Positions 1 to 64,000 of a stretch of 64,000 nucleotides of DNA are shown here, piece by piece. The DNA comes from Berberis thunbergii. Lineage: Eukaryota; Streptophyta; Magnoliopsida; Ranunculales; Berberidaceae. The translations under genes were made by a program, and so were the position numbers. Position 1 is the first letter of the stretch; each line of letters starts with the position of its first letter. The DNA is taken from contig QNQO01000533.1 in assembly GCA_003290165.1 (NCBI GenBank), forward strand, positions 186,001 through 250,000. Direction: 5' to 3'. The notes beneath the pieces are model-generated. The model ran no database searches and was not told where the DNA came from. It saw nothing but the letters and a program-made list of their open reading frames with translations.

Positions 1-452
1 TTTTTTTTTTTTTTGCTATCAAATGACTTTTGATTACATCTTATGGATAAGTAAAATTCATACTAAATAAGGGTCGACAAATTAATTAGGTTCATAGTGA
101 TTAAATATGAATTAAGGTTTATTTGGGTGCAAATAAGATGGAACATGTAAACAAATTGTTACCAACATAGTAAAGATATGCTATTAAACAATATCACTTG
201 ACAGAAGTGCTAAACATATCCAAACTCAACTTTAAACCAGATACCACTAGATTAAACAATATATCACTTGAAATAAGTACATACTTTTAGGCAAGTCTCG
301 TACTTATACTCATGTCAAATTGTCGAAGACATACTGGCATACATACATAATTAACACATATTTTAGCAAGTGCTTAATTCATAGTGCGCAAACGTAGCAA
401 GCGCTGCTCCACCCATTATTATTTGACTTTTCAAGCTCCAAGATTTGCAGTT

Positions 453-1283
453 TCAGTGTGACATTTTTATTTGTAATTCTTTCTCATGGTCCATGGCCAC
501 GCACACATGAAGGGTACTGCATATATCAATTGTTTCAAGAAGTTTTGCCAAGTCTGATAGGATCTTTGACACATACTTGTTCGCTAACTCCTTACACTGC
601 TTAAACAATGCAACATGAAGTACTAGTTAAATTTCCGAAAATTTACACAAAGAAGAAGATTTATGGTGAAGTTTATGTTCTCACCTCTTTCTCAATTTCT
701 TCAAAGATGCTGCAAGTATTCAAAAGCACATTGATGATCCCAAGCTGAAGGATAGTTACAATGCAGTAAGTTCAATTGTTCAGGCACATAGAGTTGGAAT
801 GGCAATGAGTTCAATTGAGGTTTTTCATTTATATCGGCCAGGTTATGAGGTTTGCTTCATTCAAACTTTACAGAATAATCAAGTTTAGGTGCAAATGGGC
901 TTAAATCGAGGGTGAATTATTTATTAAATTGCTCTTTAAAGTAAAAACAATGCAACTAGTATTACCTGCACATCGCAATTATTCAAAGTAGCCAGAATTA
1001 CTTTTACTGCATGATCACACAATGAACATATATCCTCATTAGAAGCCAATATGTTGGCATGACCTCCACAGAGATTCACCTTATTGCAAAACTCACGAGG
1101 CTGCACGGTGTTCATCGCTTCAAAGAAAATCTGGCTGTAATGGTCTACAATTTTGTTGCACTACATAGACCATTAAAAAAAGTGTCATGAGATAAAAAAT
1201 AACAATCGAAAGAAAGTGTACTTGAAGTGCTTTAGAAACAAAATGTTTGACAATAGGTGTATGATCCCTTGACATAAATTACC
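453..1283 (-). pseudogene. Saposin-B domain protein fragment (C-terminal exons)
   Basis: Exon 1160-966 encodes CNKIVDHYSQIFFEAMN, then EFCNKVNLCGG and ICSLCDHAVKVILATLNNCD, the end of one saposin-B domain and the start of the next. Exon 744-685 gives LGIINVLLNTCSIFEEIEKE, and exon 596-453 gives CKELANKYVSKILSDL then ICSTLHVC and a natural-looking stop (TGA at 453-455). The six-cysteine spacing of the last domain is complete, and all three exons join in frame with good splice sites. Saposin-like plant proteins are secreted or vacuolar lipid-interacting proteins. Upstream, a candidate exon ending at 1283 (...NADMNWLFLQ) splices in phase onto CNKIV, but its own family is unknown. No signal peptide exon is seen. 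Confidence 0.82.
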
Positions 1284-1797
1284 TGCAGGAATAACCAATT
1301 CATGTCCGCGTTTGGAGTGTTAAAAAAGAAGACTTCTGACCAGCATGCCCATTGTCTAAGGAGCATCACGACTAATATACAAACATCTAATATACCTGTG
1401 TCAACTCTCCAGCATCAGGCAAGTGCATGTTCAGATGGTTACAACAGTCTTTCGTATGCCGAGTTTGAAAAACTGGAAATTGTGACTCTTGGGCCAATCT
1501 GCCAAACATTCAAAGCAAAACATATAAAGTGATCAATAATGAGCAACAAAAAGATGAAAACAAATTTTAATTGAAACCATGCATGAGACGTCATCAAGAT
1601 TTACCCTTCATCTCAGAGTGTTTTGAGAAAACCACAAAACGGTGCCATAACAATACCAACAAAGCAACTACTGAAATGTGAGATATAGTAATTAAAATAA
1701 TGTTGGTACTCCGAGTATGTAACCTGCATTACATACACTGTAACTACATCGCTTTTATGCGAGGGAGGAGGGGAATAGATGAACAAGAATGACTCAC

Positions 1798-3261
1798 CCA
1801 CAAGACCATATTTCTGTAGGAATGCAGTAGTTGTTGCAGCATCCCAATCGTACCTGAAATAGCATTATTAATGATGTTATAATCAGTAGAACATCAGCAG
1901 ACTGTGTAATGAATTGAGTCTAAGTGGCATAATGCATACTGGTGCTTAGTAGGTTCTTGAGGCTTGGGTTCAATCAGCAAAGTCCCTGAAATAACGTTTA
2001 AGATTGTCAGATAGTCAAGGGAAATGTTAACTAGAAGTTTTGTATCAATGTTCCATCCCATGAATGGAGATATACCTTAAGAGTCCATGTGTGGGTGTAT
2101 GTGCTAAGAAAGTCACAACTCAAACAAAAGATTACCATTGAATCCAATCTTTTTCTTATAGGCCACAGTAGCTTGAAGAAAACTTGCCTTCAAAAGAAAA
2201 AAATAAAAATTTTAAACATTTTAGTTAATAAGCATTTACAAGGTCAATTTGGCATATGTCTCACATAGTAAGAATATACAAGGGAGGACTAACACAGATA
2301 AGTAGGACACAATATTTCTAGTACAAAACTAAAAGGATGAGATCAAAAAGCTGTGAAATATGCTAACAACAACCTAGGAAATGCCAAAGGGGCTGTGGTC
2401 GATTGGTTAAGGCGCTGTGGACTTGTTCCACAGATCCTTGCTTCGAGACCCACTGGAGGCATCTTTATTTCGGGGTGGTGTTTGACCCGTAGGTCACATC
2501 TCGGGACTAGGTTACGGATCCTAGCTATAAAACCGGCTTGCCTTTCAAAAAAAAAAAAAAAACAACCTAGGAAATAATTTGAAAAATGTTTTTGATATGA
2601 TTTCCAACCACTAAATTTGATTATAACACAAAGCAATACCCGTCCAACCATTTTTCTAAAACCATCTGTAGCTGCTAAAAAGCAGTAACAGCTACTTGTT
2701 GTTCATCATTTTCTGGGCTTGAAAATGCAGTTTCAACATATAGCCAAGCTTTACAACTAACCACTCAAATGTATTTTCCGAGTTTACATTAATCTTATCC
2801 AAATAAAACCAAAGACTGTAAACTGTATTCAAAATAATTTTTTTTTAACAAAAAAATAAAAAAAAAACAGCAAGAAAGGAAAATGTAGATTATACCAAAT
2901 GGTCCAGCTCTCTTTTCATGTCTGTATTCAAGAGAGTTTGGTAACCTTCCCGACCACCCCAAAATACGTAGTTTTCTCCTCCAAGGTAATGTGTGACCTA
3001 TAGAGATTAAACATAATAAGCACGGTGTATGCTAAAGTTTCAAGTCAGCTACACATGTTATATAAATACCAAGAGTTAGCTCCATAGCTTTCTTGACTTG
3101 AGTTGCAGCATATGCATATACACTTACTTCTGAGCTGCAAAACACATTTCCATAAGAGAAAAAAAAAAATAATAATGATATATATATTAAAAAAACATAA
3201 AAGGATTCACAAAACCGTTACCTAGTAGCAGCTCCATGCATGTAATATTTATCGGCATTAA
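1798..3261 (-). pseudogene. Xylose isomerase gene fragment (six exons)
   Basis: Six exons in order match the central part of plant xylose isomerase (interconverts xylose and xylulose): 3261-3222 (KYYMHGAATS), 3134-3070 (SEVSVYAYAATQVKKAME), 2997-2896 ([19 protein letters not shown]), 2187-2136 (YKKKIGFNG), 1985-1940 (LLIEPKPQEPTKHQ) and 1853-1798 (YDWDAATTTAFLQKYGLVG). The conserved metal-site motif EPKPQEP is intact. Most junctions are good GT-AG pairs that keep frame, but the 3070 donor to 2997 acceptor join is out of frame. Both the N-terminal His/Asp region and the C-terminal metal-binding half are missing. Introns are retained, so this was copied from genomic DNA. A SINE lies in the intron 2188-2895. 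Confidence 0.88.
2368..2575 (+). mobile_element. tRNA-derived SINE with perfect 15-bp target duplication
   Basis: The body (2383-2560) starts with a tRNA-like head holding box A (TGGTCGATTGGTTAAGG, 2396-2412) and box B (GCTTCGAGACC, 2440-2450), then an unrelated body and a run of 15 A. It is flanked by perfect direct repeats AACAACCTAGGAAAT at 2368-2382 and 2561-2575. Its 3' end, GGCTTGCCTTTCAAAA, resembles the 3' end of the LINE at 30412-31704 (AGCTTGCTTTTCAAAA), as expected if that LINE family supplies its reverse transcriptase. It inserted in a xylose isomerase intron of element A. Internal box A/B would drive RNA polymerase III transcription. Confidence 0.93.
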
Positions 3262-3384
3262 CTATGTAAACAACTTGCCAGATAAGATAGATTTGTAACC
3301 AGCAGAGAAAACCAGAGAAAAGTTGATATCTACTATTTAGACAGAATTAAAGTATTCACATGCAAAATTTAAAGGATAATTAGT

Positions 3385-3748
3385 ATAGGTCATCCTGGTG
3401 ATATACCTGCTGGAGCTCTTTGGATTTTTGAATCAATTTATGAAAAGAATGCGTCAGACAGTCCATATCGATGTCTAGACACTGAGGTTAAATGCCAGAG
3501 ATGTTCTTCTAGTCAGGAGGTTAAACTCATACAGATTTGCCAACACACTGGTCCGGAGAAATTTGGGTTTGACCTGCTTCACATGTTCCATGCTCTAAAA
3601 CAACACTTACATGTGGGGGTTTCTTACCAGGAAACAGGAATGCATCTCTGCCTAGAACGCAGATCTGTTAGATGTTTATACAATCTTCTCGAGTGTGGTA
3701 GTGTTTTCGATTATTTTAATCCGATGTGTCAAGTTGCAGTATGGTAAC
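3385..3748 (+). pseudogene. Unidentified coding block, antisense to the rest of element A
   Basis: An open frame of about 120 codons, ending in TAA at 3746-3748, encodes a normal-looking protein: GDIPAGALWIFESIYEK, then a Cys-rich part (CLDTEVKCQRCSSS) and KFGFDLLHMFHALKQHLHVG, ending NPMCQVAVW. Composition is not low-complexity and the opposite strand is not open, so I believe it is real coding DNA. There is no start codon in the open block and I do not recognise the family. It is the only captured block in A that reads rightward; it lies upstream of the xylose isomerase exons in the minus-sense direction. Confidence 0.5.
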
Positions 3749-4179
3749 ATCTCAAGATCACTAATAAGGTGTTTTTGTCATTAGGATGTCAAATACACGT
3801 ACCATGTCCTTGTAGGATGATAAGAGATTGCTTCGGTAAAGCTCCTGAAATGAAGCAATTAAACAATGTAAGACAGCCAAAAATATGAAGAAACAAATTT
3901 ATAAAGCAATTTCCATACACAAGCTCACATGCATTTTATTCCAGATTTGGGATGTTTGATGACTGCAACAGTCTGAGCTGTGATGAGACTAAAAAGCTTG
4001 AAATGAAGCATCCATGTTTTTCCAGAATGACAAGTATAGATTTCAAGTGATATAGACAGATAATTGAGTTAAATTATTACAAGAACCGACACAAAATACC
4101 TAAAAGCATGAAGCATCACCATAAATATTATGAAAATCCAAGGAAAATGACCAAAGACAACAAACAACATGTTATAACT

Positions 4180-4630
4180 GCCTAATTTGAATAATAACAA
4201 ACCTGAAACACAAAAAATGGCTCCATGCAGTGCTCTCAGCCATAGAACACGCAGCACACGCGCGTTTCTGCGACCCGAGTGTACCCCGGATTGCCCAAAA
4301 CAAATGCTCCAACCAACGCTGCGACAGACAGCAAGCGTCCCAGCAGCAGCAAAACCAGCATCAGCAGCAACTCAGCGTAGCAGCAGCAGCAGCAGCAGCA
4401 ACTCGCAACAGCATCAGCAACGCAGCAGCAACATCAGCAACAGCAACGCAGCGCAGAACAGCATCAGCAACGCAGCGCAGCAGCAACTCGCAACAGCAAC
4501 AGCAACGCAGCAGCAACATCAGCAACGCAGCAGCCTCTGCGCCTGCGCCTGCGCCTTGCACCTTCCAGCCATCGCTGCCCTGTTTCTGAACAGAAACAGA
4601 GCAAAACAACTCTGTCCCAAGCCAAGACAG
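4180..4630 (-). repeat. GC-rich CTG/CAG trinucleotide-type island in element A
   Basis: Imperfect runs of CAGCAGCAA and CAACGCAGC units on the plus strand (CTG/GCTGCGTTG on the element's sense strand), sharply different from the AT-rich surroundings. It can be translated into Gln/Ser/Ala-rich frames on both strands, which is an artefact of the repeat. A comparable island occurs in the sense strand of element D (58838-59160), also between captured exons. Confidence 0.75.
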
Positions 4631-4889
4631 CACCTTGCCAGGACTCTTTGCCATTATGCTCCACTTGCAAAACACAATTCGACCTACAGAATTCAATATT
4701 TTCTCAAATTATAAAAAATATACAACATTTTCCTAATAATTGTATTAATATAAGCAACTCCGAATTGCTTTTTTCTTGGGTTTTGACAATCCTAAATTGG
4801 AGAGGAAGGGTTGGAACTGCAACAATTGTGAGAGGTCAGGTAAGAATACCTCTATTCAATCCAGCTGTTAAAAAGATTATCACTGCCTT

Positions 4890-5016
4890 GGAATCTCAAT
4901 ATATTTTAAATCTATAGGATCACAGATTCACAGTTAAACTACAACTTGTCAAGCTTGGAATCTCAATATATTTTCAATCTATAGGATCACAGTTAAACTA
5001 CAATTTGTCAAGCTTA
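4890..5016. repeat. Tandem duplication of about 65 bp
   Basis: The unit beginning TTGGAATCTCAATATATTTT and ending TTGTCAAGCTT occurs twice head to tail with few differences; the first copy has an extra ATTCACAG. It lies in noncoding DNA of element A. Confidence 0.8.
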
Positions 5017-5428
5017 CCATGTACCAACTTTCAAACAATTATAAATAAAATATGCATAGAAAATGCATCCGTATGCAAAATGGATTAGTTTATGATGCAC
5101 CCAACAGATATAAGGTGCATAAGAATATCATACCAAATTGTCACTAGAGCAAAATGGCCTTCCCTTATCATAAATTCAGAAAACTTTAAAAAATAAACTG
5201 TAAAGGAAACCTAAAGGAACCTGAAACTCAATTTTACAAGCTTAAAGTCTAGGCTTGTTCCCTTCAAGTTTGGTTTCTGACTTGGTTAGAACAATATATA
5301 GAACTTGGCAAAAAAATATCAGATTAGCCAAGACTAACATCAAGTTGCATATAGCAACTCATTTAGTACTTTTAATATGAGAAACAAAGTGACTGTGTTT
5401 TACATTTTTTTTATATATTGATACTTAC

Positions 5429-6192
5429 TATATTTGTCTCTACGGAATCTGTATCTACTTTTAGCCCTTTGATTTTGTTCACTCCATCTGTAAAAGAAAA
5501 GGAAAAAAATACATTTTTCAGTTGCAAAACATAAGTGATGCTGAAATTGGAGGATATGTAAAGGAAATTTACATTCCATAGCAAAAGCGATACCTGAAAA
5601 TGGAACTTATGATAAGAACTGGCACTATGTAACTGATGAAACAGAAAATACCTGCTTCCTGATGATGTTAAGGCAGAATGGGTGGGCGATGGGACTTTGA
5701 TCTGGAGGAGTCGAGCAGGCTCCTTATCAGACAAGGGTCCTTGAGAACTTGACTTGGTTCTACTAGTTTCTTCACTACTAATATCTGGGTTTAAGAAGAA
5801 GTCAATGGTCTTGCGGAGTGTCGGATTAGGCAGAAGATCATCTGTGAGTACATTTGTCGCTCCACAAGTGCACATTAGATCTTTTGAGACAATGTAGTTC
5901 CTGATACCTGGTTACAATTTTAAAAATGAAAGTGAGTTCAGCATCCTCTTTCAAACAAATTTAGAATCCAAAATATATAATATGAAACGACAATTGCACA
6001 AAGGACGGGAAAAGTAAATTAACACCAAAGAAAATATGAGAGGGCCTATAATAGGAATAATCCACGTGAAAAATAGTGACAAAAGAATAATGTAGAGAAG
6101 TAGCTTCTAAACTAACAACTTACCGGGTACTTTGCATCTTCGACAAATGTAGTCTGGTGGAGGTTTCTTTGGCTCCAAAATGGTGCACCAAT
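5429..6192 (-). pseudogene. PQT3-like E3 ubiquitin ligase fragment (zinc knuckle joined to RING end)
   Basis: The exon at 6192-6124 encodes EPKKPPPDYICRRCKVPG, the start of the CCHC zinc knuckle of plant RBBP6/PQT3-like DWNN-domain ubiquitin ligases. It ends in a GTAAGT donor. The next exon, 5907-5652, starts IRNYIVSKDLMCTCGATNV and continues through DDLLPNPTLRKTI, the end of the RING/U-box of the same family. The two exons join in frame (G plus GT), but the second half of the knuckle and most of the RING are missing between them. A third in-frame candidate exon, 5487-5429, encodes a basic WSEQNQRAKSRYRFRRDKY segment I cannot place. Ligase activity is not expected because RING zinc ligands are lost. 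Confidence 0.7.
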
Positions 6193-6199
6193 CTTAAAA

Positions 6200-7700
6200 A
6201 CCAAAATTAAATCTCATATTAGAATTCAACAGATGACAAGCTGAAAGGCGTAAAAATGAAATACAAACAAGTACACTTCGGTAAAAAATGCAGTGGACAA
6301 CATTTTATTGATTGTCTGAATAACACCACTCTGCCACAATATCAAAGAGAAAATAAAGTTAATCAAATGCATGAGCACAAGCAAGTCAATGAACACAAGT
6401 GTTGCATAAAACTGGAGAAAACTTCTACTCGTGTAATGTGTTACGCATCGTGTCCTTTTGTTGGATTTTCAATTCTTTGTCATTGTATGGTAGCCTAGAT
6501 CAACCTATCTTGTTTCCTATTTTTCGTTTCTTGATGAGTTAATTTTATTGATTAGAATAAAAGCACCCTAGGCTTCATTTTTTATAATGTTTGGTATAAA
6601 AAGCACCCCGATTTTATTGATTAAAATAAAAGCACCCCAATTTTAATGTTTGGTATCATTTGCAAAATTTGGTTATTGTATTTATTTAGCAAACCTCTCA
6701 CTTTAGCACCCCAATGCACTATTTCAACTTTCAATGTCACCACCGCTAACTAACATATATTTACAACTACCACTTCAACTCTACGACTACACCACCGCTA
6801 GCGCCATGCATAAACCATCACCACCGCTAGCGCCATGCCACAACCAACAACACCACAACCACCATAGCATAACCAACATTGACACCTTCACAACCACCCC
6901 ACCACTGCTACAACCACCGTATCATAATCATCACAATCACCAACACCATGTACATAACCAAATATTAGTCGAAAGTTGCATTGGTTTTGTTAATTACTAT
7001 CGATCAACCATAAAGAAATGCATCATAAACTATTGCAATTGTGTTAATTTGCAAAATACATTATTATACAACGCACCAAACAAAGCCCTACTACATATTT
7101 ATACTGCAAATTTTTCTTTTACTGATCGACAATCACCAAAAGTGTATGCATTTATACCCATCAAATTCAAGTGTCTAATTTAATGTTTTTATGTTGGTTC
7201 TGCTCCATAGCCGCAAAGACCAACAACTTGCATATCATCATTACTCATCAGAAAAATTGTAAACTCTGCACAAAAGCGATATAGAGATGAATCCCAACTG
7301 ATTAATCAAAGAACTTCCACAAATCAAGCAAGGGTTCACAAAAGGGAAATCATTGTTTTTAATCCGAAAAATAAAGGAGAGGCGGGCAATACATGTGAGA
7401 AACTCCCACTGTGAAGAAGAATAAATAGTGCATAATGATTGGACTTACGTATTCATATGAAAAAGGCATGATGATTAAACAACCCCAATTAGTCCCAAAC
7501 ACCATAAGATGGCCTTAATCTCCCGATATATTTGAGATATATCTTTGTAAGAGTCAAAATGAGCAAAAAAATGTATGCTTAAAGCAAGAAGCAAAGCAAC
7601 GACAATTGCTTCACTTTGGCCAAAACGAAAAACAAAAAAAACCAAAACCAAAACAAAAAATGCCTTGAATACCTTGGTAAGATTGTAAGAATTAGTACAC
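6200..7700. other. No gene recognised; low-complexity AT-rich DNA inside element A
   Basis: Contains a CCA/ACC-rich stretch (about 6730-6960) that translates as a His/Pro/Thr-rich peptide of low complexity, and A-rich runs near 7600-7660. Neither resembles a known family, and I do not call a gene here. Confidence 0.4.
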
Positions 7701-7719
7701 CCCTGGCATGCCATTCCTT

Positions 7720-8025
7720 CCTAATAGTACCCAAAGCATCATAGAGGACAGCCTCTCCCACACCATGCCCTTTAGAAGACAAAACCTATTACTCCACTTT
7801 AGCCAATGATGGAAAGCAATCGAGCAAAGGGATACCAAACCCACTAACCAGCTTCGACCAAACCTTAGTAACAACACAACATTCAAAGGATAGATGTCAA
7901 ATTGATTACACATGGGAAAAGCGCAAAACACAGCGACTGGGGATAAAAAAACCCTCTCTTGGAAAGGTTGTCAATTGTACGAATTTTACCATGTGTAATA
8001 CACCAAAGCAAGAAATAGAATTTTT
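7720..8025 (-). mobile_element. Degenerate LINE remnant (zinc-binding region downstream of reverse transcriptase)
   Basis: On the minus strand, two overlapping frames together give the plant non-LTR retrotransposon zinc-binding (zf-RVT) signature: a hydrophobic stretch followed by THGKIRTIDNLSKRGF, then a Cys-containing segment and ECCVVTKVWSKLV. Several stops and frame changes interrupt it. It lies in an intron-like stretch of element A between the beta-amylase and PQT3 fragments. No poly(A) tail or target duplication was found. Confidence 0.5.
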
Positions 8026-8259
8026 TTTTTCAAAATATGTAACCTGTGAATATGATTCTGGAGCCCCTATAGAGAAATCCTAATTCTCAAGACAATAATT
8101 CTCCCTAGCCAAAAATTTAACAACCAAAAAAAAAATCTCAAAGTTATGGCCCTTACTTGTAATAACTAATAAAAGAGAGGAGGTACGCCTTCTTTTTAGA
8201 CATAGATTTCAGTACACTTCATTGAAGAATAACCCTAAGAAATTAAAAAAGCTACTTAC

Positions 8260-8331
8260 AGGAAGCATCACATAGACAGGAAGAAAAGGGGTCCCAGTGA
8301 AATCATTTGCATTTTCCCTAGGCTGAATATC
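8260..8331 (-). pseudogene. Beta-amylase exon fragment
   Basis: A 24-codon open exon bounded by an acceptor (CAG before GATATT) and a good donor (GTAAGT). It encodes a peptide ending FTGTPFLPVYVMLP, the conserved start of the glycosyl hydrolase family 14 domain seen in plastid and nuclear beta-amylases (BAM1, BAM8 type). The rest of the enzyme, including both catalytic glutamates, is absent, so no amylase activity can be encoded. It is the first recognisable captured exon downstream of the element A terminus in the sense direction. Confidence 0.6.
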
Positions 8332-8339
8332 CTGCATGA

Positions 8340-9004
8340 GTTGTACCGATATACATTGGAAAATCAAATACCATAAAGGACTTTAGTTTGTAAAGCAACA
8401 GTTAACCAAATAAACACTCTGTAATCAGGAAAGGTATACCTCATTCTTATCGGAAAATCAAAGTTTGAATCTTGCACACTTGAGCTATTTGAATATGAAA
8501 TAATCCGAGTTTCAATGGAAATTGATCTATTTGAATGAAAATTATTCTACATTTGAATTCAAAGAGATAAACTAATACTATTAGATCGAAGTAGCCATAG
8601 CAAAGAAAAAGAAATAGTATAAGATTGAAGGAATACCTGGCGAGAAGAGAGAAACTCAATTTTAACAAACAAATGGTGAGCGAAATATCAAAACAACAAC
8701 TGGATTTGTTATGAACACGAACAAATCAACACCTTATTCTACTAGATTTGCAATAATCAAGTTCAAATCAGTGAAAATTACTGTAAAATGATAAATCAGA
8801 ACAGAAACAGAACCAAAAATGATGAATCAATTAGAAGCTCGAATTCTCCCTCTCTCTTTCCTTCTCCTTCTCTTTCTCCTTCTCTCTTTCCCTCTCCTTG
8901 AAATTTTAGGGTTAGATGCAAAGGGTTGAAAAGGGGGAGATGCAGTGAGAACGCGCGGGAAGAAAAAATTTTTCGCAAAATTTCACCCGCCTGAAATCGA
9001 CCTA
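8340..9004 (-). other. CT/GA-rich leader-like segment between terminus and first captured exon of element A
   Basis: No coding family is recognised. On the plus strand 8840-8900 is a run of CTCT/CTTCT motifs, which on the minus (sense) strand reads as a GA-rich tract. Comparable CT- or GA-biased leaders sit just inside the termini of C (about 39000-39280) and D (about 54110-54340). It could be a promoter or 5' untranslated region, but I see no proof of a promoter. Confidence 0.3.
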
Positions 9005-9249
9005 ATTCTCCACACCTTCACGTGCAACGCACGTGCACGTTTGCAACGGTTTTAAGCCGTGGGTCACTATAGTCACGGTTTTTAGCCGTGGCAAATACAC
9101 CAACGGTTTAGAACCGTGGCCAAGCCTTTTTTTAGCCACGGTTTTAAGCCGTTGGGCACTATAGCCACGGTTTTTAGCCGTGGCAAACACACCAACGGCT
9201 TAGAACCGTGGCCACCTCTGTGTAGCTAATCAGGTGTTTTGGTGTAGTG
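9005..9249 (-). repeat. CACTA terminal and subterminal repeats of element A
   Basis: Alternating direct and inverted copies of an about 14-base unit (ACGGTTTTAAGCCGT, ACGGTTTAGAACCGT and variants, usually extended to GCCACGG...CCGTGGC) fill 9040-9215 and can each fold into a hairpin. The segment ends in TTTTGGTGTAGTG at 9237-9249. The following bases TAG would be one target-site copy, but the other copy is outside the window. The same repeat family bounds element D, so A and D belong to one CACTA subfamily. Such repeats bind the element's TNPA-like protein in the En/Spm system. Confidence 0.85.
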
Positions 9250-10332
9250 TAGGACCATACTCTTCATGGTGATACAATTATTATGCCACTTTGTTTGTGA
9301 AAATGTGTAAAATTACTTTGTGAATTGTTATAGTTCAAAAATGTTACTGTTTTGGGGGTTGTTAAAAAAAATCCCAATTTGTTGTAGTATCTTGTCCTTA
9401 TACTATCTTTTTTTGGCATTTCTATGATATGTTTTCTATTGGTTTATTCAATATATTTAGACATACACTATATTAGGTTTCAGAGAATCAAATTCTCAAG
9501 AAAACGGGGAAAGGTTGAGGGACACAATGGAAGGGTTAAGGAGAAGACAGAAAAGGGAGAAAAAGGGAGAGGTCACCAAATTCTTATTCCTGCAGACATC
9601 AGATTCTTTGCCCCATCCCCAAATGACTTAATCCCATATGCAGTGGAAATCTGAGAGTTCAATACCCATAGAATTACAAATGCACTGCGTACACCCTACT
9701 TTCTTGAGATTTAAGATTTCTGCAACCAAACCTACTTGTTATGAGCTTTCTTGACACAGATATATGGTAGATGTTAGGTGCATCAGTTTCTTCCCTTGCC
9801 AAGGGTTATGATTGAGTTTTCAGTTTGACCTTTTTAGAAGTTCTAGTGCTGCAACTTTGTTTAATATCAATTTAAGAACCAGTTATATAATCCAAAACAT
9901 TGAGAACTCAGGCACCAATTTTATTTCCTGAAAGCTGACTATTCAAATGTTTGTTGTATGTTTCTACCTAAATTTTAAAATTTATATTAGGTTGTGTTTG
10001 GTTATGTTGGCTAGTTTCATGGTAAAATTTTCAAAGGTCTCTTGAATGTGGATTCAATTCTTTGTGCAAGTCTTTATCAATTGAAAAATGATTCATGAGC
10101 ATACCTTGTTTCTCATACACATGAGAAATTCATTTCTATTAGAGGAGTGGGAAATGGTTTCATGTCTGGGAAGCCTCTTGTTTCTAACATCTATATGTTG
10201 CTTGATCTAGGTGGTCAGTGGTCTGTACAATTTTTTGGTAGAAACCAAAACTCAGCTGCGCATGATATGGCATATGCTTGTAATAAGGCTATTTTGAGCT
10301 CTGCTTTTTCATGCATACATACATATATATAT
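9250..10332 (+). other. Spacer between elements A and B with a possible LINE RNase H remnant
   Basis: The plus-strand stretch 10150-10310 encodes WSVQFFGRNQNSAAHDMAYA, resembling the C-terminal motif of the RNase H domain in plant LINEs (charged residue, then N-x-x-A-H/D-x-L/M-A). Frames upstream are broken. The rest of the interval, including an open frame at about 9424-9654 rich in Lys/Gly/Glu, is not recognised. The interval ends in a short AT repeat into which element B inserted. Confidence 0.3.
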
Positions 10333-10635
10333 CACTACAAGAAAACTGTATTTTAGCGACGGTCACCAAAGGTATACAGCGACGGTTATGACTGTCACCA
10401 AATAAAACAGCGACGGTTACAAAATCGCCGCTAATAAAGGCGTCACTAGGTCATTCAGCGACGGTTTTAAGCAACCGCTGGCATAACCGTCGCTAAATAC
10501 TATATAGTGATCTTTATAACCATCGCTAAATACAATTTAGCTACGGTTATAAACCATCGACAAAATTCGATGAACAATCCAACTTTTTGCCTTTTAGCGA
10601 CGATTTGCAACCGCCGCTAAATTCCCTTTGATAAT
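10333..10635 (+). repeat. Left terminal and subterminal repeats of element B
   Basis: The CACTACAAGAAAA end is followed by repeated TAGCGACGGTT and AACCGTCGCTAAA units in both orientations (10360-10625). The matching right set lies at 15683-15833. The core differs from that of A and D (ACGG...CCGT with flanking GCCA/TGGC) and from C (GGCGCTT...AAGCGCC), so B is a separate subfamily. Confidence 0.88.
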
Positions 10636-11238
10636 TCAAATTTTTTTACCATATAAAAATCACATTTTTCAACCTGTAGTGTTTTCTTTTCATTGGGTGC
10701 AGATAATCTATCCAACATATGCACTACAACTTTTAGACTCAAATCAAAAATCAAATATAGACGACACTAAAATAAATTCATATGATACCATCATCATACA
10801 TTAAGAGGAACTTTAATTTCATTTCAAAATCAATATTATAGATGGTCCAGAAGAAAATTACAAATTAAAATTGTTACAAATTGTCAATGCTTACATCTAA
10901 CAACCAAAATCGAAGTTGTACAATGGTTGTCTCAGGGTCGTTGTCTACAGGGCCTCACCGACCTTGAGCTCAAAACAACAATATTACAATCACAACAAAG
11001 CCAACCTGATCTCACTATGTTTCTGTTCCACCTTCCCCGTCTTTGAGGTGCTCTTTAAGTGTATGAACTTTGATTTTCCATTATTCGCAATTCCATGCTG
11101 GATCCATTTCTGGAAAATTGTAGTCCTTAGGTCTCAATGACAACTCGAAATATTACAGCATGTAGAGAACAAGCAAAATTTGGACAAGTGAATATCTTTT
11201 AAGACAGGATTCATAGATACTTAAGCCAAGAAATACAC

Positions 11239-11845
11239 CTGTGGCCAACCATAATGAATAATTCTTCGAACATTCGATTTGTCAATTCCCATTCCAAAGG
11301 CAATTCTGGCAACAACAACCTGGAGAAAGAATATGAATACGCATCTTAAAAGAAAGTCATTTTTTTACGGACCAACAAAGAAAGCCCATACTTTAAACTA
11401 AAGTCATTGCCGATCCTATCATGCCTTTTAGTTGAGTAGCCTTGTATATATCAGAATGCAGTTATCAAATTTTCTGTTGTTCACATGACAATATACAACT
11501 TCGTACCTGTAAAACATTTTCAGCATTTTCATGGAACTCCTTGTGAACCTGATCATGCTCTCCCTGCATTGGGGAATCACAAAAAAGTATGAGAACATTT
11601 CACCACAAAACCAAAACAAAGGAATCTAAGAATCAAGAGCATGCACTTGTAGACATTATACTCACCAAAACAATGTGATCTATGTATTCATTAATTGTGT
11701 GATTGGACATAATAGTGTACCTAGAAAGGATGTCGGACCAACAATCATCAAGGCCCATTTCTCAACAGGTGGAGTTCTACATGAAGGAACATGTTAAGAC
11801 ACTAATTCTTACCAAAGCTTCGTTATATGTGCTTTGTCCGACACC
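11239..11845 (-). pseudogene. RecQ-type DNA helicase fragment (RecQsim-like)
   Basis: Three exons join in frame with good splice sites: 11845-11813 (GVGQSTYNEAL), 11563-11507 (GEHDQVHKEFHENAENVLQ) and 11319-11239 ([20 protein letters not shown], then IHYGWPQ). The last contains helicase motif V (FGMGIDK) of the RecQ family, a 3'-5' DNA helicase used in recombination repair. The AxYN and HxxFHEN context resembles plant RecQsim most. The ATP-binding motifs I-III and the arginine-finger exon are missing, so no helicase is encoded. This is the last recognised capture before the left terminus in the sense direction. Confidence 0.82.
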
Positions 11846-12138
11846 CTGTCAAAACAAAATTTAGCCTTTCACTTTAGGGGTATTTGCCTAATCTCTTTAG
11901 GAAATATATTTAAACTTCAAGAATACCAAAGATTGTTCCAACATACATAATAACGTCCTTGAAAAGGGAACTACAACAACTACATCACTTGTGACAAGAA
12001 TGCAGGGTATTGAGATGCTTTCAATAGATTGTACAACGTTTATACCAATGCCAAAAACAACAAAAACAAGATGGTATCAATAAACAAAAATTATCAGAGA
12101 GATGGAAAGCAGAAAATAGACAATCGCATGTCAAGTAC

Positions 12139-14476
12139 CTTGTCTCTGCAAATTTAGATTCAACAGCTAGAGCAACCTGTCAGTCTTCAAAGAGATTAGG
12201 ATACTCTTCTGAAGCTTTCTAGTTGACCTGTAAGAAGAATCATGAATCCAAGACGAGTATCTCATAAGTCAAACTGAACTGGAATTGCAAAGAAACATTC
12301 ACTTATTACAAATTTAACTAACAAGAACAGAAAATGAACAACTAAGATTAAATACTACGAAACAAAAATGAAAAGAGTAAGCAACGTTATTAAGGTCTCT
12401 TCTCCACAATGCTACTATCTCAGAAACCATGCTAGGAAGATAGGAACGCGCCATCAATGCGGCCTCGGGTATCCGGTTACTGCATGATTACATAAAGCAT
12501 TACGAGAATTATGTGATCATCCAATATGATCAGGACAATGTTTAAGCTGCAAAATATACAAAGCATGATCACATAAAACATTACGAGAATTACCTCTCCA
12601 CCAATAATTGGAGGCATTCCTCTAGCTTTCCTGGCAAAAATAAGCAAAGGAACGCAACATTGTTTTTCGCTTGCTCTTTAGCAAGAGATGGAAGTCGATT
12701 GATCCCTTTTGCATCTCCAAGTAGAGAGTATAGAAGCAACATCTACTCAAGTCCATTGCATGCTGCAAACACTCCTCTGCCATCTCTAATTGCACCAAAA
12801 ATGTTTGTTTTAAGTCAAAGATCAGGCTTAGCTTCTATTAACTGAACCTGAAACTACAAATTGCCGGGGGGATCGAAGAAAGTTGAAATTGCCCGTGGAA
12901 GGGGTGTTGGGGAGGGGGATGGGGATGGGATGGGGATTGAAACAAGTAAAAAGAACATTCTAGGCATTATCTGCGATCTGTTATTAGTATTACTGAAAGA
13001 ACATTCCAGGGTGTCCTGTTCAAGTGAAATGATAAGTCACTACTATCAAACTAAATCACTGATTTCAAAGTTTCTCCACTTAATTAGGGAACACTTACAA
13101 TAAGCATTGAGTCTAACTTTTGAAGGGCTGGAAGATTATCATTGATGTTAGAACGAGCTTTTGTTGTCATTATCTGAACCAAAAAGAAAATACATCACAT
13201 TGTCACATACCTTGATGTAATATAAGCTTTGAACACAGAATAAATAGAAGTATCTTTAAAGACCTACCATTAGAGTCATTTTGTTTGGCAGGAACTAGTT
13301 CAACCATGTAGTTGGCAGGGGAGATAAACCAGTTCATTTCACTTTGCCATCTACTCTTCCTGTCTTCAGATAACGGTTCTAATTTCCATAGTTCCCCGAA
13401 GACCGAAGCTACAAAACCAATTACATTTCATTACCAAGCAAATAAATACAATATTCAGGTCATAAACCAAGTCCAAAGTATCTCATTCCCAATGATGACA
13501 ATTATCAAAGTCGTCATATTGTTCGTTTTGGAAGGATCAATAGAATTAGCTCAACGAACATAGTTGGGAGTATGACTGAACAAATAAGGACGAAACAAAA
13601 TGTAATTATTCATAGGTCTAAGAGTTATTCACGCTTGTGTCTTCATCTGTCACCTGCCTTGTGTAGAAGTTTCATGTGAGTAAATTGGAGAGGATAGATA
13701 AGTTGGATTGTGTTCTGATATTCCCTGTCTATATAACTAAACATATAGTTTCTATCCTTATTGTATCAATCTCATTGAACTTCATTAAGAAGGCTTAAGT
13801 AATTGTCTCGTAACAAATCAACGTAGCAAACAAATGAAATGTAAAGGCCACTTGAAATAACATTCATGCCAACAAGATTAGTTATGGCATTGGACAATGC
13901 TAATGCAGTTGCTACACCTTTGCATCCTCCTGTGACATCTTCACACAACAACAACTTTGAGAACTTCTCTTTCATGGTTTCAACGTCAGAAAATTGAATG
14001 GTATCACTTTCTTTCTCTTTCACATCCAATTACTTAAGGCTGCTTGAAACCTCTTCCCCTTCATCTGGTCCATGCTCCTCTCCTTTATTTACAAGACAAT
14101 GAGAGGAGAATGATCCACTTGCTTCTTTGCTTGAAGAACAAACTGAGGCATCTTCGTCCAAGGAATCAGTGGCACACCCATCAGCTATGTTTGTGCTACT
14201 TGTGTAATCGTAACTCCAATTGTTGAGAATGCAGCTCTCTAGGCCATCATATGTCTTGATCCCTGAGAGAATTAGATCAAGACTGTCATGTCATTGCAAA
14301 CATTATAAATATGAAGAAACAATAAAGAATCAGATGAGTTGATACTATGTCTATGGTCTCCACTAGATAACACCATGCATGTATGGAATTACAAAAGATC
14401 TTACCTTGGCAACATCTAGTTTGCCAAGCTGCATAGCTAGATCAAATCTATAATTGGGGTCTGTAGCTATTTTGGT
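12139..14476 (-). pseudogene. Coatomer subunit beta' (COPI) fragment, split by a RopGEF fragment
   Basis: Exon 14476-14405 encodes IATDPNYRFDLAMQLGKLDV. After an interruption the same protein resumes: 12789-12594 (EMAEECLQHAMDL, then in a shifted frame LAKEQAKNNVAFLCLF and GKLEECLQLLVE), 12479-about 12386 (NRIPEAALMARSYLP, VSEIVALWRRDL) and 12227-12139 (EEYPNLFED, QVALAVESKFAET). These match the alpha-solenoid part of the WD-repeat coat protein of Golgi COPI vesicles. A one-base frameshift occurs near 12745. Two in-frame stops occur in the last exon, one replacing the invariant Trp of EDWQVAL. The RopGEF exons 14262-13099 lie between the first and second coatomer exons. Confidence 0.85.
13099..14262 (-). 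pseudogene. RopGEF (PRONE domain) fragment
   Basis: Exon 14262-about 13870 encodes a variable N-terminal region (GLESCI...ATDSLDED, a frameshift, then [10 protein letters not shown]) followed by the PRONE start [16 protein letters not shown] and [19 protein letters not shown]. Exon 13408-13268 gives [13 protein letters not shown] and [11 protein letters not shown], and exon 13173-13099 gives NLPALQKLDSMLI. The family activates plant ROP small GTPases at the plasma membrane. A TAA stop just upstream of the PRONE motif and the frameshift disable it, the first donor reads GC rather than GT, and the third exon is out of phase with the second. It lies wholly inside the coatomer beta' capture. Confidence 0.85.
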
Positions 14477-14663
14477 CTGTAAAATCCAATAATATAGTGA
14501 CAATAAACCATTAATAAGCCAAGTTCAATGTTCAAACAAAAGAAAAGCAGTAAAGTGCCTTAAACACACAAATATCTTTTCTACTTCTGTGTGCCAGCTA
14601 ATACTCAAAAGCTGGAGTATACACAGAATATATGCAGCCAATACTGAAAAAACAATAAAGCAC

Positions 14664-14886
14664 CTTAACACAAAATTTGTCTGCAATTCCGTAGCCTGCA
14701 TTATAAACCGAAAAGAGAACAGTGAGTAGAATGACGAAAACGTAACCATAGACAAGCCAAAAAATGACAGGAACTCTATATGTAATTACCTCTAATCTCT
14801 TCTCCCAGTCTGCTCCATACATATTCCCTAAAACAGGTCCATCCTTGAGAAGGAACTGTGGCATCTCTCTGATGAAATCAACAAGA
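14664..14886 (-). pseudogene. Unidentified gene fragment (two exons) in element B
   Basis: Exon 14886-14790 is open and encodes LVDFIREMPQFLLKDGPVLG, then NMYGADWEKRLE, with a CAG acceptor and GTAATT donor. A second small exon 14695-14664 encodes YGIADKFCVK. Composition is typical of a soluble eukaryotic protein. I do not recognise the family. It sits between the RBR and coatomer fragments and reads in the same direction. Confidence 0.45.
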
Positions 14887-15182
14887 CTGCAAAACATGGA
14901 CAAGTAACGACCAATCGCTTAATATAAGCATCAAATTCACTGATTAAACTAAGATTTGGAGGGAAAATTCATACTTCAGCTTTGTGGCCTTCATGATCTA
15001 GCATAAATTGAATTCACTTTGTTCACCCTCCTGACTTTCATTCTCCATATTCCCCTCACTTAATCTCCTCACCAAATAAACAGTAAACCCAAAATTAACA
15101 ATTCTATCAATTTAAAAAACACAAACCCTAACTGAAAAACATCACAAAAAGGGGAATATCAGTGAACTTGAAATGAAAAACA

Positions 15183-15413
15183 TTAGGTTTCCTTGAACAA
15201 CCTCATCGCTTGTTCGAAAAGGTTCTCATCAAGCGCCAAACTAGTCTGAAACCAGATCTCAATCTCAGTATGATCAAGAAACAAATACAGAAATAAAAAA
15301 TCACTGAAACAAAAAGGTTTTACCTTGCAGAGCTCAACAAATCGAGTTTCGATGGCTTCACCGTCTACACACTGAGGATTGCTCATCGAAACTGACGGTC
15401 TCTCCTCTTCCAT
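15183..15413 (-). pseudogene. Retinoblastoma-related protein (RBR) exon 1 and part of exon 2
   Basis: Exon 1 (15413-15324) starts at an ATG and encodes MEEERPSV, then GEAIETRFVELCK. Exon 2 (15245-15183) gives TSLALDENLFEQAMRLFKET and then meets a TAA immediately where the parent would continue. This matches the N-terminus of plant RBR, the cell-cycle repressor that binds E2F factors; the A/B pocket is absent. It is the first captured gene inside the right terminus and keeps its own start codon, so it could supply the translation start of any chimeric transcript. The open peptide is only about 50 residues. Confidence 0.85.
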
Positions 15414-15682
15414 CTTTGTCACAAAGAGTTCAAAATTGTTAAAAAATCAACTAAAACTCGTTTCAGATCCAACGATTAAAAGGAAAAAACCCTAACTTTT
15501 TGGGAGAATTGAACGAACAAATCAACTTCTTGGATGAAAATGGAACGAGGGTTTTGAGAGGTTTCAAACCCTTATTTTTGCTTTTGTTTAGATCGACGAA
15601 AGGGTTGAAGAAACCCCAACCAGGATGCTGTTTGCACCCATTTGGGATGTTATTTGCACCCAAGAAAAAAAACCGTATCTCG

Positions 15683-15830
15683 ACAGTTAAAACCGTCACC
15701 AATTAACAATAATCGTCGTTACATAATATTATCATGCGGCAGTTGAATAACCGTCGTTGAATAAAGTATTTAGCGGCGGGTTTTCCTAACCGTCGCTAAA
15801 TACCCGCCGTTAAATTGACTATTTCTTGTA

Positions 15831-15833
<3 letters not shown>
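15683..15833 (-). repeat. Right terminal and subterminal repeats of element B
   Basis: GACGGTTAAAACCGTC, AACCGTCGTT and GCGGGTTTTCCTAACCGTCGCTAAA-like units in alternating orientation, ending TTTCTTGTAGTG at 15822-15833, the inverse of the left end. TAT follows as the target duplication. Confidence 0.88.
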
Positions 15834-15888
<55 letters not shown>

Positions 15889-15889
15889 C
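15834..15889. repeat. (TA)n(TG)n microsatellite
   Basis: A pure TA run passes directly into a TG run. The left flank of element B (10321-10332) ends in the same TA repeat, so B inserted into this microsatellite. Confidence 0.9.
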
Positions 15890-16316
15890 TATCAAAACAA
15901 AAACAAAAAAAATACTATCCTCACCCAATTCCTATATAAAAATGGTTCTCGCCGATCAAAGAAAGTTTAAAGGATTTCCTTATAAAAAAATTTCACACAA
16001 CCAAATACAGCCTTATGACTCATTTTGGTGATGAACTTCCCTAGATTAAGATGCCTGCTATAAGCCAATACATGATCAACTTATGATTCATCAGCTGTTT
16101 TCATATCATTGTTAGAACTAATAAAGAACAACTAAATTCGAAATTTTGATGCATCTCAAGTTTTGTAGCAATGTTAGCCATTGATATAGTGGGAAAAATT
16201 TGCAGACATTAATGATCTTGATGATATAATTCCTTTGAACAGTCTGCTTGAGGAAAACATTGAATTATCTATAAAGAGTCTTATATGTTGAGAAATGGCT
16301 GTGAACACATCTCTAG

Positions 16317-16693
16317 ATCTTGGTTAAAAAGGCAAGTTTCAATAGAGGAGCTAGGGAGATACCACGTCCCGTGAGGATGGTGTTATGTTCATCGAGACCA
16401 GTGCTAAGGCAGGATTTAATATCAAGGATGGTGTTATGTTTTCTAAATCTGAGCAATTTCATCACGGGTCACCAAAAGAATAAGAAGCATGCACTCCTCA
16501 GGCAACACACATTTACATGCTCTTATGTCTATGTAACCAAATTATGCAGCCATTGTTCCGGTAGATTGCTACTGCCTTACCAGGGATGGAGACTCTCTCT
16601 TCTGCAAAACAAGAGGATATGGATGATGTAAACTTGAAGCCCACTTTCAATTCATCCCACACAGAGCAACAAGGAGGAGGTTGTCCATGTTAA
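16317..16693 (+). pseudogene. RABH1 (Rab6-type) small GTPase pseudogene fragment
   Basis: The stretch begins with a degraded QVSIEE segment, then VMFIETSAKAGFNIK (the SAK G5 motif). A retained intron follows to a CAG acceptor near 16547, then PLFR, a stop in place of Lys, IATALPGMETLSSAKQEDM and NSSHTEQQGGGCPC followed by TAA. This is the C-terminal third of plant RABH1, a Golgi-trafficking Rab, with its double-cysteine prenylation end preserved. Stops and frame changes in the first part and the stop in PLFR-x-IA show it is dead. Because the intron is retained it is not a processed copy. It lies between elements B and E and has no visible TE boundary of its own. Confidence 0.8.
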
Positions 16694-17358
16694 TAGAGGT
16701 ATACACTAGGGGGATGATAAAAACTATACAAACTTGATTACCTATACTTGGTCCTAAACTTGTTAAATGATAACCATGATTGAGCTGATACTGGAGTGAA
16801 ACTTTAATTCCACACACATGTAGCTTTCAAAAACAACTTGAGTGAGATTCTGATGTTACGTTGTTGTTTCCTTTCCCTGTCTTCACTTTATGAAATTGCT
16901 CCTAGCTTAAGAATTATATTTTTGTAATGTTCTCCTTTATTTGGAGGAGCTCTAAAATTATGATCCAGAAATTAACAAAAGAGATGATCACCAAGTTCCT
17001 TTAAAGTACGAACTATTAAGTCGAACAGTAATGACATCCATTCCCATGATTGGCTTGCAGATTATTATAGATCTTATGTGGAAAGCCTCATATGAGGAGA
17101 ATATGACAATTGGTTAATTTCACCATTTTGTAGAATTGATGATGAGAAGAAGATGAATAAGCCAATACACAATCCAGAACCAACCAATGTTATCACACAG
17201 ATGTTTGTGGAAAAAGGTAAAGAAAGTATAAGGAGCATATACCTAGTTGGTTTCTTCTTCAGCTAACCATCTCCTGTTGGTGATAGCTGATGTGCAGAGA
17301 ATACAGAAAGGTAAATACTTCACATGAAAATTTTTTGTTCTTTAAGTTTTATAATCAG
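16694..17358. other. No recognised gene; non-repetitive flank of element E
   Basis: AT-rich DNA with short open stretches (for example around 17150-17230) that could be exons of the unknown gene interrupted by element E. I cannot assign them. Confidence 0.3.
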
Positions 17359-20300
17359 GTAGAGAAAAAACAACAGACACTACACCATTATTGGCAATTT
17401 GTAACCATAATTAGCACCATATTTTTAGTGATACTCATTGTATTATATTGTATCATGTACTTTCTGTTACTATTCAAAATTGTAACATTATTAAATTGTC
17501 ATGTGACATGCATGTGTAAAACAAAGTGTTACTGATTGGGAGAAAAATAAAGTGTTACTTATACTCAAGGGTGGAATCGATTTGAAAAAGCTATCTCAAA
17601 AAAAAAATCGATTTGAACATAAATACCTTCCAATGCTCCTTCTAACAATGGCACGTCTTTCTCCCTTGTTCAAAATCGATTTGAAATATCTAAAGTTGAT
17701 TTGAAAGATTCACTTGCTCGTCTCTCTCCCTTGTTCAAAATCTCTCAGAACCGAATCCTAATTTCTTCAACGAGGCGATTTTAGGGTTTCGAATCGCTCT
17801 TTCAAGATTTCAACTAAATTGTGCTCGATGATCAGCTTCGCAGAAAGAATTGTAAGCCATCTCTCTCTTGTTCCGTCTTTCGCCATTTCTGTATTCAACG
17901 AGGCGATTTTAGGGTTTCGATTTTGTTCATTTACTCGATCTAGATCTGGTGTGGTTTCATGAAGTTGGCTTCGTCTTGTTTCATCGTTTTTCCAATCAAC
18001 TTCACATTTGTTGCAGATTGAAATAGCAATGAAATACTTGAATACCTATTAGTAGAACAATTTTTTCGATGAAAGGCATCTTCATCTTCACATTTGTTGC
18101 AGATTGAGTCACTCGTCTGCAATCAACTTCACATTTGAGCAATCGATGGCTCTCTAATCGATCTCAGAAACAATTTAGGGTTAACAAGGTGATTTCTAAC
18201 CTCTATTCTTCCTCACATTTGTACAATAGATGGCTCTCTAATCTTCTCCATCTCTCTAATCGATCTCAGAAACAAGCGAGCTCATAAATCGACTCTCATA
18301 GTAATCGATTTCTAATCTACTCCTGCTCTCCAATCGTTCTCTCTTATTTGTGGAAACCCTAGCTCTTGCTAGAAGTTGAAGGTGAGTTCCCATTGATAGA
18401 ACAAGTCACTGATATGTTATGAAGTTTGCCTATATATGCATTTATGTTGGTTCTGAACTTCTATAAATACCATCCCAAATTTATACTATATTTATGCTCT
18501 GAATTTGAAATGAACTTTAATATCCATGGTTAATTTGAAAGTTCATTTCAAATGCTCTGTGTTTCCCCATTTTGATGATATTGGATGCTAATGTTATGTG
18601 TTTTCTTACATTTGAAGTGAAATCCTACTACTCTTTTGATCTCATTGTTGTATAGTTTGATGAAGTCTTTGAGAATAGATGAGGTTTACAAAGAAAATGA
18701 AATTCAGAAAACGATCCTAGAATACTTGTGTGTGTTTGGTTTTGATTGATCTTAGTCTACTCTTTTAATTTTGTTTATATTACATGTTTGTTTTTAGATT
18801 TAAGCTATACTTAAATCTGGTAAATCACAAAAATAAATTTGATAAGGAAATGCTTGAAATAATATTGATTGGTAAAGTTTACAAATATCTAGGAATGGGG
18901 TAATGATTAGATGAAATTTAAGGACAAAACACATTGATTATATATAGGTTTGGGACGTGGAGTAATCTTGTTTATATGGAGTACTTTTAGAATTGTATAT
19001 ATGAAGAATCAGTTTATCCAGAAAAATCAATGTTCGGTAGTGATAGTGCAGTGCAACTGTTTATTGTTGCTAAAGGTTCTCAGGGTAGTGTAGTGAGGCC
19101 TAGTTTTCCTAACTATAGAGATAAGTTCTTTTTTTTCTTTTTTCTTTTTTTTTCTGGAGGCTTCTGCATTTGTTAAAATTTTAGTAAGTACATGTAAAAC
19201 TAATCCCACTTGAAGATTAAAGAAAGTGATTGAAGTCATCTAAAACAATTAGTGACAGCGAATCCCCATTGGAAAATCAATGTGGTCCAAAGCTCCCAAT
19301 AGTTGCATTTACATGACTTTTGATGCTTGGATGGAGAGATGCTTCTTCTTCTTCTTTTGACCTAGCATCCTTTGAGTTCACTAATGAATATACTAAACGA
19401 CGCCTCATCTTACTTTGTTCAAAATATATAATTAGGGTTGTCTTTTTTGTGCTCACAGCCTGGTTTCCATGTATAGAGTTAGAATATAATTTGTACTTCA
19501 ACTGTCTAGAAAAATCCTGCCAAATCAAGACAACTACATAGGGTATATGTTTGTTTCATCAGTGGAATTTATTTCTTGAGCTCCATCAGTGGATGCAATC
19601 CATATTCTCTTTCATAAATTATAGTGCTCCCCATATTCTCTTTCATAAATTATGAAAAAAAAATCACATAACATATAACAGGACATGGTTCTGTATGCAG
19701 GATTGGGCACAAGAAGCTAAAGGAGGTTACAACCAGTCAAAGATAACAACCCATTGTAAACATGATGAGTTGTTTATAAGTTGTTTTGTCAACCCTTGTT
19801 TATTAAAACTAAATACATTCATGTCATGTCCTAAAAGTTCTAGCTTCTTCTTTTTCACACACTGAAATCACATAACATCAAGCAAGACTATATTTTTCTT
19901 TCCAACCCTAGCTCAATAATCTTTTAAATTCTGGTAGTCATGAATTGCTTTAGATATTTGTATCGTATATTCAATAAAAAAATTGTCAACAAGTTGAAGT
20001 ATTTGGTAATTTTGTGGGACTTTAGTGTTGCAGACTTGCAGAGGCTTTAAAAGATGGTTTCTGTGATATACTCCTATGTCATCCATAAAATTCTGCATGG
20101 TGCTTTTAGAACTTTCACTTGATAAGGACTATATGCTCTATTGCATTACTCCATTGACATCTTATGAAGATACCCTTTACCACCACTAGTTTTTTAAGCA
20201 TGTATTGTGGTTCTTCCAAGCAGGTAATAAAGGTTCGCGTATGACGTATCAGCCATGAAAAGATGAATATCTCAGTCTCAGATGAGATAAGTTATTCAGA

Positions 20301-21101
20301 TGTTTGACTTTTGAAAATTTAGGAAGATCAGAATTATGTGAAAGGAATCAGGTTTGAATTCTATTGGTTCATATGAATGGTAAACATAGGGGCTAAGAAC
20401 TAACTTTACATTTTAAATCATTTACATCTTCTGGTACATGTCATGAAAAGTTCATGAGTTAGGAGCTCCGAAAATGAGCAGCACATGGCATTTTTTCTTT
20501 TTGGTATGGTGAGTATGATGTAGTTCAGCTATGCAGACATCCCTCCTATAGGCATTTGTTGGTACAAGTCTCATTACTGGTGGGCAGAGGTCCCGTAGTT
20601 AGAGAACTACCTGAATTACCTGGTTGGTAAATTGGGATGTTGGTAAACAGTGGCAGGCATGTTTAAATTCTAGTCAAATGGAGGGTTTTCTTTGGACTTT
20701 GTGCAGGGATTATTTAAAAGAACTGATTGTAATATTTATTTTTGCAGGAATTCAAAGTATTGGATGTTGTTCCTGGTGGCATCATGAAAACTTTTCTTTT
20801 CCCCTCTTAAAATTGATTGTACAAACAGTCCATTTGCAGTGGTATTTCTATACAGAAGTTATTGCAATTAAGGTTTTGAAAGACCATTGTGAAATGAATT
20901 CTACAATCTATGTGAACAAATTGTGCCTGCACTGATGATCTGTAAATTATGGTTTAGATTCACTGATGATCTGATAATGCAAGATTCACAGGTTTCTGTG
21001 ATTATGAGAAAATACTCTGTGATCTGTATGGAATTCTGTACTCTGTTATATCAGTGTATAAGTGCATTGTTTTGATGCCTTCGTCTTAATTTTTTTTGCA
21101 G

Positions 21102-22146
21102 GAACGTGTTTAATTCTCTTGATATATGTTTGGAGCATCTGGATCATCTTCCATCCAACGAACCCATATCAAATTGAACGAGCATGGCCAAGCTGTGGGG
21201 AGTGAGGCTGGAAAATTGAAAAGTAAAATTGGTAGACTTGTTCAGACCCACATTCCAATTACTTACACAAATTGGAAAAGGGTGCCCAAAAATTACATGG
21301 AAGACATTTGGACTGATCTAAGGGTAGAGTTATCATTTATTATTGCAGTTTATTAATTTGATATGAATAACATGTTTAAAATGTGATATAAAAGGTTGAC
21401 ATATTACTTTTGAATTTGCAGAAAATGAAATGGACAAATCCAAAGCCAATCACACGGACAGATGTGAGGATTGAAGCTCACACAAAAAAAGATGGGACTG
21501 TCCCAGAAGATGTTGGCCCAATTATGGTGAGTTTGTGAGTTATTGTTCTTGCCTTAAAGACATCTCAAGGCACATATATGCTTAACACGTTTATTAAAAT
21601 ATTCGTTCTATTTGTTGGTTGTCTATCTTCAAGAGGTAAAACAAATGATGGTATGACTATGTTGCATACAGTTTTTATTTTATTTTTTATTGTAAATAAT
21701 AAGTCTGGAAGATTGATTGTTTTATAAGTAAGTTTCATGGCATTCATAAATTTGTACTTGTATGTTGATAAGTTTGTGTATTGTAGGCCTTACTGAATGG
21801 ATACATGGGGATGACCCCACCTGTGATTAAAGGAAATGCAACATGTGATATTGCCTCTACATCTAACTCCAATACTAATATACGACCTAGGAATGCTGAA
21901 ATTTTTTGTGAATTACTAAGTATGGAATATGAAGTAGTAGCAAAAGGGAGGGTGGTCATAGATGAGACCCGTGGAGTTTGTCATGGTCGGAAAGTTGAAG
22001 AGCTAGAAGAGAAGGTTTTGGTTGATTCTATTATGAATAATTATGTTGCTTTGTACTTGGGAAGACAAAGAGGTGCAACATGTTTGGGAGATATAGGAAA
22101 GGGTGGATATGTAGTGTGGTTGAAGGCACTAATCAAATATGCATAG
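21102..22146 (+). CDS. Degenerate CACTA plant-transposase (Transposase_24-like) gene
   Basis: Exon 21102-21323 (ATG at 21126) encodes IKLNEHGQAVGSEAGKL and HIPITYTNWKRVPKNYMEDI, the conserved start of the plant Ptta/En-Spm transposase domain (LN-x-x-G-Q-x-I/V-G, then ITY-x-NWK-x-VP). Exon 21422-21526 encodes EAHTKKDGTVPEDVGPIM, matching the domain's end (x-THxKKDG). Exon 21787-22146 continues to a TAG stop through KGRVVIDETRGVCHG and CLGDIGKGGYVVW. All three exons join in frame. The middle of the domain (the W-containing segment) is missing, so an exon has probably been lost. In En/Spm-type elements such proteins bind subterminal repeats. Confidence 0.6.
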
Positions 22147-24124
22147 GTTAGTACTTGTTTCAATTTTCTCACATATAAATTCAGCTCTAGTATATGGTTT
22201 TACCATTTGTCTGTTGAAAGTTGCAGGTTATGAAAACACAAAGAGAGAATACCATTTAAAGGAGCTGAATGGATTTTTGAATAGAACAACTTCTAGGTAT
22301 GGCATATTCTAAACCTTTTTATGTATTGTAGTTTATGCAAGCAATATCATAACTTGTCAGGATACCATTTAAAGGAGCTGAATGGATGTTCAAATAGAGC
22401 AAGTTCTAGCTCCCAAGCATATAAACAGAATGAGATTGTTCGGCTGATAGAATAATGTTTTTCGTATTGAAAAGGTGTGACTACAGTGCTTTAATTAACG
22501 TACATCGATGTTATCTATGGTGCTCAGCAGTTCTTTAGCTAGATTTGTCTAAAGTGAGACAGTCAAAAGCATGCACTTTCTGGTGATGTTTCCTGTGTAG
22601 TATGTACATGTTAGCATTAAGTTATTGGAAGTTATTGAATGAACTCATTTAGCTATCTGATGCATACAGTCTAATGTCTGCGCTTTCTATCGATGTTTTC
22701 TAAGAATTTGTTTGTGCAGAAGGAGCCAAGAAGGTATGAGTGTTGGCAGTGCCACTGTTTGATTGATGGTAGCTAGTGTCATGTGTGTTTTGAAAGATAT
22801 CATATATAGCTATAGATCTAGCTAGAGAGGGGCAGACCTCTTTCAACTCCTCTGGTCCCGCTGCAAGAATTATCTGGGTTTTAGTGCCCACTGCCCCCCC
22901 CCCCATCCCCCACCTAAAACCTCTCTATATATTCTGTTGCTTGTTTAGCTTTGCTTTTGCTACTTACACCTTGTTTGCCTGATCAGATTCACTCACCTCA
23001 ACCTTTTTGTGTATTTGGTATTTATATGCATAGCAACACAATGACTAGGGGTTTACACTGATATTGTAGTGTAGCCAACTAGCCATTAGATTTGATTATA
23101 TGAACATAATTTTTAGTTTGGGATTTTTACATATTTTTATATGCTTTCTTACTTTCAAATTCAAGGAAATGACATCCATGGCGCCATCGCTTAAGAAAAA
23201 AAAAACTGTGGTCATGAGATCTGCCAACGTCTCAAGCATTTCATGGATCACTGTTCTAGTGGACAATAAGCTATTTTTCATGATGTGATTTAAATCTTAC
23301 ATGGTGTAGATGTTTTCAAATTAAAATTGACGAAATGGTTCATACAGTTTGCTACATAGATCTCCAAAAATAAGACTTCTACCCATATTTGGAATAGTTC
23401 CTTCTGCAATCTTTGTTATAGGCATCTAATTATTCTTGAACTGCAGGTTGCTGATTACGGGCTTGTAGGTGATCTCTTTGAGGTCCTACCTGAGTTGTTA
23501 GAGAAACTACCTGAGAAAAAGTAGGTTGTTTATATTGCACTTGCTGCTGCACATCAAATCTGTAGAGTTCAAAACATCGACTAATAACACAATAAGAAGA
23601 GAAGAGAGAGGTTCCGCTCATGTTCATGTTTGCCGAACACTCCTCTCTGCTGCTACAACAAGAGAGTGGCTTTAACTTGGAGAAAGAAATCTACTTGCCA
23701 TCAGGCTGAATATGTAATTTTGCCAGTTAATCAATTGTCTCTCTAGCCTGTTGATTCTGCATTGCGCTGAACTGTAATTGAAGTGACAAATGCTCGTGAA
23801 TAAGTAATCTTGATATTAGTTTCTCTCATTCATAGCCGATGCTGAACTGTTCAATCCTCAAATATCTAATTAGATCGAGTTTAGAATTTGGCGTTTCGGT
23901 TATTTTTGTTACACGAGGTTGGAGTAGGTATCTTAAAACCTGACAGCTGTAGCACAAAAGCTGATAAAATTTGAAATTTGACAGTGCAGTCAGATCACCC
24001 AAGCATGAAGTCAGATCATCAAGTGGTTGCTGAAAAACTTCAGCCGTAGCTCTTGGATTCGGTTTAGGTGTAGCAACAACATTCATAGAACTTGCTTAAC
24101 AATAATTTAGTTCTAGCTTTCAAG

Positions 24125-24400
24125 CATATAATTAGTATCATCTTTGTTGAGATGCAGATTTATAAAGTTGAATCATTTAGTAAAAATTAGTATCATTAGC
24201 CAAATGATACTAATTTTAAGTATGAGATTCTCTTTTACAATTAGTATCATCTTTGTTGTGATGCAAATTTGTAAATTTGAATCATTTAATAAAAAAATAG
24301 TATCATTAGCCAAATGATACTAATTTTAAATAGTATCACTTTCAACATGATTCTAAATTTAGGATCACCAAGAATAGTATCATTTGATAGGTAATTCTAA
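24125..24400. repeat. Subterminal tandem/inverted repeats of element E
   Basis: A unit of about 95 bp occurs twice in tandem (24130-24225 and 24238-24325): ATTAGTATCATCTTTGTTG, then CAAATTTG/CAGATTTA, ending in the palindrome ATTAGTATCATT-AGCCA-AATGATACTAATTTT. The motif AGTATCAT recurs at 24334 and 24377. These replace the ACGG-type hairpins found in A and D although the terminal bases are shared. Confidence 0.75.
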
Positions 24401-25429
24401 TATTTTCAGCTACACTTCAAAACAGTTACAAAAACATTGTTTTGGTGTAGTGAGAATCAAGGGCCTGTTCTAATTTATAGGAAGTTGATGCTAGTTAGCC
24501 CCTATCATGATGACTTGAAAAGATGGGGAAGAAGAAGGCCTGAGTTTTATGTCAACTCCAGTTCAGAAAGAATGAATTTCGACAAAGCTATTGCTAGGAG
24601 AACCAGATTGAAAATGCATGGGAGTTTGGACGAAATTGTGAGGAATTACCCCTTGCAACCCGAGTATGTCCCAAGTTTGGGAATGAGAAAGGAAAATGTA
24701 TGGAAGACCAAGGCACAAAGCACATTGATGCAAACAGTAAATATTGACAAAGTGGTAGGAAGCGCAGGATTGTAATAACACTGGTAGAACTATCAGGAAA
24801 TGCAATTGGAGAAACAGGAAGTGAATTAGCTCTGATTCCATCGGAAGTTGTACAGGCTACTATTTTCAGAATCTAGACGAGGTTGTCAAGAAGAAAACTA
24901 GACCAGGTTGACCAAGAAGAAAATGAGATAATGATGATACCATGAACAGAGAATCTGAACTTCAAAATTTCATCTACCTTTATTCTACATCCTCTTGAGT
25001 ATACGGGTGAACTTAGCTTCAAATCAGTATTAACTCGGCAAATTTTCATTCTCACTAGGTAATTTCATATGATGTCGGGTCACAAGTTGAAATCAGCAAG
25101 TGTTTAGCTAACTCAATGACAAATATAATTGAGATCCTTGGTGCAAACTATACATAACAAATTGCATTTAGTTGAAAGCATGGTTCAGGCAACATCCACA
25201 GAGAAACATAAACAAATTAATGAAAGGTGCAAATACATTGTAAACGTTGGAATTTACAATGACAAATTTGAAATTTCTCTTTTTAACTTGACACTAAACA
25301 TTGGAAAGTTTTCAGTCTCTATCTGTTGTACATCATCCGTAGCACTAAGGGATATCTTTGCAGTTTATCTACAGCATCGTTGTTACTCCTCATTCTCTTT
25401 CCAGAGTTGAGAAACAGATGTCCCAATAG

Positions 25430-25755
25430 CATGGTAGCATATTATCGTAACTTTGGATCCTTCACCACATTGTAACTTTGGATCCTTCACCACACTTTTT
25501 CTTGACAAAGTTGTTGGTATGGTAGGCAATTCATGGCTGGAACCAATGCGTAACAGTAGAGTGGGCAGATCAGTAGTATTGGGTGCATAGCTCCAAGCAT
25601 TTTTTTCCTGTTAGCATCTCCAAAACCACACATCCCATAGCCCATATATCTGAAGGTGGCTAGTATTGGTCATGGGTAACTGATTCAAGCGCAGTGTATA
25701 ATGGGGTTGCTCTAATGTGACCTTTCTCGTGATTATGAAAGAGCCCATATTTCTA
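25430..25755 (-). pseudogene. Protein kinase pseudogene, distal part (left of element F)
   Basis: On the minus strand 25735-25590 reads GHIRATPLYTALESVTHDQY, a stop, then PPSDIWAMGCVVLEMLTGKK. This corresponds to the activation-loop end (GTPLYMSPESV) and the subdomain IX D-x-WA-GC motif of a MAPKKK-like Ser/Thr kinase. The APE-like glutamate is kept; an internal stop follows it. The catalytic part of the same gene is at 46205-46620, on the other side of the 20 kb element F. A short tandem duplication of AACTTTGGATCCTTCACCAC lies at about 25450-25495. Confidence 0.7.
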
Positions 25756-26228
25756 AGGCTCCTGCTAAATAACACCACTAATTACATTGAGAACACCACC
25801 AACACTTTTTTTTTTCTTTTCGAATCTACTAAGGACACCACCACTATATAATAAAATAAAATGTATGTTTTTCCTTTTCTCCCAAATCTAGTGACTCTTC
25901 CTCTCCCATTCGCATGAACACTCCATCTCTCCCCCACCCTCTTATCCTCCCAATCTCGCTGGAAATCTAACTGCCGGCCACCGTCTTCATCCTCCCTTTC
26001 CTTATCTTACTCGTCTTCATCCTCACTTTCCCCTCTCTACTGCTTCAATTGCTCTCTCATGCGAGAAAACACCTCTTCCTCCCTCCTTCGTTTTCCACTG
26101 GTTGTCTTCCATTCCAAGCTCGTTGGACGACTCCAACACCGGCGTCTCTCCTTTTCTTTTATGTCTTCGTCATTTGTCTCTCTCTTCATCTTCCTTTGTT
26201 AAGGTTTTGGTGAAGTTTGTATCTAGAA

Positions 26229-28709
26229 ATGGACGAGTTTAGTAAAAATGATGTTGGTAGCCTTCAAGATGATAATGTTGCAGTTGAGATTCAACATTGC
26301 ACTCCATTTATAGGTGTAAACAAAAAAGATAAACATTTTAAAGACGAAAAATGACCCACTCCACTCGAGGTACACTCTCAACTTGAAATGAGCTTGCATG
26401 TGTATTTTATTATATTTTTTTGTCATTATCGTAATATCATGTTTAATTTCCTTTTTGGTTTACTTGAAGCAACATTGTTATTATTAGGGTTATTACTTAT
26501 TTGTTAATACTTGAACCCTAAAACTTGCATATTTTCAGGGTTAGTTTGATCGTTGTTGTTGTTATTTTGTGCATAGAATGTCATCGTCGATCTAATCGAT
26601 TTCAAGATACCTTCACATAATCTATAGAACCTAGAAACTCTTAAAGCATATTTGGAAGATACAAACCTTTTAGAAGTAAACTTTGCCCTTAATGATTTTA
26701 TTCATTACCTTACTTAATATATGATTAGAATAACAAATATTTTTATTTACTTAAATGTAGAAGGATGATGCTGAAGCGAATGATGAATAAGCACTAAAAA
26801 AGGTAGTTGATGATGGCGACTTGTTTATGGCGGAAGAGGCAAGGTTAATTCTTGTAGGCATGACATTATTTAATCTTGTTTCACAAGTTCATTGATTAGT
26901 ATTCCTAACGTCAGTATGCATTATTTTTGTAGGTACTCTCATCAAAGTCATCTTTAATAGCTTGGTGTCAAGGTGTTGGCAGGGAGAATAACTTTGTTCT
27001 CATTATCATAAAGTCGGAACCTACTGATAATAGATGCAAAGGAAGAATCCACTTGGGATGTGAGAAGGGAGGGAATATCAAGAAAAATTAAAAATAAAAA
27101 TTGGATGTTGGTCGATCGACAAGTTCAAAGAAGTGTGGGTGCCCGTTCCTGTTGAGAGGGGTGTCACAAGGTAATGATCGTTGGAAGCTGCAAGTGACCT
27201 ATGGAACCCACAATCATCCACGATCAAAATATTTTCTTAACCATTCATTTGCTGGGAGACTGAATGAAGCTGAGATGAATTATTTGCATAACATGTCCAC
27301 ATCTGGTGTAGCACCTCGATACATATTGCCTGGTCTGAAAGATATGTTCCCAAAAAATGTGTCATATTTGAAGACTGTTTACATGCCATTCAGCAGCTAA
27401 AGACACTTCAACTGTAAGGCATTACAACTTTGTAGGCCATAATGCACTTGTTGAGAAAGAATGGTTATATTGAGTAATATTAGATGATCAGAATAGAGTA
27501 ACAAATATTTTCTAGTGTCATACCAAGTCAATCTATTGGCTAACTGTTTCCCAACGGTTATGCTTATGAACTGCACCTACAAAATCAATCACTGCAAGAT
27601 GCCGTTATTTGAGATTATAGGTGTGTCATCAACCGAGATGACTTTCAATGTTGGTTGTTGTTTTATGTTGTCTAAAACTGAACACTCATACATTTGGGCA
27701 TTAGAAAAACTACTGGGAGTGTTTGAGCCAAACAACTTGCCAAAAGTGCTTGTGACCGACAAAGAGCTTGGGTTGATCAAAGCCATTGAGCGAGTCTATC
27801 AAGAAGCAACGAGGTTATTGTGCAAGTGGCAAATAAATACAAATGTAGAATAAAATTGTAAAAAAAAATTGAGGATAATGAATGATGGAACGATTTATTG
27901 AATCTTTCTCAAACTTGTATAGATCAGTGACAAAGCAAGAATGAAACAAGGGCATTATTGAGCTCGAGAGAAGATGGACATCACAACCCAAGAATTTAGA
28001 CTATCTGTGGACCGTTTGATATCCGCATAAGGAATTCTTTATGAATGCATGGACAAACAATTTTATGCATTTTAGCTAATAGACAACTGATCACATTGAA
28101 GGCGCACACTCTTGGGTGAAGAAAATGTTGGAGAATTTCCAAGAGATATTTTATAATCTATGAATGAAAATGCATGACATTATTCAAGTCCAACTTGTAG
28201 AGATTGAAGTGTCCTTTAGAAAAAGTCTCACGAAGGTCAAGAAAGAACATATTGTTCCATTATTTTGAAAACTTCATGGGTTCGTGTCTCATAAGGCTCT
28301 TGACTTGATGCTATTTGAAATCGGTAGGTCCAACCCAATCAAGTGTCGATGTGTGCTGAAAACCACTTATTGGTTGCCTTGTGCTCATGAAATGGCCCAA
28401 TATTTCACTCCTAATTGTCAACTTTCATTGTCTATGTTACACAAGCACTGAATGCAAATTGGAAAAAAAAAACCTCTTCGTGTAACTGCAAATGTGATTA
28501 TATATTTAGTGGTAGATGCCATTAAGCAAAAGTTCTTAGAATCAAATCTTGATCAGTAGTTGGCGTTGAAGAGGAAGCTGCTAGATTTGAGCTGTTAGAT
28601 TGAACCTACTGAACCTATAAAAGAGCAAGGGGAAACCTAAAAAGAAGAAATTGTCTAAGCATGAGAAGTCCACCAAAAGGGATTTGTTTGGTCATGAATA
28701 CGCGAAGGC
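26229..28709 (+). pseudogene. MULE transposase (FAR1-type zinc finger, transposase core, SWIM)
   Basis: From ATG 26229 the order is: an acidic N-terminus, then the FAR1-like DNA-binding segment (KKCGCPFLLRG, RWKLQVTYGTHNHP, 27125-27225), then the MULE core (27515-27853) with MLMNCTYK, FEIIGVSSTEMTF and KVLVTDKELGLIKAI. A SWIM-like zinc motif follows (CRCVLKTTYWLPCAHE, 28338-28390). The first catalytic Asp of the DDE triad (usually DSTYK/DCTYK) is Asn here; the second (TDKEL) is kept. Several stops and frameshifts break the reading frame, so it is inactive. The gene continues at 41465 after element C, which cut it in its basic KPKKKKLSK segment. Confidence 0.85.
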
Positions 28710-28712
28710 ATA

Positions 28713-29075
28713 CACTACAACAAATTTGTTTTAAGCGACGTTTTCAAAAGCGCTGGTAAAGCTAACAATGTGCCGGTTTCGAGCATTAACGGCATTATGA
28801 GAAGCGCCAAGAAGCGCCGGCAAAAGTACGTGCCGCCAAAAGATTAACGACGCTTATTGTAAAGCACCGGTTAAAAGTGACCAGTTGCGGCGCTTTCAAA
28901 GCGCCGCCAAATCTTATATTAGCGCCGCTAAATAAATGGATATTACATTTCCCTTTTGACTGGAAACGCCGTATTTATAACTTTTAATGACGCTTTAAAA
29001 GCGCCGGTTATGTAAAAATAATATTTTACAATATTTTTTGTGACGCTTTTAAAGCGCCGGTTGGAAGCGCCGGTT
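28713..29075 (+). repeat. Left terminal and subterminal repeats of element C
   Basis: After CACTACAACAAA come many AAGCGCCGG, GGCGCTTTC and GCGCCGCTAAA units in both orientations up to about 29070. Spacing is irregular, so this is not a simple tandem repeat. Confidence 0.88.
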
Positions 29076-29269
29076 ATGTTAACATACTGGAAAAAAAAAT
29101 CAATAAAAATAAAAATAAAAACCTGTCATTGGGACGGAAAAAACAGACTGTAAATTTTGTAATTTCATATCATCTACTAAAATCTCCTTCAGTAACAAAT
29201 AAACTCAAAGCACACTATAATTTTCTATGGTAACAACCATATATTAAGACCTGCAACATAGGCAGTGCA

Positions 29270-29741
29270 TCCTTATACATCCTTGTATTTTTCATATTCA
29301 TCCATTCTATGTCTTAAACTTTTGTCATGTTGAACAACATCAAGTGCACCGAAAAGTTTTCCTCTTACTTCATTCCAAGCATAGTCCACGTTGCTTTGGT
29401 GATCACTCTTCAGGATACTGCAAAAAGGGAAAATCTAACTAAACTCAGAATAAAAAGTTAACTCAACCCTACCATCAGTTCATATTTGATGCGTTAACCT
29501 TATAAAATGGTCAAGGAAAAGAACTCAAAAATGTTCATTACAGTACCCTTACCTACCAGAAGAAGTGTTTGCAGGCACAGCATCATCATCTAACATTTTT
29601 CCAGGATAAGAATACGCCTTGCCAGACGGTGCTACTCCAGCAACATATGCAAGGACTATACTAGCCGTCATAAGTATTTGATAACCAATAGGTATCCAGT
29701 TTGTTGGCGCTGAATTTTCAGGATTTATCAGTTTCTTTGCC
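29270..29741 (-). pseudogene. Unidentified gene fragment (two exons) in element C
   Basis: Exon about 29741-29554 encodes [36 protein letters not shown] (a likely membrane or signal segment) and YSYPGKMLDDDAVPANTSSG. Exon about 29420-29273 encodes NVDYAWNEVRGKLFGALDVV and HRMDEYEKYKDV and ends in a stop. It looks like the C-terminus of a plant-specific organelle or membrane protein, but I do not recognise the family. Confidence 0.4.
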
Positions 29742-30411
29742 TTTGAGTTTGCTCATTGCTGCATTGAACACATATCTTAATACTTTCTCTACTTGATCGG
29801 GTCTAGCTGAATATGTAGGAAGGACTGGTTCATGGTTGAATTCCTATAGTTAAAGAACAATATCTAGGATTTCAAGCCGTCTGTTTCGGTTATATATGTA
29901 TTTTATGCAAACAATCTTGATGTCGAAGAGAAGAGTGTACTATTTGTACCTTTAAATGAAATAACTTGCCATTCAAATATAATGGCTATGAGCCTACAAG
30001 GGTGTAATACTTCTGATATATTACAATAACAAGATGAGTCAATTGCTACAAATAAAATAGGCTACATGACACAAACAAGTGAAAAGATGATAACAATGAA
30101 GATTAAATGCACTTACACGCATAAAACTCTGCCATTAAAGATATGAATTTGCATCCCGCAAGTAATGAATCATTTATCTGGAACTTCGTAGAAAAATAGG
30201 AACCATGAAGGGACGAACACAAAACTTATCTGAAGGAAAACTGAATTTCCTCCAAAGTTTTCTCCTTGGTCTTAGGAACATAAAGTGCTATAAAGATGAC
30301 GCTGAAAACACTTATGACCGTGTATATGGTGAAAGTTCCTGTTCAGAGTGATGGTACAAGTTTAGATAGATCAAAAGAAATAAATAGATTGGAGCAAGAT
30401 ATAAAAACTAT

Positions 30412-31591
30412 TGCTGAAATTTATGAGGACCTGAGCTTAGTGGATCTTGACTCTAATTATCAAGATGAAGTAGTGTGGAAAGGAGGTACGGGTGGGGAGT
30501 ACACTAGCCAAAGTGCATATCATGCTATTAGAGAAAAGAAGCCGCTCATACCCAGGACAAAGCTAGTCTGGTTCAAGGGTCGCATCCCCAGACACAGTTT
30601 TATTGGCTGGCTGGCTCTAACGAACAGGTTAAAAACTCAAGACAAGCTGGTTCAGTGGGGGACCATCCCTACCTCTTTATGCTGCTTCTGTCACCTAGAA
30701 CCTGAGAATGAAAACCATCTCTTCTTCAGCTGCTCCTACACAAATCAGGTCTGGTCCTCTATGCTCAGACTTATGGGATTCAAACATCATCCCCGCAGAT
30801 GGACAGATGAACTTCATTGGTGCTTGCAGAAATTCACAGGAACTGACCCGAAATCTATTGCCCAAAAGCTGATGTTAAATGCCACAATATACCATTTATG
30901 GTTAGAACGAAATAGGAGACTGTTTGACAGCAAAGAGCTAGCAGTTAAGGATCTCAGTCCTAAAATCTGTGTTGATGTTACTCTTCGGTTGATCGTTATG
31001 GAGCTGGAAGTCGAAGATACTCCTCAAAACCGTAACTTCTTTAATAGATGGAATATTGACATCAATTACAAACTAAAGGACAGCACATGGCACACTTGGC
31101 TTCGGCCTGATCCAGGGTGGGTGACTATTAATTCAGATGGTTCGCTGCGAGGTACGATGGGAGGATATGGAGCAATCATCCGTAATCAGCAAGGCACTGT
31201 CCTAGCAGCTGCAGCAGGGTCTCAACCAGGGAAGTCTGTGATTATGCATGAGCTGCAGGGAGTTGAAACAGGGCTGAAATTGGCTATTTCAGGTCAGCAC
31301 AGGAAGCTTCTCATCTGCATCGACTCAGCCACTGCATTCCAGTACATTAATACCGATAAGGCTCCTCCGTGGGAAGCAAAACATACCACTCGAAGGATTA
31401 AAGACATGCTGAAATTGTTTGAAGTTTGCAAGGTGGTTCATGTAGTTCGGGAAACTAATAGAGCAGCAGACAAGCTGGCAGCTCTAATGCCCAACTCTTC
31501 CTTCATTGAAGTTACTCCTAGCTCCTTCGCCGAAGATCTCAAGAAGATTATCTTTGAGGATGCCAGCGGTAGAAAATATTTGCGAATGTAA
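30412..31591 (+). CDS. LINE ORF2 C-terminus: zinc-binding region plus RNase H domain
   Basis: An uninterrupted frame of about 390 codons to TAA 31589-31591. First part: VVWKGGTGGEYTSQSAYHAI, RIPRHSFIGWLALTNRLKTQ, CCFCHLEPENENHLFFSCSY, the zf-RVT module with its C-x2-C...H-x4-C. Second part: RNase H fold beginning WVTINSDGSLRGTMGGYGAI with catalytic Asp, MHELQGVETGL with catalytic Glu, LICIDSATAF and ETNRAADKLA with the last Asp. The reverse transcriptase and endonuclease are lost by 5' truncation. The frame is also open 116 bases upstream of the LINE, through host sequence, so the upstream ATG at 30296 is chance. Confidence 0.88.
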
Positions 31592-31704
31592 TGAACTTTT
31601 CTTAGTGGTCTCTGTATTTGTGTGTGTATTGTAACTTTCAATTTTATTTCTGTGGTCTGGGGAGCCCATTTAAACCCCAAGCTTGCTTTTCAAAAAAAAA
31701 AAAA
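30412..31704 (+). mobile_element. 5'-truncated LINE with poly(A) tail and 16-bp target duplication
   Basis: The body runs from 30412 to an A-run at 31692-31704. It is flanked by AAGATATAAAAACTAT at 30396-30411 and 31704-31719 (first bases shared with the tail). It contains only the 3' part of LINE ORF2. The 3' end AGCTTGCTTTTCAAAA resembles that of the SINE at 2383-2560. Insertion was into an ERD6-like intron within element C, in antisense to it. The open frame and perfect duplication suggest a recent event. Confidence 0.92.
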
Positions 31705-32557
31705 AGATATAAAAACTATATAATATGTAGATTTAATAAGTTGGTCAGGATCATTGAACCCAACAGAGTAGCTTATTTTAACTTTAACTGACTCGTAATT
31801 AACACATCCAGCTAGAACTTCAAGAATGTTGATTTTACCGAGGAGCTATATTTAAAAGATCCTCAATTTCCCCACACAGAATAACAAACGTCTTTTCAAT
31901 AGTTATAAGCCCATTAGACGTGGTTGTCTACCTTAATGTAGGTATATAAGAAAGCATACCTCCGCTGCTCCAAGTAAGAAGCAAGTTCGCCGTCATTGTG
32001 ATCACAAATGATGTTAACCAATTCGCCATTGTTGCTACACTACCAGCAAGGCCCTTTATATTCACTGGAAGAATCTGCAAGGTCATACTAAATCAATACA
32101 CTAATGTAACAAGAAAAACATAAAGTATTGGTTTTCAGCAGGTTACTAATGCAGGTCCTAGGAAATGGAGGAAGAATTATCATAAGGTCTTTAAAAGGAA
32201 TAGGAAGAACTCCGAGAAGACTTCCTTTAACAAGGAAGAGATCAGCTTACAATCATTAATTACTTCTTCTTTTTTCATTAATCATATATTGAAACAATCA
32301 GAAAAATGTTATATATCTAGGTTCCTGTTTCAATCCTAACTAAACTATCTACCTAGCTAAACTTTTTTTTTCTTTTTCAATAATCATATTTTCAAGCTAA
32401 ACTATGTAGCCAACTAAACATTTTTTTTCTTTGATAATCATATTTCAAACAATCATATTCTCACTTGTAAGTCTAATCCCTATCTATCCTCTACCATTTG
32501 AATGTAAATCATCCCAAGATACTAACTCATATTTCTAAGGCATAGAACAATATATAA

Positions 32558-33202
32558 TCAAACAGCAGGACTGATTCTGCCATCATTGATAGTTGTGGGG
32601 AGATGCACTTCAGAAGCCTTCTTCTCACCCCTTTTCGGGGTTGTGGGGTAGTACTTCACAAATAGGAATACTTGAGCTAAACCAAGAACTGCACCGCTAC
32701 TATTACTAATCTGCAGAAAGTAACAACCATTACTAATTTTGAACAATTTTCTATATATGATCTGTATAACATCCTTCCTTAGCTTCTACAATTTGATTTT
32801 AGGGAAAGGAGATGTAAACTTACGATGATGAAAAGATCGAAAGGATCAAATAGTGCATAAATGCTCCAACAAATTCCATTACCCAAGTTGGTAGATGAAA
32901 GATAGATAGGCAGGTATTCGGCACTCTTTGTTTTGATGACTGTTAACTGCATAAGCCAACAATTAATGATATAGATAATTAGAAGCAAGACAGCCATAGT
33001 AGATTAACAAGTGAAGAGAAATGATAAGTAAAGGACTAACCATTATGTCGAGAGGCATCGCATACATTGCAATGTTAAAAATAACGGCCACGATTCCGAC
33101 TATCAAAGATCTGGTGTGAATGGTGTGTATGGCGCCAACGACAATACCAACTACTATTGTTGTGAACACTAGCTCACCTGCCAACACTGCCAGCACATGT
33201 TT
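32558..33202 (-). pseudogene. SWEET sugar transporter, C-terminal three exons
   Basis: Exon 33202-33041 encodes KHVLAVLAGELVFTTIVVG and HTRSLIVGIVAVIFNIAMY with AMPLDIM. Exon 32946-32824 encodes TVIKTKSAEYLPIYLSSTNL and GNGICWSIYALFDPFDLF. Exon 32710-32558 encodes NSSGAVLGLAQVFLFVKYY and a hydrophilic tail to a native-type TGA. This is the second MtN3/saliva triple-helix repeat of a SWEET bidirectional sugar facilitator, with the family's Y-P-L, KT-S-EYMPF and N-G-W-YA landmarks recognisable. Splice sites and frame are perfect through all three exons. The first triple helix is missing, so a working pore is not expected from this fragment alone. Confidence 0.93.
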
Positions 33203-33297
33203 CTGGATACATATCCAATAGAGGAACAACATTAGTTGACACATATACAGTTTTATAGCATGAAATAAATTGACAAATAATGGAATGGGTCCTAATC

Positions 33298-35151
33298 CAT
33301 GTGATAACCAACGTATAATACTGGTCCCTCTTGCGGTATCCCTGCAAGGCTCCTCACTATTTGACCATTTTCCAACATCGAGAGCATGACAGGGCTAGTA
33401 ATCATCTCAACCAACCTAGTAGGAACAAAGAGTATGTACTAATCAGAACAGTAGTCGGACATTAATAGCAAAGCCGAAATACAGTAAGGAGAAACCTTTT
33501 TTTTTCCAATTATTCACCATGTTAGACAATAGTTTCATTCCCATGAGATGGATACTGTAATTACTTTCTCAGCAAATGCTCAAGTAAATTTAAGTGTTGC
33601 ATATTCATCTTGCCAAATATAAGGAAAATCTATTTTCTGCAAATTACTATGTGATGGACCCATTTGGCCTGCTCATAAATGGAACTGGATGCTCAATACT
33701 CAATAATGCCTCAGCTGTTATATGATAATGGTGTCACGTTGGTTTGTGAAGCTATGTAGGGAGATTTGAAAAATAGATATTTGAAGGCCAATCTTAAATT
33801 GCAGGGGTTGAGGATGAGTACCCAGTAAAGATCTAAGAGGTAACTCAAGAAACCATTCCTTAGTTTAATTGAATTATCCAAACGATGGGAAGGCCACAAG
33901 GATGTTACATGTTGAATAAGAGTTATGAAGATATAGATGAGTGCTTCAGAAATATTAACTGATGAAGACTATCAATTCACAAACTTATGAATTATGATCA
34001 TGTTGCCTCCTACCTGGATTATCCAGATACATCAATAGAAGATGATGACAACTATCAATTTCACAAATAGTTAGAAGTACATATTGGGCTGCCATGTTCC
34101 AAGGTAGTCAAGGCATGGAGGCCAGCCATTAATGTCTAGAGAAAATTAATTATAAAAATAAAAATAAAATCCAAAAAGACTATTAGATCTAAAGAAATTA
34201 AATTGACCAATTATGACATTTTACTAGGTCGCTAACTAACAAAATCAAGTTATAATGATTTGAGCATGTCAACATTCGCATAGCATGGGTACTTGCAAGG
34301 TATGGCAGTAAAGTAGGTGCGCTCACACGTTGGGTTGGGGGCTATAAAGTAGAAGAAGGAAGAGAAGGGAAAATATTAAAGAAAAGAGGAAAAAGAAAAG
34401 GAAGACCAACTAAAGAGTAAGAAAGGAAAGAAAAAAGAAGAAGGATGGATTAAGGCGAGGACCTCAGTTTTCTAATGCCTTCGCTTAAGCTGGGAACAAA
34501 AAGTTCCTTGGTCTGCCTCTGATTAAGATCACCTCACCTCAGGTTGAAAAATGAGAGTCTTGACAACACTGCCATGCTATAAGTGGGACACTTTAGCTGT
34601 ACCGGGCATGCTATAAGGATATATAGGAGATATTGGCTCATTGTTTGATGAGCTCTGACTCAATGATCTCCTAGCATACAACTAAGAACCAACAATAAAA
34701 ACAAAACACTAAACTGGTACTGAGTATCCATTACATTGGTTTTTTAGTTAAATGAAACTCAAGCGGTCCTAACAACTAGTATATGTCCAAATTAGTCCTT
34801 TTACCCCAATGTCCTTTATATTACCAAAGCTTAAAATTCTCCAAATGTGACGCCTATGAAGTATAACAATTTCGTTGATCCATAACCTAGAAATCTCTTT
34901 ACAGGAACTGTGGAAGGAGACTTATGGGGTGCACATAATTAAAGTTCCTTTTGTGTTAACATTCTTAAAAACTACAAGATTTAGTCAAGATATTTTGGTA
35001 AAACAGTTTTATGGTTTTACCTGTATGATTCTAGTACTTGATCAAATTCAGATTGGGTTGGTAGTGCAAAATCTGCCAAATAATCAAGGTTCTTTGCACG
35101 ATGATAAAAGCCAGCACCCTTGATGCCAGTTAACAAATCAAAACCATTTTC
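33298..35151 (-). pseudogene. Phytyl ester synthase-like acyltransferase fragment
   Basis: Exon 35151-35021 encodes ENGFDLLTGIKGAGFYHRAK and LADFALPTQSEFDQVLESYR. Exon 33415-33298 encodes LVEMITSPVMLSMLENGQIV and RSLAGIPQEGPVLYVGYHM. These match the linker between the alpha/beta-hydrolase and acyltransferase domains of plastid PES/DGAT-like proteins, where GIP-x-x-GPVL-x-VGYHM leads into the acyltransferase. After that motif the genomic frame meets GATTAG, so either a donor was lost or the capture ended there. Catalytic motifs of both domains are absent. The 1.6 kb between the two exons is longer than a typical intron and holds nothing I recognise. Confidence 0.72.
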
Positions 35152-35235
35152 CTGGTTAATGTCAACAAATTTGTAGATGTTAAGAGCCATACCAGAAAAG
35201 GATAAGGAAAAAAGAGCCATACCAGAAAAGGATAA

Positions 35236-35268
35236 GGAAAAGAGAGAGAGAGAGAGAGAGAGAGAAAG
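35236..35268. repeat. (GA)n microsatellite with adjacent short duplication
   Basis: A GAGAGA run directly follows two tandem copies of AGAGCCATACCAGAAAAGGA (35204 and 35214 region). Confidence 0.8.
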
Positions 35269-36163
35269 TAATTCCTACTTATTGTAAGAATAAAGTTTAT
35301 AATTTCCAGAAAATTGTGAACAATGTTTTTAAGAGAGCCATGAATCTATGACCAAAACTTTAATCAAATCCCCATCTATTTACGAAGAAAATTCAAACTT
35401 TGGAGGTTAATAAGATGACTCAAGCAGTGATTTACCAAGTTCAATATGAAAGTACAAATGTTTAACAAGAAAAAGAAGAAAATAAGATGAGGAAATACAT
35501 GTAACCTGCTTGATGCATTTAAATATAGTTAGTGTCAAAAAACTATCAACAAAATATGGCAACTTTATGAATGCTAGGTTGGGAAGAAAATTCTTACTAG
35601 TTTTTTTTTTCATGAGCATGTAGAACCAAAACACAGAAGCATACTACAGCTGAAACTGCAAGAAACAAAAATTTTGCATACTAGGAAAATTCTGAGTACG
35701 CAAGTTAGCACTCTGCTCCAGTCCCTGTTTGTGCTCCGAGTTGTTATATTGTATTTCTGTTCACTGCAAGAATTATGGACTGTTGCGATGCAAGTGTTGT
35801 TCCAAGATATTTGTTGTCTTTCGGTTCAATGCAGGGATACAAGATATAGTTTCTGGCAGCTTGGTTCATTGCCAGGAATACTGCAAACAGGGTTGCACAT
35901 TCGCACAATGTGCGGCAGTCAAGATATATGTCCGGACTGATTCTAAGGCAGGGCTTGGGCAGTCAAGATATATTTTTTGTATGTTGTTTGCTCTGTTTTT
36001 GAAACAGAGTACAGGTTGGATGTTTGGTTACAAAGTGATTTTTATTGTTTGGTTTTTTTAATACGGGTAAAGTCGTAACGTACCCCCGTTTAGCTTGTAA
36101 ATCAATTTTTGATAAGTAATAAAGGTGAGAATTGAGAATTCTTAGTGGAGATTATTCACTCAC

Positions 36164-36232
36164 CATGATGATTCCCTGAACTCCAAGATCCCCAAGTCCA
36201 AGAATGCAGCTTCCGTCTGTCACCACTATCAA
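36164..36232 (-). pseudogene. NAD-dependent malic enzyme exon fragment
   Basis: The open exon encodes ELIVVTDGSCILGLGDLGVQ followed by GIIM and a GTGAGT donor. This is the invariant VVTDG-x-RILGLGDLG motif of malic enzymes, which decarboxylate malate to pyruvate in mitochondria (NAD type by the DMIVVTDGS wording). The conserved Arg of SRILGLG, which contacts malate, is Cys here. A direct repeat of about 48 bp covering the donor (GAATTCTTAGTGGAGAT...CACCATGATGATTC) occurs at 36124-36172 and again at 36286-36335. Confidence 0.75.
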
Positions 36233-36341
36233 TTCAACATGTAACAAACGGAAGATAAACCAAAAATGTGAAAATGATTAAAGATGAGAATTGAGAATTC
36301 TTAGTGGAGATGATTCACTCACCATGATGATTCTTAGTGGA

Positions 36342-36420
36342 GATGATCCATTGATACCCTTGCAGAAAATTGATGAAAGTCCTCCTTTGCTTGCCATTGA
36401 TCTTGCCTATAAAATATGCA
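36342..36420 (-). pseudogene. Unidentified exon-like fragment
   Basis: The minus frame encodes AAYFIGKINGKQRRTFINFL and QGYQW. It lies between the malic enzyme and kinesin fragments in element C. It resembles no family I know, and it may be noncoding. Confidence 0.25.
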
Positions 36421-38019
36421 GCACTCTGTCCAACACATTTCAAGGTCCAAAACCAGCACACTGTCCAAGCTCGCAGCAGAGTAAACATCCAATGAAGGAA
36501 GAAAAAAAAACCCAAATTAACAATGAATTCAAACTTTGCAAACTAAACAAACAATAAACTTATTCATCAAGTCACAACCCCACATGAAAAATTACAGGCT
36601 TGATGATCAAAAAAACATTGCTCAACAAATGCATATTAACCCAACAAAATCAACAAACAAACTGAAACTATTCATGACTCTTTTTCAAAAAATTCAAAAC
36701 GCCATACAGGAAATCCCTATAAATGCATAACAACTTAAACCAAACCAAATCAACAAAGAGGCACAAAATCAGTCCACTTTAATGGGTCTCAAATATACAA
36801 ACCAAGATCCAAGAATGCACTAATAGATTTGATGGTAACCAAATCCTGACTACTCTTCCATCCTGACTACTCCATCAAAACTCCTTCCTGACTAATCCTC
36901 CATCAACAACAATAAAAGGCATAAACTCATCAACAAAAGCAAAAATCTCTAAAAACAAAATCATAAAAAACCTAAAACACAAAAAATGATGTTCATGGTT
37001 TTTAGGCCTCTACTTCCTGGTTTGTGCTTTGTACCTTTTTCCTTCATCCAACTTCTTATATGATGTTTTACATAATTTGGGTTGTATAAACTTATCAAAT
37101 TTATGTTCAAATCTGGTTTTATGGATCACATATTATAGAATATGATAGAATATATGCAAATCTCTGTCAATCTGTTATTATTTAGTAGGTGTATAATTAG
37201 TCTGTTATTATTTAGTAGGTGTATACTTAGTTTCCTTAATTATAGCCTAGGATCTTGTCATATTGAAGACTGCTCCTAAGACATAAATTATGGAATCCAT
37301 GTTTCAGAGTTATCCAACAAACACAACAATTTAGAGGATCAAATCATTTTTTTTCTTGAGAGCAAGCTCCACAACAATGTTCCACACGTACCACATGTTT
37401 CATCACATCTCTCATGCCATAGCACTACTCGCTGCTCCACTCACTACTCCCAAAGCATCATGTGCCATAATTACACCTATTCCTGAAAAAAATACCACCA
37501 ACACATTCTACTAGAAGTTTGAATCTAAACATAAGCTTGATCCCAATCCCAACCCCACACTCCTATCGTGCGTGTACCCTAAGTTTTTTTTTCTCATGTA
37601 AATCATGATATACATTCATGAAATGATGATCTTGAGTAAAATGATGTGCTGCAAGGGTTTTTAAAATTTGTTGCTATACAAGGACAAAGTTAGATATTTA
37701 TACATTCAAAAATGCTATGAACTTGAAGTTCTTTAAGAGACATTCGGCTTTTTGAGCTATTAAAAAACCTGAGTTGATTGGATGTTCCTGTTTCTATATC
37801 TAAAACACTTTGATGAAATAAACACAATTCAAGCCCGTGATGAAAACATTTTTCATACAAGTCAGTGACCTAATAAACAAACAAAACTTCTAGAAAACAA
37901 TAATACATTGAAAAACTAAGAATCTTCGGAGTAATCTTGCAAGACCAAGAAAATAAAGAGTAAAAAAAATGAATGGTAAAGGAAGAACACTGGACCAGCG
38001 TTGGTGACTAGAAGTGAAC

Positions 38020-38150
38020 CTTAATTTGAGAATGACAGATCCTAATGTCAGTAAACTACAATTTATATGGCAACCTTCTTTCAGCCTTGCACCGACTGAC
38101 ATTGCCTGAGATGCACGCTCACTGCCTGCCAGATCAACGAAGTTTTGTAC
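38020..38150 (-). pseudogene. Kinesin-7 (NACK/HINKEL-type) motor exon
   Basis: The exon encodes [20 protein letters not shown] and [20 protein letters not shown], the switch II region of the kinesin motor (DLAGSE) followed by the N-x-SL-x-LG motif, in wording typical of the plant cytokinesis kinesins NACK1/HINKEL. The Arg of HINRSL is Cys. A GTTCAC donor follows. P-loop, switch I and stalk are absent. The upstream bases (TTTTTGTACAAAAC) do not form a clear acceptor. Confidence 0.8.
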
Positions 38151-38699
38151 AAAAATCCATCCCAAAAGTTATTGTTTTCATACTCTGATATTAAGAAAAT
38201 GTTTATTTTCACAGATTTTTTTTTTTTTTATATATTCTAGACAAGTTTGAATAATTATTAGCATAACAAAGGAAATCACAAACCCCAATTTCAACCAAAC
38301 AAACCTTAAATGGGTATGAAGTTCTTACTTAGCATAACACCTCAACAATCAAAACCCATTAAACCCCAAAACTTTAAACCAAAAACCCTAACTCAAACCC
38401 AATCACAAACCACACAAATTGCCCACCAAGAAAACCAATCAATCACACTATTGCCAACCAAAAAAGGATTCAAAATTACAATTTTTTTGTGAATTCGAGT
38501 TACCTGAACTGCTACTACCTATCTGAAATCCCAATTATCAACCATTGAGAAACCTCAGCTTTGCTACCTACCCCTCCCACCCATCCAAGTACCTGCAAAA
38601 AACCATCAACCAATTCTTTAGTTACGTCTCAAAAACCTTCTAAATCAAAAACCCATTTCAACTCTATCTTCCAAAAAACCAAGGAGTTAACCCATTTCA

Positions 38700-39284
38700 C
38701 CTCTTCTAAACCAAGGAAAAACGCCTAGAAACTCAACCCATCACATCTTTTCAACGTAAATTGAACCACAGAGTTAACAATCTTCGAATGAAATAAAAAT
38801 AAATAAAAAAACAGAACCGACCCAAGCAGAAATTACAGAAATTGAAGAATGGGTATTGAAGAGGAGATCGAAAATTCGAAACCCTAATAGCGAAGAAGAG
38901 AATGGAAGAAGAGAAACACACCTCTGGTTTGAGCTTCTTCATTTCCTGAAACAAAAAAAAAAGAACTTCAGATCTTAAGAACGAAGAATCAAACTTCAGA
39001 TCTTACCTTCAAACTTCGGATCTGAAGAAGAAGAAGAAGAGGAGATGTAGAGGAAGAGGAGATCTTACCTTCTCGACCTTCTTCTTCTTTCGTCCTTCTT
39101 CTTCTCTGCTTGGTGGCTTGGTGGGAGGGGTTTGGGTAGAGGAAGAGAGGGGAAAGGAGAGAGTGAGAAAAGCATCGGAACGAACGAAGTCCCGAAGGAC
39201 TGGAAGAGGCGAAGGAGAGGGAAGGAGGAAGGAGGTGAGTCGCGAATCAGCGCAGGGGTATAAATTGTATACTTTAATCCGGCG
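38700..39284 (-). other. GA/CT-rich leader-like segment of element C with one tiny exon-like block
   Basis: The minus strand of 39000-39240 is CTTCTTC/CTCTCC-rich. Within 38922-38947 a short open block (EMKKLKPE) is bordered by a CAG acceptor and a GTGTGT donor. I cannot assign it. The position, between the subterminal repeats and the first captured exons, parallels the CT-rich segments of A and D. Confidence 0.3.
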
Positions 39285-39892
39285 TTTCCTACATCTAATA
39301 TGGCGCTTTATAAACACAATTTCTTTTTCAATGGCGAGATGGATTTGCGGTTTTTTTCATTCTTTACCGGCGCTTCTTTACCAAATCGCCGAGATTGTGA
39401 GCACTTTATCGGCGCTTTCAAACAAAAACGCCGGTATTGGAAGATCTTTACTGGCGCTTTTTACATCTAATACGGCGTGTTTTTAAAAAAAATTATTTTC
39501 GCTCTTCACCGGCGCTTAGAAAATACAACGCCAGTATTGTTCGATATGTACAGGCACCTTAGAAAATACAACACTGGTATTGTTCGATATGTACCAGCAC
39601 TTTATTGTATAAATGTCGTGATTGCTTAAGACTTAATTTTTCGCCCTAGTGGGAAACAATCGCTGGTTGTTTTCGGCGTTTTATATCCGAAACGTCGTTA
39701 TTGCTTATGTTGTACCGGAGCTTTTATTGAAACGCCACCGTAAAAGTTTCGTTTTAGACTTTTTTTTGTAGTTCTAAAGCGTCGTAAAAGTGTCGTTATT
39801 CGTGGGTTTGTTACTCTTTACCGGCGCTTGTAACATCTAAAGCGGCGGTTTAGAAAACATAATATTATTTTCATCAGTAGGATGGGTTGGAG

Positions 39893-40962
39893 TAGGGGTA
39901 GGCACGGGACAGGATGGGATGGGACGAGATAAACCATCCCTATCCCATCCCGTTCATTCGGGATCGAGACGGAACGGGATGGGAAAAACCTCATCCCGAC
40001 CTCGTCCCATCCCAAACGGGTTCGGGACGAGATCAATGTGCTCTGATTATATGCATTTCATTTTCTTTAATCAATCTCATAATTTGGTTGCTTGTACTCA
40101 TCTGTGTTAGACTTCAAAGCATTCCACACCTGCAAATTGTTTGTTCTTGAAGAAGAAACTCATATGCATCCAGCAGTGCATTTCAATTTCGAACAATATA
40201 TTTGCTAAGTATAGAAGAAAAAATTTAAGAAAACATAATGTACACAACGCAAAGAATAACACTCAGTTTTACCCTTGCATAGGTATCTGAGCTACCAGTG
40301 ACAAAAACCGTTCCACTAGCATTATATGCACAACACAATATTTGGTGGCTTGATGGATCAGTACTAGTTGAGAGAACAATGCTAGTTGAAAGCGTGGTGC
40401 TAGTTGAGGGACCATTGCTCTTCCCTAAAGTTAATTCCAAGTTAAGATTTCAGTTACCAAATTCCAAAAACCCCAGCCAACCAACCAACCAAAACACACT
40501 ATGTAAACTTGAAACAAACCAGTGATAGCATCTAAAGGCTTTGGAATGTAAATGCTAGGATTGGCATTGGTATTCCTAATATCCCAGATATGACATGTTC
40601 AATCATCTGATGATCTAGTAGGAAGGTAATAGAAATAAAATCAGTTACAAATTGAACTTCGAGAGAGTTTAATATTCATGTAATAGCTAACTGCAAAAAA
40701 TATGCTACCAAACCTGCATTGCAGGTATTTCTAAATGTTTAAATGGCAGAAAGTTGAGGGACGTATTCTAGAAAATACTCATTAATACCAGAGTGAAAAA
40801 TTTGCTCGGGATGGGACGAGATTGGCGGGATTGAAAATCTTCATTCCATCCCATCCCATTCTAGATCGGGACGGGATGAAATTATTCAATCCCATTAAGA
40901 CCCAAAAATATCTGGACGGGATGGGACGGGATCGGGATTGCGGGATGGGATGCCCACCCTTA
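39893..40962 (-). mobile_element. Non-autonomous hAT element carrying captured BRWD/PHIP exons
   Basis: Ends are TAGGGGTAGGCACGGGAC and, inverted from the right, TAAGGGTGGGCATCCCATCC, with subterminal GATGGGATGGGACG repeats. Flanks GGTTGGAG (39885-39892) and GGTGGGAG (40963-40970) form an 8-bp duplication with one mismatch, as expected for hAT. Inside are two exons of a WD-repeat protein and no transposase. It inserted in the right subterminal array of element C. Confidence 0.88.
40273..40616 (-). pseudogene. BRWD/PHIP-type WD-repeat protein fragment inside the hAT element
   Basis: Exon about 40616-40520 encodes RSSDD, a TGA in place of Gly, then TCHIWDIRNT and PSIYIPKPLDAITG. Exon 40424-40273 encodes KSNGPSTSTT, a Ser/Thr repeat, then SHQILCCAYNASGTVFVTGS and SDTYAR. 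These match adjacent exons of plant bromodomain and WD-repeat proteins (PHIP/BRWD-like), nuclear chromatin-associated factors. The junction is in frame. A premature stop and a small internal expansion (repeated LSTS units) disable it. Confidence 0.8.
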
Positions 40963-41464
40963 GGTGGGAGGGTTTTTTTTTATCTTGCCCGGCGCTTCAA
41001 ATACGGTGCCGGTATTGGTTACTCTTTACCGGCGCTTTCAAAAGCATGCCGGTATTGGTTACACTTTTCCGGCACTTTGAGTAAAATGCCGGTATTGGTT
41101 ATTCTGTACCGGCGCTTTGTATAAAATGCCGATATTGTTCGATCTTTGCCGGCGCTTATTTACATCAAATACGGCGCTTCAAAAAAATACAATTTTATTT
41201 CGAATTTATGATGGGTTTTTTCATCTTTACCGGCGCTTCAGAGAATAAACGCCGGTTTAGAATAATCTTTCTCGGCGCTTTATAAGTAAAACGTCGGTTT
41301 AGGGTGATATTTCCCAGTGCTTCATTTTAAACGCCGGGAGTGCTTGAGACTCATTTTATTCCCGGCGCTTGATATCATAAACGCCGTTAATGATAATATT
41401 TTACCGGCGCTTTCAGTGAAACGCCGCCGTGAAAGTGCCGGTTTAGACCTCATTTTTTGTAGTG

Positions 41465-42090
41465 ATAAGAGGAGCTTAGAAGTCAAGATTGTGTTTCTAA
41501 TCTAAAAGATAAGGTGACAAAGTGGAAAACTACATTTATTAAGCAAATTCCTTTGTGGATTCAGGATTATGTTGAGGACATTTAGAATGTACTCACTGAT
41601 GGCTATTGTGGATTCAGATGGATAGACAACTTCTTAGATTATGACGAGAAGATTAATTGGTTGGAGGCAAGTGAGACATGAGCTATTGTTGGAACTACAA
41701 GGTAACCATACCTTGTGGGTTCGAATGTAAAATGACAGAGGGGTGAAAATTGTGAAAGATGCTCTGACAATTCTCGAAGGCATTGTGCGCATTGTAAGGG
41801 GAAAATGGTTTATTCAACCGGATATGTTAGAGCTGGTGGCCAACCGTTATAGTTGTGTGTTTGTGTTATGGGAACACTACATGTTTTCCATATATTCCAT
41901 CGCCATCAAACTTGAATGTCACATGGATGTGTTTCTTGGCACACCTTCTCTAGTAAACACTTCATCTTGCTTCATATACACCAAGACCACCACTGCCTCA
42001 GACAGTACCGGCTTGGCCTTCTCGCATAGAAGCAATATCATGGAAGACTTCATTCGATGGCTAACTGCAAATAGGTTAGATGATGGTTAA
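41465..42090 (+). pseudogene. C-terminal OTU-like protease region of the MULE transposase
   Basis: Immediately right of element C the frame resumes with RSLEVKIVSN-like sequence, then IPLWIQDYVEDI, a stop, and LTDGYCGFRWIDNFL. This corresponds to the OTU cysteine protease motif DGNCGFR of OTU-bearing plant MULEs, with Asn changed to Tyr but the catalytic Asp and Cys kept. Further on GKWFIQPDMLELVANRY (about 41800-41850) matches the downstream part of these domains, and the frame ends with TAA/TAG near 42090. Stops and one frame change occur. The function of OTU domains in MULE proteins is not established. Confidence 0.7.
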
Positions 42091-42579
42091 GAAGTACAAT
42101 GCATAAAAAACAAAGAAAAAGTCGGAAGAGATCGTTCTACTATATGATTGAACCACATTTTGAAACTTTTTGCACATTTTGTAAATGACATGTACACATA
42201 CGATGATCAAATTGTAAGAGAATTCAACTTTTTTGCAGTATTGACTTGTATCTTTTGGATAATTAAATATCAACAAATTATATTTTATATTTAATCAAGA
42301 TTTGTATTGGTTTTGCATTTTATGGATGACTAGTTGTATGAATGTTTTGTATCATGGTATTGGCTAAAAGTAAACTTATATTAACTTTTTTGTATTTTTT
42401 TCAATTGAGCACAGTAAAACCAATCACACTCGTAGTGATCTCTTCGAGCACAGTAAAACCAATCACAAACTAAACTGCTATTGGTGCCTAAAAGTTAATT
42501 AACATCAAATGCAACAGATCGTGCGAGCAAAAATTTTACAGTCGCAACTGCTACTGCAATGTAAAGATTCATAATCGCA

Positions 42580-43190
42580 ACTTTGGTTGCGTTTGGACAT
42601 GAATCAAACTTTGTCCAAATTTGTGATTTTTGAATTTGAATTTTTTTTATTTTTTCAATTCATATGGGCTTGATACAATATTGATATATTTGATATATTG
42701 CAAAACCCCACTTTTTACCTTCTCAAGTAGATGTATTTCAAATTGGGGTTTTCCAATAAATCAAATATGCCAATAGTGTATCCACCCCATAGAAATTGAA
42801 AAAAAAACACAAAAAAGATTGAAATATAAGAAAATCAAAAAATTGAACAGAGTGTGATTTATGTCCAATCGTATTGGAAGTTGTGAATGGGATAGACATA
42901 ATCACAGCTTGGACAAAAATCAGACTGTGTCCAAATTTGGGATTTTTTTAATTTGAATATATTTTTAAAAAAAAATTAATTCTTATGGGTTTGATACACT
43001 TTGGCATATTTGATATATTGCAAAACCTCACTTTTGACCTTTTCAAGTTGGGGTGTTCCAAATTGGAGTTTTGCAATAAATCAAATATGCCAATAGTGTA
43101 TCAAACCTATAGGAATTGAAAAAAAAAATCAAATTAAAAAAATCACATATTTGGATAGAGTCTGATTTCTATCCAGACGTTGCGATTCAT
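42580..43190. repeat. Two tandem palindromic MITE-like units
   Basis: Each unit of about 300 bp (42590-42885 and 42905-43175) is a long inverted repeat. A left arm TTTGTCCAAATTTGTGATTT...CAATTCATATGGGCTTGATACA is mirrored by TGTATC...ATAGAAATTGAAAAAAAA...GATT-x-ATGTCCAA. The two units are about the same sequence in the same orientation. They lie between the OTU region and the opposite-strand gene of element F. Confidence 0.7.
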
Positions 43191-43689
43191 GCGATTATTA
43201 ATCTCATGATCGCAGTAGCGGCTGCAATTATGAATATTATCTTTGCAAGTGTTGTTGGGTTTGTTGTCATTTGGTTTTCAGGTACCAAATGCATGTTATT
43301 GTGCGACTGTGTTTACTCTGATCGCAGTGGCTACTGCGATTATATGTATCAGATTCGCAGCAGCTCCTACATTTGCAGACAAAACTTTCAGATTTTACAT
43401 ATAGGTGACTTTGTGTTAAAATTTTCAGGTTATTTCATAGAATTTGTCACTTTTACTTGGACTACTGTTAACTTATAACCATTATTGAGATATACATAAA
43501 TATTGATGAGAATCATAATTGATTGCATAAATGTATAATTATTAATATCATAATTGTGAAATCATTGTTGACTCCATAAACGTATAATCATTACATTTTT
43601 GCTAACTAACTACAAAAAATACAACAAACAAAATTGTATTTCAAAATTATACATCAAGTCCTCTTAGTCTTTTTTCGAGGTTCAGTTAA

Positions 43690-44010
43690 GTGATATTCTT
43701 CTCATGCCTCTTCTTCATTCTACCCTTAACACCATCACCAGTAAAGACTTCTTCACTGTCATTAGCACCACCACCCTTGAAGCCCTTCCTCTACCACCAA
43801 CATCAACACCATCATCACCCCTTCCTCTACCACTAGCACCAACACCACGATCACCTCTTCTTCTACCACCAGCAGACCTTCCTCTACCACCACCACCACC
43901 ATCAGACCTTCCTCTACCATCACCACCACCACCCCTTCCCCTACACGCACGTGCAACACGACCACTCGAAGCACCACCATTGGAGCACCACCACCATCAC
44001 CAGTTTGACT
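43690..44010. repeat. Low-complexity CCA/CCT-rich tract
   Basis: CTACCACCACC and CTTCCTCTACCA units repeat. The tract could be the Pro/Val-rich C-terminus of the neighbouring minus-strand plant-mobile-domain gene or simple sequence. I do not call a separate gene. Confidence 0.5.
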
Positions 44011-44426
44011 AGTTTGTTGTTCTTCCTCATTATCTCTTAAAGAGAAGAATTGCATAGACATTTGCCTTAGCATGTCGCCTATTTTTTTTTTGCCTCATGA
44101 GCAACACAACCTTGTTCACATTCCCTCCTTCTTCAATAGAGGCGTCCACCAACTTAAGAGCCTCATCAACCAACTTGTTATTCAAGGAAAACATTGATCT
44201 CAGTAAAAAAAAAAAAAAATTATATATTTCAAATGTGAGCAAATTTGTTAAAATATAGATCAATTACCCGATTGTGAGATATGAACAATTAATTTCTTAG
44301 TGGATGTGTCCTCTTAGTCTTCGGTAGTAGTCCTTGTTGCAATCCCATTGAAACTTCACTGGCACTCATTGGTTTTCAATTGACACGGGATGATTATGCT
44401 AAGTTGCAGCAAACAAAGACAATATT

Positions 44427-45660
44427 TCATAATTCACCGAGTAGTTGTGGCCAGATCGACCTATTCTTCATTTTGGCTTGGACAAGGGGATTTTGAATGA
44501 CATGTACCCTTCTAATCTGTCTCATCACACGATCTGGGTGATAGGGTTCTTCAACACCACATAACAAGCAGCTTTGGAACCATATAATGTTGTAAAGTGG
44601 AGTTTTTCGCTTGGATTCCACATAAGGGTTCCAAATAACCTGATTATACAAACATGAACTTATTAAATTAAATGACTAATTTTTATCTCTTCAGGAGACG
44701 TCATCAAGATTCACCCTAACAATCAAAATTTATTCACTCATGACCCCGCTAAGTTAGGGACAATCCCACTTAGCCATGGTGGGAAGATGATCCTTCCACG
44801 AGACTCGTGTCGTACCCCAAAGCCTAAAGTGATCGTATATCCAACACAACAAAAAATTAGACATATCAATATAAAAAATCAATATCTGAAACACTAAAAA
44901 GATAATTAACTGAACAATTTACCCGAAAATTGTACCTCCAAAGCGGTAGATATTCAGATGTTTGTTTGGTACCCACTCTACTAGCACAACCAAGTTGACG
45001 ATACAAGAACGCCAAATTACCAACTCCCCATGCGAACTTCTCAGCATCATCCACCTTCATAGCAACTTCAAATATCCAGTGCGCACCTTGGTTCCAGTCT
45101 TATCAGCGAAGATAGTCATGCCCAAAAGGAATAACAAGTAACGTCGTGCAACTTGTTGTTTTATTTGAAGTGAATCATTTGTGCTCACTTTCCCACAACA
45201 TTGCTTCTTAATAAATTTCATCTCCACGAAACTCTGATACTTCTGGACGTGCTTTTGTGCTTCGCTCTTTTGAATCCCCAAGCCATTCACAAAATGTTGA
45301 ACACACTCCTCTGACTTCATTTGAGTTTTCTTTACCATAACTGGCTTACCAACAATCGGCAAATGAATGATACAATAGACATCATTGATGGTAATGGTCA
45401 TTTCTCCAAAAAGGGAAGTGAAAAGTGTTGGTCTCAGGTTGCCAATGCTCGATGAAAACACAAATTGTGACCCTATTGTTATCATCCTTACAATGGTCGG
45501 AAACCACTCTTATAGACCATTGAAATTATTTCTTCCGGCTCGTCACTCTACCTCTAAACTATAAAATTCTTGTATTGATATCGACATCTCAACACTACCA
45601 CCAACACCACCATCAACCTCTAATACAACATCTTTGTTTGTCTTTGCCATACTAAACATT
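44427..45660 (-). pseudogene. Plant mobile domain (MAIN-like) gene of element F
   Basis: Minus-strand blocks in order: an ATG near 45660 with an acidic start and early stop; 45485-45057 with FGEMTITINDVYCIIHLPIV, GKPV and ARRYLLFLLGMTIFADK; 45060-44920 with AWGVGNLAFLYRQLGCASRV and YLPLW; 44651-44430 with NIIWFQSCLLCGVEEPYHPD and RVMRQIRRVHVI. These are the conserved segments of the plant mobile domain, present in MAIN/MAIL genes and widespread as passengers in MULEs. An in-frame stop near 45560 and breaks between blocks mark it as decayed. It is convergent with the transposase gene, the usual two-gene layout. Confidence 0.8.
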
Positions 45661-46069
45661 TAAAATAAATATAAAACAATTAGAATAAAACAAACATGTA
45701 GATTTAAAGTCATGGAAATGAAGATTTAGAGTTTACCTGAATTTGTGGGTTTGGTTGAATGCAAAAATGAAGTCTGACAACAACAATTGAACACAACGAA
45801 GCAAGGAAGAGACCACATACCAAATCAACACCAACTAAGCCCTAGAATCGCACAAAAACTTAATTGTACCAACACACTGAATCGCACACCAACAGACCCC
45901 AAATCACACATATCGCACAGTGATGGTAGAGGGAGAGTAGAGCAAAAGAGTAGGGGAGAATGAGGGCGGGAAGAGGGTGCGAAGTTCAAACTTTGGGAGA
46001 GGGAGAGACCATTTCGTTTGGGAGAGAAAGGGTAAATTTTTTTGTTTGGGAGGCTAAAGGCTTATATTA

Positions 46070-46204
46070 GTGGTGTCCTTCAGTGGGTGGTGGTGTCCTT
46101 CAGTAGGTAGTGGTGTCCTTCAGAAAAGGTGGTGTTGTTTTTCAGAAAGGAGGATGTTGGTGGTGTCCTTTAGTTAAAATGGTGGTGCTATTTAGCAAGG
46201 GCCC
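46070..46204 (-). repeat. Right terminal inverted repeat of element F
   Basis: Several copies of GTGGTGTCCTTCAG with spacers lead into GGTGGTGCTATTTAGCAAGG and GCCC. The left end (25756-25830) has the complementary ACACCACC motifs but is more diverged. Confidence 0.8.
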
Positions 46205-46620
46205 ATTTCTATAAGAATGTCATACTCTCTCTCTACAACAGCAAAGCCTGAAATCTTTGAAGCGAACTTATGATTTGAAGCAGGGCCAGGGGAATCGACA
46301 AGTAGAATATTGTGGCGTCTAAAGTCACAGTGCACATAGTTGCACTTGTGTATATCGTCCACACCCTGAAGAATGGACTGGGTGTATCGGTGCATGTAGG
46401 ATTCATGAAGTCCAGGACCAAAAGCAATTGTATCTACTAGATTTCCATTGGCTGCATATTCTAAGAAAAGACAGCAGTGGCATTTGTGAGTTTGGGAAGT
46501 ATAGTGGCTCCATAACAGTTAATGATGTGGGGTGAGTGTTGAAGCCATTAAAGAGGGATGAGGTGAGGGAGGAATGCGCAAAAGAGAAGGGCATGTTGTC
46601 AATGTAGCCAATGAGATTGA
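46205..46620 (-). pseudogene. Protein kinase pseudogene, catalytic part (right of element F)
   Basis: The minus strand encodes MHRYTQSILQGVDDIHKCNY, VHCDFRRHNILLV and KFASKISGFAVVEREYD. These are subdomains VIa-VII of a MAPKKK17-21-like kinase: the HRD Arg is Cys (VHCD), the Lys of DIKPEN is altered, and the Asp of DFG is Gly (SGF). The catalytic site is therefore lost. The continuing activation loop is found at 25735-25590, 20 kb away, because element F sits between. Upstream DNA to 46620 is in broken frames. Confidence 0.78.
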
Positions 46621-46792
46621 CTCTACTGCCATTCCTTCATTGCCCAATAATAACATCAAGTTCCTTCCATCCCCTGTTTGCTTCAATGCTTAAAAAAATT
46701 AAGAAGACAACAAAATAGACTATATAAAATTTTGAATTTACAAGAAAGAATAGTTGCAACACTACCAAGATTTAAACAATCCTAAAACATAG

Positions 46793-47060
46793 TCAAGAAG
46801 TTCCTTCAGACTTTGGTAACTTAAAGCGGCAATTTAGGCAAACATGGTTCATTTTCAACCATGGAGTAATGCATCTCCCATAAATGCAGTGAGCACAAGA
46901 CATGCGAGTGATTACACACCCTTCTTGAAATCATCCATACATATGGTGCAACTCGTATAAGTTGAGTTCCTGCCATCGAGTCTCACCCTCTCCAACTTAT
47001 CAATGAAATTATCTTCCACTAGAACAAATCTATAATGACCTTCTTGCTCATGCTCGGTAA
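46793..47060 (-). pseudogene. RING-finger E3 ligase pseudogene fragment
   Basis: The minus strand encodes RFVLVEDNFIDKLERVRLDG, then CTICMDDFKKG. After a frameshift near 46920 it gives ITRMSCAHCIYGRCITPWLK, then NHVCLNCRFKLP and a stop. Cysteine and histidine spacing (C-x2-C, C-x-H-x2-C, C-x2-C) fits a RING finger of the plant RING-H2/C3HC4 class with an altered middle ligand. The frameshift separates the first ligand pair from the rest, so it is not functional. No introns, no TE boundary seen. Confidence 0.7.
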
Positions 47061-47299
47061 TGGATTTCTCTCAACCTGGCCTCCAGTGACTTTATTTCAT
47101 CTTGTAGATAAACATCTACTACTTGTATATAAAATGTGCAAGGTTTTTTTTCTTTTTTTTTTTTTTTGGTATGGCTTATAAGCTACTATAGTAATAAGAA
47201 TGAATGAGTACACAATTTTAGATCAATGTCGGAAGCAAGTTGGTGAGTCTCAGTATTGAGTTCTTGTTTACATTCACATTTAGTGTGCATAGCTAAAAA

Positions 47300-47517
47300 T
47301 TTCTTATACTACCAGTAAAAGGTTTCCAGATCCAGTAGTCATACTAAAACCTGCTAGTAGAGAGATCCGGTTGGATGATGGACAACAAGGCATCCGAGTC
47401 TCCTAAAATAAAGCTCCGCTTCTACTGGTTGGCCTAAATCAAGAGAATAGTTGCTTCCATTGCATGACACTCTACCATGGTACTACTCAAAACTTTCTCC
47501 GCAATTTTGAAGGCAAC
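47300..47517 (-). mobile_element. LINE RNase H remnant, part left of element G
   Basis: The minus strand encodes VAFKIAEKVLSSTMVECHAM, EATILLI, a stop, and SFILGDSDALLSIIQPDL: the middle of a plant LINE RNase H domain (catalytic Glu in VECHAMEA, Asp in GDSDAL). Removing element G and one target copy joins it in frame to AMVVDMQGRILAQ at 63200-63250, so both parts are one old LINE. Confidence 0.65.
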
Positions 47518-49274
47518 TGATATTCATGTAATTATTACATAATATATCCCTTAATTTATATATGTTAGTGTTTCGATTATTATATTTTATTCTAATTATT
47601 TCGTTTTCATGTCTTTGTAGGAATTTTGGCGTGAACAATGAAATCGCATTAAGACGATCAATTGGTCGATTCTAGCGGTGGTACAAAGTAGAGGGTCACA
47701 TACTTAAATCTAACTCAAACAAACCTAGGTCCACCTAATTTAACCTAAGTCCAAGCCCAAAAAGCTAACCTAAAAATCCAAGCCCAATAAAATAAGAGAA
47801 CCCTATTTAGGATATCCCCTTTTTGGAGAAAATCGATCAGCTTCCCTTGGACGCTCCTCCACTCCCCTCTTCTCTTTTCCAGCCACCACGCCAATCCACC
47901 TTTCCGGCGATCCTCGCTCGATAGGAGAACCGGCAGTGCGATTATCCCGCCGTCACCACCTTACCACCAAAACAGACCCACACACCACCTTGCAGTCAGT
48001 CGTCTCCACCACCCACTCTTTGTTCCTTCATCTCCCCTATTTCTCTCTCTAACAACCACCACCTTGCCTTCCTTTCTCATCACCCCGTCCTCGCTCGCTA
48101 GACAGAACCGCCACCACCCAGTTCCATCTCGTGACATAGCCGCCACCACCCATGCTCTTTTGTTCGCCCTCACCCCTCTGTTTCTCCCACTCTCTCGGCC
48201 CTCCTTCCTGTTTCCCTCTCTATTTCTCACTCTTTCCCTCTCTCACGACAACCGTCACAAGCGGCACACCAGCTCACACACAAACACTGCGATAGGTTCA
48301 GAAACAGGGAGCACCGCCCTTGTTTCTCTCCTTCTTTTTTGTTATCTTTTGCGTCTCTCTCTGTTCTTCAATCTCTCTCTTTCTTTTGCAGGTACCGGAG
48401 CCGGTATGAGGAAAAATGAGCTCGCGAGGAGCAAAGACGAAGCAGCGCGTCTCGCTGGAGACAAAGAAGAGGGGAACACGCGACTTTTGGTGAGAGAAAA
48501 CTATTTTCCAAACAGTTTGGTTATTCACACCCTGAATACTTGCTTTCTGTACCGTCACAATGTAGTTGCAGCGATTTTTGGGATGCGCGTTCGTACAAAG
48601 ATGGATTCCACCTACACCAATGTTGTGACCACTGCCACCATGATCTTCTAGACCCCGCGCCAAGGCGAAGATGAAACCTAGAGTTTGCTGTAATTGAATT
48701 TATTGTTTTCTATATACTTGAACGTTAAACAAACAATTGATTTATGAGTTTCAATAATTTGCTTTCACCAATTATATCCGGATTAATTATCTAGCCTAGG
48801 CAGTAGTTAGAAGTACCCATTATTGATATTCAAAGCTTGCTTTAATCAATTAAAATTAACATGTGATTGTATGTGTCGTAGAAAGACATGCAATGTTAGG
48901 GATTTATGCCTTTGCTGAAATCAATTGCGAACTTAGATTAATCTTTAGGTTAGTCGTGTTGATTCTTGAAAACAATAATTTGGATTATACAAATCTCGAA
49001 GAACCTGTGGTGGATTCGATGTCTCGGTCCCCTCTCTATCATCTTATCAGTTTAATTTTAGTTGTCAATTTCATTTTCTTAATTTAGTAATTTTCATCTG
49101 TTGTAACCCCCAACTCTAAATTAGTTCAAATAAGTCTTAGAATTCGAATGTCTCATCAATCCCCGTGGGATCGACTTGTATTTGCCACTGTCTACCAGTT
49201 AGACAGTCGTGAACATGCGGTATTACAAGTAGGGTTTATTAGCTTATTAATTTACGTTAATAAAAACTCCATCA
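47518..49274 (+). repeat. 5' LTR of element G
   Basis: 1757 bp, TG...CA. It contains a CT-rich, GC-richer part (47820-48400) and an open but unconserved frame (48064-48651) that is broken differently in the 3' LTR, so it is not a gene. It is colinear with 61482-63199 except for small indels and one replaced segment. Confidence 0.93.
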
Positions 49275-49280
49275 AGTTTT

Positions 49281-49298
49281 TGGCGTCGTTGTCAGGGA
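49281..49298 (+). other. Primer binding site of element G (tRNA-Asp type)
   Basis: TGGCGTCGTTGTCAGGGA follows the 5' LTR by 6 bases. The canonical sequence complementary to the plant tRNA-Asp 3' end is TGGCGCCGTTGCCGGGGA; three transitions separate them. Confidence 0.85.
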
Positions 49299-50075
49299 TT
49301 GTAACGGTACAATTGAAATTTAGGGTTTTTTTGCTAGTTTCTAAATTAGGTTTAATTTTCTTTTTAGGAACAGTGTTACGAGTTAGTTTCTTATTTGTTT
49401 TATTTTCTTTTCTTATTTGTTTGAGTTTGAATTATTTTTGCAGACGGTCACACACATAGGAGCTCAAGTGGGAACGAAGTGAAATATTGAGATTCGCAAG
49501 GAAACGCACAGAAATCGATTTCTACCTACCGCATCTGCACGCGGTTTCTGTGTGATCACTTGTGTTTAGTTTGCTCTAGGTAGTATTGCATGCAAATTTG
49601 AATAGTGGCAGGATTGAGTTGAAACTTTTGTGCCCTCTACCACGGATAAGTTAATCACCATCTATTTAGGGTTAGGAACCTAGACCTTCACTATTTAAAA
49701 TTTGTAGCAAGATAATTATCTAGGACAGGTGTGACGCTCATAGGGACCCTCTTTGGACGTTTGATAGCTTAAAGTGGTCGAGTGAAAGAACATATCCCAT
49801 CTGGGAACGGTTCTGGAACTGGCATTTCACTTTGAGCTAGAGAGTGGAAAAAAGAGGTAGGAGTAACTATGTAGTGGGGGATTGATAGGAAATTACCGTG
49901 CCTCTCCCACGGTTAGGTAATTTGAATTGAATTTCAGCCCTATATTAGTAACAAAGCTCTAGGGTCGTCTGCCATTCATTTTATTTTCACATCATTTAGG
50001 TGTCATTTAGGGTTCCGTTCTTTTTATTTTTATTTATTTATTTAGAGTCAGGTCATCTTCATATAGTGGTTAGGC

Positions 50076-51555
50076 GTGCATATATTAAAAAAAAATCTTG
50101 AAACCAAGGAAATGGCTGAGGAAAAAGACTTTAAAGATTACTTCTCCCCTTTTACCTTGAGGTTTGAAACAGTTCTTATGACGATGACTCGGAAATTAGA
50201 TGCACTTATGAATTTGACTCAACCCCTACCTCCCACTAATGTTTCATTTGAGAGTTGTGTTGCATGTTCGAGTCCTAGTCATTCTACAACTGATTGTGAT
50301 TTGCAATATGATTATCTTCAATATTTTGTTGAGCAAATCCATTCTTTTAATGCTAATTGGCGACCTGGTTATATTTCAAAGTCCAGCTATTACAGCCCTG
50401 GTTTTTTCAATAATCAAAATCTCTCATGGGCTCATAACTCACACCAAGGGGGACATAGTTTCTCTTAGGCTCCTCAATACCATAATCATGTTATGCCTCA
50501 ATTTAACCAAGCTCCTCCATCCAACACATCAAGTTTAGAGGAAACGATTAACCGTTTTATGCAGCGCACCGAACGACTGCTTGAGCATGTATCTCAGGCT
50601 ATGTTAGAGTCAAAAGTCACGATTCAACACCAATCTCAAGTCATCAATAGACTTGAGATCGTTGTGGATCATATTACTGAGGCATTATCTGAAATTGAGT
50701 TAGGAAGAGTTCCAAGTCACTCTGTTCAAAATTCAGAGGGTCAATTCATAACTGGTAGCACATCAAAACCTGAGCCAGATGATTTTTTGAGGATAATGTG
50801 ATCGAAACTACTTTACTTCATGGCCCATTCCTTTCCTCACATTTTCATGATGACCCACTCGACATATGCCCTCCTAGTGACTCCTGCATGAAGTATAATT
50901 CTCAATGTTCTTTGGAGTCAAGCATCGACTATTTTCATGATACGAATGACCCCATAATTCAAGAAATAGTCAAGTTGTTATCGGAGGATGCATCTAATGA
51001 GAGACTACATGCCATAGGTAGTGCTAATTCTAGATTTGGGGTGTTGTTGCGTTGTCTAACTCATCATCTTTGTGTAGTTCATTTTGTTATGATGAGCCTG
51101 TACCACCCAATATATCTATAGACATAGCTCGTTCCATCCCTTTCATATTGACCGATGCTAGTTATGTGGATCCATTGTTTGTAAGAGATGATTTCAGTTT
51201 TGACCACCCTATTGTGATACATATTCAATCTTTTGATTTGCAACCTGACTTAGGATGTCCCTTTTTAGGAGTAGGTAGGAGTTATTTGCTGGATATCATT
51301 GTTTGTGACCCCTTTCTGCTCAAGGTTCCCACGGATTCTCTAAGAATGCGAGTTCATTTGCATTTTCTCTATGATTTTGCATGGCGCCTTCGTAGCTTTT
51401 GGGATGTGTTAGTATATGTTGTCTCACATGTGGTTGCTACTATTAGTTGGACGGATCCTCAACTTTTTAGGTTGTTGCTATATGATTCCTTGCCCCCTTT
51501 TGAGGAGAGTGTTCGTTATGTTCTTCCTCGTCATTTTATGGTACATCATTTATGA
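50076..51555 (+). pseudogene. Gag-like remnant of element G
   Basis: The first frame (ATG 50112, MAEEKDFKDYFSPF) includes a CVACSSPSHSTTDC motif and FNNQNLSWAHNSHQGG, similar to the NPGWRNHPNLSW segment common in gag of Tat/Athila-type elements. After an in-frame TAG (50466-50468) it continues with MPQFNQAPPSNTSSLEETIN and a coiled-coil-like stretch to TGA near 50800. Two further frames (50798-51121, 51052-51555) overlap by shifts and have no recognised domain. No zinc-knuckle CCHC or protease DTG was found. Confidence 0.6.
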
Positions 51556-53632
51556 GAAAGAATATATGTCGGGCTGACGACGTTAAACCAAGCACTCCTA
51601 GGAGGTAGCCTAGCTTCAGTTGTGTCATTATGGTTAGTCTGGATTGATTTTCGAGTTCGTTCTAGTTGCATTTCACTCATACTCGTTAGCTCTGTAACAA
51701 TTTTGACTTACAACTGATACATTTAATTATTTTTTCATTATTTCATTTGTATATCTTTTTGTGTCCTGTATTGTTTTTATCAATTTATTATGATGAGTCC
51801 ACAGTTCTTATGATGTGGAGCGTTCATTGGTGGATGATTTTCTTGAAATTGGTAAAAACATTTCCATGGTAATATCACTCTAACTCTCATCTTTTCTTTT
51901 TCCTGCATTTGTCATGATCATATTTTATAAATTGAGGACAATGTTTGGTTTAGGTTTGGGGGTGAGGTTTATGAGTTTTTTCTGTATTTTTCAAAAATTT
52001 TGAACTAAATGTATTTCACAATTGATTATTGTATTCTACTCAATCTCCATTGAATACATAATTAATTATGATTATGTGAAAATTTGTGGATTTGAAAATG
52101 CATTCAAAATCTAAGTTCATTTCCAATGAAGAGGATGTGCTTTCAAGTATGCCTGAAAATTTTAGGAATGCATGCTTACACTTGTCGCTTTTATATATCA
52201 ATAGGAAAACATATGGTTTGATATTATCTTTAAGTTAAATATATTTCATGATATTTTTCAACTCGACCACTCTTGCACTATAAGCCGAGTTAGCATAACT
52301 TGAAGTTAATCGGTAAGATATTAATTAGAAAACCTTAGAATAATAGTGGAGACTTAACCCTTGTGAGTTTTGAGACATTTTATTTTTCTTGAGGGTTATA
52401 AATAAATTCTTACTTTTCTTGAATCTGCATTATCTCGTTGATGATTCCATTGTTCTTGTTTCTTTTATTGATTGCTTTGAGAATGACGTTAAAATTGAAT
52501 TATTACACTAGAACTTCTTGATTTATTTAGTTGAGATGTCTTAATACCAACTAGAGCTTAAGAAGTGATATAGACAATTTTTTCTTTGAACCGTTCTTTA
52601 GCATTTTAGCCTACCTAATAATAAATATCCGTTTGCAGCCCTTTGACCATTTAAATAAACTTTTTTCTTTGTTAACCCCATCTCCATTACCTACTCCAGT
52701 TAGGGAATAATATCTCATACTATTTTTATCCTTACCCAATGTCTCTGAGAATGTGTATGGTTGATATGTTTTTTGAATTGGCAAATAAAAAGAGCTAAAA
52801 CTAAATATTTCATGAATCCTCGGGACTGAAATGTTTTATTGTGCAGAAGGGGAAGGCATGTAAAAAAAAAAAGATTGATGCTTCGAAAAAAAAAATATGA
52901 AGAATTTTGAAGGAAGAAAAATTAATGGTGTACAACAATGGTTTATTTTTCATAGCCCAACGTGTTTATTAAATGGTGTATCCATTCTCAAAGAATTTTC
53001 TCGTATCATTTTCCATTCTTGTTAGCCAAAATCTTAGCCTCATTACAACCTAATAAAGACCTAATTGATCTTAAGTAAAGGTCTGGCTCATAGAGGTGGA
53101 TATTAAATAGACAAGAACTATGGCGTATGATTCAACATTCTCAAAGTAATTGATATTCCTGTCCATGAGATCATATTCATTTCATTCTTTTAAAAGTTCG
53201 TGTTTCATGATTATTATATGTGAGATATTTTTATTTCCATAATTTATTCTCTTTCACACATATAAACTGAGTGATAACTAACCAATTTATGAGTGATTCA
53301 TTTCTGAGTGACAAGAGAGATTTGTAGTCGAAGCGTACAATTCAAAGGTTATCTAGTCGTATCTTAGCTGAGAAAAACAAAGTTATGTTGATAAGGTCAT
53401 GCAAACACACACACTTCGAGTTAGGAATAATTGATGAAATTTATTTAATCTTTGGATACTATTAAATTGTTGTTAGACGCTTTGATATATTATTCTGACA
53501 TTGTTCGTTGTTTTCGGAAAATTTTGGCAATTAGATGATTACTCTGAGGATAATAGATAGAGTCACTAAGTTACCATGTTTTGGAAATTTATTGAGTCAT
53601 AATGTTTGTGGTTAACATTTTCGGAAACCCTC

Positions 53633-54095
53633 CACTACACCAAAAGGGCCATTTAGCTACGCCGAGCTGCCCACGGTTCTAAACCGTTGGTGCATTTGCC
53701 ACGGCCAAAAACCGTAGCTATAAGTACCAACGGCTTAAAACCGTGGGTACTAAACACCTTGGCCACGGTTTAAAACCGTTGGTATATTTGGCACGGCTAA
53801 ACACCGTGGCTAATATTAGCCACGGCTACAGACCGTGGGAATTATCTGCAACGGCTCCAAACCGTTGCAAAAACAAAATTTAGCAACGGTTATGAACCGT
53901 GGATAGACATAGCAACGGCTTAAAACCGTTGCAACAAAAAAAATTTAGCAACGGTTTTTAGCCGTGGCTAGGCTTAGCAACGGTTTTAAACCGTGGCTAA
54001 TTCTAGCTACGGCTAAAAACCGTTGCAAAAAGAAATTTAGCAACGGTTTGGAGCCGTTGCTAAGCCTAGCCACGGCTAACAACCGTTGCTACATG
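53633..54095 (+). repeat. Left terminal and subterminal repeats of element D
   Basis: At least a dozen units of the type AACGGTTTTAAACCGTGGCTA or ACGGCTAAAAACCGT in both orientations, separated by about 15-25 bases. Same repeat family as element A. Confidence 0.9.
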
Positions 54096-54109
54096 AAAAG
54101 CGAAAAAAA

Positions 54110-54340
54110 ATTGGGGGGCTATTTTTGGCGCTCGACCTTCCCTCCTCGACTTTCATCGACAAATATTTCACAAAATCGACCTGCGCGCTCCTTCTCTCCC
54201 TCGACCTGCTTCCCTCCATCGACCTGCTCCCTCACTCGACTTGACTTCGCCCTGCTCCTTCTCGTTCCCTGCTCCCTCCCTCGACTTCCCTCCTCCCCTC
54301 CTTCCCTGCTCCCTAGGGTTCTCGCATCCTCATCCAATTT
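54110..54340 (+). repeat. CTCGACCT-type low-order tandem repeat, leader-like
   Basis: Irregular repeats of CCTCGACCTGCTCCCT follow the hairpin array and precede the first ORC4 exon. It could act as leader or promoter DNA of element D; no TATA box was confidently placed. Confidence 0.5.
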
Positions 54341-54475
54341 CAGAGGAATTGAAAAGGCACCCTTGGTCTTCTTCTTCTTCTCCTTTTCTATTACTAGGGT
54401 TCTTGCAACTTTGTAGATCTCGGTTGGTCTTCACTAGTTTGTGATATACTAGTTCTATAACACAGCAAACAAAAC

Positions 54476-56170
54476 ATGGGGTAGAAAGAGAAACCCCATC
54501 CGTAGAAGCTCTGATTTGTCTCCAGAAAAGAATCTGCGACCCTTCTTCTTCCATCTTCCCGTTTTTCTCCGATTCACCAGATTCCAATTACAGGTATGTT
54601 CTCTTCTCCCCTATCCAAAATAAAATCCCTAACATTCTCATTCAATCTCATCGTCTACTTCATCTATCACGCTATTTGCTATGAGCTTGTGATGGATTTT
54701 TTTGGTTGAAGAATAAGGTCTTAATGATAAGGGTTGGTTTCTTTTGTCATTTCCCAGCAAGTTGAAGTTCATTATCTCCAATTCAGTCACAGAGGCATGC
54801 AACAACTCTTTATTGCTGCTCGGTCCCCGTGGTTGTGGTCAAAACCAGGTAAAGTCGATTATTTTCCATGTTATTGCAACACTCGTAAGAAACTCATTTA
54901 TAATATGGGGAAAAAAATCTACTAGTCATTCATGCTTATTTATTTATCTATTTTTTTTTAATGATTTCAGGTGTTGGATCTTGTTCTCAATGATTTAAAT
55001 GCTGAATTTGCAGATATGATCTCAGTGGTATGTGCTTGCGTGCGAATAAGAATTTCATGATTTTATTTAGTTTTGCTTTCAAAACATATTTGATTTGGAT
55101 ATTACCATCAATGCCAACTTGGAATGCAAACCCCAATTATGTTCGACTTATGATTTTGAACCCAGATTGATGCATGTTACGAGGTCGTCTATTTTGATGT
55201 CCAGCTTGGGATATTTGACATTGGACTTTTTTTTAGCATATAAGGTGCACTTTTAAAAAATGTTATTCTTCCTTCTTTTACATAAAATAGACGATTCTAC
55301 GAAGGCTTATGTCAATTTAGGGTCTAAACTGAATTATAAGTTAGACGCAATCAAGTTTCATATTCTATGTTGGTAGTTTGGTAGGGTCCAAATTGAAACA
55401 TCCTTTTCTTTTTAATAAAAAAGTTAGTAGTTCTGTGATGGGTATCTCAGCAAGTCCTCTAAATTAAGAAAAACTTACAAAACTTATGTATCTGATTCAG
55501 GTCAGACCGGATGGAATATTACACAGTGACGACAATTGTGCACTCAAGGTCAGTAGTTCACCAATTCTCAGAGTCTGGAATTTGGTTTTGCTCTTTAAAG
55601 CTATCTCTTAGTGCATATTTTGGTCTTTCTTCTCATAAATCCTTCCCTTATAAGATCTTTCACCTTGAATTTGTTTCCATTAACCTGAACATGAATTTTC
55701 CAGGAGATTGCTAAACAACTGTGCTTGGAAAATCAATTATCATTCTCAAAAATGGTACACAACCTTCTCGGATAGTTAGCATACGCTTTAGATCTTAAAG
55801 GGCAAGGATTTCTAACCGTCATACAACTTGGCTTTTGTAGGCTTCAGCTGATGAGAACTCACAGTTCATGATAGCTGTATTAAGGTGGATAGTCGGATTT
55901 GTATTCTTTCATCTTTTATGATTTCATTGCAACTTAAGTTCTGATAGCTTATTTGTTTTTATTTAGTTTTGGTTTTTTGAATTGGGTCTGTTTGCTCTCC
56001 CCCCAGCCCCCCTTTTGTTGTACTTTCTATTTTTCTGTTTTCTTTCAAAGGCTTTCTCGTGGATGGTGTACTTATGTGCATTTACATGCGTCAATTTTTC
56101 TTTTTTATCAGAGAGTATGGTTTAGCTCACAAAACTTTAGTCTTTGTATTGGACGAGTTTGATCTAAGTT
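54476..56170 (+). pseudogene. ORC4: Origin recognition complex subunit 4 (ORC4), first seven exons
   Basis: Exons: 54476-54593 (ICDPSSSIFPFFSDSPDSNY), 54758-54848 (KLKFIISNSVTEACNNSLLL then LGPRGCGQNQ), 54971-55027 (VLDLVLNDLNAEFADMISV), 55501-55548 (VRPDGILHSDDNCALK), 55704-55754 (EIAKQLCLENQLSFSKM), 55841-55884 (ASADENSQFMIAVL) and 56112-about 56170 (EYGLAHKTLVFVLDEFDL). Exons 2-7 join in frame with good splice sites. ORC4 is an AAA+ subunit of the replication-origin complex. The Walker A lysine of GPRGSGK is Gln (GPRGCGQ), while Walker B (FVLDEFD) is intact. The presumed start ATG at 54476 is followed by GGG TAG and then a frameshift. The C-terminal half is missing. This is the longest host fragment here. 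Confidence 0.9.
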
Positions 56171-56877
56171 TTCTCATAAAACTCTAACAGAACTTTCTCA
56201 AATCCTCGTTCAACTAAAATAAAATAACAAAACACAAGTTTTCAACTAAAATAAAATAAATTGACTTGAGAAACGGAGTATATGCAACTTACCTATAGTT
56301 TTAATCTATGGCATTGTTGTCACATAATTTTATGAGGTATCCTAGTCTGGATTCAAAGTATGGAGGGTCTAATCCTTTTCACGTCTGTTGAATTCAAGCT
56401 CTATCTGCATGGCCAATCTATGCCAAAACACAAGTTTTCAAAATTAATTTGGTTCAGAATAATAGAATGAATGTTATTACTTGTTCTGCGGAAAAAAAAG
56501 TGAACGTTGGATTCTTTGCAGGAAATGGAAAATGAGATTCTGGGTCTTGGATTCATTGATGAGTGAGGTATTTTTCTTTGTCAGGTTTTGCATATTCTGA
56601 TCCATGGTTTTTGATTTCATGTATTTTTAAATTGTGCTGCATACTTCTTGTATTGTATTGCTGATGTCGTGTAGTTTATGACAGAAGGGAGAAACAAAGA
56701 GATTTTTTTCAAGTGTCACTGAAATCTGACCACCTCAACATAGGGAAGTTATATAAGGTTTTCGCTCCAAATGGTTCTTCTTGAATGAAAGTCTAGAATG
56801 CGAGAATTGAGAATTTGAGTATTGGGTCTTCCTTATAATCTTGGGAGATCTAAGAAATCAGGTTCTGGTCTATTAGT

Positions 56878-57158
56878 ATGGAAGAGTTTTCAAATTTATT
56901 TGATGGGTGGAGTTGGGAGGAAAACAAATTATTTGAATTGGCTTTGGCAATTGTCGATGAAGACAACCCAAATAGGTGGGAGTTGATTGCTGATATGGTA
57001 GGTGGGAGAAGTGTTGGGGAGGTTGAGAAACACTATGAGATTCTTGTAGAGGATTTACAAGCTATTGAATCTGGTAATATGGACTGCAGCTTTGGAGATC
57101 CCCTGCTTTGTGTATCAGTGGAGTGTGTTCGATCCGCTTGGACTGATGAAGATCAGAG
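56878..57158 (+). pseudogene. DIVARICATA-type MYB transcription factor, first exon
   Basis: An ATG-started open exon of 94 codons encodes WSWEENKLFELALAIVDEDN, PNRWELIADMVGGRSVGEVE and KHYEILVEDLQAIESG, the SANT/MYB I-box of DIV/RADIALIS-like proteins with its tryptophans. It ends SAWTDEDQR at a GTAAGT donor. The second MYB repeat (VASHAQKY type) would start right after. The reading frame is undamaged, so a small RADIALIS-like protein could in principle be made, but the second repeat exon was not captured. Confidence 0.78.
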
Positions 57159-58488
57159 GTAAGTCATTCCCTTAAACACCAACTTGTTGATTTCAATTGT
57201 TTATATGGGCTTGTTTTGTTTTGGTTGGTTTCTAATTATTGATTGAATTTTTACGTTACAACATCTAGTTATGCTGCTGTTTTACAGGGTTTATAAGATG
57301 CATCTATTCATTCTATCTGTATGGACATAATTGCAATCTCAACAAGCAATTAGTCCTTGTAAGGGGGAAGAAAGGGATTGGGTGAAAGGTTATCTCATCA
57401 AAAGGGAGATTGAGGTGTTGAACGGTAATTTGGCACTTTGGGAGACTCAAATGATCAGAATCATTGTTCTTTTGTAGTTCTCCTTAGCCTACTTACTTTA
57501 TGTTTTTGCAAAACAAATTCATGCTTGTACGACCTTTTTGGAAGGTTTTAGGATGTTATTTTGTTGCTATTTCTTTGGTTAAACAACTAAATGTTTTTTT
57601 AAGGATTTTACACAATTTTTGTTAGAATGCACTTTCTATAATCAGTTATCTTATTAGCATAAAAGACTAATCAATTATCTTTGTATTGAAAAGGTTCAAG
57701 AGAAGAAAGTGAAAAAGGTATGTGATATGAACATAGAGTCTTCAGATTCAGCAACGAATGGAAGAATTGCTGGTCCGGATACAACTGCATCTGATCTTGT
57801 ATTCCCCCTGGCGGATTCCCTTCTCTTCATTTACCGCTGATTGGAGTCGCAACTGTGACCATGACCTGGAACGGGACCATGACAGAGAGGTGGATGGAGC
57901 TGATGATCATGATAGAAGAGATCGGGTCAAAGATCAACAAGCAAAGAGTTGATCAAGGTGAGCTTTATTTATTTATTTCATTTAGTTGTTGCTTGGTACT
58001 TTCCATCCTTGAAATCAAAATTTCTTTAATGTTTAGGATTGTAATATTTGCTCAACAGTAGGACTGGCTGAAATGCCTTGGTACCTTGCATTCTGCATTC
58101 TTAGTTACATAATAAATTGTATATTCATATGTAAATTGTACAATGTACTTGAGGGTGTACTCCATGGGAGCTTTGGATGTGCTTTTGATGCTTGCCATTC
58201 TGCACTCTTAGAACTCAGTATCTGTGCCATGTTCTGCAGCTTGCACTATTTTCTGTTTGCCTTCATTGAAACTGGTTTTTCATTCATATCTGGGTCAAAG
58301 CAGTTTTTCATTCATATCTGGGTCAAAGGTTTAATATCTAATGCATGGTTAGATGATAAATAACAACATTGTTATCACATCTAGTCCAAAATCCGTAAAA
58401 ATCCCCTGAAATGAACATATGGATTGTGGAAGGTAATGGTTTGGTCTTTATGTTGGCCAGACTCAACACTTGGCTCCTTTCTTTGCAG

Positions 58489-58712
58489 GTTAGTATGAAC
58501 CTTGACAAGGTGGAACTAGATATGCTTGGCACTTGCAAAAAGATAAGCTATACTCTTGAAACTAGCTTTTTTTTTCTTCTCCATGTTGACCTAACTTCAC
58601 TGCAGAATAGGCCATAACATGCGACAGAATTTGCAGGTAACTATCTCCAAGGATGACAATGTCATTCTTCATGGGGCTGGTGACAAGAAGGACATTGAGG
58701 AAAGATGAGCAG
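58489..58712 (+). pseudogene. Mitochondrial chaperonin CPN60 (HSP60) fragment, two exons
   Basis: Exon 58489-58542 encodes MNLDKVELDMLGTCKK and exon 58637-58712 encodes VTISKDDNVILHGAGDKKDI followed by EER, adjoining apical-domain parts of plant mitochondrial CPN60. The donor of the first exon reads AAG|ATAAGC where GTAAGC is expected, so normal splicing is lost. In the second exon a deletion of about two bases turns ERCEQ into ER plus a TGA stop. Equatorial ATP-binding parts are absent. Confidence 0.85.
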
Positions 58713-58837
58713 GTTTGTACCGTCTTCTCCTACTTGCGATGTTGTATATTTACGGTTTGTCATATGTTGGGTTATGGTTTGGTGTTTAATGGTTCAGTAG
58801 TTGTCTTTCTGTTGGATCAATCTAGTTTTTCAGCTTT

Positions 58838-59160
58838 GTGGCTGCGAGGTTTGGGGATTATGGCAGCTTTCGCAGTCCGGGAAATGGCGATATTCTGCGA
58901 GTCTCTCTGCTGCTCGCAGGGGCAGATGCTGTGTGGTTTAGGCAGAGCTCTCTGCTGATCTGCTGTTGCTGTTCTGCTGATCTGCTGCTGCTGCTGATCC
59001 GCTGTTGCTGTTCTGCTGTTGCTGATGCGCGGTTGCTGCGCTGCGTGTTGATGCGACGGCTGCGGTGCTATTTTCTGCTGCTGCTGATGCGCGGCTTTGT
59101 TGCTGCTGGGATACATTGCAGTTGTTTTGTCGCAGCGTTGACATGCTGAGATGTGGCGTC
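58838..59160 (+). repeat. GC-rich CTG-type island in element D
   Basis: CTGCTGTTGCTGATGCGCGG-like units repeat imperfectly, together with ATCTGCTGTTGCTG. Composition and unit match the island of element A (4180-4630) read in the sense direction. Open frames on both strands are products of the repeat. Normal AT-rich DNA resumes at about 59200. Confidence 0.7.
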
Positions 59161-59866
59161 ATGTGGTTGGCGCGTGTGTTCGCCGGTTGATTTAGTACTT
59201 CCTAACACCTGATTATTTATTTATTCTCTGTTTAGTTTTTCTTCATGGACCATAATCATCTGAGAAAATGCAAGATACTAAGAATGTTATGCTATTTACA
59301 AAAGAAAAATTTAGCTCAATACTTGCAGACAAAGCCCAATTTAACAGAATAATTGACTTAGATTTACTTAACTTACGGCTTCGTGATCAATTCGCTTTTT
59401 CTCAAGACTTCAAAAATGTTAACACTTGAATGTAAAGCATTCAAACTGTCATTTTATTGAACTTGTACTTGGTCTGTAGTTCAATTCACAAGAGGTATGG
59501 CTAAATAATATGACAAGGGTGGGGGACAGTTTTGGTACAAGCATGAGTAATATTTTTACAGTTGAACTCCGAAAGGGTACTTTCTAATGAACTAGGCCAT
59601 CTTTGGTTGTTGAAAACTATTTAGGAACTCTTTTGTAAATCTGTTGGTGAAATGTTGTTGTGTTATGTCAGATTGTCTGATTAACTATTGAAAATACTGA
59701 TTGGTGGCTCATCATATTCAAGCAGTAATAAGAGGATCAAATAGTCAGGTTTTTGCATATAGAAATTTCCCTTTGAACTAGCAACTCCCTTCTTTCAGCC
59801 ATTATCTTCTTAAACCCCCTTTGGTTGTAATTTGGCTGATTCTTATTGGTTATTGATGCTGAACAG

Positions 59867-60019
59867 GCAGACAGCCTTCGCCATATGACCTTGCAGCAGA
59901 TGGCTAAAATCCTTACTACCCGGCAGGCAGCCAGAGGCTTGCTTGCCTTGGGGGACTACTTCCAGCGCCTTCGGACCCTAAGTTCAATCTGGTCTGCTCG
60001 TCCTCGTGAACCAACCTGA
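59867..60019 (+). pseudogene. TGA-class bZIP transcription factor, last exon
   Basis: After a CAG acceptor the exon encodes ADSLRHMTLQQMAKILTTRQ, AARGLLALGDYFQRLRTLSS and IWSARPREPT with a TGA stop. This is the C-terminus of the DOG1 domain of TGA factors (parents have ADNLRQQTLQQMHRILTTRQ). The bZIP region is absent. The frame is intact to the native stop, and the 3' flank reads like untranslated sequence. Confidence 0.88.
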
Positions 60020-60215
60020 TAAAACTCAAAATGTACAAGTTTCACTGTCTTAAACAATAGGAATTATACCTCATCAGCAACGATGATGTTTTGAGCTTAA
60101 AGGAATTCTCTTGCATCTAGAATGCTGCGTAATCTGAGCTGCTGAATATTCTGAAGCCGTCTCTGATGAAGGAGACAGAGTTGTACATATGAATCTTTGT
60201 AGAAGAGGAAAAATC

Positions 60216-60324
60216 ATGGCAGGAGGAGCAGCTCCAGCACCCAAGCAGGATGAGTTGCAGCCGCATCCAGCCAAGGATCAGCTGCCTAACATTGCTTATT
60301 GCATCACCAGTCCACCTCCATGGC
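60216..60324 (+). pseudogene. Nucleobase-ascorbate transporter (NAT), first coding exon
   Basis: From ATG 60216 the exon encodes MAGGAAPAPKQDELQPHPAK and DQLPNIAYCITSPPPW, then the donor C|GTGAGT. This is the characteristic N-terminus of plant NAT proteins (CITSPPPWPEA follows in the parents), plasma-membrane purine/pyrimidine permeases with about 12 membrane segments, none of which is present. The 5' flank 60020-60215 may be its leader. A T-run of about 20 bases follows the donor. Confidence 0.85.
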
Positions 60325-60814
60325 GTGAGTTTTTTTTTTTTTTTTTTTTTTTTGTTGTTGTAACATGGTTAATTGGTTTAGCAGTTAGCTGGAAATGGAT
60401 CTGAATTCCACATCTTCAATTTGAGTTCTCTTTGGGAATTTGACAGTTACCAATCACAGATTTACAGCTCCAATTGTTTGCTTTCTAATTATTAGTCTAT
60501 CTCAGATTGTATTATCTTTCCAATTATTGTTTACTTAAGTGAAACCTAATTGCCTATTTGGATGATCATCTCAATTTGTTGGTCTTCTTCTTTAGTAATT
60601 CTGGTCGTATTAATTCCACTTATTGATTATTCTCAAATGTGCATTTATTCTCAAAGTAAAATTAACACATTAAAAACATAATCTTCTCTTTATTATATGT
60701 TGTTTAACTTCAAAAATACTTCTAAAACAATTTTGACTCAATGACTCAAAGTCATTTGATAGGAAAAAAAAAAAAAATTTAATTAATTAATTAATTAATT
60801 ATTAAAAAAAAAAA

Positions 60815-61322
60815 TTTGCTACGGTTTTAAACCGTGGCTAACTATCACAACGGCTCAAAACCGTGGCTACCTTGCCACGGCTTAAAACCGTGGCTAAAGT
60901 TAGCCACGGTTTAAAACCGTTGCTACTTAATTAGGCACGGTTTAGAACCGTTGCTATTGTCCACACCTTATCACGGCTTCAAACCGTGGCTAATCTTGTC
61001 ACGGCTAAAAACCGTTGCTACCTTCTTAGACACGGTTTAAAACCGTTGCTAATATCTACACCTTGTCACGGCTTAAAACCGTGGCTATTTTTGCCACGGC
61101 TAAAAACCGTTGCTATTCTCCTTGCAACGGTTTAAAACCGTGGCTAAATGCTGAAAATCACCACCCCTACTCAAACATAAAACCGTTGCTAAACATTTTA
61201 GCAACGGTTTATAGCCGTTGCAACAAATTTCGCGACGCCTCTGTAGCCAACGGCTCTTAGCCGTGGCAATGGGTTACGCCCACGGTACAGAACCGTTGCT
61301 AAAGGGGGTTTTTGGTGTAGTG
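60815..61322 (-). repeat. Right terminal and subterminal repeats of element D
   Basis: About 18 hairpin units of the AACGGTTTAAAACCGTGGC type in alternating orientation, preceded by an (AATT)n tract at about 60775-60800 and ending TTTTTGGTGTAGTG. Confidence 0.9.
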
Positions 61323-61454
61323 CTCACGAGACCATAATTCGTCCACTAGAGGTAATCTAGCGGTTTAAAGCCTTGTTGCACAATTAAGGTAAGTGCAACC
61401 GATGATTCCTGCGAAAGTGAGTTAGAATTTTATTTTAATTGTTTTGCTCGAGGA

Positions 61455-61481
61455 CTAGCAAAATATAGGTTTGGGGGTATT
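61455..61481 (+). other. Polypurine tract region of element G
   Basis: AGCAAAATATAGGTTTGGGGGTAT lies directly before the 3' LTR. GGTTTGGGGG next to the LTR is the usual form in plant Tat/Athila-type elements. Confidence 0.75.
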
Positions 61482-63199
61482 TGATATTCACATACTTATT
61501 ACATAATATATCCCTTAATTTATATATGTTAGTGTTTCGATTATTATATTTTATTTTAATTATTTCATTTTCATGTCTTTGTAGGAATTTGAGCGTGAAC
61601 GATGAAAGCGCAATAAGACGATCAATTGGTCGATTCTAGCGGTGGTACAAAGTAAAGGGTCACATACTTAAACCTAACCCAAACAAACCTAAGTCCACCT
61701 AATTTAACCTAAGCCCAAGCTCAAAAGGCTAACCTAAAAACCCAAGCCCAATAAAATAGGAGAACCTTATTTAGGTTCTCCCTTTTTCGGAGAAAATCGA
61801 TCGGCTTCCCTTGGACGTTCCTCCTCTCCCCTTCTCTCTTTTCCAGCCACCACGCCAATCCACCCTGCCTGTGATTCTCACTCGATAAGAGAACTGGCAG
61901 TGTGATCATCCCGTCGTCACCACCTCACCTTGCCATCACCACCGAAACAGACCCACACACCACCTTGCAGCCAGCCGTCTCCACCACCTACTTTATGTTC
62001 CTTCATCTCCCCGGTTTCTCTTTCTAGATACTGCCACCTTGCCTTCCTTCCTCGTCCACTCATCCTCGCTCGCTAGACAAAATAGCCACCACCCGGTTCC
62101 ATCTCGCGACAGAGCCGCCACTACCCCTGCTCTTCTGTCCGCCCTCACCCCTCTATTTCTCCCACTCTCTCGGCCCTCATTCCCATTTCCCTCTCTCTTT
62201 CTCACTCTTTCCCTCTCTCACGGCCACTGTCGCAAGCGGCGCATCAGCTCACACACCACCACCGCGACAGGAGCAGAAATAGGGAGCACCACCCATGTTT
62301 CTCTCCCTCTTTTTTGTTCTCTTTCACGTATTTCTCTGTGTTTTTCCATCTCTCTCTTTCTTTTGCAGGTACCGGAGCCGGTCAAAGGAAGAAGGAGCTC
62401 GCGAGGAGGAAAAATGAAGCAGTACGGCTCGCTGGAGACGAAGGCCAGAGGAACGTTAAACACCCCGAATACTTATTCTATGTACCACCATAATGTAGTT
62501 GCAGCGATTTTTTGGGATGCGCATTTGTTCTGAGATGGATTCCACCTACACCAGTGCTATGACCACTGCCATCATGATCTTCTTGACCCCGCACCGAGGC
62601 AAAGATGAAACCACAGGGTTTCCTAGAGTTTGTTGTATTTTAATTTATTGTTTTCTATATACTTGAACGTTAAACACTGTTGATTTCTGAGTTTCAATAA
62701 TTTTCTTTCACCGATTATATCCGGATTAATTATCTAGACTAGTCGGTAGTTAAAAGTACCCTTTATTGATATTCAAAGCCTGCTTTAATCAATTACAATA
62801 AACCTGTGATTGTATGTGTCGTAGAAAGACATGCAATGCTAGGGGTTTATACCTTTGCTGAAATCAATTACGAACTTAGATTAATCTTTAGGTTAGTCGT
62901 GTTGATTCTTGAAAACAATAATTTGGATTATATAAATCTTGAATAACCTGTGGTGGATTCGATGTCGCGGTCCCCTCTCTATCATCTTATCAGTTTAATT
63001 TTAGTTGTCATTTCATTTTCTTAATTTAGTAATTTTCATCTGCTGTAACCCCCAACTCTAAATTAGTTCAAATAAGTCTTAGAATTCGACTGTAGGGGGG
63101 TTAGAGCAGATGAAAATTACTAAATTAAGACAGTCTTATTTGCGGTATTACAAATAGGGTTTATTAGCTTATTAATTTAGGTTAATAAAAACTCCATCA
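61482..63199 (+). repeat. 3' LTR of element G
   Basis: 1718 bp, TG...CA, colinear with the 5' LTR over its whole length. A segment near its end (63095-63129) is an inverted copy of 63020-63053 and replaces about 70 bases present in the 5' LTR. Confidence 0.93.
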
Positions 63200-64000
63200 G
63201 CCACCTGCGCCAAAATCCTCCCTTGCATATCAACAACCATAGCACCAGCTGCTCTCTGTTTGGAAATATCATAGAAAATGGCGTCATATGTAACAATAAC
63301 AAAAAAAAGGATCTAATGGCATCTTTAATAAGATTGACAAAATCCTCCCTTGCATATCAACAAAAAAAGGATCTAATGGAGTAACAATAACAAAAAAAGG
63401 ATCTAATGCCAAAATCCTTCCTTGCATATCAACAACCATGGCACCAATTGCATGAAGTTGGGCATTAATAAGATTGAGTCTTGGTAACAGATCAAAAGGC
63501 ACCGGGGATCTAGGATTCAAGGAGGCATCAGAAAGGGGAAGGTTGAGTGGTTGTTTTTGCAAGGTGTGAGTTGTGGTTGTTTCTTCTAAAATTTGGTACA
63601 AGGATTGGGGTGAGGGATTCCTAATGGCATCTTTAAGGGGAAACCAGTGTTTTTTCCATGGTGACCAAGTAAGGTTGAAGGCGTTAAGAAACATTTGAGG
63701 GCAATGTTTAGCTCTACGAAAAATGTTGTTACAAATGATCCAAATAGATAAAACGAAGGTCGTGAATTGGGAGAGCATGGTTTTACTCTCTAATGCATGG
63801 GCTCTGGAAGTGACCCACAAGAAACAGATGAAGAACTGGATAGTGGATAAAGGAAATTCCCATTTATCTAGTCAATGGGCATTGGAGACAGCTGCCACCA
63901 TTGGTTGACAATCGGGCAGATGAAGAATAAATGCACTACAATTTTGAAGCTTTGTGACAGAAGGTGCAGCTGTCCTTGATGGAATGTGAATGCAAGAAAG
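63200..64000 (-). mobile_element. LINE ORF2 remnant, part right of element G
   Basis: Minus strand, reading from 64000: a zinc-binding segment (CTFCHKAS, then VHLFFICPIVNQWWQ in a shifted frame), a linker with WIICNNIFRRAKHCPQ and FDLLPRLNLINAQLHA, then the RNase H start AIGAMVVDMQGRILA. The last motif and the surrounding CAAAATCCTCCCTTGCATAT sequence are present three times (63209, 63338, 63411 regions) by local duplication. Stops and frame changes mark it as old. It continues at 47517-47300 beyond element G. Confidence 0.6.

Follow-up and report, generated by a model that had tools for sequence, protein, structure and literature searches.

Four CACTA elements of Berberis thunbergii that very probably carry fragments of several unrelated host genes

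The window analyzed here, a stretch of 64,000 nucleotides, contains four elements (A, B, C, and D) that are very probably non-autonomous multi-donor Pack-CACTA elements with interiors composed of host gene fragments, one of which (B) seems to have acquired a second gene within a previously captured piece. The ends and target site duplications (TSDs), together with protein matches to the interiors, support the view that A to D belong to the CACTA superfamily and were put together from pieces of several host genes unrelated to one another.

CACTA ends and subterminal repeats

The window was scanned for CACTA...TAGTG pairs at a spacing of 2–15 kb in which 11 or more of the 13 terminal bases matched and the 3-bp flanks were identical. 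Four pairs passed (those of B, C, D, and an additional element, X), where 200 first-order Markov simulations gave a mean of 0.07 pairs and a maximum of 1. The terminal bases matched at 12 of 13 positions in B and in C, at all 13 in D, and at 11 in X. The letters A to D of the initial annotation were assigned by inference to the stretches so labeled in Table 1, A being the element that ends at 9249. The CACTA termini ascribed to all four were found as complete pairs in B, C, and D; of A only the right end is present, its left end lying outside the window. The matching 3-bp duplications claimed for B, C, and D were all recovered. Pack-MULEs are characterized by inverted ends of the Mutator type with duplications of 9 bp; B, C, D, and X have CACTA ends and 3-bp duplications instead.

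Subterminal repeats in both direct and inverted orientation make up the arrays of A and D, which have one family in common, and those of B and C, which each have another, in agreement with the three subfamilies originally proposed for the four elements. The right end of A matched the left end of D at 79% of 213 ungapped bases and the other end of D at only 30%. When gaps were allowed the values were 78% of 228 aligned bases (score 297) and 75% of 197 (score 172), the likeness to both ends of D arising from repeats that these two ends share. A and D, the two elements in view, have end sequence in common and different donors. An apparent capture shared by A and D (GCT-rich segments at 4314–4504 and 58953–59140) was rejected as low-complexity sequence, the match obtained when the whole window was compared with itself being lost upon masking in a direct comparison. 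Element D lies within an LTR retrotransposon, and therefore inserted later than the retrotransposon, whose LTRs show 189 differences over 1700 aligned bases.

Element X was missing from the initial annotation, and by eye its subterminal repeats look like a further family. A peptide joined from 21123–21535 of the plus strand showed weak similarity to Transposase_24 (E 0.014, below the cut-off), and a Bac_DnaA match (E 0.16) was set aside as chance. In two-strand Pfam scans of A, B (10500–15450), C (31600–41300), and D (53900–61000) no transposase family was found at E values up to 0.5, although such frame scans can miss decayed transposases, as the weakly transposase-like open reading frame of X escaped one; the 28713–31600 segment of C was scanned on the plus strand.

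Captured gene fragments

Eighteen donor genes had been named for these elements, and the present searches give database support to 12 of them: saposin B, coatomer beta', RopGEF, RecQ, xylose isomerase, kinesin, malic enzyme, SWEET, ORC4, MYB (RADIALIS-like), CPN60, and TGA. Two others (PQT3-like and ERD6-like) gave weak matches, two (beta-amylase and RBR) are eye readings, and two were not recovered: no NAT candidate was seen in the window, and for PES-like, where the stretch originally meant is uncertain, two guessed element C peptides were without any match. Each element thus has two to four database-supported donors, or up to five when weak and eye-only assignments are included. The claim that several unrelated genes are involved is upheld by a single reading frame of B that matches both the RopGEF14 and the coatomer beta' proteins of other plants, and therefore the exons do not come from one multi-domain gene. 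Retention of introns was likewise confirmed by the ORC4 piece, which has six introns, all GT..AG after four tabulated boundaries were shifted by one or two bases; five of the six fall between database-matched exons, exon 1 having been read by eye. As the matches are only to other plants, at about 50–71% identity, the capture breakpoints are not readable.

Table 1 Elements and captured fragments in the window
Feature	Position	Strand	Basis or remarks
Element A, right part	1..9249	recognized fragments −	right terminus 9249; repeats 9030–9214
Saposin-B fragment, two exons	501..1160	−	Pfam SapB_2 E 3e-6
Xylose isomerase fragment, five exons	1796..3137	−	TIGR02630 E 4e-53; exon junctions
PQT3-like fragment, zinc knuckle	5738..6160	−	Pfam zf-CCHC_2 E 7.5e-4, below cut-off
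Beta-amylase-like exon, then GT donor	8260..8316	−	eye reading
Element B, complete CACTA	10333..15833		TSD TAT; GCGACGG-type subterminal repeats only near ends
RecQ helicase exon, AG and GT at borders	11239..11319	−	TIGR00614 E 6e-10
Coatomer beta' part 2	12138..12792	−	tblastn; residues 683–816 of P0103
CACTA-like string	13038..13050	+	junction of RopGEF and coatomer part 2
RopGEF14 fragment	13099..14262	−	residues 23–230 of P0024; flanked by the two coatomer parts
Coatomer beta' part 1	14405..14473	−	tblastn; residues 637–659 of P0103
RBR-like (retinoblastoma-related) 5' part	14670..15414 (approximate)	−	ATG at about 15414; eye only
Element X, complete CACTA	17378..24452		TSD AGA; no captured host gene recognized
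Element C, complete CACTA	28713..41464		TSD ATA; GCGCCGG-type repeats near both ends
ERD6-like sugar transporter fragment	31958..32092	−	Pfam Sugar_tr E 0.0026, below cut-off
SWEET sugar transporter fragment, three exons	32633..33196	−	Pfam MtN3_slv E 3e-16
Malic enzyme fragment	36170..36241	−	Pfam malic E 1.7e-5
Kinesin motor fragment	38022..38144	−	Pfam Kinesin E 4e-10
WD40-repeat fragment	40070..40595	−	Pfam WD40 E 3e-6; many WD40 proteins in PDB
Element D, complete CACTA	53633..61322		TSD CTC; in LTR retrotransposon
ORC4 fragment	54476..56166	+	exons 2–7 PDB ORC4 E 6e-10; exon 1 and start codon by eye
RADIALIS-like MYB fragment, from start codon	56878..57159	+	RADIALIS-like 3, Nelumbo, 63% identity, E 3.5e-31
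CPN60 fragment, two exons	58495..58705	+	NCBIfam GroEL models, best E 1e-6
TGA transcription factor C-terminal fragment, through stop codon	59855..60019	+	PDB TGA3 E 2e-21

The NCBIfam scores of the xylose isomerase, RecQ, and CPN60 pieces fell under the whole-protein cut-offs, as expected of fragments. In element A the xylose isomerase piece also matched residues 157–256 of the PDB chain 1a0d (E 9e-41), and the SapB_2 match comprised two stretches, the better at about 602–501. Beyond its zinc knuckle the PQT3-like segment was assigned by eye. The sole PDB match of the beta-amylase candidate was to residues 5–20 of the beta-amylase 7upv (E 2.1), and a plus-strand open reading frame of 124 residues (3373–3744) had no useful match (best E 1.1).

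Fragments in B include the RopGEF14 piece, which gave a best Pfam PRONE match of E 1e-18 and 68% identity over its first exon by tblastn (E 5e-44), and coatomer part 2, which matched Pfam TPR_COPA_B (E 7e-26) and contains a frame break and stops. The joined RBR-like peptides gave no RBR match in Pfam or PDB and none among 322 protein-search candidates at E ≤0.01; a VapB match (E 0.08) was set aside as chance.

The cargo of C is a LINE fragment plus captured gene pieces. Its WD40 fragment, presumably BRWD/PHIP-like, lies amid the right subterminal repeats of C, with a block of them on each side; the fragment is absent from the original donor list. The ERD6-like piece had a best PDB match of E 0.58, and a PDB search with one frame of 36000–38400 gave nothing at E 0.01, though the malic enzyme piece is present there. 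In D the RADIALIS-like piece aligned from residue 1 (Pfam Myb E 2.5e-4, below the cut-off) and the alignment of the TGA piece with TGA7 reached the last residue, 303 of 303. A minus-strand KRBA1 match in D (E 0.06) was set aside as chance. An Rfam search gave 0 matches.

A nested capture in element B and the building of the elements

The arrangement within B bears on how such elements could be built. Residues 637–659 and 683–816 of coatomer beta' are collinear on one strand and residues 23–230 of RopGEF14 lie between them, the intervening 23 coatomer residues being gone. This replacement favors an internal break-and-fill capture at that position. We propose that the ends and subterminal repeats required for transposition were retained while the interior would have been replaced stepwise by DNA fragments, introns included, from several host genes. 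In B the RopGEF piece would have been placed within the coatomer beta' piece captured earlier, most likely when an internal break or gap was repaired with the unrelated gene serving as filler. Mobility would depend on a transposase supplied elsewhere. The elements may be transcribed and chimeric spliced RNAs are possible; the captured pieces are decayed and probably not translated into useful proteins.

A possible, if somewhat doubtful, account is that neighboring or inserted Pack-CACTA elements fused and were re-mobilized as a unit together with the intervening host DNA, the tandem-insertion model reportedly put forward by Catoni et al. in 2019. The available text of two articles presents this model as published, with examples in several superfamilies (PMC8903248; PMC13317346). 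Between RopGEF and coatomer part 2 there is a CACTA-like string (at 13038) that has 10 of 13 bases as in the ends of B and the orientation that an inner element enclosing RopGEF would need at its left end. About 0.08 such strings would be expected by chance in the 308-base junction, given that 17 of the 124 CACTA strings on both strands of the window match equally well or better. However, the string has no partner end with matching flanks, the single candidate across RopGEF agreeing with it at 6 of 13 positions and the flanks being AGT and ACA, and no B-type repeat motifs adjoin the RopGEF piece, all 12 found in B being near its ends. The string may be the remnant of an inner-element end or chance, and an inner-element origin of the RopGEF piece is possible. 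Moreover, neither RopGEF within a collinear coatomer fragment in B nor the WD40 piece between subterminal repeat blocks in C is simply given by end-to-end joining; for the other pieces fusion is possible. Break-and-fill capture remains our preferred reading of the RopGEF step.

Strand arrangement, precedents, and meaning

The recognized host fragments of any one element, whether A, B, C, or D, all share one strand. One explanation, which we consider rather doubtful, is that selection or mechanism holds captured fragments in one orientation such that an element reads as one chimeric gene, often with a 5' part first; antisense pieces would be lost because pairing of sense and antisense RNAs would silence both element and donor. 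For the 13 database-supported pieces (two in A, three in B, four each in C and D) random orientation would give this pattern with a chance of 2^-9, or about 0.002. The start codon of the RADIALIS-like piece and the stop codon of the TGA piece fit this explanation, as does the direction of the fragments of A and D, which run away from the mutually matching ends in the ungapped comparison, and in Tgm-Express1 of soybean a single transcript joins the five fragments as spliced exons, according to the available text (PMC1947982). The sample is biased, however, as 7 of the 13 pieces (xylose isomerase, RecQ, WD40, SWEET, ORC4, CPN60, and TGA) were picked by eye from one-strand lists of open reading frames, and the strand-blind Pfam scan by itself gives concordance only for a pair of pieces in B and another pair in C. 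In addition, upon gapped alignment the A end matches the other end of D almost equally well, the 5'-first order in A and B and the start of ORC4 are eye readings, and a grapevine CACTA element is described in the available text as having a PPR fragment opposite to its transposase (PMC2528002). Among opposite-strand open reading frames of at least 36–40 residues no host gene was recognized, in what was a subjective reading by eye. The shared strand is therefore suggestive rather than a clean test. A literature search, in the available text of the papers, yielded no report that we recognized of strand concordance in CACTA elements. Unlikely, in our judgment, is the proposal that multi-donor Pack-CACTA elements are one-way chimeric transcription units having a 5' part near one end and later captures in sense, even inside earlier ones, with antisense-bearing elements silenced or lost; if true, the strand of a captured fragment would be predictable from the type of element end.

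An origin as ordinary gene loci of the host, or as clusters of processed pseudogenes, that bear CACTA-like ends by chance is highly improbable, since CACTA strings are common but pairs with duplications are far above the simulated number and have subterminal repeats adjoining, and the retained introns speak against processed pseudogenes.

Many donors per element and retained introns, thought unusual at the outset, have precedents in soybean and wheat. Tgm-Express1, the CACTA element of the soybean wp allele, holds intron-containing fragments of five unrelated genes within 5.7 kb and thus resembles the present elements in having several host gene fragments with GT..AG introns kept; the host and donors differ, and chimeric transcripts are proven there and a possibility here. 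A capture nested in another, as in B, is not described for Tgm-Express1 in the available text (PMC1947982). On wheat chromosome 3B there are 140 CACTA capture events involving 145 genes, some possibly chimeric by exon shuffling; captures are likewise many, but at about one gene per event, in contrast to several donors per element here (PMC4290129). The Tpn1 family of Japanese morning glory also comprises non-autonomous CACTA elements with termini kept and host genic sequence inside, a likeness by description; Tpn1 is one family, whereas three subterminal families occur in our window (PMC5105172). Pack-CACTA and other Pack-TYPE elements of Arabidopsis, maize, and rice are similarly non-autonomous with gene fragments within terminal repeats, but the Pack-PIF and Pack-Mariner examples in the available text have captures of 58–280 bases, and here the pieces are longer, with two to four supported donors per element (PMC8903248).

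Gene-capturing elements of this type are already known, and the additions made here are the nested capture in B and the one-strand arrangement. Transposon gene capture has been proposed to give rise to exon shuffling, and how fragments are acquired is debated, either by fusion of neighboring insertions or by break repair with filler. Where one gene is lodged in a collinear piece of another, as in B, fusion and repair can more readily be told apart for the step concerned. The one-strand arrangement, should it hold across the genome, would point to selection via transcription or small RNAs. Both nesting and strand arrangement can be tallied from plant genomes already available.

Element ends, subfamilies and neighbouring elements

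All CACTA/TAGTG pairs were scanned, and those 2-15 kb apart with 11 or more of 13 terminal bases matching and identical 3-bp flanks were retained. Four such end pairs were observed; in 200 first-order Markov simulations the count averaged 0.07 and never exceeded 1. Of the four CACTA elements (A to D) proposed in the initial annotation, B, C and D have full ends and 3-bp flanks, and A has its right end alone within the window, at 9249. The positions given for A-D are our own assignment. The remaining pair delimits a further element, X, absent from the initial annotation, in which no captured host gene was recognised. A peptide joined from plus-strand ORFs of X (21123-21535) showed weak Ptta/En/Spm similarity (Transposase_24, E 0.014, below the cut-off), and a poor Pfam match to Bac_DnaA was set aside as chance.

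Coordinates of the CACTA elements and of selected features within and around them
Feature	Positions	Strand	Flanks or remark
Element B end pair	10333-15833		TAT
Coatomer beta' residues 683-816	12792-12138	minus	in B
CACTA-like string	13038-13050		in B, between RopGEF and second coatomer part
RopGEF14 residues 23-230	14260-13099	minus	in B, between both coatomer parts
Coatomer beta' residues 637-659	14473-14405	minus	in B
Element X end pair	17378-24452		AGA
Element C end pair	28713-41464		ATA
LTR retrotransposon	47518-63199		GCAAC/GCCAC (one mismatch)
Element D end pair	53633-61322		CTC
ORC4 piece	54476-56166	plus	in D, from a start codon (exon 1 by eye)

Subterminal repeats of the CCACGGTT type are common to A and D, and those of B (GCGACGG) and C (GCGCCGG) each differ, which bears out the view that A-D represent three subfamilies. 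The right end of A was 79% identical to the left end of D over 213 ungapped bases versus 30% for the right end of D. With gaps the contrast became smaller (78% over 228 aligned bases, score 297, versus 75% over 197, score 172) because both D ends carry the same repeats.

Element D sits within an LTR retrotransposon having TGATATT...CCATCA ends and hence is younger than that insertion. Between the two LTRs there are 189 differences in 1700 aligned bases (~11%, K ~0.12), which gives an insertion age of about 4.6 million years at a rate of 1.3e-8 substitutions per site per year, or about 8.6 million years at 7e-9. Inspection by eye found a primer-site-like sequence behind the 5' LTR. Elsewhere in the window a MULE transposase domain (E 8e-18, with a weak FAR1 match below the cut-off) lies on the plus strand at 27020-27844, between X and C, and fragments of a plant mobile domain (E 5e-14) and a protein kinase (E 3e-10) lie on the minus strand at 45057-46518, outside the named elements. 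At 42635-43139, two arms of 139 bases, in inverted orientation and 77% complementary, are separated by 227 bases and possibly form a small foldback element.

Captured host genes

Pfam frame scans, in which stops were read through as X, covered all six frames of A, B (10500-15450), element X, C (31600-41300) and D (53900-61000), plus the plus strand of 24453-31600; the intervals 9250-10332, 15834-17377, 41465-53632 and 61323-64000 lay outside them. These scans gave SapB_2 in A, PRONE (RopGEF) and TPR_COPA_B (coatomer) in B, kinesin, malic enzyme and WD40 (the last at E 0.15) in C, and Myb in D (E 2.5e-4, below the cut-off). A poor match to KRBA1 in D was set aside as chance. Plus-strand zf-RVT and RVT_3 matches marked a LINE fragment in C, where an open stretch of 435 aa with zf-RVT and RNase H type domains lies at 30284-31591.

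In a second round, peptides were built for one donor each. These supported xylose isomerase (TIGR02630, E 4e-53; PDB 1a0d, E 9e-41), TGA3 (PDB, E 2e-21), SWEET (E 3e-16), RecQ (E 6e-10), ORC4 (PDB, E 6e-10), CPN60/GroEL (E 1e-6) and WD40 (E 3e-6), and gave weak support for the PQT3-like and ERD6-like pieces. Beta-amylase was read by eye (PDB, E 2.1), as was RBR, for which the single-donor peptide and protein searches gave no database support. Among 21 proteins matched in a protein search, those nearest to the MYB ORF of D were RADIALIS-like (63% identity for Nelumbo, 65% for Coptis). One frame of B (12100-15100, minus strand) matched both RopGEF14 and coatomer beta' in a single further search, in which the 7987 sequences sharing most words were the scored candidates; among the best 120 of 135 proteins, the top matches were RopGEF14 of Telopea (E 1e-42) and coatomer beta' of Cinnamomum (E 1.5e-29). 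Hence, 12 of the 18 donors originally named are supported, two weakly so and two by eye, and PES-like and NAT were not recovered. The matches as a whole mark the host as a flowering plant.

The claim that introns were retained held for ORC4 and for xylose isomerase introns 2-4. Exons 2-7 of ORC4 fall within the PDB match and exon 1 was placed by eye; all six introns are GT..AG after four table boundaries were shifted by one or two bases. The three xylose isomerase introns are GT..AG if exon 4 ends two bases into its CAG codon, and the donor after exon 1 is absent at the expected place. The captured copies have decayed, as seen from an in-frame stop in the RopGEF piece, a frame break and stops in the coatomer piece and, by eye, a frame break in ORC4 exon 1. 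Identity of the captured pieces to proteins of other species was 50-71%. A SINE-like stretch with a tRNA-like head and an A-rich tail, recognised by eye, lies in a xylose isomerase intron (2341-2577) and had no Rfam match. GCT-rich low-complexity stretches in A (4314-4504) and D (58953-59140), equally oriented relative to the captured genes, are probably simple repeats.

A nested capture in element B

Plant RopGEF14 and coatomer beta' proteins from the B-frame search were used as mapping queries. The two coatomer parts flank the RopGEF piece on the same strand and in the same order, with 23 residues absent between them. The coatomer part ahead of the gap stops at a GT donor and RopGEF starts at an AG acceptor. 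No AG directly precedes the post-gap coatomer part, as would suit a start in mid-exon, given the exon layout that we take plant coatomer genes to have. In the simplest history a single coatomer capture would have come first; a break within that piece would then have been filled with RopGEF sequence, the rest of the intron and the start of the exon being lost. The WD40 piece of C likewise occupies an internal site, between the right subterminal repeat blocks.

The main alternative is that neighbouring or inserted Pack-CACTA elements were re-mobilised as one unit, a fusion process treated in PMC8903248 (section 9). The CACTA-like string at the RopGEF/coatomer junction speaks for it: 10 of its 13 bases are those of the B ends, and it is oriented as the left end of an inner element would be. 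Such matches occur in 17 of 124 CACTA strings, with ~0.08 expected by chance in this junction. However, neither a partner with matching ends or flanks nor any adjoining B-type repeat accompanies the string. On balance, for the RopGEF/coatomer and WD40 steps, and for these only, repair of a break by filler sequence is favoured over fusion. Two separate coatomer captures, abutting in order by chance, are less likely.

Fragment orientation and known precedents

In A, B and C every host fragment that was recognised is on the minus strand, and in D every one is on the plus strand; the plus-strand LINE fragment of C was left out of this count. For the 13 database-supported pieces (two in A, three in B, four each in C and D) the chance of such concordance is 2^-9, although this is not a clean test, seven of the 13 having been picked out by eye from one-strand ORF lists. 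The strand-blind Pfam scan alone gave concordance for two pieces in B and two in C. Reading of opposite-strand ORFs at thresholds of 36-40 aa (in C, 31600-39300) recognised no host gene, and a search with a 124-aa plus-strand ORF of A yielded no useful match (best E 1.1). By eye, A, B and D each open with a gene 5' part; the RADIALIS-like piece of D begins at its own start codon, and the last piece of that element (TGA) passes through a stop codon. A rule that all host fragments of an element share one orientation is possible; a counter-example is the grapevine CACTA element in which a PPR fragment lies opposite to the transposase (PMC2528002).

The number of donors, the retained introns and the recurrence in three subfamilies had been thought unusual, but PMC1947982 already describes several donors plus introns in one CACTA element, Tgm-Express1. 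Related reports concern Tpn1 (PMC5105172), wheat 3B (PMC4290129) and Chenopodium (PMC8978399), five CACTA elements carrying gene fragments are given for a 22-Mb maize region (PMC2773423), a lettuce paper discusses the topic (PMC8195511) and PMC3288121 reports stepwise capture by maize Helitrons. The Berberis elements belong with the known multi-donor gene-capturing CACTA elements, and what makes them of interest is the nested capture, together with a one-strand rule that may hold.
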